From: Toxoplasma gondii ME49 | Lineage: Eukaryota; Apicomplexa; Conoidasida; Eucoccidiorida; Sarcocystidae | DNA length: 64,000 bases | Assembly: GCF_000006565.2 (NCBI RefSeq) | Contig: NC_031468.1 | Location: forward strand, 930,001-994,000 | Direction of reading: 5' to 3' | Part shown: positions 1-64,000 of the stretch, in pieces | Layout: each line of letters begins with the position of its first letter | Position numbering within the stretch: position 1 is the first letter of the stretch | Program-made: the position numbers and the translations under genes | Notes under the pieces: model-generated | What the model was told of the DNA's origin: nothing | Databases searched by the model: none | The model's input: the letters and a program-made list of their open reading frames with translations, nothing else

Positions 1-2690
1 CAGTTCTTTTGGTTCTGAAACGTTTTTGTCATTTCAGATCCAGCGACATAAGCATCAGGCATCCTGAAGCGCGAATGCAGTTGCTCTACTTTGGTCAAGA
101 GCACTCTTTGCCCTCAGCTGACAGAGCTGGCGACTTGCGGGACGGAAGCGTGCTAACTCAACGGATACACTGCATCCTCACATGCTGGCTTCCCGTTTTC
201 TACGACAGCATTCACTGTTGCTGCTGTCGCTAAAGAATAGTGATTAACACCCGCGAGTGAAACTTCACTCGACCATCCACCATAAAACCGGCTGCCAGCG
301 TCATTGAAGACCTTTTCGGATGGTCGTCAGACGGATACGGGATGTGCACATCAGGTCACTTAACAGTGTGTGCCTGTGATGGCGTGTTTCCCCATCAAGG
401 GTGCCCCCGCATATTTCGATTAAATCTCTCCAGCAAAGAAACCTGCAAACACTAAAGTCTAGAAATGCGGGCGCGTCACTTTCCGCATGAACCGCATTGC
501 TGACGACGTCGGCTATTGCGAGGCAGTGCATAATAAACAGGCAAGCATGATGAAATGGAATCTAAGCTCTACATATCTGAAACGACTAGTTTGAGTAACT
601 CAAGTACATCAGGAATTGCGAGTAAGAGGTTCCTTCAGTCGACAACCAACAAGCTCCCGAAAATGCGCAGAAAGGAACATGCGTCTCGACAGTTCAGTTT
701 TGTCAAACTCACGTGCCATCAGGGGCAGGACACTTGAGAGTTCCATAGAAGTCCTGCAGGCCCACAGTCACCAATCACTCAGTCGTAGTGGAGATACGGA
801 CTGTCACGCTAGATTTGTCTTCGTGCAGCAGTGGATTTGCTGAGTGCCCTCACGGCACTGCCAACCCTGTTTACACGAGTAAGTCATCGGCGGTCAGGCA
901 ATGGTAAGCAAATGCATTGTCACAGTAGGCGCCTGCGGTAGTGACCTCGTCGGGTGAACATTGATTGTTCTCGGTATTGCTCCATGCCTTGAGCTTCTGA
1001 CTTGTACGGCCCTTGCAGCCTACTCCCAGCATAGTGTGCTGCAGTCATTAGACAGCAGTTTGTTTGTTCTGCGTCTCGAATGGTTTGCACAGACGAGCTC
1101 TTTGTCCAGCCACCAATACCGCGTGACCAGCGAAATCGTGTGCACAACTTCTTGCTGCTTTGTCTGAGATAGCGACAGATCTCAGTGACTGGGTTGCACT
1201 ATTCGCTTGTTGAAAACTCTGACAAGCATGCCGCATCCAGCTGGTTGAACGTCAACAGATGCGGCCACCTGCACAAAGCACCAACGTCGACCACTTTATG
1301 AAGCGCAAGCCTTCATCTAATGTTATGGTGGCCTGCAGCTTTGGTAGAGTCCTGCCCGATGTTGGTCTACACGGAATGCATAGATCGAATTCTTGTTGGC
1401 CAAAAGGCTCCCATAGAGATATATGTACAAAGAAAGTTACCGTTTCTGCGGATACTAGCATAGCCAGAAACAGTAGGGCATGTAAGACGTCCAGCTAACC
1501 AATCGGTAGGCTGAAAATTTATAATCATCAAACGAATACTCAAAAAATGGCTATCCCTCAATTGGTACGGTTCCGAAACATGCAAAAGTTCTCCGTTCCT
1601 GGATAACGACTTATGTTTTGCCTTCTTGGGAACGCTGCAGCTACTTTCTGTCCTTTTGTTCTTGCAAGGTGCCCTACGGCAAAGGCTACGAAGATGCACA
1701 CCTAGATCGGGGACGTGTAGGCTTTTCACGTGCATGCACCGGGTGACGTCTCTCCAAGCTGATAAACTGCAAGCAGAAAAAGACTGAAAAGGTCAAGAAA
1801 AGGGAAAACGTTCCAGGACGTCACGACTTCCGAGCAATCAGGTCAAGCCGTCCAGTCCAAAATCTCTTTTTCGTCACCTGCCGGGTGAGTTTCGTAGCTA
1901 GTCTTCCTTGGCCCTCCACCCGTCCACTGTGCGCAACGGAACGCTCTCGAGCAGGCTGTGCGCTTTGCATGGTGTGCATGCTGGCTACAATTTTCTCGCC
2001 TAAATTGTCTTGGACGGGTCGGCAGCAGTGAAATTGTGAGTGGTTTACGTTAGTAAGTACCATTCGGGGGGCGCCCCTATGACACAGTGCCTGAGGTAGT
2101 CACGATTACGACGATATTTCAAAGAGAGTCTCCCTTCCCGGCTGGCGGACAGAGTCTTCGATGAGAAAGGGATCTGTGCTGCCGTTTTATGTTTGAAGAT
2201 CTCCTTTGTTGATGGCAAGGGAGTGTTCAGAGTTGAACACACGACTCCAGTCGTTGGACATGTCAAGTGAAACAGAAGCTTCTAGGTTCTGTTTCACCAC
2301 GCCCATATAGCGGCCTCATTCTCCTCAAGAGTTGTCAAAAGAAAACGAAACGCCTTCGTTGTTCAAGCTTCTTAGAGTATCAGCGACATGTTTGTCGCTA
2401 TTGTGGGGGCTCGTGAATCGAGGACGGTTGCGGTGCCACGTGAATTGAACTCGCTGTGACTTTCCGGAGTCCCCGAAACCAGAAGACGTCGCTTTCCAGG
2501 ATCTGCATTTTCCTCGCGTGTCGTATATGCTCTGTGTCCTTTTTTCGAGATCAGCGTCGGCCCCGTGAAATGACGCAAAACTCGCAGTGCTCCATAGCAC
2601 CGTAGAGCACTTGCCCTCAGATCCCTGTTCGTGTCGACTTGGTCTGCTTACTTGCATCTCCAACCCTGAGTGTCACTGCCCTTTTCGACA
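1..2690. other. No supportable gene; left flank
   Basis: Both strands carry only short open frames (under about 125 codons). None has a recognisable domain, signal peptide or convincing splice-site context. Base composition is more balanced than in the GC-rich exons further right. The last few hundred bases presumably include the promoter and 5' leader of the gene starting at 2691, but no motif could be assigned with confidence. The 3' end of a gene lying off the window cannot be excluded. Confidence 0.5.
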
Positions 2691-3497
2691 ATGCGCGGCA
2701 TTGGTGCCATCCCGCTCGGCTTCCTATTTGGGGCTGTCTTCGTCTTTCCCCCATCCTGGACAGGAAATAGTGCTCCTCCAGGGTCAGCTCAGCAGTCGTT
2801 GACCTTTAGTTATGATGGCGCTGCTTTCAGCATACCGTTGCCCGCGTGGACTGTAGCTGACGGTCTGTCTGACGTTCCAAAAGTCAACTCAGAGTCGTCT
2901 AGAGGCGGTGACGCCAAGGTCGCGACGGAGCCCGATCGCGCCGAGGAAGAAAATAGCGGAGCATGGCAGGGAGTGACGGAGGCCCTCCCTGAGCCACTCC
3001 ACGAGTCAGAAATCCAAGCACAAAACGATCTGTCCCTGGCACTTCTCAACTCGAATCACAGCAAGCCTGCGACAAACAAGGAAGACCAGTTTTCGCAATC
3101 ACAAAGTGATGTGCCCACGGCGCTTAGAAACGCGATTCAGAGCAAGCCTTCGACAGGAAAGAAAAACCAGTCTTCACAGTGGACTGCAGTGCGCAGACGC
3201 CGTTCGCAACACCAGGCAACGCAGCGAACGCCTCACTTGATATCAATCGAGACAGCTGCGCTGGTCTCACTAGTCAGTTTGATCATTTTAGTATCTTACC
3301 GCCCAGCTCCGGAGGCACTGCGGAGACAAAAAGCGGCCATTGAAGACATGGCCGCTAAGCGGATGAGCAACTCGTTTGTTACCACGGCGCTTCAAGACAG
3401 ACGTGCTGCTCGGGTGGTGATGTTTGTCTCCGTGGCCGCGGCTATTATGGTAGCCGACGCTCTGATGAACGCCGTAGAGCAGTGGGACCGTTCCTGA
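2691..3497 (+). CDS. Hypothetical secretory-pathway protein with two C-terminal membrane segments
   Basis: Single exon of 268 residues from the ATG at 2691. The open frame extends upstream to 2670, but that codon is GTG, so 2691 is the first ATG. Residues 1 to about 25 (MRGIGAIPLGFLFGAVFVF...) form a classic signal peptide. A polar, acidic middle follows, with a tandem duplication in which SKP recurs 27 residues apart, at about 124 and 151. A basic run (VRRRRS) precedes hydrophobic segments at about residues 188-204 (TAALVSLVSLIILVSY) and 242-262 (VVMFVSVAAAIMVADALMN). No family was recognised. The layout resembles small coccidian dense-granule or membrane proteins, which is inference only. 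No RRL-type export cleavage motif is visible. Downstream introns were not needed: the frame closes with TGA at 3497. Confidence 0.6.
   Translation: MRGIGAIPLGFLFGAVFVFPPSWTGNSAPPGSAQQSLTFSYDGAAFSIPLPAWTVADGLSDVPKVNSESSRGGDAKVATEPDRAEEENSGAWQGVTEALPEPLHESEIQAQNDLSLALLNSNHSKPATNKEDQFSQSQSDVPTALRNAIQSKPSTGKKNQSSQWTAVRRRRSQHQATQRTPHLISIETAALVSLVSLIILVSYRPAPEALRRQKAAIEDMAAKRMSNSFVTTALQDRRAARVVMFVSVAAAIMVADALMNAVEQWDRS
3037..3198 (+). repeat. Imperfect 81-bp tandem duplication inside the secreted-protein gene
   Basis: Two adjacent units of about 81 bp encode related 27-residue segments. The first contains HSKPATNKEDQFSQ and the second QSKPSTGKKNQSSQ. Both begin with a short Leu/Ala/Asn-rich helix-like stretch (LALLNSN, TALRNAI). 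The period is a multiple of three, so the frame is kept. The units have diverged at many positions, so the duplication is not recent. Confidence 0.6.
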
Positions 3498-6400
3498 TCT
3501 CGCGCGGTGTAATGAGTGCGTAGATTGCAAACGATTTTTTGGGGGCGATGCACGCTTGTCGGAGGTCTCCTTTTTCACTTGTAAGATGTGAGAGGAAAGT
3601 TGCATCGCAGTGGCGCTTGCCTTGCACAGATTCTGTCTACGGCAAGACGGTAGAGCCTTGAGGTGTGCTTCGTGATGCTGAGCAGCTAGAAAACACTGCG
3701 CAAAAATGCGACAGATCCGGACGGGGCGTGTGAACCCACGTTTAGGCTGTAACCTGTGCTTTTCTTGCAATGCCGGCATGCGGGGGCTTCAATGTGTGCG
3801 ATTCGGGCGATACCCGTTCGGAGAAAGGCGGCCGACTGTGCCGCTCAAAGGATTGTTAGTGGTGGAACAGGGGCACCAGCCACTGAAGCAGCTTTTCTTG
3901 CTAAACGTGATCGTAGAGAAACTGCGGCGGAAGTGCCGCAGGCTGTTCACAGAGATCCGACAGACGCTCTCGCGAATTCGCTGTGCAGCTGAGAGGTAAT
4001 TCCTTGAGCAACGCTCATTCGCACTGAATCGCCTAGCGACAGCGCTGATGGCCGCGGGAAAGAGCAGGAACTAGAACTTCTCCCCCGGTGGGCACAGGGC
4101 TGAAATCGCAGCCGCCTCAAATCGGTGCGAGGTCAAACCGGAAAAGTTGTGATGTTGCCAGTGTTTTCCTAATCCGCTGATCGTACCGATTCTGGTGGTA
4201 CTGGCGTTCTTCTTAGGGGCAGATGTTCTGCGACATGTCAAAGAGAAAGTTGCCGAGTCGCTCCTGGAATTGCGCGTTCCACCCTTTGCTAGAGACTCCG
4301 TTTGAATGAGGTTACACGCTGCTGATCCCGTCAGCTTTGGACTTTGAATGGTTTTGATTTGCCGGTGCATTTTATTGAGGACACCGTGTGTGTTCTTCTC
4401 GTAAGTCAGATTTGATGTATGCTAGTGGACACGCGCAGACAGGTGCGTCCAAGTTACCGGTGTGTGTCTACCGAAATTGTGGAAGATGCTATTTCTCCAT
4501 AAGTTATGTCCATTTGTTAAAGTTGTGGGTGGTGCGGCAGGTGAGTGTAACAACTAGTACAAGAAATGAAGGTTTCCTCGCGATTCGACTCAATACTTGG
4601 TTTTTCCACGCTTTCTCGAGGACTTCCCGGAGGTTGCTTCTTGTGTCTAAACTCAAGAACCGCTTATTACAAGAAAGGACATACCATTCAACCTGACTCC
4701 ACCTGGCACACTCTTGTTGAGAGTTGGTGGAGGACACGTTGCGAGGGCAAACCACAGAAAAGCCTCGTTTGTTCCGTCTAGGCCGGGAGACAGCATTATG
4801 TGCGTGTGATCGGTGGCAGCTCTTGCCACTTTTCAAAAAGACGCCATATTTTCTGTGCCCTGCAATACGCAGTTTTGTGAACTACCGTTGCTTTTGCGCT
4901 GTCGTGTGTACAGACGCCCCGCAGCGCTTGATGGAGAAAGGCCGGTAGTGGAGCTGCAGCGGTTCGGCTGCCACGTAGCGATAGTTTGTATGAGAACACA
5001 ATTATGGGTGAAACACCGCATAGGCAAATGCATCAGCAGGCTCGTCTTGACTACTTTGAAAAGGGTTGCAACCGGTTACCCCTTATGTTTTAAACTACTT
5101 CCGATGGCGAAGGTACATGCGGTTGATTCTACTCTGCAGTGTCGTGTGCCCTTGTGGCGGGCTGCTCTTCCATTTTTACTCGGACTACTTTCGGCGGAGC
5201 AGAGTGCTCTTTTTGCTCGGCGACTGACGGCATTCTGCGTAGTAACAGACGAAACGTGCTACGCAAGTGCTCGAGAAGACGTAAGAAACCTCCATTTTCG
5301 ATTGAATGCAAGGAGAGCAAATGTGTTTACCTAGAAAAATAGATGGCACCTACGTCAGCGGGCGCTTTTCCTGCCTGCCACACGTGCACATGTGTGGTTT
5401 TTAATGCAGGCACTCGGGGTTCAGGGCAGTACTCGGCCAGCTTGGTGACACTTCAAATACTCTTACGGGGAAGTCGCAGAACAGCTTATCAAATGGAACA
5501 CGCTGTTCTCCCCATTGGAGCTGAGGGGCTGCGCGAATGGACTGTACTGCTATAATTTCCCGTAAGGGAAGTTGAGTTCCTAAGGCCAGCATCGCAGTCT
5601 CGAGGCAACAACTCAATCGGTTTTCGACCGGAAGCAGAGAAAGACCGTCCTCCACCCATTTTCGTTCGGAGACTTTCTTCTGTGCCGTGGTTGACGCCCA
5701 GAGAAACAACTTCAACATGCCTACTCGAGGAAAAGTCTCTCACTGGCGTCGCATGCAAGAGTAAGACGACGAATACCGAGCTTCTCTCCTGCTCGACGGT
5801 CCGTGCCTCTCAGTTTGTCTCCATTGCGTGTCTATCTTCCTTCTTTGTCGCCCAATTCTTCGACTGCTGTGGGCCTGCCTTTCTCTTCAACGGCAAAAAG
5901 CTTGACGTACTGCAAGGCGATATCTGCGCGGAAAGAAGACTCTGGCAGAGCATGCATGCCTCGTCAGCCGCCGGTGATCCCGCTTGTCTGCAAAAAATGG
6001 TCAAGTACAACGCGATGAGCCGGAACGTATCCTCTTCCGTTTTCTCTCGTCTTTGAACCGTTTTCTCCAGGTTTCCACAACCCCTTCTACCTCTGTGTCC
6101 CTCCGTTGCCCGACAGATCCATTGGAGCCGGATTCACGCCAGCGGTATCTGTCTGCGCTCCTGTCGTGGCTCGTCGAACGGGTGTCTCTTAGTGGCTTCG
6201 TTGTGGTTTCCATATTTTTGAATGGGTGTCTGAAGGTCGTTTTTATCGACAAAACGTTTCCAGTCCCGCCCTACCCTCTCTGCCTCCCTGTCCGCGTGTT
6301 CATTTCTCAATGAAAGTCCTCCGTCTTCCCTACTCTCGGCCTCAACCCTGTCCTGTTTATAAGCCAAAGCATTTCCTCTTGTCTGAACAGTCTCTGTTCC

Positions 6401-6659
6401 TCGCTCGATACTTCCCCAGCTGCCTTCTCGCCTCCGTTTGAATAGGTTCTCTACTTCGTCCGTGTTTTCACCGGAGCGCTGTGTCGCCGCCTAGTCGCTG
6501 AACCTGCTTCGTTTCTCTTTCCTGTCTTCTGCCTCAGTTTGGGAGACGAGACTTCCTTTCACACGAAGTCGACCTGGCGCATGCTACGCAGAGGAAATTA
6601 GGCGGTTCTTGGAAGAAAATCACGAAAGCGGTGGAATCTTCCACAGCAAGGTGTTGACT
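3498..6659. other. Apparently non-coding interval between two plus-strand genes
   Basis: This stretch should hold the 3' UTR of the gene ending at 3497 and the promoter and 5' leader of the gene starting at 6660. The longest plus-strand open frame (4813-5334) begins at GTG and has no domain, signal or splice context. The part from about 5800 to 6600 is rich in TCT/CCT pyrimidine runs on the plus strand, as is common ahead of coccidian coding starts. Nothing else could be supported. Confidence 0.45.
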
Positions 6660-7940
6660 ATGGCTGCGGCTCCGCAGAAGATTTCTTTTTCTTTCGGAAA
6701 AAAGACTCCGGCTTCTTCTTCGTCGTCTTCTTCCTCGAGCCGGCCGTCGCTCTCCTTTTCTCTTTCTTCTCAGCGCGGGGGCGCAGGACCCGCTGCGGGG
6801 GGCAACGCCTTCCAGGGAAGAAGTGACTTCTTCAAGGAGCAAGAAGAGAAGCAAGTCGCGATTCAGCAGGTACTGTCGATTAGCAAGGATGGAGAGTGGG
6901 AGACGGAGGGAGGCGAAGAAGAGCCACCCCCACTGGTAATTCCTTGCCTGAACCGCCTCGATAGGCCGCCCTCGGCCTCGTCTGTTTCCTCCGATACGAA
7001 CGAGCCCGAGAAACAAGGTCTCACGAATAAAAGCGGCGGCGCAGGCAGAGCCAGAGACGAGAAGAAAGAACCGAATTATCTGCTGGTCTCGAAACACGAG
7101 TCTGACGTTAAAAACGAATCTGAGACGAACACGGAACTCGGTCCGACCCCTGCAGCTCCTTCCGAGGCGCCCCTGTCTGCGTCTCCAAAGCCCGAGTACG
7201 GCCTGACTGCGCCGAAGCGGCCTCCCGTGGTGAAGTCTGAGCCAGACGACTCCTCTGCCTCCTCTTCTTCCTCTCCCTCGGCTTCCCTAGACGACCTGGC
7301 AGCGCAGGCGTTGATTGCTGAGGCTAGGGGCGAATACGGCTCGGGTCCCGTGGGCACCGCGGCGCCAATTCTCCCCATTTTGTCTCGAAATGAAAAGCTG
7401 GCTGAGCTCCGAAGGAGACATAAGGAGCGTGTGAGACAGGCAAAACAGCGTGCATCCTCCCGCTCTTCGCCTTCTGGCGTCCGGGGCAGAGGGTTCGTGG
7501 CTTTCGACCCTTCGTCTGGAGCATCTGCACCAAGGCTTCCGTGGGAGAAGGACGCGAACGGCGTGAAGGAAGAGCGAGAAGACCCAGACAGAGACCAGGC
7601 GTTCGGCGCCACCGAAACGAGCGAGAAGGAATTGCTGCAAGAGGAACTCAACCTCCTTCCAGACGCGCTCTCGGCCACCAGCGCCGAGTACAGCCGGATT
7701 CCTGTCAGCGAGTTCGGCCTCGCCATGCTCCGCGGCATGGGGTACGACGCAGAGAAGAAGGAAGAGACAACGAAGGGAGCGGCGCCCAAGCGGAAGCGGA
7801 CATACAACCGCGCCGGTCTTGGGAGCGAGGAAGAAGTCGAGCGCCTCTGGGAGGAAAGGGAACAGAAACTCAGAGAGGAGGCTGCAAGAGACAAAAAACG
7901 GAAGATGGACGAACTGCTCAGGCGAAGAAGGGAAGGCTAG
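6660..7940 (+). CDS. Spp2/GPKOW-type G-patch spliceosome protein
   Basis: Single-exon protein of 426 residues. The ATG at 6660 sits in good context (A at -3, G at +4). The frame opens earlier but only from a TTG at 6609. Three features match the Spp2/GPKOW/MOS2 family of G-patch cofactors, which activate the DEAH helicase Prp2/DHX16 at the spliceosome: an N-terminal ISFSFG (about residue 8), an LVIP motif near residue 91, and a core EFGLAMLRGMGYD at residues 351-363, like the family's yGxAmLRGMGW. The core is followed by TYNRAGLG. The KOW domains of animal and plant homologues are absent; the protein ends in a Lys/Arg/Glu helix soon after the G-patch, as in the shorter yeast Spp2. The N-terminal half is low-complexity and includes a poly-Ser run. 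Nuclear location is expected. The role is inferred from motifs only. Confidence 0.75.
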   Translation: MAAAPQKISFSFGKKTPASSSSSSSSSRPSLSFSLSSQRGGAGPAAGGNAFQGRSDFFKEQEEKQVAIQQVLSISKDGEWETEGGEEEPPPLVIPCLNRLDRPPSASSVSSDTNEPEKQGLTNKSGGAGRARDEKKEPNYLLVSKHESDVKNESETNTELGPTPAAPSEAPLSASPKPEYGLTAPKRPPVVKSEPDDSSASSSSSPSASLDDLAAQALIAEARGEYGSGPVGTAAPILPILSRNEKLAELRRRHKERVRQAKQRASSRSSPSGVRGRGFVAFDPSSGASAPRLPWEKDANGVKEEREDPDRDQAFGATETSEKELLQEELNLLPDALSATSAEYSRIPVSEFGLAMLRGMGYDAEKKEETTKGAAPKRKRTYNRAGLGSEEEVERLWEEREQKLREEAARDKKRKMDELLRRRREG

Positions 7941-10217
7941 AACGCGTCTGCATTACAGAGGGGGGACGCGAAGATTCAAAATCGAAACGGAGGTTCAGTT
8001 CACGTTTCAACACGTTTGTGGTGCCTGGCGCGTCTCTCTTCTTTTTCGTCTTTTTCTTCCTGTTGATGTCAACTTCTCTCCGCATCAGAGCCCTCGAGTT
8101 TTTGCCTGTCTTCACCTTGCTCTGACTCCACTCCTACCTTTCTTCCTGCTCTTTAGCATGTAGGCGGGGTGACATTTGAATGCAAGAAATCTCCCGCCTT
8201 TCCTGTTGGTTTGACCTTGTTTTCGAATTCGCCTTTTGTAATGTGCTCGACGATAATCGCCGAAAAAGGATTCTCCCATCAATGGACCGTCACAACACAG
8301 CCGCCGTCAACATGTTACTGCACCGTGCTGGGATTATACATTCTATTTCTGTGTTCTGCGAAGAGCGCTCAAAACTCTTCGAATGGGTGCTTTGTCTGGG
8401 CCTGCGGTAATGCCGTTTTCTGTGATGGTACTGGATCCCTCTGACTTCTGATCGGAAATCTGGGGCGGACCTGTCTGAAGGTTTCTACGGGATGGGGAAG
8501 TGGGACAGCAGAGAGAGTCTAGCGCAGCAGAAAGCATGAATAAAGATGAGGAGAGAACTCTCGAAGAGTGGGAGGGTGGTGTGAATGGTCTTTTCTCTGG
8601 GAGGATAGGTTAGGGTGGGGGGAATGTTCTGTCATGACGGTGGAAGGCCTTTCCTTCCTCGTAAAGGATATCGACGGGAGCGCACTGTTTCAGAGTACGA
8701 TGACCCGATGGAAGAAAAAGAAAAGTTTCTTTTCAATTTGTTTTTCTGGCAATGAAAGGTAGTGACGCCTTTCACAAGAAAAGGACCATGCAACACACAC
8801 ACACACACACACCCTTGCGCCCGAGATTCGAATGAATCTCATTTTTTGTACTCTTTTCACAGGGGAGCCACCTACCGGGTACCCACATGGCTTTCACAGA
8901 GTCACACGTACTCCTGAGTATCTTGGTCCCCAGGTTTCCCGCTGTGGCAGTAGCACATGCATGACATGCATAAGATCGGAGTCTTCTCATTTGCTTCAGT
9001 TCTTTGTCACACAAAAGGTCGCCTCTCTACTTCTTCCTCAACGGTTGTGCGCTTCAGCGATAATCAAATGTTCTAGTTCATTTCGCGAGGGCTTGAGCAG
9101 CGTAGTATCTGGTAAGCGCGATAAACAACTTCGAAAGTGTCAGATGCGCCGGAGTACTGCGACACAGCATGGTGCGACAGGGGAAAACAACACCGAGGTT
9201 CAGGCGTGACAGGGAGCTGGGTAACCGTGCAGGCGACAGAAGAAAAGCATACCCCCTTCTGTCTCAGCTGTACCTACAGTTCGCAACACTTCACGTTTGG
9301 GTTACTGGATTTCAGTCAGAGTTCACCTTTGAATACGCGACGTTGTCGCTGTCGAAGTGCAGCCTTCTACGCTTCCTCATGAACTTCCAGCTGCTACAGC
9401 AGATTCTTTTGCAAACATGCGCGGAAATAGGAGATCGCTTTAGTTCTTGCAGAAACATGTGTCTGTGTCGGTGCGGGACCGTTGAAAAAACGTGGAATGG
9501 TGGAAGCGTTTAGATAGCGGATCTCATTTTCCCGAGGCAGTCCCGGAAGAGGTTGCAGCGAAAAACTGTTTCAAAGTCTCCGTGCGAATGGCAAAGGATG
9601 GTTTTTTCTCCCCTCGTGGCAGAAAAGAGAACGTGCCTGGGATAAAGACTATCTGACCGTTGCGTTCATCGCTGACGTGCTTCTTCCAAGTCGTTTTAAT
9701 GCATTGCTCTACCCGAAAAATTCTCTCGTTAAACGCCCAATATTGGCCTCGCCGAGGGAGCAAACACAGATGCTCTTCTGTTAGTTGAGGGTCGGCGTGT
9801 AGCCAAACAAGAAAAAACACGAAACCACGTCGATACAGGGAAGCTGGAGCAACTAGGAACCGGTTCACATGGACATCAAGACCAGAAGAGCAAAAACACA
9901 CGAACAAGGTAGAGATCACGAAGTGACAAGAACCCAACTCAATCTCAAATCCCCCATTCCTCGAAGAGATCACAGGCAAGCGGTTCCTGTCTGAAGAATT
10001 TTTTTCCTCTTCCCCGCATCACCGTTTGGGGAACGTCCGAGCCGTGGCCAGAAAGTCGAAATGTCCGCAGGCAACAACAGTCTTTTTTGTATTCTTGTCT
10101 TCTTTGGTACATACGACTTGAGGATTTTATAACTAGAGTGCGCAGTCTTTTCTTCCAAGGGAGCGTTCCTGCACCATCCAAATGCCTTCGTTTTCTTCTT
10201 CGGTTGTTCTTGGCCTT
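7941..10217. other. Convergent intergenic region (two 3' UTRs expected)
   Basis: The plus-strand gene ending at 7940 and the minus-strand gene ending at 10218 converge here, so this should contain two 3' UTRs. I found no open frame with a domain, and no RNA gene. An AC dinucleotide tract lies near 8793. No clear polyadenylation signal can be singled out by eye. Confidence 0.5.
8793..8812. repeat. AC microsatellite, ten units
   Basis: An uninterrupted run of ten AC dinucleotides in the convergent intergenic region. It is likely to vary in length between strains. No coding frame spans it. Confidence 0.9.
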
Positions 10218-10409
10218 CTAGTCCTCATACATCAGAGTCATTTGTTCGTGTACCACATAGGCATCCAAGTCAATCGCGGTGCAGTTGTTAATCGCGTAGA
10301 GAAGCCGCTGGCGGAAAATCGAATTCGAAGTGTATCGGGGCAACAGCAGCCTGAAGCCGCACGTCGCAGCTGTCGGGAGGCGGTTGTCGTCGATCGGTGG
10401 CACGCGTTG
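10218..10409 (-). other. HECT ligase coding exon 5 with catalytic cysteine
   Basis: 192 nt encode the last 63 residues and a TAG stop. The acceptor is a strong TTTTTTCCCGTTTCCTCAG. The catalytic Cys codon lies at 10361-10359 within LPTAATCGF. The following RLLYAINNCTAIDLDAY matches the C-terminal style of large HERC ligases. The intron before it is 10410-10815. Confidence 0.85.
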
Positions 10410-13400
10410 CTGAGGAAACGGGAAAAAACAAGGCCAGTCTTTTTACTCGGTTATTCGCTTGGGAAAAGCGCGTAAACAAATGCAGTGGAGCGAGAAAGCA
10501 GGTAATAAAATGTGCTGAGAGAGAGAACGTACAGTCGGAAGGAATACGAAGTCCATACGCCCCAGACTCTCACGAAGATCGTAGAACGGGCCGGAAGCCA
10601 CTCGAAATACCCTTTTCCCTGCTTGGCTTTGTCTCCGATCACTCTGTTCGACAGGAACTCCACGTTAAAACGTGATGTGGACTATGCCAATGAATCTGCC
10701 TCAACTGAGTTGCACTGTCAACACGTGAACCTAGAGATTCCCTCACCGACCTCGACCGGATTGTATTGACACTTGAAAGGCGAGGCAAATTTTCAGCACA
10801 ACACTGGCAACTCACCCCTTCGGGAATTTCGTAGTCGACAGCCATTCGCCAGTCGCTTCCACTGGACGGGAGGCGAGAGCGCCCGGAAACGAAGCGGAGG
10901 AAACGCTGCAACTGATCGTTCGTGAACGTCTCCAACACCTCAAAGAGGGTGGCTTTCAATTCCTCAGAGCCACACGCAGTGTGACTTCGCAACAAGTCCA
11001 GGTCGACCACGCGGTCTCCGCACACTCTGTACTCTAGTCGCCTAAAAAGACAAGTCAGAAAAAAAGAGACTTCTGCTGAGCGGGCTGCGACAAACAACGT
11101 AGGCAACCGTTGACATCAGAAGAGAAGTAACACCGGGACAGGGTGAAAGAGACCGCAGGGAAGAGAGGACCACAATAAGATAAACCTCGATTTGAATGCC
11201 AACGCGAGCGATGAAAAGGCTGGACGGGGATAGACGGAAAGAAAAAGCACGAGAAAAGAAACTTCGAAGCGTGAAGAGACTCCACAGTAAGGAATCGAGA
11301 ATTCCGAGAAAAGTGGCGGCGGACAGACACTCTAATTCCACTTCGACCTTGCTTGTCGGGGGGTTTAATTGGATCCAGTAATGGCTGTCAAATTCCCTTT
11401 GCCTCCTTAGCTCACTGCGTGCTTAGGATCATACCAAAGCAGCTCAATACTGATACTAGGAAATAGGAGACCGCGGTAGTTCTTGAAAACTTGTCTTCTG
11501 AGCCCCCCATATAGAATGGTATATGAAGTTGCCGTATCCTCCGCCCTCGTCCGATGCGCTTACCTCCAATCGAAGAGCATGCGCATGCGCCCAAGGGGAA
11601 GAACGGCCCCGATGCCTTTGAGGAGGGCCTCGAGACTTCCCTGTCCCTCGAGGAGCCGACACCTTTCCGAGAGGCGAATGAAGAGTTCTAGATTCTTGGG
11701 AGTGACAACAATTTCGCTGCCGCCCTGGACGAGCTCGAACGGCTGTCCCGAAGACCCTTCAGTCATGAAAGTCAAATCCGAAATCGATGCCTCCATAGCT
11801 TCGTCCCACAGAGACGGTGGTACAGCTGCCAGGCGTCGAAGCGAGCGCAGCATCTCTACTGCAACGCAGTCCGAATCAGCTAGATCCTGGAAAAAGAAGA
11901 AACGCATCAAGAACACGGAGAGAACAGAGAATATGTGCAAGGCTGAAAAACTGACGAAAAAAGGCGCTGCTCGGCTGGAACGCCTGTGTCAGGACAGTGT
12001 AGCAATGGATATGATCTCGTGCTGTCTTCATGTCCTCTACACGCATCCAGTTGTGCCTGTCACGTTCGGTTCATCGAGTTAGCCCAGTGTGTACGAAGGA
12101 TCGGACACTACAGAGTTCACTAAGGGTACTAGGAAATAGGGCATCGCTTCACGTCTCCCCATACACTACCCTGAGCAAACATCGACTTCTCCGGGAGCCT
12201 CCAGTAATCTTTTTCTGTTCTCTCCTGCGTTGCCCTCGCGCTATACTTTGTAGATCACTCGCCTTTTGTACACTGCGATCAAATCAATGGCAAAGTGGCA
12301 GGTGCGTTTCAGAGGCCGTAGACGTTTACGACGTCTACTCAAGAAGGTTGTATCTGGAATACCCAGATCGCGTCTCCTCTGAGGTGACGAAAACACATCT
12401 TGGACTTGGCTGAGTCGGCGCTTTTGCGTGCGCAACTCACCTGAATTTGGAGGGGCTGTCCCACGAGTTTCTTCCAGATCAGCGGATTCAGGGAAGCGTT
12501 AAATGCCGCTCCTATGCAGGAGCACATGGCGAGAAGGCGCCCGAGAGCTTCGTACATGGCTAGTTCAGCGCGTCGTTCCGTGTCCTTGTCTAGGCCCCCT
12601 TGCCCCAATCTGTCCTCGCCGTCTCTCCGCCCTCCGGAGGGGCCAGGCCCGTCGCCGCCTCCCCCATTTCCGGGGTCGTCTCCTCCGTTGCGGCCGTTTC
12701 CGGGGCCTCCACTGCTTCGCCCCTCTTCCTGCGACGTGGGGAGAAAGAACATGCCTCCCTCTCTCACGCCACCTCTATGAGCAGGCGTTGGAGTAGTGTT
12801 CCCTCTGTTTTCGTCCCGACTCCTGTCCTGGAACCCTCTGTCTCTCCCCTCGTCCACGGGCCACCCTTCGGGCGCCACCGTGCCGCCATTAGGCCCTGGG
12901 CCTCGAGATGCGCCCCGAGATCGCCCTCCGCGTTCGCGGCCGCCTTGACTCTGGAAGCCAAGCGAAGGCGCCGAGCTGTCGTTGCTGCCTCCCGCGACGA
13001 GAGGCGGCGGGGTCAAGCTCCGACCGTGGCTAAGCCCCGAGGGGTCTCTTCCGGGCCTCGTGGGGGTTTGCAGGGGCGCGGGTCGGGCGCCGACCGCATG
13101 GTGGCTCGCAGCCGGCACAGAGAACCTCCCGTGTCTCCCCTCGTCGACCTCGAGGTCGCTGGAGACAAAGGCGAAAGGGGCTGTCTCTCGCTCCATGGCC
13201 CTTCTCCGGTCGGGAAACGCGTCTGCCGGGGTCTGGACGCCGACGCCTCCAGGTCCAGAAACAGCGAAACCGCTTTCGCCTAGGGGCCCCGTCTGGGGCC
13301 CAGGAGTCTGGGGAGATCCAGGGAAATGGCGACCGGACAACGGCGAGGTCGCTGCACTCGAGCTCCCCGCCATGCTGTCGCCCATCTGTGGAGCCGTGCG

Positions 13401-16400
13401 AGGCAGTGCATGCCCCAGAGTAGGAAGCGGAGACGGCATCTGGAACACCTGCCGGTCTTCCCGCCGCAGCCGAAACTGTCCCATGCCTCCGGAGTCTCCG
13501 TGGAAGTCGAGAGCCCCCGGGGAGCTGGGGACGCCTGAGGGCCGCGGTTCCGGCGGGGGGAGAGACCCTTCCCCGCCCCGGCCTCCACTGTGACCCTGCG
13601 GCCGGTGTGAAGCAGGCAGACGCGGCGGATTCGAAGCGAGCGGCGCGGTACCCATCTGTGTGAGAGGGGTCGCATTCGGAAACGTCATCGGCCCGCCGAC
13701 ACTGTGAGAAGGCGAGGCGGGGAAGGCTGCTGAGCGTCCCTGCGTCCCCTGCGAATCCGTGACAGAAGAACCCCCCGGGAGATTCCCGGTCGAACCAAAG
13801 TCGCGGCGCATGCGTCCATCGCGGCGCGGCGCCCCGACCGGCGAGATCTCGAGAGGATCGAAGAAGGACAGGGGGAGACAGGCGCCTCTTCGGCGTCTCT
13901 GAGAAGTCTGGAGGGAAATATTGTCCGAGGGAAAAAAACTGCGGAAGAAAAGCAAGGACGCAAGGTCGGCCCTTCCACGCGTCAGAACGCCGCTCGACAA
14001 CGACCGGAACACTCCTGAAGCTCGTCCCTCTTGGTTCCGAGATGCCATAGCCGCGAAGAGTGGGGAGAGAACCTCCACGAAAGGAGTGGTTTCGAGAGAA
14101 GCGGAGCGCGCTGAGGACCCGCAGGAGTCGCGGCGCGGAAACTCAAGAGTCGCAAGCGTACCAGAGGCACCCATGGCACCGGACGCTTTGCGAGATTCAC
14201 CTTGATCCAGAGCATATTGCTTGACTGTGTTTGTAGCAAGAACACCGATGTCGTCGTCCCCTTCGTCGCTGGACCCGTCGGACCGACTTTCACCACTCGA
14301 CACAAAGTGCCAGTCGGAGCTGAACCCGTCCTTCTCCGTGTCGCTAATGGTTGAAGCCCCGTGGGGCAACGCACCTGTTTCTCTCTCTTCTCGAATCTGG
14401 TCCTCGCCCTCGACTTCCTGCCGTGTCTTGCTTCCGCTTCGTCCCTCGTCGTCAGACCCCTCGTCCTCGCTCCCTTCGTACCTCTCGTCTTCGTCCGTAC
14501 CCACGCTTTCGTTCTCCTGCAACGCCTCAATCTCTCCGCGGAAGTACAACTGCGGCTCTGGGTTGTAGGGCGGGTCGTCCGGCCGGAGCAGGACCGTGTC
14601 TTGATGGGGCCCAATTGCATGTGTTGCGTTGGGGCAGGGGAGGCAGGGCGAGAAGTTTGGAAGGCCCCCGTCGGGGGCGTCGGCCAAACTGCCCATAATT
14701 TCTCGAGCGACGCAGGAGAGAAACTCCTGGAAAGGGCCTCCAAAGTCAGTGGCGCCTTCCCCCTTGAACACGACCATGAACGGTCTGTCTCCGGGCCGCC
14801 CTCGCAGTTTATTTGGGTTCATGTGGGAAGCGAGCAACTGAACGGTCGCCTGGTACAACATGCTATGCAGAATATTTTTTGCAGTCGCGGCGAGTCCACG
14901 GTCGAGGCGAAGCGCCGGAATGTCGTGTGAGGGAACGCCGACACGCTCCAGGGCTCGTCCCCAGAGCGAGGTGATTGTCTCCGACGTCAGAAGAGGCCTC
15001 ATGAAAAGGTAGACGGAAAGCTGCGCCGGCAGATCCGCGGGCCCTGCTTGCACTACCATTTTCGTGTGAGCGTAGAACGAAGCAGCGGTGTCTCTCTTGT
15101 CGCAGCGCGTGGCATGTGAGGGCGAGGCAAGTCGGGAAGCCGGGGATCCCGATCTGCCTCCTTTCTCGCTTCTGCGCAAATGCATGCGTCTCGAGGATTG
15201 GCACACCCAGCTCTTTTCCTTGATTTTCTCTCGGCTTCCGAGACCAAAGTTATGGTGGAGAATGTCGTCGCTCTCGCGTCCTGTGTGCGGAGACCCACTG
15301 TCCAAATGCAACCACGGCAGACAGTTCCTGGAGGGGCCGCGAAGGAACACAACAGGGTCTCCGGTTAAAAGGCCGTGGAAATCTGGTCCGAGATTCGGGG
15401 AGTTGAACACGGAGGCCACAAGCGGGACCGCACGCAACGCCGCGGTGTTGAGACGCACCAGAAGGCGCATGCGCAGGACCAGCAGACGCGTGAAGAGCCG
15501 GTAGAAAAAAGAGGACGGTTGTGGGAGAACTGAGGATCGACGCACCGCTGTCTCCATCATTTTCGACACGGCGCGTCGGAGAGCGATGGCGTGCTCGACC
15601 GCCTCCTCAGGGCTCACAGCCTGGATCTTCCAAAGGGTCTTCTTCTTCGGAACCGTCTTGTCGAGGCGCTGCAGCATCTCGGCTCGGCTTTCCTCGAGCG
15701 TCCAAAAACCGTCTGCGACCCGCTTGAAAAACTCGAGCCTCTCAGGTTCTGTCTTGGGCATGGCCGCAACTGTCTCTGCTTCTTCGCCGCCCTGCTCCTC
15801 CCCCAGAACGCGACGCCCAGCAGCTAGGTCCGGGGCGAGGAGGTCGACAGTCTCCCGGAGCGACACATCGAGACTGAGGGGCCAGGCGAACATCAGTTGT
15901 CGAACCAGCGAGTCTTCCAGGCTGACTCGAACGTGGACGTCGAGAATCACCGCTTGCGGCGCCTCTCCCACCCCTCTCTCCCCTCTCTCCGCTCCTCGCT
16001 GAGACCTCACGCTTTGTCTCAGGAGCGACTTGGCCACTGAAGACGAGGACGGGGCGCGGCAAGGCCCTCCATACGACTCCGGTCGCATCTTCAACACTAG
16101 TGTCTGGCAGCGGCAATGCTGCCAGACACCTGAGCCTCCGAACTCGAGAGACCCGAGGGGGTCGGGAACCTGGTGGCTTTGTCCGGGTTCGCTGTGTCGC
16201 CGAGAAGCAGTCGACGCGGCTCCTGTGCTCATCGCGACCCAGAGAGCATTGTGTGCGGCTCCAGTCTCGATCGATGGGCTTGCCCCTTTGTCGAAAACGC
16301 CCTCGAGGCAGTTGACGCCGAGAAGGGCAGACGCCTCAGCGTCGCCCACACACGGCGTCCACGTGAGGCCCCCTGGGCCCCCGATCGACTGAGTCACAGA

Positions 16401-19400
16401 CAGCTGTGAGGCGAGTCGCCTTCTCCAGCTCACGCGCCGCGAATGACTGTAAAGCGCGCGCGGAACGCGGACATCTGGCTGGTGTCGGAAAGATCCTGGG
16501 AGAGGGTGGGAGACCGGGATAGGCGGCAAGGCGTCGTTGGAAGCTGCTGAGGCGGCGCCCGCCTCTCCGAGGACGTTGACGATGTTCTCCAGCCCCAAAA
16601 CGACCCAGGCCAGGTCGTGGAGTGTGCAGGAAGCGTCCAATGAGTCCTCCAGACTCCGCAAATTGCTTTTCAAAGGCTCCTGAAGGTGCCTCCGGGGCAA
16701 AGCAGTGGAAGCGAGGCCCCCTCTTCCGCCTTGGCGAGCGAATGGAGCGCTGGCATCGCCTTGCGCAGGCAATCGGAATGACGAGTCCCGCCAAAAGTGA
16801 GGGTCGTCGAATAAAACACGCATGAGATTCACAACTTTCTGGGCACAGATCCGCAGGGTTTCACAGTCTGAGGCCGACCCGATAGTCTCGATGAGAGTAT
16901 CTGTCGCCTGAATCGCCTGGTCCAGCCGTTGCTCCACTCCCTGCTGTGTTCCGTCCCTACTTGGAGCCTGCTCGCCTCCACGCATGCGACCAGAAGAGCC
17001 CTGAGTCGCGGACCGAGGCAGCGCCGAGTAGTTGAGCGACGGGAGAGTCTGCGGAATGTCTCCTTCTCCGCCTCGAGAAATCCCTGCACCGCTGGCGCCG
17101 TGAGAGCGGCTTCGGCTAGGGTGGGCAAAGCCAGGAGTCGATTGGCCGTACAGGGGCCCTCCGATTGTTGGGTTTGTCTCGCTTCGCTTCCACTCCTGAA
17201 ATTCTTGGACAAGAAAGCCTGCGACTTCGCGCAGCAGGCCACGCACTACTCCACAGCTCACAAGTCCCTCCCCTGGTGAGTAGCTGAGACGCCGAATCGC
17301 GGTACACGGGTCTGTCCCGGTGGACTGGAAAGACACACTTGGATCAGCAGAAGAGCAGTGACTCAAATGCATCCCCAAGTCTTCTTCATCGCCGCGTTCT
17401 TTCACTCCCGCTGGACGCACATCCCTTCCTTCCTCGTCTTCTCTCCCTCGGGTCTCCTGAGCAGGGGCAGGGCAGGCCTCCGCCCCGTGGAGTCTCGCGC
17501 CGTCGTCATGCAGCTGATCGTAGCTGTCTCCTGGGGACGCTTCATTTGCGGCGTCAAGCTCCTCTACTCCGGTTGCGCGCAGATTGTCTACTGCATCTGG
17601 TGAGGCCTCAGGCCTTCTACTATCCACTCCCTGTAAAGGAGTTAGTGTCGTTGACGGCGGAGGTTGACAAGGCACTCCTCGCTCATCCGACAGCGAACGC
17701 GGGAGTCCCAGATGTTCTTGGCCTTCAAGCCACGGGTCACCCGAATGCGCAACTCCTACTCGTGATTTTTGTTCCTTTGAATTGAGCGCCAGGGCCTGCA
17801 GAACCAGTCTCCCTGTCTCGTCCTTTGCGCGTCCACCGGTCCAGGCCTCCCCGTCGATCTCGAACTTCTCCAGCAGCGCCGCCGGACCTAACAAGACTGG
17901 GTCTGACGGTCGCCATGCAAAAGGGCGACTTTCTTCTTCCGACGAGGACGCACCGGCTTCTTCCCGTGATCTCCCAGAGTCTGTGCCCGAGTACGACGAA
18001 GGCAGGCTGTGAGACGAAGGAGACAAGCTGACAAAAGACCTCCAGGAAGACAACGGATTAGCTTCTTCGTCTCCGACCTCGCGAGATTCAACATTCGGAG
18101 GCGATGGAAGGGGAAGAGCAACGACGGGCAGGCAGTTGGCAAGAAGACCAAACCAGCGCCCCGAAGAAGGGGGGCACAGCGACGTGAACGCTTGCTCACT
18201 TTCAGGCACAAGGTCTTGTGGATATTCGGAGCTGAAGGAGACTCGAGACACCCCTTGGCGGAGACCCTCTGCGATGACGCTCGCGGGCGCTGCAACGTTC
18301 CTAGGGGCAGCGATCGGCGTCTTCTCAGATGTTCGTCCGCCTCCTCCGCTGGAGCTATAGAGGGCCATCCAGGTGGAAAGGAAGGCCCGGAGGCGGTCAC
18401 TCGCGTTTCCGGTTTCTTCGTCGGAATCGAAGGCATAACGTGACGCATCATCGCCGCCTCTGGAGCGAGACTCCCGCCTCGCGGCTCTCTCACCTTCTCT
18501 CTGACCTCGACCAGTCTGGAGAAGGTCAAGAGGTCTCAGTCCATCGTCGTTCTTGCCCTCGGCATCGGCCCCCAACTGAAGCAGCAGGCGCGCCATGTCC
18601 ACACAGTTGTACCAGTCCTCCGTAGAAGCAGACAAGGTGCCGTTCTTTGTCTTCTTTTCTCTCCTCTCGGCTCTCGGGCTCCCCGCTGACATCCCACCTT
18701 CGCTCTGCCTGTAGTCCGGAGACACGCCTGCAGCGTGGGGCGCCACACCAGACCCGGTGCGACCGCCTGAGGGTCCTGGACCGGGTCTCGTTTCATCGCG
18801 GTCTGCATCTACAGAGAGCGGGCTTGGTTGCGTCGCCGTAGCTTGTATCCCTCCAAAGGGCGCCCCAGCATCTGCTGCGGGAGCCCCGACGGTTCCGGGG
18901 AGACCCGAACTGGTTTGGGCCTGTGTGGGATGTTGGGCTCCGCTTGCGGAACGTCCAGGGTCTCGCTGAGAGGCTGGAGACAGCTCCTTGTCTAGGGCTA
19001 GCGCTTGGAGACAAACGCGGTGCAGCGCGGTGTTGCCTCGAGCATCTCGCTTGTTCACGTTGGCGCCATACACACACACAAAGCGCGAAACAAGGGCAGC
19101 CTGACCCGTCTCTGCGGCGGCCATGAGAGGTGTCTCGCCGTCCGCGGGGAGGGACCCCGTGCCTGCGCCAGAAGGCCCGAGCATGAGAGACCTCAGAGCG
19201 GAGACAGGCGTCGTTCCCTCGGGCGAGCAGCCGCCCTCTTCGATCAGCAGCCGCACACATTCCTCGTTCCTCGAGACGACCGCCAGCCAAAGGGGACTCT
19301 CATCGAGTGCTTCCTCGGGCCCAGGGAAGGCGGGCGCAACAGAGGACAAGGGCTCCCGGTGGCGCTTGCAGGACCCAGAGAAAGAGGAAGAAAGAAGCGG

Positions 19401-22400
19401 TGGGAGGCGGCTTCCCGGAGGCAAGGTTCCGAGGAAGGAAGCCTCGACAGCACTCATGCTCGCCGAGCAAGGACTCGCTAGGAGATCCGCCTCCTCGAGG
19501 AGACCCGGGTGAAGCGCAATGAAGTGTGCGACCAACTGAGGGAGGCCTTCTTTCAAACCCCGGTAAAGGAGCGTCACGCCGGTCCCCTCTTTTTCGTACT
19601 GATCCAAGGGGGTCTTGTAGAGGACGTAGGACGACTTGCCCCACTTGGGTGCCCCGGAGACAGGGGGGGACACAGGCGCCTCGAGGCCGGTCTCCTGGAG
19701 CCCAACGGAGGCGACAAGAGCGGAGCCGTGGTGGGGGCCCGCACCTCCAGACACTGATCTGCCAGTCTCGCGCATTGTTCCCAGTCCCGCAGGACCATCG
19801 CCGCGTGTGCCAGACGAAGGGCTGGTCCGGCTTCCGGCTCGGGGCGAGGCGATGGCGTTGCCGGCTTTTCGCTGCGTGTCTGCTTGGGCGCATTTATGCC
19901 CCGAAGCGGCGAAGAAGAAGTCCAGTGACTTCTTCACTTTGCGGCGCTCCGAGAGGCGGTAGAAACTATCGAAATTGAACCCGAACTGGTAGTTGCCATT
20001 CCGGAAGAAGAGCAGCGCCGGAATCGCTGGAACAAACTCTATGGTGACCAAATCGCCGTCCTCGAACCCTGGACACGGGACTTGCGCCTCACGCCACGCA
20101 GGCAGCGACGCTGTCCTGTCTCTGCCGCTCTTCTGCAGGCCTGACGTCGCCAAAGACGGCGTAGAAGATTCGACGGAGTCGTGCTCGCCTCCGATGCGCC
20201 CTCCCAAGGCCTTCTCTCGCCGCTTGTAGAACAGACGGAGCTCGGGAACTGTCGGGACGTCCCAGGGACAGATGAGTCGACCATCGCTGACCCAGAGCCA
20301 GCGGCAGCAACCCCACACGACGCCAACAGCTAGAGGTCCTGAAGGCGCCGTTTCTTCGCTGGGCGTTTGCTCGCCCTCAAGCCGCACTGAGTTGCCCTGA
20401 GCTTTGAAGTCCCCTGCCAGCTTCTCGGCACTAAGAGAAACGCGGCACCCGAACGAGAAAGGCAGAGCTGGATGAACAGCATCGCCTGCCCACGGCGCCC
20501 CAACGAGTGGGCGGCCCGAGGGGACAACAACCCCGGGGACAGTGCCCTTTGAGCACGGAGAAAGAGAAACGCTGGTTTCGCGCCTTCCCAGTACATGCGA
20601 TCTGTGGGAGCTGGTCTGGACAGAACTCGGGGCGTGTGGTGGGTAAGACAACGACGGAAGCGAGGTTACGGCGCCTTTGCAACTCACTGAGGCTGGCGAC
20701 GGATCGCCTCGGCCCTTCTCTTCTTCTCGTGACAAGCTGTGAAGCAAGCCTAGAGACACGGATCCACGAGTCGAAACTGGGGATCCGGAACTGACTCGCG
20801 GCGCGCCTGCCGCGTCATGACGAGGAGCGGAGAACTGGAGGACTGCCGACGGCGACGCGAAGCCATCTGTCGGCGAGACGAGTTCGTCGCCCGCAAAGCT
20901 CCCTCGCAGTGAAGCCTGCGGGCCGAGAACGGTGCCCGTCAGTTGTGGGCCGCCGAGGGTCCCAGACTGCGGACTCTCGGTCTCTGTCTCCGAGCCTTCA
21001 GTCCCTTCTGCGAAAAGGCAGAGCGGTCGGGACGCCAAGACACCTTCACGCTCGTCCGCGGCGCATGCTGTCTCCAACTGGGGCCACGGCGAACTCGAGG
21101 CGCTAGACGATGGCTCGGGAAGAAGAAGCTTCGCCTTTCGAGTCTCGATCCACTTCCAGACTTCGGAAAGCCCGAAGGAGACAGGACCGCCCTTCGGCGG
21201 CGACACAGAGACTCCGCTGCGGACACGAAGGTCCGGGGACACCAGGACCCACAAGGGTGGGTTCGACCCAGAAGACAACTCCTTGTTCAGCCCCATCGTT
21301 GTGCGAGACGCCGGCTTCGTTTTGCTCTCTTTCCTTTCAGGAATGGACCTGGTCGACGAGGGGCCCCCTGCAGCGCTTGAAGTGGAGGGGAAAACCACGG
21401 AGACCGTTTCGGAAATTGGCTCAGAGAAGCGCGGCAGCTCAGACGAAGGCGAAGCTGCGGCAGCCTCAGCAGAGACTGTCGCGCCCGACAGATCCGTATG
21501 GTTGGCGTCGCTCTGAATCGGCTTGGAAAGTTTGTTGCTCTGCGTGAGAGAAGTCCGGGAAGACGCGCCGGAAACGCTGCTCCCGCCCGGAATCTGAAGG
21601 AGTCGAGGCCGAAGAGAAGAAAGAGACGAAGACCTTGTGGAGAGGTAGACAACGTCGCCACATGCATGCACTAGCACGTCTTGAAGCGCTGCTCCGAGAG
21701 GAGAGTTCGCAGAAGGCTGAGTGCCGTCAAAGAGCATAAGCCCATGGGCTTCTCCAGAAAGGCCTTCCCCAAGCCTCGATCTGTTCTTGACTCGAGACGA
21801 GTTCCAGAGTCCCTGGTAGCCCTTGTGGGAGGAGCTTTTCTCCGATGCAACGCTGCCGGCCCAGCGCACCACGCGAATGTCAGGGGGCGGTTCAAACCGG
21901 TAGAACACCTCATTGAGCGGAAGCGAAAGGACTGCGTTGGAAGCGAAGCGGCGAGAGGTGTGGGGAGAAAGCGAGCTGCTCACGCTGGCCAGGCCCTTGG
22001 TGGCGGAGCGAACCGGGGCGATGGGACCTGTCTCGCGGGCCTCGAAGGAGACTGCCAGTCCGACCTGCGACCAGAAGGCACCAGCTGCAGACGGACGTCC
22101 CTCCGCCGCCTTTCCTTTGCAAGAGGAAGCAACGACTAAGACCGGCAGCAGTCTCGAGCACCACGGGGGTAACGTCTGACAAGCCACGACGGCCCCATCC
22201 ACCGCCCACGTGACATGTCGCCCCGCTGTCATCAGAGAGACGCGAACTGCGCCGCATCTTCCCGTTCGCAAGCGTCCGTTTTCTTGTTTCGTTCTAGGCT
22301 CTCGCTTCGAAAAAGAGGCACTTGCGTCTGGCGGCTCGTGTCTTCCCCTTCTAGCTTCACCTTGCTGGCTCGGGATCAGCTCGCGGAAAAGGCTCCCTGC

Positions 22401-25400
22401 TGTAGGCGCCATGTTGCCCTGGAGACTCCACTGGCGATTCGGGAGTTGCTTCCGGTTGCCACCGTCTCGGTGGGTCCTTCGCGGGGTCTGGAGCCCGTCT
22501 CGCTCCCTCACGCGCGCTTCTCCCGTCGCCCTCGAGAGCGAGGCGGGAGAAGAAGTGGAAAATCCTGAGCAAACCGTTTTGGAGGCAAGCTGCAGGAGGG
22601 CGGCGTTAGAGGAACCGTCCCACTTGCCAAGTCTCAGGTTCTCCAGCTCCGCCCTCGATCGCACTGCCACGACGCCCACGAACACCCGGCCCAGCGGCCA
22701 TGCCGTGGCCGAGGCGACGCCCGGTTCTTCCAGTGTCGGCCAATCCAAGAGCGGCGAGGAGACTCGAGGCGCCCCGAGAAGAACCGCCCCGTTGCCATAC
22801 AGCTCTCGGCCATCACGTGATGTAACGGACCGGGGACACTCAAGAGAAAAGACAAGTTCGCAGTGGCCGCGCGAGGTCCCGCAAATCAGTGGGAAGGCCG
22901 AAACGGCATATGAAATGCCTGGCGCAGGTGCGTGGAGATTTCGAAGAACCAACTGGGACCGTGCGGACCCAAGGGTTCCAGATCTCGATGTCGAGCGAGA
23001 GTGCAAAGGCAGGAACGAGAAGCTAAAAGCAGTCTCCGTCCCTCTCCTTTCCGGCTCCCTGTCCCTGAGTGACCTGCCGCTTCCGATGTCTGTCTTGCAG
23101 GCCGCTTCCAACAACTCTTTTCCGCCCTGCTGGGCCTCGCTCAAATCCTGGAGCCGCGACCCTGTCTCTGCCACGTCCGGCCCGACAGAGGCGCCACTCC
23201 TAACATGATCGGAGCTTGCTTTGTCGCCCGTCAGGTCGCTGCCCACAGTGAAGTCCCAGACCCGTCTGAAAGGGGCAGAGACCGAAGAGCGAGATCCTTC
23301 TCCTGCTTCCAGTTCCGCTATTAGGTAACGGAAAAGGGGGTCAGCTGCCACAAGGAGCTTCGGTGTCTTCCGGGGGCGCGACGCCTCGGGGAAGAGGTCT
23401 TCATCCCACGCCACAGATGCCATGCCAGCGGCGCGACGAGGTCGAGAGACGACCTCGGAGTCGTCGCACTCCCTCTCGCTGCATGGATCGCTTTCATCTT
23501 CCTCCACCTCCATTGACAGAGCGAGCGTGGTCCTGCGAGCTCCCGCTATTCGCCCCACACCAGGGAGGACGAGAATGTGTTCGCGCAGTGCACAGGCTTG
23601 AGGTAGAGGCTCAGTGGTTTGCAATACAGATCCTGGGAAGATGGAGACATCGATATTTCTTCCTTTCTGGCGTTCCCTTCGGGAGTCCTGGGTCTTGTCT
23701 GCGTCGGCGTTCGACCAGCTTGACTCCCTGTCAACTTCTTCAGCCGAGTGTCTAGCCCCCGCATGGTCATCCGCTTCTTCTCTCCGCCTGCAAGTCTCCA
23801 CCTGCAGCAGCCCTCCGCCTGTCCTTGTACCCTGCCCTTCGTCTTCTCCGGATGGCGTCATTTTCTCCTCTTCCTTCACACTCTCTTCTCGTTCTTCTCG
23901 CTTTTCGAAATCCACATCGTCTTCCACTCTGATGCACTGGGATCCTGCGTCATGCTCCACACCATCGGACCTGCTTATGGCGTCCCGGCCTTCCAGGGCC
24001 CCTTGGGTCGGCAAGCAGGCGGCCGCGGCTACTCGCTTGCTGACGGCTAAGTAGTCCACGAGGTCGATGAAAGGGCCTGCGTGTCTCAGCGGCAGCCAGG
24101 AGAGATTCGCACCGAGTGTAGAGACCCCGCGTATCACCACGCATGCGCAAGCTAAGTAGTGGGACAGGAACCCCGCGTTCGTTCGATAGCGCACATGCTG
24201 ACGCCCCATGTCGGAGCCGGTGAAGCAGTCCACACTCGCGGCCTTCCAGCTGTTCGGCTTCTCTAGGTATTCGACAAGAGACGCCCCACAGTACGTCAGA
24301 CAATCTTGGTATCGCTGAAGGAGCTCCTGGAGCAGCCGTTGACGATAAGCGACTTCCTCCCAGTTCCACGGGCGTCGTCCTTTGCTGTGTCGCGCGCCTC
24401 TTCGCGGGGGGCGGTGGGTTTCGTCGAGAAATCGCCGCTCTATCTCCCAGTCGACGTCCATTTCTGCCTCTTGATTCCATTCACAAAGAATTCCCCTTCC
24501 TGGCCGGTCGATTTTGCACCTCGGAGACTCTCGCCTTACATCGTCCAGCTTCCTTTCCGAGCGCCGGCCTTCGTTCTTTGTCGCCCAGCGCCTGCTGTCG
24601 TTTCTTCCCTCGCCTGCGAGCAGAAGATCCCCGTCTTTCCCCGTGTGTCGCGCGACCATCCAGAAGGTCAGACGCGCTGCATCCAGGCCGAGCTTCATAG
24701 GCAGACTGGACCCGTTGCAAAGGAGAGCGAAGAGCCCGCTCCACGCCAAAGGAGACACGAGGGCCCTTCGCAGAGGCCCCGGGCAGAGGGGGTGGCGGAC
24801 AAAGGTGTCGAGCAACCAGTGGGCAACGAAGACCGAAGGAGCCAACGCGCAGTACTTGGGCGACTTCTTTGTTCTTCCTTTGTTTCCCAGAACCTGGCCA
24901 ACTGATCCGATGAGGTGGAAGAGCTGCTCGGTCTGCAGGAGCCGGTGGAGTCGCAAGACGGCGCGTCGGTCCTTCCAGGAGGAGATCGCCCGGTAGAAGA
25001 CTCGCTGCCAGCCAAAGAGAGGGTCAGCCAACACGCTGTATTCATCGATCTCCTTGAACAGTGCCTTCTGTTTCGGCGCCTTTGTCTCTGACGCCTGCGG
25101 AACGTTCAACTGGTAGCGGTACTTGTGCCAGTAGTCGGGCGCGTTGTCCTCTTTCTCGCGAGAGAGGAAGTAGATGCAGATGCGGAAGAGACGAAGGACG
25201 TTCAGAGCCTCGGGAAGCGCCGCAGCAGTCCCCACGTCGTCCACAGTTCGGGGACAGTAGGACGGCACTTGAGTCGCGTCGGCGCGGGGTTTGATGCCTC
25301 GCAGAAGCCGGTTGCTCATCAGGTCCGGAAGGAAGCCGGCCAAGCTGCAGAGGAGATATAGAAAGTCTTTGCGAATGGCCCACCGCGCCGGAGACTCGTC

Positions 25401-28400
25401 GAGACGGGCTGCTGTGCGCCGAGACCAAAACGGCGCGGACCCCTCCAAATTGAAGACTCGCACGTCAGGGGCCTCCTCCGTGAACATTTGACCTTCCTGC
25501 TGCTCAGGCATGAGGAAAAAAAGCGGATTTGCAGGGAACGGGGATGAAGAAGCGAGCAGTTCCTTTGGCGTCTTTCTCCGTCGCCGTGAGACTGCAGATT
25601 CTCTATCTGAAACCGGGAGCGTCGTCTCCGTCCTTGAACGTTCGCTGTCTCTGTGCAGTGTCTTCTTCACGTCAGCTTTATCGGTCCACGGTGAAGCGCC
25701 CTCGGCCCGCGGGAACCCTTCCACCAACCTGGGAGAGGACTTGTTTGCCTGTCCTCCGTTGATTTTGGTTGTCTCCGGGGACTGTGGTTTCGAGTCGCCC
25801 TCTCCCAGAGCGACCTGATCGTGTCTGTGCCGGCTGCGCCTCTCTTCGGCTTCCTCTCCTCGCTTTTCGACTTCAAGGGCGCTCTCCGCCAACGTGTGCC
25901 ATGCCTCGTTCACGCGGAAGAGCCACCGCCAGACAACGGAGACTTCCTCGATTGCGATGACAGGTTGGGCAATCGTCATCGGGCTCCCGAGGCTGTCCAT
26001 GCGAAGGACTTCCTCAGGGACGCCCGCGAGTTTCGCAATCTCTCCAAGACGGAGCAACTTGGGTGCGGCAGCGCCCGCCTCGGCTGGTGCCGCGGCGGCC
26101 GCCTCGGGCGCAGCACGAAGTTGGTGCAGCGGGCCACTGCCTCCGTCTGTCTCCGCGGAGATTGGTAGACAAGGAGACGGTGTGGGGCCTCCCAGCGAGG
26201 GAAGAGCCGTGGGTGACGGCACACAGAGATCGGCGCTAGAGGAACTTGCAAGGTCCTCGGACGATAAGGAGAAGAAGTGAGAGTTCCCTGCGAAGAATTC
26301 CGCGAACCCTGACGAAGTAGAGAGGAACGAAGAAAGCGGAGAGAGAGGGAAGAGCGGACCCGAGGAAGAAGTGAACGGCTCTCTCTCGCATCCCTCTGGG
26401 CGGCTCTTTACGCTCTCTCGCTCACCCCATGACGCCTGTCCCTCCGACCTTCGGCTGCTTCGCATGAGCGCCACGACCTCGCCTTCAGTTGGACGCTCCA
26501 GCACGGGGGAGTACAGGCCTGAGGAGACCAGACAGAAGTGCTCGACGACGTCGAGCAGCCCCTCGAAGACCTCCTCCAAACTCTGCAGGCTCGTGAGGAG
26601 CCCGTCGGCTTCTTTGCTCCACCTCCCCATCAAGCCAAAGTTATCTCTGCTCTGAATCAACTCCTGCAGTTGGCTGTGGCCAATTCCAAGGCGCTGTCCA
26701 CCAGGAAACATGGCGAGGAGCGCCCGGACGAGGAGACACCCGACGAGGACAGCTTTGCTGCCTAGGGCCAAGGTCAAAGAAAGAGCAGTGTGCTCCTCTC
26801 TCGATCGCGCCGTCAGCTGTCCGTTAAGCGCGAGCTCCCGGAGCGCAGCCTCGATAGGCGCAGCGCGGAGCAGCGCAACGAGCTGCGCCAGCAAGAGGAG
26901 ACACTCCGAGGGACGAAGACCAAACACCACAGCGCTTCGGAGGCTCGAGAGCCCCACAAGCCAAGGCAGCCACGCTTCCCTCTGTCTCTTCTCCGCAGCC
27001 GGAGACAGTTTGCTGTCGCGTTTCTGTCCGCCCTCGCCGTTTCGGCCAGACCTGGAAGGAGCAGTTTGTCCAGCACGGCTCACCCCGCCAGCTGAGTCGG
27101 CGTCCTCTGCATACTCCACGAGAAGGGCCGCAAGGTCGCCTTGATCTGTCTCCTCCACAGCGCAGCCGAGAACGGCCAACGCTGAGAGGGCACTGCAGCA
27201 GTCTGCGACAGCTTCAGGCGGCAACGACGTATCTACTGAGCCAGCGTCTCGGGTGTCGAGTGACGCGGGGAAGGCAGGGCAACCGACGTTTCCTCGCCCT
27301 ATTGAGAGCGCCGAGCATGTCGAAAACCGCCTCAGTCGCGAAACTGTATCTGGAGGCGTGAAGGAAGGCCCAAAGTCGGAAACCAGAGGCGGCACACTGC
27401 CGCCCTGAGTCCTCGAGCCGCTCGTGGCCCGTACGCGCGAGGTCGAGGGCTGGAGATTGGGGTCCCTCGCCCCAGCTAGGCCCAAGTCCGCAGCAATGTG
27501 GCGGAAGGAAAGGAGTTCGCCAGTCATCGAAAAGCCGTGGTCTTCCTGGTCGCCCTCTTGAAGCGGGCGCCCTGGAGGAGGCATAGCCAAACGCTCGGCC
27601 ATTGTCTCTTCTGGGCGACAGGCCCAGTCTCTCCGGCGAGGTTCCGCGCCTGTGTCCGTGTCCACCTCGTCGTCCGTCCCCTTCCGCATCTGCGGTACGA
27701 GAACCGGGCTGACGGTCGAAGCGTCTTGGAAGCCTCCTCGGCGGGTCCGCAAACGCCCAGCAGCGGATTTGCGGAGACTCTTTCTCTCCGCTTCCAACGC
27801 GTTCTGCAGGGTCTCCACTGCACGAGTGGCAGCGCTGAAGGAGTCGAGGAACGTAGCGAGGACTTCACCTCGGAGGCGTCGCATCACATCGCTCTCTGAT
27901 AGGAGAATCGCCTGGTAGAGTCTGAGCGAATCCATGAAGAGTGGCTTCCCATGGCACCTCCACTCCTTCATTCCCGGCTCTTCATCCACCTCTTCTTCGT
28001 CGGGTCCTGCTCCAGGCGCCGCCGCATCCGCCCCAGTTGAGCCCGCACCCCCGCCAGTCCCTGGCCCCGCAGGTAGGGACGGCAAGGCCGTGCCTACCGC
28101 GGCGAAGCCAGCAGTGGGGTCGACGAAGTCGAGAGTGAAGGGCGGGCCCTCGTAAACGATGGTCATTGGGTCCTGGAGCACGAAAACGAGGTTCATGCGG
28201 CGGTGTTGTTCCGCCTGGCTCTCGAGATCGAAGAAGACCTCAAGAACAGACCCAATGCTCTCACCAGAGACATGCAGCTCAGTGTGGAGACACCGCTGCC
28301 CATTCGGCTGCAGGTCGACGTTGAACTTGACCGAGAGGTAGTCGCCTTCCTGGTAAGGTACGTGCGTCGCGAAGACGTTGTGCGCGTACGGCGGACATCT

Positions 28401-31400
28401 CTCGGTCCTGAAGCCAACCACATCGTTCCTTTCAAATACTTCTTGCGCGTTAGACAAGACGCAGTCGGCCGGAGCAACGGTGACGCCGAACCTGCCAGAA
28501 GTGAGGACTCGGAAGTTTAAGACGTCGGGCGGTGTGCTGTCGTCATCGTCCACCTGGAGCGCCGGGAAGGTCAAAGGTGCCCGGCAGAGAACGACGCCGC
28601 CGAGCTCTCTGGCCCGCAGCACGTGGAGGGTGCGACCCTCGATCACCTCTGCCTCGAATTCCGGCCCTGTTCGGGAACAGACAAAAATCTCAGACTGGGG
28701 GAGGCCGTCGAACGCGGAAGCCGGCGACAACGAGCCCGAAGCCTGCGCGAGTCCTGAGGGCTGCGGATGCAGTGGCGCCGGGAGCGTCGCGAGTCCACTG
28801 ACGGGTCCTGCGAGCGGCAAGGCAGGGGTAAGAGGGGGGCTGACGATCTGGACAGGTGCAGGTCCGATTGGAGGCAAGGCCGAGTCCCTGGAGCTTCCGG
28901 AAGGAGGTGCGGGGCCTCGTGGAAGAGACATCGCCGCTGGCAGCGAAGAGACAGGCGGTCGCGAAGCGGGTCCAGAGAGCGCCGGCATCGGCATGGCCGT
29001 CGGAACCGGTTGAGCGCGGAGAAACGGCGTAGACGAAGCGTCGAAAGAACCGTCCCAGCCATCGCTGCCGAGGCCCCCTCTCCGGAATTGGAGACGCTGA
29101 GACGGACTAGGAACGGAGCCCTCAAGCTGGTTCGGGGACGCCGACAGCTCGGGGTTTTGCGGAAGACTCGCACTGGAACTCGCAAGAAGTGGGACGGAGG
29201 CGAAGCCAGGAGAAACAGAAGGGCCTGAGGCCCCGCCAGTCCCTGCGCCTGCCAGAGGGGTCCCTGGGTGGTTGGAAGGCCGGGGCGGGTCTCGAAGAAG
29301 CAACAACAGCGGGTCAGCTCGAGGAGGGAAAGGCTCCACAACGGGGTTGAGTCCAACATCAGCTCCCCCTCTGCCTTCGTCCACCCTCTCGCTTCCAGAG
29401 CCTCCTCCACACGCGCCCTCGAGGCCTTCTCTCTGTCCCCGGTCGCTGGGGGCGTCACCCGCGCCTGTGGCGCTAAGTGTCTCCGTGGAGACACCCTCTG
29501 GAGACAGTGAGAAGGCGCCGCGAGCAGCGGCGCTCTCTGCAGAGGAAGAGGACAGGGCGGGCGAAAGCGGGTCCGCTTCAGAGAGCTCTGCTGGTTCTTG
29601 TGAAGATGTCTGGGTCTCTGAAGCTTGTGGAGGGGGATGAGTCGAGACCGATTCGCCGGCAGAATGCGACGACTCGCCATGTCCCGGGGAAGACGAATCG
29701 CTGGTCGGAACCGCGGGAAGGAGAGACCGAGACGAATTTTCGCTTGGCAGTTCTTGGGTGATGACGGCTGAAGACGATGTGGGAACGGCCGAGTGTGCGA
29801 AAAACACGGATGGCTGCAGGTAAGTGTCTGACCCTCGGACGGATGTCTTTTCAGACTCGTCTTCTTCCGCGGGGCTTTCCAAAACAACAAGGGCGCCGCA
29901 GCTCGCCGACACTCCCGCCGGATGGAGAGGCTGGAGAGCCGGCAGCCATCGCGAGAGGGGCTTATTTTCGAGAGCCTGTCGACCCCCCTTCCCTTCTGCT
30001 GCTGTGCAGTCTGTCGCCTCCTGTCTTCCGACTTTGCTGGCGCTGTCTTCCGTACCGCTGAGTCCTCGCTTTTGTCGCTCGCTTTGTTCGCTGCTCTCTG
30101 CCGGATCACAAGCCGCGGTAGAGTGGGCGGTCTCTGTCTCTTTTTTGTGTCTGTGTTCTTCACCGACGTGCGACTCGAGAGGCGACGGAGAGACCGGTGG
30201 CAGCGGCGCGCGCGGCCAACCCCCAACGTCTTCCGCGCCGCAGACCACGGAGGCGTGGGGGGGGACGGCCCGGACGCACACAACAAGGAGGCGGTACAGC
30301 GTCGATCGGACCTTATCTCGCTGCAAAAGAGGCTCGAGCTTCGCCAGGAGAGGCTCTTGAAGGGAGGTCAAGACCCCCACCGTGAGGACAGCGGCTGCTG
30401 GAGCCTCCTGGGCGCATGCCAGAAGCAGGTCGAGCATCTGTTCTAGGAAGGATTCCGCAGCATCCACCTCCTTTTCCTCCGCCCGAGCACGCGAAGCGGC
30501 AAGGTCGGCTTCTCGTGCGGCTGTTTCAGCTTCTTCGAGGGCCAGGGCGATCTTCGCCGCGAGGACACGGGCATAAGAGCTGTCCTCGTCCCCGCCCGTT
30601 GTCGGCTCCTCGTCCCGGAAGTCTGTGCCTCTGCGCGCCTGCCTCTCTCTCCTCTCTTCTCGAGGTCGGCGAAGCCCAGGAAGGTGCTCAGGCGAGACCT
30701 CCTCACTCGCCTCTAAGAGACAGCCACTCAAGGACCGCCCTTCGCGAGGGGGCGACACCCGCGAAACGCTCGAGAGGCGGGCGGGAGGCGCTGAGTCAAC
30801 GACGCAGGCGCTGTGGGAGCGTATCGGAGACAGTCCCCTCGGAAGGGCTTCGCCCCGGTCTCTCAGCGCATGCACCAGCGCCTGGGGACGGCCAGCAACC
30901 ATGTTAGCGGCAGGGAAGGCGCCAAAGGACGAGGCGGTGGTCATGCCTCGCGAAGGACTCCAACTGGACAGGCGGCTGCTTCCAGGAGAAGAAGGACGGC
31001 GGCCCGAGGTGAGCGAGAAGCCCAGATGGAAATGAACCTGCTGGCGCTGGAGGAAACAGAGTGCGGCAGAGGCCGTCTTAGTCGCATGCAATTTCCTTGC
31101 GGCTTCTTCGCGCAGCTGCTTGCCTCTCTCCAGCGTCGCCGTCAAGCGCAACATGGCCGCCACCATCATCTTCAGAGCCTCGGCGGCGAGCAGGCGCTGC
31201 TGGCGCTGCCCCTGCTCACGCTTCGAAAGAACTTTCTCGCCCCCCCTTCCCGTGGGGCGCGAGCAAACTTCTGCTGCGTCTGTGAAGAAAGGATGTCCTC
31301 GCGCGCCTGGGAAGGGAGTCGCCAGATCTGAAGAAGAGAGGAGACCTTCGTCTAGACGTCGATGCTGTGCAGCCCGAGTGTCAGCGTCGGACAGCATCAC

Positions 31401-34400
31401 TTCCAGAGGTACTTCTTTCGCTTTTGAAGCCCCTCGATCTCCCAGATGAGGTGCACCCCACACTGGGACTCCGCGCTTCTCGAGCTGTCCGAGACGTCGC
31501 TCCTGGTCTCGGCAGGGATGGAGGTTCTCCCAGATTTCTTCGAGAGGCTCTTCCTCTCCCTCATTCGCAACTGTCCCCAGTCCACTGAGAAGCGCCCAAA
31601 CTGCAGACTTGAACAGCTCCCAGCCGCGCCGCTGGAGAAGCTCCGCTGCACCGCGGTACTCTCGCATAGCTGAGCAGCAGGGCTTCTTTCTTCTAGACTC
31701 CACCAGTTTCTTCGGATGCTCCGCTTCGGTGCGTCTCTTCGCCTCCCCTCCGGATCTCCGGCACAGCTTCACGGATGAGACAGGCGCCGCAGTGAGGCCG
31801 AGGGGAATCGTGTCTTCATCTTCCGCGCTGTTGTCTCCTTGAGAAGCGAGGAGGTCTGACGAAGTCCGCGGAACAAAAAGATCCGAAGAATCTGAACGTC
31901 CAGCGCCGTGGTCGCTGCTGCTGCAGCTGCATCGGCCGCCAAACAGACTGCTTCTTCGACTGTCCTCTTTCGCTTCGTCTGTCTCCTCCCTCTGCCTCAG
32001 GAGATTTCCGGACCCTTGTAGCCCAACGGATCTCCGGTTCTCCACAGCAGCCAAGGGAGAGCGCGGCAGGTCTCCGGTAGGCACCTCGCCCCCGCCGGAG
32101 AGCGCAACTCGCCTGCTGTTCTTCGAATCGCGGTCCTCGGCGAGATCAGGCTTCCCAGTGTGGAGAAGCGCGAGAAGATTCCTGCACTGTCCAGACTCTA
32201 ATGCGCTGCCTTGGGAAAAGGACAACTGAGGAGATAGAAGGGGAGACCCTCCGGCCGTTCGGGTCGATGCGGCGCCTGTCTCCTGACTCTTTGAAAACGG
32301 AGACAGAAACAGGGAAGGCGGAGCGTGGTACACGAACGGCCCACGGAGAACCCACACACGGCAAACGAGTCCAGGAGCAACTTGAAACCCCATCTCTGGT
32401 GTGAAGCCTTGACTTCTCAGAAGCTCTGATGACAGCGACTTGGAAATGCGTGAGAGCGGACAGTGCGCAGATGGCATCTTGTCGTTCTTCGCGGGCGCCA
32501 GACACAGGACTGCGGAATCCTTCGCTGCGGCACCCTCCTCGTGTTCAACCACGAGCTGCACGTCGCTGATGGCTTCTTCCAATCCGTCGGGCTCGCTAGC
32601 TGGGCGTCCTGAGAGGAGCCAAAGGCCGGCGCCTTCTTGAGACTGGCCGAGCTGTCTGGAGACCTGGACTGTTTCCTGCCCGGGCTTGAAGCCGTCCGCC
32701 GCCCCCCCCTCTTCCGACGCGAAAAGCGATGAGAGACACACCTCCGGAGAAGTGGTGACGGTAAGAGAAGAGAGTGAAACGTTGCAGCTGTCTGGTGTGT
32801 GAACGAGCCGCTTCACGGTTCGCAGGTCGAGCACAGGCAGCGTGAACGATGGGGCGGACCTTCTCCGTTGCACAAACACAGAAAGGGTGTGGCCGCCTCT
32901 GACACTTTGCTTCCTGTGGAGGTGGAAGCCTTCTCTCTTGAGCGTTGCCGCTGCATGGGAGATCCTTTGCTGGCGGACGAGTGCTGACGTCCAGTGAACG
33001 AGCACCCCAGTCACCGCGAGTGACAAGGGGACTGGAGCCCGTGGCCTCAGATGCGCGGCCGCGGTTGCTGCAACTCCAAATCTGTTTTCCGTGCTTCCCG
33101 ATGTGCATGTGTCTTCCGGACTCGCTGTCTCTCCAGCTTGCCTTCTGCGCCACTCTGTCAAGCCTGAGTCGCTCTCGCTGTCTCGGAGTCTCTCCGGTCT
33201 CCTTCTTTTCGGGGTGTCTCCTGCTCGCGAGGCGGAGGGAGCGGAATGGGCATGGCCGCGGCGGCGACGCAGAAGAGGCGGATAAGCCAGACAAAGCAAG
33301 TGGCGCAAGAACGGGACCACGTAGGCGCTCGAGTCCATCGGGGGAGTCCTCAGACAGATGTGCAGAGTCAGCAGCCGCAGACACGAGTCGAGCCAGAGAG
33401 TGTCGGAAGGCTGACATACAAACACCCCCGGCAGGCGGGGCGCGACGAGATTCGCCAGCAGAGGCGGTGTGTGAAGCATGTGCCAGTCGGCGACGATTTT
33501 GATGACGTCGGCGAGGGACGCGCCCAGGGCCTCCGCCAGCGGCTGAACCTTCCAGAAGCAACGCCCTTTTTTGTCAGCTGTGATAGTGACTGTCGCCGCA
33601 GTTGGTCCCGCGCTCTTCGGGGCTACGTCGTGGGGGCAACCGTCGCCGGCTCTCGGCCTCCCGCGCTCGCTAGGCGACGCACACGGTCCCTCGTTCTGAG
33701 CGCCCTCAGCCCCGTCCACCTCCAGGAGGCTCAAGGACCTCGCGCCAGTCGCCCGCGCCGCAGGATCGGTCGCCAACAGCGTGCAACTGACTCGGTGGAG
33801 AAGCTTCAAGAGCATCCACCCTGCATATCGGACAGCGGGTCCACTGGGAGCAGTCGCCGGCGTCTGGCGTTCCGAAGTGCTCCTTGATGCCACGGGAACT
33901 AGGAGGTCGAGGAGCAGCGGCCAGCGCGTCGAGCGTCGATTGCGGAGGGGGAGAGGGAACGCAGGATGGAACTGGGCGACGGAGGAGAAAGAGACAGGAG
34001 AAGTTAAATGTGGAGCGCATTCCCTCGTCCTGGGACACAGCGTCTCGCTACCTGCGCCACGGTTTTCGGTTCCGCTTTCGCGAGGCAGGACCGGGTACAC
34101 CTTCCGGGTGGCCGCGTCCTCGTCAGAGAGAGAGAACGAGGCACCGCCGCTCTGGCGATCTCCCAGTCGCCCTGCTGTGCGGCTGATGAGCGTTTCTTCT
34201 CCAAGAGAAACCGAGGCCGAGCCTACAGGAGTTCTCCTGGCGCTTGTCTCTTTCCCTTCATCCCCTTCGAACTCGCACCCCAGCATTGCCACTTCCTCCA
34301 CTCGGGCTCGGTCTGCGACTCCCAAGGTGTCCCTGGCCCTCTGAGCTTCAGCTCCAAATTCGACTCCACCAGTCGAGAACGGGGTCTCTCGGGGAATGAC

Positions 34401-37400
34401 GGACTGGCGAATGGGGCCCTCGACTGCGTTCATCCTTTTGGCTTTTCGGCCCGACGAGCGAGACAGCCCTGCGGCGACACGGCTTCGAATGTTCGGGACG
34501 TTGCCGCAGATGCCGGCGAGAAGCAGAGCCTTCAGACTCCTCACCATCACGTAGCGGCAGAGAGACGAGAGTTGCTCGATTCGCAAGACGCGCTCCGCCA
34601 CGAAGACGTCTGGGCCGTCAATGAGGAAGCCGAGGAACGCGGCAAGGGCCTCCTCCTTCTCTTGCTCCTCCTCCTTGAGGGCCACCGGCGACAGGTGCGA
34701 GACACACGGTGGGGAGAGAGACGGAGAAGGCAGGTGGAACGGCGCGTGCGACCCGGGGAATGTGTAGGGAGGGAAGGGACGCGACACCGGGCGGAAGCAA
34801 ACAGGCCATTTGTCGAGAAGCGAGTCGCTCTTGTCCTGCGGTGAAGCGCTCGTCTTCCCTCCTGTAGAGCTCAGGTCGGCGTCTCGCAGTTGGGGAGACA
34901 CGCCCTCGCGGGGTATCTCTCCCGCGCTGTTCCTCCTTTCTTCTTCACCGCGGTCGCCGCCCGGGGCGGCCCCTCCATTTCTTCTGACGAAGTGTCTCAA
35001 GGATTCGGACATCGCGTCACTTGCGGCGCGCCGTCTCAGACGAAATCCGTCTTCTCGCCCTGCTCCGTCGGTGCCGAGAGAAAAGGAGGAAGACGCTGCC
35101 ATCCGAAGGCCACTCGAGCCGGGAGCGAACTGGTGGGGCCCGAAGGGCGAGCCCAAGAACCCCAGGCCGCCTTCTCCGCTGCTTTTCCGAGGGCCGTAGC
35201 AGAAATTGGTTGCGTGCATGTGTGGAGGAATGCTGTAGAACCGAGGCGAACTGGGCGTTGTCGGCTGGCTGCCAAAAAAGTCGAGCGCAGTGGTGCCATT
35301 GGACAGGAGCCGGAAGCCGTCGCTTGCCGTCCCTTCGGTCGTGTCGGTGCCTGCTTGAGTGAAAAGTCGCGCAGGCAAGAGTCTCCCACCAGGGCCCCGT
35401 TCACCCCACGAGAAGGACGAACGGCGGTCGATCGCTGCGAGAGTCCGACTGCTCATCAGTCGCCTCAATACTTCGAGATTCGGAGTCACAGATTGTCTCA
35501 GCGCGCTCTCGGCGCTCGTCAACCTACTGAAGCTGCCGGGTCGGATGCCGCCGCCCCCGACGATCGAGGCTAGGGGCCCGAAGCTGGTGGAGCCGTACGT
35601 GGAGCCGAACGGGCGCGACGATACACTTGCCCCTCGAGTCGGCACAGACAGCAGCCCCGGCATCGACCGCTGGTGGGTGAAGAGCCCCCGCAAGTGTTCA
35701 AGCGGCGCGTGTGTCAGGCAGGCATGTCTCGACAAAGATTGGGCCGGGAAAAGCGGACCAGAAGGGGATGATGACAGACTCAGACTTCCCGACGCGAAGC
35801 TGCTTCCTTGGTGCCGGGAAAGATGGAGATCGTCATGGAGACCGCCAGGCAACGGAGAGGCATCTGGAAAAAGGAGACAGTCGTCTGCTGCGGCTCCACC
35901 GGAAGACGATGCATCCACCATCGTCGCCCCTGCTGCTCCGGACAGCTCGGCACTCACTGCCATGACAGTGCTGTGGCCGTCCGGCCCGACCACCATGCGG
36001 TACAGGGGACCCGTGGAGACGGAGTCGACGCACGAGAGAGACCGCGTCTGGTGGCGAGGAGGGAAGCGCGTCACTGTCGGGAGAGCCGAAGCTGCCGAGT
36101 AGGGTGCAACGAAAGCTGCTTCGTCCTCCAAAAGACCGGAAATCAAACTCCCTCTACACCCCGCATGCGTCGACACCGTGCTCTCTGTCCACCCGCCTCG
36201 ACAAAGGCGTACCGGGGACATCGCGTAAAGCGATCCGCCCGGCGGGGCCAACAGGCCCGAGGGACAAACCTGGAGAATCCACTCGCACCTCAAACGTATC
36301 TGGCGGCGCTCCTTGGCGCGGAGCGTCTCCTCCGACTCCGGGAACGCATGTACGCTTTCGCGCTCTCTTCCCTGCTCAGCCCCCGGGCTCGCCGGCGAGG
36401 TCAGACTTAACGCCCCTGTGGCAGGGGTTCGCCAGAGTTCTTCTCCCGCCCCGGGCCGCCCAGCCTCTTCGCCCCCAGCAGGTCCCTTGGCCCACGTATC
36501 CTCGTTCATGGGTGGAGTTGCCGCCGTTCGCTGGGCCTTCCGGCGTTGCCAGCGTTCCAGCAGCTGGACGGCAGCTTTGCGCGACTCCGAGGCGACGATT
36601 TGGAGAATCCTCAGCGTTTCTTCCTGTTCTTTTTCCCGATAAGACGCATGGCGAACGTCAAGTGCAGAGACACTGGTGGGCTTCTCGCGTCCTCCTCGAT
36701 GAACGAGTGTGGAAGACGTTGCCGGGTTTCTCTTTCCTCCCTCGCTTCCTGAGTCAGGACTCCCGTTGTCTTCTTTCTCACCGCGCCTTCCTTTTGAAGG
36801 TCTTCCTTCTGTCTCTGTCTCCTCTCTGGCCACAGCGGATCCACTGCACTGCGAGCTTGAACTAAGGTCACCCTGGGAGGTCCGTGGATCTCCACGATAA
36901 CCCAGCAAGTGGAGAAGAGCGGCAGCAATGCTGTGCTGAACAGACGCCAAGGACGGATGGAAAGCTCGCAGACTCGGTCCGAAGGCTGCGACAATGTCTG
37001 GCTCGCCCTTGAAAAGGCCCAAAAGAACGGGGGATGGCGAGGTCCCCGCGGGCGGCGGCGCGAAGGGGTGCGGCGAAGGCGGTCGGAAAGAGGAAGAGCT
37101 TCCTGAAAATGTGGACGTTGCCTGATGACGATCCGCAAAAGCCGAAGACTCAAGTCCCCCTGCCCGAGGCGGCGACGATCCTGGGAGGGGCCCCACCGCC
37201 GCAAAGGGCCTTAGGCCGGCAACTGCCTCGTTGTCGCACAATTCTCGTCTGTTCTCGTCAGGAGAAACGGACCCCGAGGCCAGAGAAGGTGTGTCTGTCT
37301 CTCTTTCTCTCCGTGAATGCCGGTCCCGGCCGTCGCTCCAATCCTCCACATCTCCATCTCGACCCCTTCTGAAGGCCGCGTCTGGTTCCCTCGTGTCTGA

Positions 37401-40400
37401 GCCTCTCTCTCTCGCTTTTCTTTCCAGCAGAGCCGGCGCCGCGAGGCGGTCGTTCTCCGCTTGTCGCGTCCTCTTGGTCACGGCCTCATCCTCCCCAACT
37501 GGCTTCAACGGCTGTGTCGCGGAGAGGAACTCCTGAACGGCCCGAGGCAGGCTGAAGTGGTTTGTCCGAAGCGAGCCGCAGGTCTTGGCACTGCACTCGA
37601 GAACCATCAAAACGGTTCCCCTCAGGGCTCCCTCAACGGCCTGGAAGCCGTGGCCTGGGGGAGCGACGCGGTAGGTCGCGCCTGTCAGAAGCAGGGGTGG
37701 CAGGCCCGCTGCCGAGGCCGTCATCTCCAAGTAGGCTTCAGCATATTTGTCTCTGGAGCCAGCTAGCGAGTTCTTGGCGCCGCTCGGCGACACAAGAGGC
37801 GAGGAGAGGCCCGCGCGGGAAGAAGGCGACCCAAGAAACGCGGAGTCTGCTCCCGGAGAGCTCGCCGCGGGCGATGCGGGGAACGGAGATCGGCTCTGTC
37901 CTGCGAGCGTTTCGAAGGTGGCGAGGGCCGAGGGAATCGAACCGAGCGCCACGAGGATGTCACTCGCAACCGCCACGAACCCCAGACAGACTTCCACGAT
38001 GGGATGTAGCTTCTTCTCCGGACATGCATCCCGGAGAAGCGGATGCAGCAAGCCATGCGGGTCTTCGGTCTCTGCGCAGTCCCGGCCTTCGTCTCCGCCC
38101 TCGGACGCGCAGGAGCTCATCTGGCGAAGAAGCAAGAGAGCGCGAAGCGCCAGTCGCAGGATCAGCGGCCAGAGACGCAGCGTCATTTGCACGAGGGCGA
38201 GCACGACCATGGAATTCTTCTCAGTCGCACCCGCGGCCCCGTCCTTGCGTCCAGGAGTCAGGTTCTTGAAGATGTCGTCTGTGGCGATGTTGTCCCCCGC
38301 ATCTGCGCCGTCTCCACCCTTCTCAGATCCATCAAAACTCGAAAGCAAAGACGCGAACTGAGTGAGGACTCGAAGCACTGCCGTCTTGAGGAACGCACAG
38401 CCGTGGAGAAACGGAGGCGGCAATCCCGCGGAAGCAGGTCCGAACTCTGTTTCGCGCATCGGAACTTCAACGGGGGTCAGCACGCCGGCACTGAACTCAA
38501 TGGGCTCCAAAAGAGCGTTCCTTCGAACTTTTTTCGGGGCGTCTGAAATCGTCTGACTGTCACTTGGGTATCCTGTCGGCTGTCGGCCGTCCGTCAGCCC
38601 AGCTGCAACCCGATGATCCTCAGATGTCCTAGGATTGGCCTCGTCGTGCTCGAGTTCACGCTCCTCTCTCCCTTTCGCGACGCTTCGGTCGACTTCCTGG
38701 TTGTCCCTGTGTGGGTCTCCAGGAGGCCCGTTTGACTCCCTCACCTGATCAGCCCGTCTGAGTGGCATGATCTCGCGGCTCCTTCCTGTTCTCGCGCTCT
38801 CTCGAATGCCCGAGCCGTTGATAGGAACGAATCTCCCTAGGCCGTCAGAGAGAACGATGGCTTGCATCATCGCCGCCAATACACTCTGCCCTGAGGCGAG
38901 AAGACGCCGCAGCAATTCCTCCAAGCAGCTGCAAACATCTTCGAGTCTCTGCAGATGGTGATCCTCTTCCGACCAGCTTCCGTGTCTCAGGCGCCCCGAC
39001 AGCCACGCAGGGGACATGGGCGGGGGTCGGCGAGGCGCGGAAGAGTCCAAGAGTTTTCCGGAGTCGTCCGCGCCGGGATACCCCGCTCTGTCTCCAAGAC
39101 CTGTCGGCAGTCGCTTCGAGGGTGTATGCTGTTCCCCTGGGCCGAGAGGCGGACCTTGCCCTGTGTAGGAAGCGTCCTGGGAGAAGAAGCCGGGGTCGTA
39201 GGGGTGACCCAAATGACGGTGAGGCAGCAATGTGTCGGGCATCGCTAGGTAGATGAGGAGTTGCTTGATCCACTTTTGAGCCGCATGTCGAGCTAATAAC
39301 CCCGCGACTTCGCCTGCAAGACCCGGCGTGGAGCATGCGGCGTCTCTGCAGTCTTCTTGCCTCTGGGCTGGAGTCCCGCATTCTCGGTCGTTCCGTAGAG
39401 CCCACCGGGACGCAGAGGAGGAGGCACATCGGCTTGTGAAGAGCGCAGAGTCAACAGGTGGGCTCCAGAACACCGATTTTGGCCCGGCGCGCGAGGCGAC
39501 CGAGTCGAAGAGGCAGCGATGCAACAGCTGGAGACGGTAGTAGAAAGCCGTCCCGCAGAGCGCGGCGAGAGGAGAAGCGGCGGAGCGCGAGAACGGAAAA
39601 AGACCAGGGCATGCAGATTTGTCTCCCCTGGAGGCTGCCGTCGCCGCGCTTATCGCGACGCCGCAGCTGGGGCTGCTCAAGAGGTGGGGACAGAGGACAA
39701 AGCGAGAGGACCATTCAGGACAGGCTGTCGAGTTCGTCGCAAAGGCAGTGTACGCGAAGAACTCTGCGGAAGCATCCTGGGGGTAAGTCACGCTGTAGAA
39801 GGGAGAACGAGCTTTCGCGACGCTCGGAGGGACGCGGTCGCTTGGCAGCCTCCTCGGCGTCGGGAGATTTGCGCTCCTCCCTGCGGACCTCGCCCCAGAG
39901 CCAGCGGCCGAGACGCGCGAGAGAGACGGGAGGCGCAGGGCATCCTCGATCTGGCGCTCAGTCTGGGACATCAGAGACCGGAAGAACGGCCAGAATCCAC
40001 TGTTTTCGAGACAGGACAGCGAAAAGCGCAGAGCGTCGATCCGCGCGGCCGCTGTGTCTTGGTACGACGCCGACCGCAGGGAGCTGCGCAGGTGTGGGAA
40101 GAGACTGTCGCGTCTCTGGCGTTTCCGGAAGTGACCCGAAGTGGCGGACGCCTGCATCGAACGAGACAGATGCACGCGGCGAAGCGGCCAAGAAAAGCAA
40201 AGGTCACTCTCAGGGGGGAGAGCCTGCCCGCTCCAGTTCGAGCGGAGAGAGGCCGCTTCAGCACTCAGGCCAGAAGTCGATGAGAAACCCTCCCAGGCTC
40301 TCGGCAGGCAGTTGCCCTTCACGAAGCTTTCCGGAAAGCTCTCTCTGCCTCCATGCACAAGGTGTGCGCTCGCAGAGGCGAAATGCGTGGCGTCGCTTCG

Positions 40401-43400
40401 ATGTGTGGGACTGCAGGAACGACTGGGAGGGGTGAAGGGGCAGAAGGGCGCGTCTCTTCTCAAGCTTGCAGGGCTGCGTCGCGGCTTTTTGCCCGTAGGC
40501 TTCACGCACAACGTTTGAGGTTCTTCCTTTCTCCCGTCTTGGTCAGCCTGAACCTCGCGCAAAAGACGGTGGACGATCACCTCGCAGCCTCCCGCGGCGT
40601 CGAGGACACTCAGCGCCTGACGGACCAGAGCGTCCTCGAAGGGGCGCATGTTGGACGCCAGAAGCTTCAAGAAACTCTGGATTTTCTCCGGCAGAACTCT
40701 CCAGAGAAGCGTGGTGAGCAGCGGCGCCTGGATAGACGAGAACAGCTTCAGAGCGGCGCGGTGGAGAAGCCAGACCGCCCCCTCGGCGTCCATCTCCTCC
40801 TGAGCACCGAGACAGAAGCAGACAGCGCAGCAGCGAGGACCGCAGAGAGCGGAAGGTCCCGCGGGCGCCTCCGCAACGAGGCGGGCGCTCCTAGAAGAGC
40901 AAACATCCACAGTGCCCTGCGAAGAAGAGAGGGAAGTGACAGATCCTTGACTGCTTCGTCGAATCCAGGCCGGAAACGCGTCCGAAGACGCCGGCCCCAC
41001 CGCCGTGGGAGTGGCAGGCGCAAAATCTTGACGGTGAGTGCGGGAAACAGGCGACGAACATGCAGAGCCTCCAGCGAGGCTGAACCGGAGCGGCTCGTGT
41101 GCAGACGGCAAGGCAGGATTTCCGGAGAGATGCAGCGGGGAAGAAGTTGGAGACGCCGAGAAAGATGTGTGGATCTCGGAGCCGTTATTGCCAGTGACAG
41201 CCGCAAGTGTGGAGGGAGAAGCCCCAGAACCCTGTGGAAGGCTTCTGTCGCCCTGCGAGGAAACTTCAGAACGCTTGTCCCTCGGATCTGCAGGCCAACG
41301 GCGAGCCGAACAAGACACGACAGGCGGAGGGGCATCGTGCTCGAGCAGGAAAAGGAGGCAGTCGAAGAAGAGACCACTCAATCGGTCGAGTGTCTGAGGC
41401 TGTCGGATCAGCTGATGCCGAAGTTCAGCAACGACATGCGAGTCCTCCAGAAAGGCGCGGAACGAACCTAACAAGGAGCAACAGACTTCGGCTCGAGTTC
41501 TCCACTTCGACCGAAGGAGGACGTGTCTCTGGCCACTGCAGGGAGACAGCAAAGGCAGTTCCGAAGCGCCAGTTCCGGCCTTCCCTGTCACGCCATCCGG
41601 TCGGGCAATCTCTCTCTCGAGTCTCGCGGGCTCTTCGTTCACGGGAAGGAGTCGCAAGCCGGAAACGGAAAGCATCGACGAAGCCAGGGAAGCGTCGACC
41701 TCGCTAGCTGGCGCGGGCACAGAAGAGGCGGACGAGGAAGAGGGGGAACACCTAGGAGCTGAAGCCTGGAGGGAAGAAGAGGCGCCAGAGTTTGAGACCG
41801 ACCAGAATGAGGGGGAAGCGATGGCGGGGGAGAGATTCGTTGAAGCACCAGAGGAACGGTGAGAAGGAGAAGAAGCCGCACTGAAAGCGCTCGCTTTTTC
41901 TGATTCTCCCTCTTGACGCTGACCATGATGAGGGTTCCCTGCTTCCTCCTCTCCACAGGCTTGAGGCTCTGGAAACAGTCCGGATGCATGCGCAGACTCT
42001 TCTTCGTGAAGCGCGGCCCTGACAGCCTCGGCTCTTGCCCTCTTCAAGGCCAGACACTGCAAGTCGAGGGAACTGAGAAAACTCTCAAACAAGACAGCAG
42101 CCTTTCCCGGAGCAGAGAGAATACCAAAAGCGTAGCCAACGACTCCGGGGCTTGTCTCTCTGTCTGCACCAGTCGCGCCGACACCCCGCGTATCCCCTGC
42201 TGTCTCGTCCTCACTGGCCGTGGCCCATGCCTCCAGCCTCGCCTCGGAGACACCTGTCGGTGGTCTCGTTCGCAAAACGAGGTTGTGTAGACAAAAGACG
42301 CAACGCTGAAGCAGATCCTCGAGACTGAAGAGTCCCGCCTTCTTCACTTTGCCGCCGAGCAACGGCTGGAACGTCGGAGACAGCCCAGCACCTTTGGAGC
42401 CTCGACAGTCGGACGACGTGGCGGCCTGTGCAGGCGAAGTCCATGTGAGAGTCTCTGGGTCGAAGAACCCGTCTCTGAGTCTACTTGTCTCCGCTGGTCT
42501 GGCTTTCTCGTCGTTCCCCTGACTGCCGGCTCTCTCCCAGGAGGGGAACCTAGAGCACTCTCCCACGACCTCATTTTCTCCCTCGTCGTCTCCCGAGGAG
42601 AAAGAGGCAGTGGACGAGTCGTCGTCTTCTGCGAAGGCCTCCACCTCCTCTCCCATTACCGCCCCCTCGTCGAAAGCCGCGCCTCCGAATCTCGCGGCGC
42701 GCCTCGCCAGTCTCTCACCTTGCGGACTCCACCCGTTCGCGCTCCACCCGTCGACAGCGTCGGGGCCTTCGCCGGACTCTTCTGCTGCCGCCGCTGGCTC
42801 CCCGCAGAGGAGACGCCTCCGGCGTAGCTCTTCAATGAAGCCGAGAGACCACGATGGCTGTGAGGTTACGCGGAGCGACGCTCGCGGCGTGGTCTCCGCG
42901 CGGACCAACACCTCGTTTGCGGGGTTCACCGACAACGTCGAGGACAAGAGAACAGAGGGGCCCGGTAGCGGGACGGAACACAGCTTCTGGCCGTTGGCAA
43001 AGACGACAATGTGGTGTCTGTCTTTTCTCTTCGACGCTGTGCACTTGCTCTTCTCCGTCTCGCCCCCAAACAGAGAAAACTGGGAACGCTGAGGTCCAAA
43101 CATCGCCGCTCCTCCGTCCTGACTGGATGTTCGATGGCCATGTCTCCGTCGCCTCGATCGCAGTCCTGCCTTTTCTTGCCCTGCCTCTCGCATGCGTTCT
43201 TTCCTGGGCAGTCCCAAGGTGTCCTTCTCAGTACCGTTCCTCTTTCTCGCCGCTCTCTCGAGTCGACCAGAGTCGCAGACGCCAGGGTCGGGAAGCAGCC
43301 AGTCCTGCGCGATGCCCTGTTCTTCGCCTTCTCCTGTGTGGTCGACGAGAATGTCTAGAACGATGGAGTGGATGCCGCGAATGTCGAAGAGTGCGGCTCG

Positions 43401-46400
43401 GACTGATTTCTTCCCCCTTTCTTGGGTCTTTTCCACGAGGTCCGCGTCCGAGTCGGAGGCCTCCCGCGAACTGAACGCTGCGCCGCGACCTGGATACAGA
43501 GGCGACCCGCTGTCGCTGGTTAGAAGAGAGTCTGCGGAGTCGCCAGGCTGCACCGCCGTGCATTTGTTCCTCGCATTAGCGCCGAAGACCCCCCTCTGTT
43601 CTCCACCATCTGTTTCTTCTTCCTGCTGAACCCAGACGACGAGAGCGTCATTGTTCAGCTCCAAGCGGAGGTGGACGTCGCCCTCGTCCACGCCCCCCAA
43701 CCCGGTTCTGTCTCCGCCCTCGTTCGCGGTTCTCTGACTCAGTCGCAATCTTCTTTCGTTCCCGTAAATGATCTCCATACAGCAAGAAAGGTCGCTGCAT
43801 CCAGTTCCGAGACGACGGGGCTGGCTGCGGCCCGTGAGTCCCCCGCCGCGAGGTCCGTCGAAGTCCTCGGCGGAGCCGTAGTACAGACTTCCTCCTGGCG
43901 TGACGAGCGGCCCACAGTCGCCATGAAGAGGCGAGCCTACGAACGAGTGTTCTTCAGGTCTCCGGTTGCTCGGCGAAGGCACCGAGAAGCCCCACTGCAG
44001 ACTTTCGTGCAGTTCGAGAATGAGCTGGAAGCAGTAGGCCCCGAAGGCGGGGATCGGCGAAGAGAGAAGAAGGGTGCGAGACGGAAACGCCGGAGCCTCT
44101 GAAGAACCGGTGAGTTTGCCCGCCTCCTCTCGTCCTTCTTCCTTCTCGGCACCGCCTTCATGGAAAGAAGCGCCTCCCGACGAGCTGGGAAAATCTGAGA
44201 ACGTGAGGGGGAACTGAAGCGCCAGAAGCTCAAGAAGTTGAAGCGAAGGATACGGCGAGGGAGGCAAAACACACTCTCCGAGGAGCGGACCGCGGGCGGC
44301 TGGCAGGCTGTCATTCGACGCCCAGAAAGCCGCATGCTGGCCAGTGAGTGAAGCTCGGCGAGATTGGGAAGATACATGCGACGCAGACAGGGAAGCAGAG
44401 GGAAGAGGAGGCCGCGAAACATTCGCAGATTGGGGAAGAAAGCAAGCAGAGGTGCGATCCACGGGTTCAGGATAAGGCTGTGATGGCGCATCGACGCCAA
44501 AACACCCGCTTTGGGGCTTTTCGGAAACAGGCAAATCAGACAAATTTATCGATCCTGAGTCGCGGCGCCCCATATGGGAGCAGTCACTTTTCTGAACAGG
44601 AGACGAAGGGTCCTCTTCTCTCTTGTGTGTCTCGTTCCGTCCCTCTGACTCACGTTCTCCCTGCTGGGTCATCACCGTCGAGAAAGGCAAGGAGGTGCGT
44701 CTCTGAGCAGATGCTCCGGGTTCGCCTTTCCCGGTAGACGCACGGACAGACACCGGCGAACAGCAGGAATCGATGTCGCTGTGTTTCCCTCGTCCTGCTC
44801 CCGCCGTTCTAGACTTCTCCACCCTGTGCCCCCCAGCGGTGGTGATTTCCGCGGTTTTGCCGTCCCCCGGACTCGCGGCCCTCATCGTGTTCGCTGTCAA
44901 GGCGGCCAGCTCGGCTTCGGCCCGGTCAACGGCGGCGAGGAGCTGCTGCAGAAACTTGACAAAGTCCAGGAGCGAAACGACAGATGAGCCGTGAAGCGAG
45001 AGAAGGAGCAGAGCATCGAGACACCGTGCTAAGACGCCAACCTCCTCGTCCTCGCTCAGGGCTCTCCTCGTCTCCTCGTGAAGGGACGAAGCCAGTGAAA
45101 CGTCGGGCCTCCCCCCGAGTCTCCGAGCGCGGGGGAACGGTGCAAACAGCGGCCGCGCGCTCCCTTGCTCTGAAGGCCCCTGGTTCTGCAGAAAATCCGG
45201 CGCAAGTCTGCCTCCAGCCTCGTGTTGAGTTGCCAGGAAACAAGACTGAATTCTGGACACAAAAAGGCGTCTGACCACGGCGAACAAAAGGCTCGCAGTG
45301 CTTCCTCGAGTCGTCTCACCTGCGCCTCCAACAGCAAGAGACAGGTTCGTATCGTACGAAGGCAAGCAGGGAGAAGCGCTGAATCTTCTTTCCGATACAA
45401 ATGGCGAGTGGAAGCCGCGACCGGCATCTTCGTTGTGGCGGGACGGAGAAGCGCAGAGCGACTCTCGCCTTCCCGAGGGGGCTTCTGCGCCCTCGCGTCT
45501 CGGCTCCAGACCTCCGCATCGGAAATGCCCTCTCGCATCGGCAGAGGGAGAGAAAAACGAAGGCCGCGAGCCTGCCAGGGTGTGACGCACAGCGTCCACG
45601 TACCGTGCAAGAGCCTCGAGCGCTACGGCGTGAGGTGACTCCAGCGCGCGCCTGAAGGTGAGCCCCAGAGAGCCGTGGGAGGCCTCCTGAAGCCCCAGGC
45701 CTGAAAGGTACCCTTGAACATAGCCTTGGGAGTGGCCGGGGGACCCGCACCGAAACGCGTTCGAGGCCGTCAGAGACAGAGCAGAGAAAGTCGGCAACCC
45801 CGAGGGCGAAGCCCACCCGGTAAGGTCTCCGTGCCTGGGCGAGGGTCCCGGACTTGCTTCGGAAAATAAAGCATCTGAAGACAGAGCAAGCGAGCAAATG
45901 CCGCAGGCGTTTTCGACCCCAAAGACACTTAGGGCAACGCGCGAAGTACAGAAAACGCTATCCGCTGTGAAGCCGCAAAAATCACCGGCTCATCATCAAA
46001 CTCCCAAGCAGCTCACTATACACGCACGCAATCGTGCAGGCTACGGAAAAACCTACTTCAACGCATGTGGACGCCGAAGAGCGTCGGGGTGTACTGCCGA
46101 GAGTTAGGTGCCTACAATTTATGCACTGTGCAGAGATGCATGTGTCGAAAAAAGCGAGCAAACAACCTCAGAGAGCAGGGCAGCAGAAACGAAGAAAGAC
46201 GGCGTTTTTTCAGATCAGTATGGCTCCGAAGAGAATTAACTGCGCCTCATGCGTCCGAGTATTCGCAGATCTGCGTCAAGCAACTCAACTGTCTCACCTC
46301 TAAAGGGGACTCGCCGGAAGCCAAGATCGTTTTCGCTGGGGGAAACGCCCTCGAGGAGTGATTCAGTAAGGAGACCCACAAGGGGGTAAAGAAGTCTGGC

Positions 46401-49022
46401 CTCAACAGTCTCTAAAAGGGTGCATCCCGGTGACCCCGCGGGGCCTGTCCCCGCTACGGAAAGAGATTCCGCACCGGCGCCAGCTTGAGCCCATTCAGAG
46501 ACACCACTGAAGCATCCGGCTGTGAAGAGCTTGTCGTCGACGTCCCCTCGAATTCCGCCAGCCCAGCACCTGGGGTACTCGGGCGGCGGGAGAGAAACGA
46601 AGGTGTTGCCTCTTCCACCATCTCTGAAGCCCCAGGCTGTCCCTTCATCTTCTCCGCCGAACCTCGAGAGACGAAGAGACCCGTCGCGCTCGTCTTCCCC
46701 TCCCAGCATGGAAGTTTCAGCCTCCTCGCCCCCGACCGTTCGACGACCCCGCAGAGATCCGGAGTTCGCGTGGCGACCGCCTTGAGATCCACTTGGCGAC
46801 GGTCTCTGATTTGTGAGTCCAGCGGCTGTGGGGCTCGCACGGGGCCACTGGCCCCCAAGGCGACTCGCTTCGTGGACAGCGTCCCGAGCGTCGCGTTTGA
46901 GGCCAGCAGCCTCTCGGAGACAGACGGAGAGGAAAGCACACAGGGGGTAGAGTTGTCTCGGGAGAACCATCCTGCCGTCGTCTGTTTCGAGACGGAAGAC
47001 GTCGTCGTCCTCGTCCTCTTCGTCTCCCGAGTCTTCGTCCGCCTCTTCCCCGTATCGTCGCGAGGAGCTTCTCCTGCGTTTGCTCTTCTGCCTCGCCTCT
47101 TGTCCAGACAACTCCCGCGATTTGCCGCTGAGTCGCCCTGGAGTGCCCCGGCCCAGTGGTGCAGCCATGGCGTCGATATCTTCCAGCAGGTCAAGGAAGC
47201 AGTCTGTGTCCTCGTTCTTCCTGCCTCGGCGTCGCGACGGCGAAGCCGCGCTTGTTCTTCTCCTGAATGGCGCGACGCTGAAAGGCCCAGCAACAGCTAG
47301 AGCGGGTTGCAGGAGGACAGAGACATCGACCACTGAGGGAACAGGGAAGGTCCTTTGGTCCCTCTCTCTGTCATCCACAGACCCGCTGCTGGGGGCCGAG
47401 AGGCCCCCGGAGGCGACGTGGAGGCTGAGGAGCCGCCGGTGGAGGCCTGTTGACGGCCTCTCTGCGAAATGGAGACCAGGAAGAATGAGAGATGGGTCTC
47501 CAGAGAAACTGAATCCCTCTTCTTCTGCATCCAGATAAAAACTCGAGTGGTGCGAGTCTCTTCCTCGCGCGAGTTCGCCCCCTTCCCACTTGCTATTGTG
47601 TTCGCTCCTGTCTCCAGCTGCAGAGACCCCGGCGCGGCGCCCATACCCACGGCCGCCGCCCCGATGTCCGCCGCGTCCGTTGAGGAGAAACAGGAGGTCT
47701 CGAGGCGCGAGAGAAGGAAAAGAGAAGGAGATACGTTTGCAAGACGCCCGACAGACCGCAGACAGGAGGCGCGTGAGCATGAACGTGAGATTGGCATCCA
47801 GAAAAACGAACGGAGACGGCATGAGTCTCGGCGACGCATTAGGCAGTACGTGTCGAATCCGAAGCTGAGAGTAGAGACTAGGCCCCACCCTTCGCATCTT
47901 TCGTACCTCTTCAGGGAGCTGAACTGCACTCACGGCATCTGCCACGGGAGTTCGAGACGCCGAGTCCCCTTGAATCTGGAACGGAGATGCATCCGAAACT
48001 TGAGAGAGACATCGCATCTGCAAAGCGCATGCAGAAGACCCGCGAATGTTCGTTGCTCGACAGCCTCCGCCTCGAACTTCTTCAAGTTGGCGCGCGTCTC
48101 TCGGGCTCCTTGCCCTTCTTCTGGTAACTGTGCGCCGTCTTCTCCTGTCTTCGCGTGCTGCCAGTTCTTCCCGAGCAGTTGTGAAAGTTCGGAGAATTCG
48201 CGAAACGCCTTGAAGAAGGAGAAACTCCGTTCGCTCGTCCAGAGACGATGAAAGAAGACGCACGCGCCCCAAGACTGTGTAGGGCGTGAAGGCTTCTCCA
48301 GCCGCAATGGCGGCCTCCGCGGCTGCGAAAGACAGACAGTTCCTGGGAGAATCTGGGGCATGTCCCTCCCATGAGGAGTCGCCTTTCGCCTCCGATTCCG
48401 GCAAACCCACCTCGTCTTCGCCAAATCGGTGTGGGCGACAGGAGACAGACTGCGAGTTCGGACTCGCTCCACAGAGACCCAACGAGACCAGCGGGCTCGC
48501 GCCGGCATCGGGGACCGATAACCTATCTGAGGCAGGCAGGAGGTCCAGGTGGGGGCGAGAGATTCCGGAAGGAGAGGCGACAGAGCGCCACTGTCTCTCC
48601 GAAGACACAGCTTCGTCGGAGTCAGCAAGGGCGGACTGAAGAGCTGGGAGAAACGGCCTAGAAGGCCACCCAGTGGCGGGACCTGCAGCTTCGTATGAGT
48701 CAGAAGGAGCCATATCAAGGGTGGCGGTCGGCGGAGACTGGCACGATGACAGAGAAGGAAGCTTGGAGTTTGGAGAAGTCTTCGAAACGTCAGGTGGGAA
48801 TATGACATTTGCGTGAAGTGGATCTTGAAAGTCAACAGGTGGAGCGCGCGAGTCCGAAGACGTACACGAAGGTGCAGAGACAGGAGGAGACGAAGGAGAG
48901 ACTGGAGAAGAAGGAGAGAGAGGGGAAGAAGGAGAGCGCAGAGAAGAAGGTGAGAGAGGGGATGAATGAGAGAGAGAGGACGAAGCAGAGAAAGGCGAGG
49001 AAGACGGGAGTCGAGGCCTCAT
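10218..49022 (-). CDS. Giant HERC/HECTD4-like HECT E3 ubiquitin ligase, five coding exons
   Basis: I join exons 49022-46298, 45874-12441, 11886-11564, 11041-10816 and 10409-10218. All introns are GT-AG, donors are GTGAG or GTAAG, and acceptors end in pyrimidine-rich YAG. The phases (1, 0, 2, 0) match at each junction. The sum is 36,900 nt, giving 12,299 residues plus TAG. The start is the first ATG after an in-frame TGA at 49049-49047. The HECT domain occupies about residues 11239-12299, with GEGATDFGGPFQEF at its start, YEALGRLLA, FVSGRSRLP, and the catalytic Cys about 12253 in LPTAATCGF. HECT enzymes accept ubiquitin on this Cys from an E2 and pass it to substrate. The ending YAINNCTAIDLDAY resembles HERC and HECTD4 ligases, yet no RCC1 repeats are visible. 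Beta-sandwich, ankyrin and helical blocks lie upstream. In-frame introns without stops inside the long exon cannot be excluded. Confidence 0.9.
10816..11041 (-). other. HECT ligase coding exon 4
   Basis: 226 nt coding residues up to 12236. It includes VDLDLLRSHTACG and LQRFLRFVSGRSRLP, the hinge and early C-lobe of HECT domains. It ends in phase 0 before GTGAGT at 10815. Confidence 0.85.
11042..11563 (-). other. HECT ligase intron 3 (522 bp)
   Basis: GTAAGC donor and CTTGTCTTTTTAG acceptor. Phase 2 on both sides rebuilds the conserved LFDWR-RLEYRVCG sequence at the lobe junction. Confidence 0.85.
11564..11886 (-). other. HECT ligase coding exon 3
   Basis: 323 nt coding residues 12054-12160 and part of 12161. 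It carries the late N-lobe (SGQPFELVQGG, TPKNLELFIRLSERCRL). The donor GTAAGC at 11563 splits an Arg codon that is completed by the next exon. Confidence 0.85.
11887..12440 (-). other. HECT ligase intron 2 (554 bp)
   Basis: Donor GTGAGT at 12440 follows CAG; acceptor TTTTTCCAG ends at 11887. It joins LVGQPLQIQ to DLADSDCVAVEML, restoring a continuous HECT N-lobe in phase 0. Confidence 0.85.
12560..14490 (-). other. Low-complexity insertion of about 640 residues within the HECT N-lobe
   Basis: Residues about 11371-12014 are acidic at first (EDERYEGSEDEGSDDEG), then Gly/Pro/Arg/Ser-rich (GNGGGGDGPGPSGG). They interrupt the HECT domain between FRGEIEAL and AMYEALGRLLAMC. Subtracting them leaves about 420 residues, near the usual HECT size. 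There is no frame break and no splice pair flanking the tract that is obviously better than retention. Confidence 0.75.
14490..14885 (-). other. Start of the HECT N-lobe
   Basis: Residues about 11239-11371. The segment contains RPFMVVFKGEGATDFGGPFQ, matching the 'F.GEGA.D.GGP..E' opening of HECT domains, which forms the core of the larger N-lobe that binds the E2. It is followed by PYNPEPQLYFRGEIEAL, after which a very long low-complexity insertion begins. Confidence 0.85.
18530..19580 (-). other. Ankyrin repeats of the HECT ligase
   Basis: Residues about 9674-10024 show at least four degenerate to good ankyrin units. Diagnostic pieces are VTLLYRGLKEGLPQLV, ESPLWLAVVSRNEECVRLLI, GETPLMAAAETGQAALV then GANVNKRDARGNTALHRV, and VDMARLLLQLGADAEGKNDD then GLRPLDLL. 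The third and fourth are separated by a low-complexity spacer of roughly 120 residues. Ankyrin repeats bind partner proteins, so this is a likely substrate-recognition region. Confidence 0.75.
19970..20320 (-). other. SPRY-like segment of the HECT ligase, second copy
   Basis: Residues about 9427-9544 read GVVWGCCRWLWVSDGRL near the start and GDLVTIEFVPAIPALLFFRNG followed by FGFNF near the end. This is close to the SPRY/B30.2 signature, in which a 'GD.V...' strand precedes a 'FF.NG' hairpin. The segment lies directly before the ankyrin repeats, suggesting a protein-binding module. Confidence 0.55.
22050..23060 (-). other. SPRY-like segment of the HECT ligase, first copy
   Basis: Residues about 8514-8851 include strand-like LVLRNLHAPAPGISYAVSA, HCELVFSLEC, GRVFVGVVAV and RVSLMTAGRHVTWAVDGAVV. 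The alternating strands and the 'W.VDG..V' turn resemble SPRY/B30.2 domains that read out partner proteins, but the match is by eye and loops are long. Confidence 0.35.
24620..25380 (-). other. Helical, armadillo-like block of the HECT ligase
   Basis: Residues about 7741-7994 are low in Ser/Pro spacers and consist of amphipathic helices, for example FLYLLCSLAGFLPDLM, ALNVLRLFRICIYFLS, RAVLRLHRLLQTEQLFHLIG and LGLDAARLTFWMVARH. Such helical solenoids are common substrate or scaffold regions in giant HECT ligases. The armadillo label is inference. Confidence 0.4.
28115..28670 (-). other. Compact conserved-looking beta-rich block of the HECT ligase
   Basis: Residues about 6644-6828 form an unusually complex, spacer-free stretch inside an otherwise low-complexity region. 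It has strand-like runs such as EAEVIEGRTLHVLRARE, VLNFRVLTSGRFGVTVAP, YLSVKFNVDL and MNLVFVLQDPMTIVYEG. A helical piece follows immediately (YQAILLSESDVMRRLRGEVL). I do not recognise the family. It is likely a folded domain and a good target for structure-based searching. Confidence 0.4.
42900..44080 (-). other. Concanavalin-like beta-sandwich segment of the HECT ligase
   Basis: Residues about 1507-1901 contain strand-like pieces separated by charged loops. Examples are FQLILELHESLQWGFSV, GGSLYYGSA, LRLELNNDALVVWVQQ, IHSIVLDILVD and HHIVVFANGQKL. The order of bulky hydrophobic strands and the 'VVFANGQ' hairpin recall concanavalin/laminin-G or SPRY folds. The fold is an inference from pattern only; no family signature was scored. 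Confidence 0.4.
45875..46297 (-). other. HECT ligase intron 1 (423 bp)
   Basis: Reading the minus strand, the intron begins GTGAGACAG at 46297 and ends in a strong pyrimidine tract, GCTCTGTCTTCAG, at 45875. It joins phase 1 to phase 1 and creates an Asp codon across the junction. The exon-2 frame is open from 45874, so the TTG at 45797 is not a start codon. Confidence 0.8.
46298..49022 (-). other. HECT ligase coding exon 1
   Basis: 2,725 nt encoding residues 1-908 plus one base. The donor is AGAG followed by GTGAG at 46297. The N-terminus is a Ser/Pro/Leu low-complexity tract. Later parts include a helix-rich stretch around residues 240-280 (LLQGVSRILRTF), a hydrophobic block (FVFLDANLTFMLTRLLSAVC), and a second near the exon end (LLYPLVGLLTESLL). 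No named domain was recognised here. An acceptor at 49071-49072 places 48 nt of 5' UTR in the same exon. Confidence 0.85.
48860..49010 (-). repeat. Ser/Pro-coding GA-rich low-complexity tract
   Basis: The plus strand is nearly pure purine (GAGA, GAAGGAGAG units). The minus strand encodes a repetitive Ser-Pro-Leu N-terminus with SPLSPSS and SPSSPP blocks. This may be unstable or length-variable and could form unusual DNA structure. Confidence 0.7.
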
Positions 49023-49070
49023 GATGAAGAGGTTCCCTTGAGAAGTTCACAGAAGTTGAGTTCAGCAAAA
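49023..49070 (-). promoter_or_regulatory. 5' UTR part of the HECT ligase exon 1 with spliced acceptor
   Basis: A textbook acceptor, GGTCTCTCCTTCCCGCAG, ends at 49071 on the minus strand. The 48 nt after it contain the in-frame TGA at 49049-49047 and lead to the ATG at 49022. This suggests an intron in the 5' leader, so transcription would start further upstream. Confidence 0.55.
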
Positions 49071-52000
49071 CTGCGGGAAGGAGAGACCACGACAAAAGTC
49101 AATGAGGTTGACAAGATCAGGCACAGGTGCGCCGAGGGGAGACAATCGCGAGTCCCGGTTTGTTAAGACAGATGCCAGGAATCCTTCGCCTCCTGCAAAG
49201 GGGCAAAAAATCGTAACGGACAAGAAGCACTGGCGAACGCACAACTCGGGCTGTAGCAAAGCCTGCCCCAAGTGGGAAGCTCTGGAGAGAACGCTACTTT
49301 GGCATGTTGACGAGGAGACAAGAGCGGAGTAAACGCATTTCTGACTGCCTGGGAAGGCACACAAGCCGCTGTGGGAAGCCGCCGAGGTTGCCGAGAACAC
49401 AAATCACGCAGGAGCGGATGTTGAGTGAGTTCATCCGGAAGGACGGAATTGGGAAGTTGTGGCGATGCGTCCAGAACAGAAAAAACGGATTTGACAGAAA
49501 ACCCTGAACCCAAGGCAGACAGCCGGCGAAACGAAGCAGAACAAATTGAAAAAGTTCGCAGAAGAGGCGCGCTAGAAGAGCAGCAATCGCTTACGGTGCG
49601 TCGGGTCTCGATACAGAGGGGAAGTAACGCCGACTTCCTGGGAGAGAACCCAGTCAGCTTGTCGCGAAGGACTGGGGCAGAGGGAGGTAGGTGAGCTGCT
49701 TGAGTCCGTTAGGAAGCACTCGATGAGTGACAAGACAGAGCATCAACGGGGAAAAAGTTTGGCAAAAAAAAGAAAAACCTCTACGAGTCTCGGCGGCCGC
49801 GGACAGACCCGCCAGGCAGCCACGCGGAACAAGCGAACACGGGTGTCAGAAGCGGGAGAAAATCGAAGCGAAAGAACGAGAAACCCTTCTTTTTTGAGGC
49901 TTGGCGACTCATGCTCCATCCCTTTTTTTCCCTCTCCGCAACCAGCTTGAGAGAAACGCGGGCATCCAACGATCAGCTTGGATTTTTGTCGCACGCGAAC
50001 CGTCCAGACAAAGCGCGCGCGCCACCCGACTCTCTTCCCTTTGCGAAGAGGAACAGAAAAAGGCAGCGGATTCAGACTAGCTCTTTTTACGTAGAAAGCT
50101 CGCGTTTTTTGCTGGAATCAAGAAGAAAAGCCAGACGCCTACACAAGAACTTCCGGAAGTTCCTTTTCGCGCGCTTCAACCGCCTTCTTTCGAAGCCCTT
50201 TTTTCCCAGCGCGCGGCGCGAATTGCTCTCTCCAGCTGGACGTTTAGCGTTTAGGCTTGAGGGGTCACGCGTTTTGGTTGTCTGTGGTTTTTAACAAAGA
50301 CGACGCGGGAAATGCCGCCAGCGTGGAAGCCTTTGATGACGGAGACCGTGAGGACAGGCTTTCTCCCTTCCAGCTTCCTCGGAACACGGGAAAGTGAAAC
50401 GAAAGTCTCGCCTTGACTTGGCTGCTAGCAAGCGATGAAGAGACACGGAGAATGGATGCAACCGCAGAGAGTCGGTCGCCATAGAATCGCGAGGCGCCAG
50501 TTGAAATGTTCGTCGCTGAAACTCCTTCCACAAGTTCGGGATCTCAAACGTTTTCGCAGAAGAAGCGCAAACGCTTGAGTTGGAAACACCGCGAACGCGG
50601 ACGAAGAGCGTGTAAGACACGAGAGGAAGACAGTGCGCGGGGAGGCTGGGGCAGCCCCAGGCGGTCTTGGCAGGGGGGAAAAACTGAAGCAAGAAGTGGA
50701 GCAGTACGCTTCCTAGAAAAAACGAGACTCCTTTTTCTAGTCGCGTCTATTTCTCCTTTTAAGAAAATCGAATTCCACCGTGAGGGTGACAAGAGCTTAG
50801 AGGGACAGGTCACTTACTACGGGTCTACTGGGAAAGGCAGATCTGTATATATAGCGCCAGCAGCCAGCTCTCCAGAGAGGGAAACCTGCACATGCACGAA
50901 CCTCCTTTGGCAACTGAAGAAAGCCATAGCCTCCTTCAAATGCCAACGGGTTTACAATGTGTTGGACGTGGCTATAAGTGTTTATATTTGTCGGTTAAAT
51001 ATCTCCCTTAGTTTCTACACGGGCTGCACGACTCGCAGCAAGGCGGACCGGAAGAGCCGTTCATGGAATAGCGACAGTGCAGTAGTATACAGAAAGTGCC
51101 CTGAATCACGAGATGTTTAGGAGGAAAATTTTCACTCAGACTTAAACGAGGAACATCTGCGGTTAGTGATCCATAAAGTGCCGAAGAAATATGTATCTTC
51201 CTGCAAACCACAACAGCGCTTGTGCACATCGCGCATATCGCCTTCGCGATGCACAGGAGTCACAGAAGGCCTCTAAAAAGGCGCCTATTAGTAGTGAATG
51301 CGTATATATTTCTCTTTCCGCTCGAATTCAAGAGAGTGGGGCGGCGTGCCCTCTTCTCATCCTGGAACCGAAACGAGGAAACCTTGTTTCGGCGAGGACG
51401 AACCTGGAGAAGAGTAACACATGACGCGTTGGATGTTGGCTTTGCTTCTGGTCATGAAAACCGAAAATACACGGAGAAAGGACAGAAATACGTTACAGCA
51501 TCCACTACGGAAAGGCAAGCCTCCTGAGAGTGCTATGTCGTTCCTCATGTATGTCTCCGTAGTTGACACCGTCGAAGATGTTCAACTTGGCGTGTCACTG
51601 TGCTCAAAAGCTTCTTAAAGCCTTGTTCAAGCGAAGTGACAACACGAGAGTTATTGCAAACGGTGTTGCAGCATTTCATCCTGCCGTTCTGAGAAAAAAC
51701 GCGACGCCGCAACGCTGCCCGCAGGTAGAGACTGTGGTATGCCGTGCTAGTTGAGCTACAAGGGAAAAGGGGGAAAGACGAGCGTCTGTCATTCAGTTCC
51801 CCGCCAAGGCAGAGGTGTCTGATGCGAAAATCAAGAAATAACTTGTGTGCTCTCTGTATCAAGAGATGTCATGGAACACAGAACGTCTCCTTAGAACATG
51901 GGAGAGGCTCAGTGAGGTCAAGAAAAAACATCAAAATGGTAACAGCACTCCAGCAGTGGTGACGGCGAGAACCCTGGGGGAGACAGTGCTGAAAAAAGAC

Positions 52001-52442
52001 AAGGGAGTTCTCTCAGTTGCTTCTATTCCCGCTGCATCCTTTTAGTCTCCAACCATGGCCGGGGATAACAGTGAGACACGCACGCTCTCACTTCGTGTGA
52101 TGTCTCAGCTTTAGAATATGTATCTTCTCTCTTTACTTTGTGTTTTCAAACCTTTTCTGGATGGTATTTTGTTTTCTGTGGCGAGGAGAGAAGAAGCTGC
52201 GTTCTTCGCGTCTCTCATGTGACTGCTACTGTGCATCTGTTGTCTCGGTTGCCTTTCTCCTTTTCTCATTCTCTCCCCATCCGAGACCAAAGGAAGAGTC
52301 GAGCCCCCGACAGAAAAAGTGCATGTAAATTGAAACACACCGCTCGTGTCTACTCAAAGGCGGAAGTAGACGACGTTGTAGAGACACAGCCAGTTGAACT
52401 CCTTGCACTACTTTAGCAGAGGTAATCAGGGTGAGGACTCAC
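49071..52442 (-). other. Candidate 5' leader intron or intergenic stretch upstream of the HECT ligase
   Basis: No open frame on either strand here carries a recognisable domain. The stretch is bounded on the minus strand by a CAG/GTGAGT donor at 52442 and the acceptor at 49071, so it could be one large leader intron, or contain further untranslated exons. Confidence 0.4.
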
Positions 52443-52521
52443 CTGTGGAGGTTCGGCAAACTCGGAAAAATCTGCACTGGTCTGGTGGGGGAAATGAGTG
52501 AGAGGACAATCCACTTTCATT
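52443..52521 (-). other. Candidate 79-nt untranslated exon with an upstream ORF
   Basis: It is flanked on the minus strand by an acceptor GTCTTTTTTTCCAG and a CCACAG/GTGAGT donor, both strong. It starts A-ATG and reads 26 codons in frame (MKVDCPLTHF...) to the donor. If joined to the acceptor at 49070, that frame continues Phe-Cys-stop, giving a 28-codon upstream ORF, while the main ATG lies downstream in another frame. It may instead belong to an unannotated transcript. Confidence 0.4.
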
Positions 52522-53667
52522 CTGGAAAAAAAGACCGTCAAGATCTGTAAAAAGATCTCAACTCCCGAGCAGTCAAAGAGTAGCGCACGGAAACACAAAG
52601 ACGGACGGAGGTCGAGAGAGACGCAGATGGTACCGAGGCAGAAGGCTAGAACAGCGACTGCAAAGCGACAGAGAACGAAGCACAGAGATGCAGGGAGAGT
52701 AAAGAGACAGGAGGATGGAGAGAGGAATGGATTGTGAATACGGAAGGGAGAGAACAACGATGGAATCAGACGGGCAAAACATATTCGTTTGTCTTCCTGT
52801 AGGCCCCATGTTCTCTGGCGTCTTTCAGCGGAGCTCACTTTCCTTCAGGGTGTTGCATTTGTTCCCTTTCTTGTATATGCAAGGCAATGGCGCCACCAGA
52901 CCTGTTTGTTTTTCGTCCTTTCAGCCCAAATGTTTGCCTAACACAAAAGCTAATGCTACATCATTCGCGAACGAGAACCCCCCGGCGCCTGAGCCAAGTA
53001 CATCTATCGCGTATGCATCTCTCGCTTGCTTTTCCTAAAAAGAAGGGCCGATATCTTCACGAAAAAAAGAATATCGTTCTTCTCCTCACACTTTTCCATG
53101 GAGTCGATCCCGATCCTGATGTCTCTCCTCGCCTCGTCTACCCAGAGATTGAGAGAAGGGAACCTTTTCTCTGCGCGGTGACTTTTCTCTGACGGCACAC
53201 ACACTTGCATGTGTCTCTTCGAGGCGAATTGTTTCTCGGCTGTCACTTCGTTTTCTTTCGTCTCCACTTCCCCCCCCCCCCCTCCCCCGTCACTTGTAAT
53301 CGTGCAACTCGCGAATTTTTCCTCTGATTCTCCTCAGTAGACCAGCTCGAACTTCGGTTTCCACCCTCAGTCTTAGGTCCACCTTTCCTGACCGTCGGAT
53401 TCGCGGCGTTCTCCGTTCGACGACGCCTGTGTTTTGTCCCTGATTTTTCAAGGTCATTCTTGAGCAAGGCAAGTGTATTGAGCCGTGGGAAATGAACTCT
53501 TGGTCTGAAGCACACTGAAGTCTCCTCGTTCCCCTCGGCCGTCCTCCTTTTCAGCTGGACACTCTCTGGTCTCAAAGACCCAGCGCAGCCGCACGCGTGG
53601 CGTTTCCTGGCATGTCTCGAAAGCCTCCTCCTATTTTCGCTTGTTTCTCTCTTTCCACTCTCACCAA
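52522..53667. promoter_or_regulatory. Probable bidirectional promoter region
   Basis: This 1.1 kb separates the candidate first exon of the minus-strand HECT ligase from the start codon of the plus-strand EF-Ts gene. It includes a C-rich tract. No specific core promoter motif is assigned. The bidirectional role is inferred from gene orientation only. Confidence 0.35.
53270..53288 (+). repeat. Poly-C tract
   Basis: Thirteen C residues, one T and five more C residues lie about 380 bp upstream of the EF-Ts start codon. It is probably length-variable, and is a site where sequencing errors are common. Confidence 0.85.
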
Positions 53668-54207
53668 ATGGCTCGGTGGAGCTGCTCCTCCCTCGCGGGC
53701 ATGACCCGGTCTGTCCTGCAACCTACACATCGACTGGGAGTCCTTTCTTCTTGTTTTCTCCGTTCTCACCCTCCTCGTGAGCATGTCTCTCCATCTTATT
53801 CTACTTCTCTCTCTTCTTCCCGGTCTCCCTCGCTGGCCCCCGCTGCGGGCTTCACTTGCTTCAGAGGATTTGCGCATGCAGCGGCGGCCTCGAGGGTCGC
53901 AGAGAGCTCGACGAGAAGCGAGGAGCCCAAAGCGAAGGAAGGCGACATTCTCGCTCTCGTCAAAAAACTGCGAGCGCGTACCGGCGGGGTCAGCATTGGA
54001 GAGTGCCGCAAAGCTCTCGAAGAATCCAATATGGTGAGGGAAACATTTTTTCCAGCTCACTCTTGTTAGACATCCCAAGCGACACTTAGGTCCACACACC
54101 GCGTCGTCCACATTCCCACATAAAAAGTTGATATGTGTCTTCCGGAAATCTATTCATATGAAACGCATGTCTTGTCCATATCAGGGCGCCCAAATAATGT
54201 ATACATT

Positions 54208-54238
<31 letters not shown>

Positions 54239-55603
54239 ACATATGTTGTGTGTGCCTGTGGGTATGTACGGATGTATGCATGTAAGTATATGTGTGCGCA
54301 GGTGGGTGGGCAAGTGTGTATTTGCACAGAAAGGGAGTTTTTTGATTCACACGAGAGCGATTAGGAGTTTCCTTTCGCGTGTTTCCCCTCGTTTGTGTCT
54401 GGTTGTCTTCAGGATCTAGAAGAAGCAGCGGTGAATCTCCGAAAGCGAGGCATTGCTCGTGCCTCCAGGAGAGCCGACCGGGTGGCAGCTGAGGGCGTGA
54501 TCGCGGCTGTGTGTCTCCCGGCGGCTCGGCAGTCAGGCGCGGCCTCTGGAGAGACGGAGGGACAGGCGTCCAACAGCGGAGGAGGGAAGACGGTCTGTCT
54601 CCTCGAACTGAACTCGGAGACAGACTTCGTCGCGAAGAACGCGCGCTTTGTTGCCCTTGCCCGAGCCGCCGCCACTGCGGCGGTGCAGGCCGCCGAAGAG
54701 GCAAGGAGACAGGAGACAGGCGAGGCCCTGTCGAGCGAGCAGGGGGAGCGTATCTCGCGTGCAGCCTTGATCGAAGCCGCGCAGGCGTCTCTGGTGGATC
54801 CGCAGGAGTTCCGAGAGGCAGGCCTCGACGGCTTGTTCCAACCAGAGACGAGAAGATCTATTCCTGCGGTACCTCCGCCCGGAGGCGAGAGCGAGGCCGG
54901 CGGGTCGAGCACTCTGGGCGACATGATGGCTTTGCTGTCTCAGCAGTTTGGAGAGAAACTCCAGATTTCCAGCATTGAACATGTTTCACTTCCCCTCTCT
55001 CCCTCGCCTGCCTCCGTTCACCAGGCTGTGGGGTGGTACGTACACGGGCAAGTCGCCGAAGGTGTGGGGCGCGCGGCGGCCACAGTCGTTCTGGAGTGGA
55101 GGGAGAAGGGAGACCTCGGAGACAGCTCGCCAGCCGGTCGGGAGGAACCAGGTCCCGACACAGGCCGAAGACTCGAGATCCTTGCCAAGCTTCTCGCCAT
55201 GCAGGCCGTGGCAACCCGCCCACGGTTCTTGAAGCTGTCCGACATCACGCCAACCGAAATGGAGACAGAGAGACAGATCTTGCGGGCCTCCGTCGCTCAG
55301 CAGTTCCCCTCCAGTCCTGACAAGGTCGACAAGGTCGTCGAAAGTCGTTTGAAGGCGCAGCTCCGCGAGCAAACATTCGTCGAGCAAGATTTCCTTCTGG
55401 CTTCCCAGATGGCTACAGTGCTCGCCGACGGCCCAAGGGACAACGTGAGTTCTGAAGGAGACAGCGCCGGTGGAGCCCAAAAGGAGAACAAGTGTGAACG
55501 TGAAGTAGTGACGGTTAAGGAAGCGCTCAGACGGGTGGCACAGGCGCTGCAGTGTGGCGACATTGATGTCAGAGACTTGCGGCTGCTGGGTATTGGCAGC
55601 TAA
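53668..55603 (+). CDS. Organellar translation elongation factor Ts, two exons
   Basis: Exons 53668-54033 and 54413-55603 join in phase 0 to give 518 residues. The start is the first ATG; the open frame upstream begins only at TTG. Residues 93-137 form the EF-Ts N-terminal UBA-like domain (VKKLRARTGGVSIGECRKAL, then LEEAAVNLRKRG), which the intron splits. The hallmark ETDFV lies near residue 192, and FVEQDF near 445 matches the C-terminal family motif. EF-Ts recharges EF-Tu with GTP. The roughly 90-residue leader is Ser/Arg-rich with FRGFAHAAAA, suggesting an organelle transit peptide with a mitochondrial-type cleavage site. Plasmodium EF-Ts is reported in the apicoplast, so the plastid cannot be excluded. 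The protein is longer than bacterial EF-Ts because of the leader and internal insertions. Confidence 0.88.
54034..54412 (+). other. EF-Ts intron (379 bp) with TA repeat
   Basis: Donor ATG/GTGAGG and acceptor GTTGTCTTCAG/GAT. It interrupts the UBA-like domain between Asn-Met and Asp-Leu. A TA-rich microsatellite and a TGTATG-rich stretch fill its middle. Confidence 0.85.
54208..54243 (+). repeat. TA microsatellite in the EF-Ts intron
   Basis: Imperfect TA run of about 36 bp, broken by single G substitutions (TGTATATATG). Confidence 0.85.
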
Positions 55604-56129
55604 CTGCAGTCATTTTATTTAGACGCGTCGTCACCTTTCCGCTCAACAAATCAGGTGTCTAGGTTCCCGGTTTCTCGAAGAATGCAGACAGGAGATTTCA
55701 TGTCTCATAGCATAAGAGCGGTTTGCCTTATTTGTGTCTTCACTGAGTCGAGAATCAAGGGGAACAAGGCGAGACACGGCAGGGGACCTCCGGCTCCTCT
55801 TCTCAGTTTGCCGTTTCACGCCCTTCTCGTACTCGAGAGCTCAGGTAGAACAGCCGTCACATTGATGAGAGTCGGAGACTTTCAGAACGCAAAAAATCTG
55901 TAGACAGACCGGGAACCGTTCCGGGACCCCTCGCTGTTTCTCACTCAGGCACGCTTAGAAAATGCCCGAAAGCCGCTGGTTGCCTCCCTCACACTTCGCC
56001 TTGCTCGAAGCTTACGCAGGCGCCTCTCACACTCTTCTAGACGTCTGACTGTAGGCAGGGTTCGATACGAAAATGTTTCTGTGCGCATACAAATCAATGT
56101 ACATGAATATATATGCATGTATATATATG

Positions 56130-56165
<36 letters not shown>

Positions 56166-57015
56166 TGTGTATGTGTATGAGTGGCTCTCTGCGTACTGCG
56201 GTGTCGATGTCCGGCACTTCGTTTCGAGCAGAATCGAGCAGCTGGATTAAGAACGCGGGGAGAGGGTTTGCTCCCCACCTACCGCTCAAGATTGTGCAAG
56301 TATGTGCAACAGACACCAATTCATTGAAGCGAATCTCTATAGCTCACACGAGTTAGTAGAAGGGATCTGTAGGAGCCAGTGACGGCGGAAGCTGTTTTGT
56401 AGGCAGACGGCCCTCAGAGGTTTTTGGCTACTCGCTTCGCCGATTTTTCGTGCAAACATCCAATGGAGAACTGCTTGTTGAGAAAAACGAGACTTTTCGG
56501 CTCGGCGCGTCTTTTAGACCTTGCGCACGGACCCTTCACCGAGAACTGCAGGAGGAAGGCAGCCCGGCAGAGGTGAGCTCTTTGTTTTCATGAATCAGAG
56601 AGGCAGAAACTGACACAGGGGAGGCAGAGAACAAGAGAGGTGGGGGCACAGGCCCGGGGTTGTTACTGGTTCCACGCAAAGCGCCCAGAACAGAAAACCA
56701 AGAGGCTGGAAAAGTAAAGCGATAGCAAAAGAAAACTTCGAAGTAGAAAAAGAACCCCTCCCAGGAAATGTGTAGACTTCAGTTACAGACGTAGAAGGCG
56801 TTCGTACAGTTTCAGCAGCTACTTGCGAGCCTGATGTCTCGCCTCCTATTCTGTGTCCACTCTCTGTACCCCTGCGTACTTTTTCCTCGTATCCCTCTGC
56901 ATGCACATTTGCTTGGGGCGTTTGTGGCACTGCCACAACCTCAGGATTCCTCGTGTCCCAGATTTGCCTCGATGCGTTTCTTCACAAACTCTCGCGCGAC
57001 CTTCTCTGCGTCCGT
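55604..57015. other. Convergent intergenic region
   Basis: The EF-Ts gene ends at 55603 and the minus-strand gene appears to end at 57016, so two 3' UTRs are expected. A TA microsatellite lies near 56134. Just outside the chosen stop, the minus strand at 56999-56941 encodes AREFVKKRIEANLGHEES then a stop in another frame, which could be an alternative terminal exon of that gene. Confidence 0.45.
56106..56178. repeat. TA-rich microsatellite
   Basis: It includes an uninterrupted TA run at 56134-56160, flanked by TATG/TGTA variants. It lies in the convergent intergenic region. Confidence 0.9.
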
Positions 57016-60000
57016 TCATCCCAGAGAAGACGAGACACATTCTCCAATCAGAGTGGTGGAGTTCCGTTTTGACCCCCGGTCGAGCATGAAGAGATTTCTG
57101 CGGATCTGCGTCGTCAGATCCGGAAATCCATTGCGAACATGTCGCGAATTCGCAGAAGGAAGAAGGGCAGGAGAGCTGCACGGCAGGAAATGGCATCAAT
57201 CTCCACAGACACCCGCATGTGCCTCCCGCCACGCACCCCATTCCTACCTAATTTTTACGCAAACGCATATGGGCAACTTAATTTGGTGTTTTTGCAAGCA
57301 CGCACAGGAAACAATACTTTTCATGGTTCTAGAACAAGGGTACCACAGCATACAGCCAGGGGGATCGCAGTTTTTACACACAATACAATTTTCGGAGGCA
57401 CATTTTCCACGGGCGCGCAGTTCTCCCTTCTTTGAAACTCGCTTCCCTTCTCGCAAGAACTTCGTTCAATTTTTACAAGAAAGGCACCAAGTTGCTTTTG
57501 TGTCCGTAATCTTTCCACCGAAGAACGCAAACGCAGACATGCTGGTACAGTTTTCAACAAATCATGAGTTTCGCGTCGTTTTTAGAATGTCTCTCCAAAC
57601 ACTATCAAAGCTTACCATATTTATGCGTGCGGAAGACCGCTGCTGCAAGAAGCCCGTTAAATGTCACCAAGCCAAGGCTCTGCTTTATCTGCCGGCGGCA
57701 AAAAAACGAAACCAGGCATAAATAAGAAGACACGCAACAGAAAAACGAGCCGGAACAAGGAACGCACCTTTCGAAAGCGAAACGAGAGTGGAGACAGCAG
57801 AAGAGACTCAGCAAGGATGAGGTCGTTCTGTGACTCAAAGAAGAAACGAATGGAAGGAGGTAAAAAAGAACGCAGCACACCGTGCCACCAAATAGATACG
57901 CAGAAGAATCCACTCTAGAAAGACAACACCCGTCCAATTACAGCGCCTGACCTAAGTTGGACTCCGTGTAGAAACCTACGTATATAAATATGTATATAAA
58001 TATATATACGTATAAATATTTATAGGCGTAGAGTACATAAATTTGTGTATGGTTTGTGTTTAGGTGTACCTGCATGGATGTGTGCCTGCAGAGGCAAACA
58101 GGAATCGATCCTCAGCACTCAATGTATATATGTTTGTGAAGACGAGCACGTTGCGGCGTACCATATCGGAATCGGTTGCTTCATAGTACGCTGGAGAGTG
58201 GATGAAGTTCGTTTCCAGATGGTAGGCCGCCTCGAGTATCGCAAGACCTCGAAGTGCTCTAATGCCGGTGAGGGCAATCTGGATGAGAGAAAGACGCAGA
58301 AAGTGCAAAAACAGAGCACAGCAGCGCGTACCACGCCACATACAGTCTACCACCTTCCCGCGAGCTGAAGAAAACAAACTGAGACATAGAAATTCACTGA
58401 TGTTCCGCCCAGGCCTCCGTCTCGGAGTTGCTCACCAGAAGGTGTCGAAAAAAAGCTTGAAGCCGCTAGGGCTTCACATCCTTACACACCAGCGTTTTCC
58501 TTCTCCCCTGAGTTCTTTGTTTCCACTTCACCGGAGTTTTAACGGCCTCATTCGCCTCCCAGCAGCACCCTTTCGCCTCCGGATGCTTCGCCTTTCCTTA
58601 TCTTTTTTCCTCACCTTCCCAACCTCGCCAAAGAGGCTTTCGCCGCCGCTTTTGCGGCTGAAGACGCCCAGAAACACAACGGAAAGGACGCACAAGAGGT
58701 CAGTTTCCAGTTCTCTCAGGAGAAGTTTCATGCGCCAGGGAGGAGAGCGACGAGGAGATGGCAACGAAGTGTCGCAGAGAAGAAGAGCAGCTGAAAGCGG
58801 GGAAACATCTTGGGCGCCGTAGTCGCCTGAAGCGTCCTTCTCTCCAGCCTGCTTCCTGGATTCTCTCCCTCTCAGTTTGCTCCAGAAAGACGACGCTGAA
58901 GAAGACAACGAGACGCTGTTCTCCCTCAATTCATCGGAAGCGTGGCGCTCCGAAATTCTCGCCTCGTCGCGAGCCTCGACAAAGGAGCGGAGGAGCTTCA
59001 CAGCTCTGCGCAGTGCATGCTCAGGCTCGCCCGCTCGAATTCGCTGGCCTACAGGCTGATCAAGAGACAAAGCAGAGGAGCAAGAAGGCGGATAACAGGT
59101 GTGAAAAACCTCCCGCAGTATGACCTTCTCAGGTTTGCAAGCGGGACTTCCTGCGGACCCAAAATCACGCGGGGGACGGCGAGATGGTACACGTTTGAAA
59201 CGCCCTTTCCAGAGGCGAGTGACGCGCGTTGACGTCTGGTCTCGCTATCTCGCTCCATCTGTACGCGACTTGTTGCTGTGTTGCAGAGGTATCGCGAATC
59301 TTCCCCGTATTCATCAACGCGGGTGGTTGAGCTAAGACGAGACACGAAGATACGAGACGCGAGCCTCGAGAACCCCCACCCCCAAGAGGCGAGACTGCTG
59401 CAGTGGCCTCAGCTCACCCAGAGCTGAAGAAAAATGGAGTCAGGCGTGGTGTAGGGGCCGGGATGGAGAAGCAAGTCCAGGACGAGGCGGGGGGTGTCTT
59501 GAGTACCCTTTTTCTCTTCCTGAGTCTCCACGTCAGATGCATCTGACGGAGCAGACGAGCTCGATGCATGCTCTGGCGACGATTCGTTCTTCGCTGAGGC
59601 CCGTTCAGCCAAGTCTGCTGAAGAACCGTGGTCGGAAGAAAGCACTTTCTCCGGAACTGACAGTTCGTCCTTCTCTGTTTGGTGGCCGCTGTCGCTCTCG
59701 ACTGACCGAGCTTGCAGCTGTGGCGCTTCTCGGTCGTACACAGTCAAAGCGTTGGATGTATTCTGAAGAAGTGGAGAGCCACAAAAAGGCAGAAACCTTC
59801 AAGCAATCTCTGTAGACAGTCCACTGAATCGTTCCGACGGACACACGCGTGACCAGGTCTCGCAGACAGAAGCTCTTCATGTGCAATTCGTTCTCTCGAG
59901 CGACAAAAAAAAGTCAGATCGCCATGGAGAGAAAGAAGAGTTCGGCACAGCAACCACGGTTCCAGAGGAGAGGCGACTGAGAGGTGGGCGTGAAGGAAGC

Positions 60001-63000
60001 ACATGCTGAGACGGGCAGGTCGCCTTTGCGTCATACACAAAGTCTCTTCCCTTTACAGGTGTCTCGTCTTGTCCCATTTCTGTCTTCTTCTCGATCTTCT
60101 GCAGGCTTCTTCAACCCCCATGGATCCCCGAGTGCCCATCACAAATCGTTGCCTGCGTCAAAACGCGAGAAGAGGATTGTTTTTAACAAAGAAAAAAAGC
60201 TGTGTTTAGCTGGAAAGGTATCGCAAAAAATAGGGGGTAGAGCGTCTCCCATGTACTGCTTCGGGTGCGTGCGAGTCGGCGCGCATGCAGGAGGTGGATA
60301 TCTTGCTCGCTTTTTTCTTTCTCACTTCCAGAAGCTTGAGAAGAATTCGCCCACGCAGCTCCTCGAAACTCGGTTCATGAGCCCACAGAGATGCATTTGC
60401 ATTCACGAGGCGAAGGAGAAGGTCGTACGGGACTTCTCTGTCCTGAAGGAGACACCAGTAGAGGATGGGGAAACGGGCACTCTGGAGCTGCCAAAGAAGA
60501 GGCGGAAAAGCTGGTGGCTCTGGACGAAGAGAGAGTTTCCTCCAACTCGACGCACACCGCGAGAGAGGACAAGGAAAGGAAACTAGAGGACAGAATTACA
60601 CGCAGAAAGGGAGTCGAACGTCTGTTTCGGCCGACGCGGTAGAGACAAAAACGCATCCTGAAGGTGTAAAAGTTTGCATGCTTGGCGCGTTGGCCCTTGG
60701 GCGCATCCGCACGGAATTAAATAGTCTCTAAGTCTCTTTTATCGAGAAGCGGAAGAGACAGAAGAAACGGAACGCACCTCTGGAGGCGTGTGACGCAGAA
60801 TGGTACAGAGACAGCTTAGTTCCAGGAGCCACTCCGTCGACTGTTTGACGATGCCCTCCGGTAGATTTTCGCCCACGAAAACCGACAGAACGATTTCCAG
60901 AGGTGTCTTGTCTCTTTGTTGCTTCAACTCGGTTCCTGTGTCCTGTGTCTTCTTCCCTCGGTGCCCTTCTGTCTCGTCGTCTGTCTCCCCTGGGGGCGAA
61001 TGAGGACTGGCGGGAGGGCAGGAAGAGGGAGAAGAGAAACGAGAACCGATTTTCGTCGAGCAGAGGTGCCTCGCAATCGAGGGATACTGAAGCATCGTTT
61101 GAAGTGCTGAGAGGCAGATCGGACAAGAAACTCGCCTGAGACAGAGTGAAGACTGCTCTGGTGTGTGTGCAGGTCTCGTTTCTCATGGTGTTCTCTGAGA
61201 GAACTGAGGAGCCACGTCAGAAGAAAGAGTTCTTGCTGGTCGCCAACGGCCGTTTGCAGAGACAAGGCAAGGGACTGTGCCCTCGCCAGGATGGAAGAAC
61301 GAGGCAGGACACCAAAACAGCACTGGACTCAGAGGCAAAAACGCCCAGAAAGGGAAACAGAGACTCGCGAGGTTGTCTCGATCCTTCGCTTCTCGCTCAC
61401 CTGCAAGAGCGGAGCCTTTCGCTTCACGAGCCAGAAGCGGGTCTTGTAGTTCGCTCAACGCTCTCTTGCAAACTCCGCGGCTCTCGACGTGCTTCGCCAG
61501 GAACGGCCCCAAGTGCGACAGCAGATCCGAAGCGTACAGCTGACACAAAAAAAGAAAAAACGGAGACTCCGTATACTTGTCCCTGCTGTAGAAGCGAGAA
61601 GACATGAAAAAAGACTTGTCACGAACGAAACACCCAAACAACTATTTTCTGTCTTTCAGTGGGGATGTAGCTTCTGTCATGCCTGGCCATCTACGTCTCT
61701 ACACCTGCATGGTGGGCAGAACCGTTTGAATGTAGGAAGAAGCATCCAAGGTCTAGTTTGTTAGCAGAGCGCATTTAAGATGACGAATCGTGTACACCCT
61801 CGTTTCGTGGAGGTCTTGAGCAGAGTGAACTTCTCTCTCATGCCCGGATATCTCCCTTGCTCCCCAGTGAGCTTCTCGTCTTGACGACTTTGAGTGGCGC
61901 TGCGAATCCCCGCTTCCTCGCTCTGAACGGTGGGCCGGAGGCTTCAATTCGGTGCTGGCTTCTCTGTGTGTTTGCCGATTCTCCTTACAGGGACGAGACT
62001 CAAAGAAAATGGCTTTGGAGACGGGGAATGGAGGGCCTTCTTCCCGTCTTCCCCTCGGGTGAGGGCAAGACGCCCAGTGCGCTCTTCTTCTCTCTTCAGA
62101 GGTCGCCAGAGACTCTTCCAGAGAAACGCGTAGACGAGCAACGAGGCGAGTGGCGCCAGGAGGAGAAACGGGACCAAGGGGATCCCCGTGTCCCACCCTC
62201 CTGTCCAGATGTACGCAGGCGCATGCAGAAAGAGATTTGCGCGGGTCGTCGCGTTATCAAGAAAGATGTTATGGTAGCTCAGATCCAAGAAGGGCAGCGC
62301 AGTCTTTTAGGAAGCAGAAAGAAACGAGAGCAGACATGCCAGAGGCACTTAAGTTCCTGTAAAGGAACTGGGGTTCCAGTCTCAGTCGTCTCCACGAAGG
62401 AGACGCGGAGCACTGCCTGTCTAGACGTGGATGGCGCCGAAGGCACCGGCGCGTACAGAATGAGACGACAGGTAAGCAAAGAGATACATGTGAGTATCTA
62501 CATGTAGACACACTGGCACATAAACAGACTGGCTGCAGCACAGACACTGGGCGTGAGGAAGGACCACGAATTCATGAGTGCAAACACTACACAAATGGGT
62601 GAATGAATGGACATGTGCGTCGTGCTCAGAAAGACAGACGATGAGCGGCCAACCGGATATCGGGGCGGTGGTTCTCGGTGATGTATTGAGTTGGAGAAAC
62701 CTGCAGTTTCCACCGATAGAAAGCCTTGTATCGTGGCAGTTTCATGAGTCATGCCGGAAACGCACAGCACTAAGACACATTACGTTTCCAAGGGAAAAAG
62801 TCGACCAAGGTGTCGTCCACCAGAACCAAGCAGACGGCTAGTTTCCCCCCCTTTCGCTCCCAACCGGGTCCTTTCTTACCAGGTTGAATGGCTGCTTGGA
62901 ACCTGGAGAGGACAGCGTTGGCGTCGCTTCTTGTATGTATGCTTTGGACGCCGAGTACAGAAGCGGAGGAATTCATTTTTTGTGTTTCTCGAGAACGGAA

Positions 63001-63849
63001 GCTCTCGAAAGTGGACAGGAGTTCGTCGAAGAGGCCGGGCCGTTTCTCGCGGCCCGCCTGCTCACGTTTTGGGCTGGTCTTCTCGCTTCGCTCTTTCCTC
63101 GGTGTCGAGAGCGCGAGCGGATTCGTTTTTGAGGAAGACCGAGCAAAGTGTTTGCTTCGAGTAGACCCGAGAGGCCCTGTAAAAACGTCACTCCCTCTGA
63201 CCCAGCTCGCGCCGCTGTCCAGCACGACGAAGCAAGACGAGTTGGGTCCTTTGCCTCGAGAGACGCCAGGAGACACTGGCGCCTTGAACGCTCCGAAGAG
63301 CCGGCTGTCTCCGCGTTGGAAGCGCGCTGACCTCCCGCCTTCGTCAGAGACCGACGCAGAGGCCGGAGATGGGCGTGACGGAAGGCGGCCACACAGAAGT
63401 CGTCTGGAGGAGATTCCCCGCGGTTCCTCGAGACTGGGGAACGTCCCGCGAAGCAACGGTGGAGAAGTTTCAGCTGAACTCTCGCCGGGTGTTGTCTGAG
63501 GGAAACGAGCCCCGACACACCCTCGCCTTCTTCCTTCAGCAGTGCCTCGCGAAAGGCGAGAGAGGCTCCGCTGAGTTATGTCGAGAGGCGCCTCTCTGTG
63601 GGTTGGAGCGGCCGTCAAGAAAGGAGCTCCGACTGCTAGCTCTGACAGGCAGAAAGGGGAAGCTTGTTTACAAAGCGAGACAGAGAGAAACCGCAGAGAT
63701 CGCGTGCTGCCACGGCCTGTCGATCCCATTGTCAGTTGTCTCGGCAAGGAGGCTTGCGATCGAGAGGCGGCCGAAACGGAGTTAAAAGATGCGTGCGACC
63801 GAAGGGGAGAAACCCGCGGCTGCCACGCAATCTCTGCTGTCTTCAACAT
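57016..63849 (-). CDS. Unnamed multi-exon protein with organelle-type leader and helical exons (partial model)
   Basis: Exon 1 (63849-62880) starts at the first ATG. Its leader MLKTAEIAWQPRVSPLRS is basic and Ser/Ala-rich, like a mitochondrial targeting peptide. A phase-coherent chain then covers 62303-61989, 61539-61401, 61327-61216, 61135-60778 and 60442-60326, with 59762-59418 also in phase. Segments are helical (LYASDLLSHLGPFLAKHV, YDLLLRLVNANASLWAHE), as in organellar helical-repeat proteins. The 62303-61989 exon contains a membrane-like stretch (IPLVPFLLLAPLASLLVYAF). Candidate 3' exons are 58278-58190 (ALTGIRALRGLAILEAAYH) and 57175-57016, which match in phase. The exon between 62880 and 62303, and those around 59.9 and 59.3-58.5 kb, are unresolved, so length and stop are uncertain. 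I do not recognise the family. More than one gene could be present. Confidence 0.45.
57979..58025. repeat. TA-rich low-complexity tract
   Basis: TATATAAATA-type sequence of about 47 bp in what is probably an intron of the minus-strand gene. Confidence 0.8.
60326..60442 (-). other. 39-codon helical exon of the unnamed gene
   Basis: 117 nt, phase 0 at both ends, between GGTGTCTCCTTCAG and a GGAA/GTGAGA donor. It encodes DREVPYDLLLRLVNANASLW and then EELRGRILLKLLE, close to the 35-39 residue size of helical-repeat units. It is preceded by a 335-bp intron that also fits in phase. Confidence 0.5.
60778..61539 (-). other. Three phase-matched exons separated by 73- and 80-bp introns
   Basis: Exons 61539-61401, 61327-61216 and 61135-60778 have phases 0-1, 1-2 and 2-0. 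The first donor is GCAG/GTGAGC and the last is CCAGAG/GTGCGT; the middle donor (GTGGCT) is weak. Helical sequences include LYASDLLSHLGPFLAK, QELFLLT and LEIVLSVFVGENLPEGIV. Confidence 0.45.
61989..62303 (-). other. Candidate internal exon with a membrane-like segment
   Basis: 315 nt (105 codons), phase 0 at both ends, after a strong acceptor TTTCTTTCTGCTTCCTAAAAG and before a CCT/GTAAGG donor. It encodes HAPAYIWTGGWDTGIPL followed by about 20 hydrophobic residues and a charged tail (KREEERTG). Its join to the first exon does not match in phase, so an unseen exon lies between, or this belongs to a separate gene. Confidence 0.45.
62880..63849 (-). other. First coding exon of the unnamed minus-strand gene
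   Basis: 970 nt from ATG 63849-63847 to a CCTG/GTAAGA donor, ending in phase 1. The exon encodes 323 residues: a targeting-like leader, a Ser/Arg/Pro-rich middle, and a more folded end (PGLFDELLSTFESFRS, NAVLSRFQAAIQP). The frame opens further upstream only from GTG codons. Confidence 0.6.
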
Positions 63850-64000
63850 GGTGCCTGCCAATCTGCCGGCTTTACCGCGGCTACCAAGAGAGTTCACCAC
63901 TCTTTCAGGATTGGAAGTGGAGAAAGCGAGAGCGGGGGAAGAAATCTCGGTTTTCCTTTGAAAAAGGGATGAACCGATACGAACGGGAAAAAGGGATATC
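63850..64000. other. Upstream flank of the unnamed minus-strand gene
   Basis: Short remaining sequence that should be the 5' leader or promoter of the minus-strand gene beginning at 63849. Its minus-strand frame stays open upstream without an ATG. Nothing else is visible before the window ends. Confidence 0.35.

What the first reader, a model, noticed from the sequence alone, without database searches (positions are those of the whole stretch)
10218..49022. A HECT ubiquitin ligase of about 12,300 residues
Five exons with exact phase agreement add up to 36,900 nt and end in a full HECT C-lobe with a catalytic Cys. Giant HECT proteins are known in apicomplexans, but this would be among the largest single-chain ubiquitin ligases. 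Nearly all of its length is uncharacterised.
Basis: partly seen in the sequence, partly recalled or inferred. Interest (0 to 1): 0.85.

Follow-up and report, generated by a model that had tools for sequence, protein, structure and literature searches.

The report
Giant Toxoplasma HECT ubiquitin ligase gene
A single parasite gene appears to encode a ubiquitin-attaching enzyme of about 12,300 amino acids, an inflated member of a giant ligase family shared by several related parasites; it stands out for its size and hidden domains rather than for its kind.

The parts
46298..49022 (-). Exon 1 (2,725 nt), start ATG at 49022; aa 1-908 and one base more
   Evidence: the Babesia/Theileria-type N-terminal profile matches aa 245-279 (window 48290-48186), E 5e-7
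12441..45874 (-). Exon 2 (33,434 nt, one open frame)
   Evidence: 0 stops, ~229 expected
11564..11886 (-). Exon 3 (323 nt), HECT
10816..11041 (-). Exon 4 (226 nt), HECT
10218..10409 (-). Exon 5 (192 nt), HECT C-lobe end and stop TAG
10359..10361 (-). Codon of the predicted catalytic Cys12253 in LPTAATC
   Evidence: aligned with the LPxxxTC cysteine of HECTD3
28122..28703 (-). Island B, aa 6633-6826: SPRY-like beta sandwich
24609..25550 (-). Island C, aa 7684-7997: conserved region with an invariant HPLC motif, no Pfam match
   Evidence: profile hits 20 of 20 family members and 0 of 76 others
19929..20477 (-). Island D, aa 9375-9557: possible second, partial SPRY-like fold
19002..19568 (-). Ankyrin repeats, within aa 9678-9866
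   Evidence: Pfam PF00023 E 1.6e-11, 2.8e-10
33231..33947 (-). Island A, aa 4885-5123, conserved with Eimeria stiedai
   Evidence: BLAST E 2.8e-32
14544..15080 (-). HECT first piece and its conserved lead-in, aa 11174-11352 (holds FKGEGATDFGGPFQEFL)
   Evidence: In 19 of 19 relatives; aligns to HECTD3 from aa ~11276; not matched by Pfam
12588..14543 (-). Low-complexity insert inside the HECT region, aa 11353-12004
10221..12587 (-). HECT second piece, aa 12005-12299 (spans exons 2-5)
   Evidence: Pfam E 3.1e-47 (with the later-rejected 37 residues) and 6.8e-49; 65% identity to Eimeria stiedai

Best explanation
One gene makes one ~1.3 MDa HECT-type E3 ubiquitin ligase. Inferred mechanism: the C-terminal HECT domain takes ubiquitin from a charged E2 onto Cys12253 and passes it to substrates. 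Substrates are held by the upstream scaffold: at least one SPRY-like domain, an ankyrin stretch and other conserved islands, separated by long low-complexity linkers. It is the T. gondii member of an apicomplexan orthologous family (4.8-7.6 kaa in the named relatives not marked partial), inflated here by linker growth, including an insert inside the HECT region. Shown by computation: gene model, HECT homology, collinear family, SPRY-like predicted fold. Inferred: activity, single-chain translation, substrate recruitment, species and gene ID.
For: Phase-consistent exons and 0 stops. HECT Pfam E 6.8e-49; HECTD3 E 2.5e-32 over both pieces. Nineteen relatives with islands B, C and both HECT pieces in order, 19 of 19 each. 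Island B and C profiles hit 20 of 20 family members, 17 of which were found only through HECT, and 0 of 76 other HECT proteins; the profiles were built from 8 and 7 of the 20. Exon 1 tied in by the N-terminal profile. Tree clade of 10 family rows at 99/98 support, T. gondii beside Eimeria. SPRY-like fold. If the gene is TGGT1_209000, it is named among proteins near TgUba1 by TurboID (PMC9499322).
Against: About 60% of the chain is low complexity and only 3,259 of 12,299 residues align to relatives, 1,870 without Eimeria. Pfam does not match the first HECT piece, alone or joined. The C-terminal tail NC-AIDLDAYVVHEQMTLMYED differs from the common short HECT tail (recalled), though HERC1-type relatives share it in part. 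Two protein searches returned no T. gondii or other close coccidian copy of this gene. Cryptosporidium-type N-termini were not among the rows shown for the exon 1 profile, and Eimeria's scored only E 0.05.
Confidence: 0.85

Rival explanations
1. The 39-kb locus yields several products: alternative transcripts, or one chain cut by proteases into a scaffold and a HECT piece.
For: Length; no transcript data seen. An open frame can still hide in-frame introns.
Against: 0 stops in 33.4 kb; GC 0.60-0.64 in the 2-kb windows from 12001 to 46000 against 0.48-0.52 in the introns; relatives annotated as one chain with the same order; exon 1 linked by the N-terminal profile.
Confidence: 0.1
2. The HECT domain is catalytically dead or held inactive, and the protein works as a scaffold.
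For: A ~652-residue insert splits the HECT region.
Against: The LPTAATC cysteine is kept; 18 of 19 relatives show LPxxxTC in their last 75 residues, the exception being a gene model that loses the C-terminus; 65% identity to Eimeria over the second piece; the six relatives measured have a shorter gap at the same place, 73-258 residues.
Confidence: 0.07
3. It acts mainly with the ubiquitin-like modifier Urm1 rather than ubiquitin.
For: [quoted passage not shown]).
Against: Proximity only; the gene identity is inferred here; HECT enzymes are established ubiquitin ligases (general knowledge).
Confidence: 0.03

Closest known systems
Apicomplexan Ank-HECT relatives (Cryptosporidium 6,359-6,637 aa, one partial of 4,145; Eimeria stiedai 7,626; Babesia/Theileria 4,756-5,601)
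   Same: Same islands in the same order and the same HECT with an AIDLDA-type tail; island B and C profiles hit all of them
   Different: This one is 12,299 aa; the four stretches measured between islands are each longer than in the six relatives measured, e.g. HECT gap 673 residues against 73-258
HERC1/HERC2 and other SPRY-HECT giants
   Different: No RCC1 repeats seen by Pfam; ankyrin present
HECTD3
   Same: Best solved HECT match by sequence, E 2.5e-32, including the tail
   Different: The solved chain has 864 residues; the DOC domain it is known for (recalled) was not seen here
PfHEUL (PF3D7_0826100, 8,591 aa) and PfHECT1 (PF3D7_0628100, at least 9,244 residues)
   Same: Giant apicomplexan HECT proteins; HECT activity shown for PfHEUL (PMC12007708, passages; PMC7363832, passages)
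   Different: PfHEUL is HUWE1-like with DUF908, not found here; the relation to PfHECT1 was not tested

Membership tests
HECT E3 ubiquitin ligases | HECT domain over the curated cut-off | tested here: met
   162-168 bits vs 23.9
HECT E3 ubiquitin ligases | Catalytic Cys in the C-lobe LPxxxTC motif | tested here: met
   Cys12253, aligned with HECTD3
HECT E3 ubiquitin ligases | Complete N-lobe | tested here: met
   HECTD3 alignment runs through both pieces when the insert is left out; Pfam covers profile positions 28-302 of 306 and not the first piece
HECT E3 ubiquitin ligases | Ubiquitin thioester and ligase activity | not testable with these tools
   Needs biochemistry
Apicomplexan Ank-HECT orthologous family | Collinear islands B, C and HECT; clade in a HECT tree | tested here: met
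Large HERC family | RCC1-like repeats plus HECT | tested here: inconclusive
   No RCC1 hit over the chain in pieces, but Pfam also missed the SPRY-like fold
SPRY/B30.2 domain (island B) | SPRY fold | tested here: met
SPRY/B30.2 domain (island B) | SPRY sequence profile | tested here: not met
   0 of 8 members match Pfam SPRY; hence 'SPRY-like fold' only
HUWE1/PfHEUL family | DUF908/DUF913 and HUWE1-type HECT | tested here: inconclusive
   No DUF908 or DUF913 hit; the HUWE1 row lies far away but on a long branch
HECTD3 | DOC domain | tested here: inconclusive
   No hit; profile sensitivity limited

The most novel reading that the evidence does not exclude
An apicomplexan ligase class in which unrecognised SPRY-like readers and ankyrin repeats on a megadalton scaffold feed a HECT whose N-lobe carries a variable insert that could tune E2 access; T. 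gondii uses the most inflated form as a regulated hub, possibly linking ubiquitin and Urm1 pathways.
Probability: 0.12. Interest if true: 0.7.

Novelty: new member of a known kind. Interest (0 to 1): 0.45.

Why it matters
It would be among the longest ubiquitin ligases known, in a human parasite. The family was found in Cryptosporidium, Eimeria, Babesia and Theileria as well, so the conserved islands point to which parts of a 1.3 MDa protein are worth expressing: the HECT pieces, the SPRY-like domain and island C. Comparing 4.8 kaa and 12.3 kaa members asks directly what linker inflation does.

Full report
What is there. The minus strand of 10218-49022 holds five exons that splice with GT/AG and agreeing phases into 36,900 nt, 12,299 residues. 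The frame opens 24 nt before the ATG at 49022. Exon 2 alone is 33,434 nt with 0 in-frame stops; 20 first-order Markov simulations gave 229 on average (199-259), and the two other minus frames have 219 and 202. GC is 0.60-0.64 in the 2-kb windows from 12001 to 46000 and 0.48-0.52 in the introns. My own extra exon failed against a relative: 285 bits without it, 270 with it.

Is it one gene? A search with 3,991 middle residues gave 2 relatives of 2,834 candidates, one from Babesia caballi and one unnamed. Using the HECT end of the second gave 94 hits of 800 candidates, the query included; 18 of these form the close group, and the Babesia caballi protein makes 19. Three of the 19 have no name from their source. 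Against the window protein, island B, island C and both HECT pieces are matched in 19 of 19, in the same order. Eimeria stiedai (7,626 aa) shows 16 collinear matches from aa 3643 to 12299 and weaker ones from aa 1608 (E 3.6e-5). Island B and C profiles, built from 8 and 7 members, hit 20 of 20 members (window protein included) and 0 of 76 other proteins at E<1e-3; the island D profile hits 19 of 20, with other HECT proteins close behind from E 0.0012. A profile of the first 90 residues of 10 Babesia/Theileria-type relatives was searched against this protein, all window frames of at least 30 codons, 1000 shuffles of exon 1 and four relatives. The exon 1 frame ranks first (E 5e-7), Eimeria scores E 0.05, the best unrelated row E 2.8; the two Cryptosporidium-type proteins and P0011 were not among the rows shown. 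This ties exon 1 to the HECT exons by homology to proteins annotated as single chains.

The enzyme. Pfam HECT matches at E 3.1e-47 on the spliced end (that query held the 37 residues later rejected). With the first conserved piece joined and those residues dropped it is E 6.8e-49, but the match begins at the joint: Pfam does not see the first piece, joined or alone. The HECTD3 alignment does run through both pieces, from aa ~11276 to the tail (E 2.5e-32). The ~652 residues between the pieces are low complexity; between BLAST edges the gap is 673 here, 145 in Eimeria, 73-98 in three piroplasms, 258 and 208 in two Cryptosporidium-type proteins. Cys12253 lies in LPTAATC, 46 residues from the end. 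In a 34-row tree (this protein, 9 of the 19 relatives, 23 of the 76 others, and HECTD3), the 10 family rows form a clade at 99/98, T. gondii beside Eimeria at 97/87; P0046 and P0074, other coccidian HECT proteins, are next. Deep branches are weak, so I do not place the family among human HECTs beyond noting that the closest solved structure by sequence is HECTD3 and the tail resembles HERC1 and SPRY-HECT proteins.

Which gene. Its size fits Toxoplasma gondii (recalled). The strongest actin match lies at C2:998471-1000021, about 19 kb from the start of this gene (window 49022 = C2:979022). PMC12362873 (passages) names actin TGME49_209030 and lists TGME49_209000 as a HECT-domain ubiquitin-transferase, downregulated and with differential m5C peaks in the RH versus ME49 comparison. 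The HECT search of the genome gave 24 matches at 8 loci, and those on C2 are all in this gene (counts there are lower bounds). I infer that this gene is TGME49_209000; the identity was not checked in ToxoDB. TGGT1_209000 is named in the discussion of a TgUba1 TurboID experiment read out by mass spectrometry (PMC9499322, abstract, section 2.7 and one passage). A search for four forms of the ID found 2 papers, these two.

How it compares. Giant HECT ligases are known in apicomplexans: PfHEUL, 8,591 aa with an active HECT (PMC12007708, passages), and PfHECT1, with a phosphosite numbered 9244 and a link to egress (PMC7363832, passages). In T. gondii, TGGT1_280660 is described as a HECT protein under SPARK- and PP1-dependent phosphoregulation (PMC11321763, PMC9436416, passages); that is a different gene ID. 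So the kind is known; the size, the hidden SPRY-like domain and the split HECT are the news.

Noticed in passing
9418-9433, 11454-11469, 12127-12142 (minus strand): A 16-base motif CTCCTATTTCCTAGTA occurs three times (3, 0 and 2 mismatches) in the 3' flank and two introns; 0.16 expected, 0 of 100 shuffles had three. Genome-wide count not answered.
   Followed up: partly
54365-55600 (+): Elongation factor Ts gene (Pfam E 4.3e-24).
   Followed up: no
6495-7937 (+): G-patch domain gene (Pfam G-patch_2 E 3.3e-15); 8 of the 10 frames scanned in that call had no Pfam match.
   Followed up: no
24609-25550 (-): Island C holds an invariant HPLC motif (7 of 7 aligned) in a region found in 20 of 20 family members but with no Pfam match; PDB sequence matches are chance level.
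   Followed up: partly
P0001 (Babesia caballi) after residue ~4778: The annotated protein runs on into repetitive sequence after the HECT match ends early, which looks like a gene-model error in that record.
   Followed up: no
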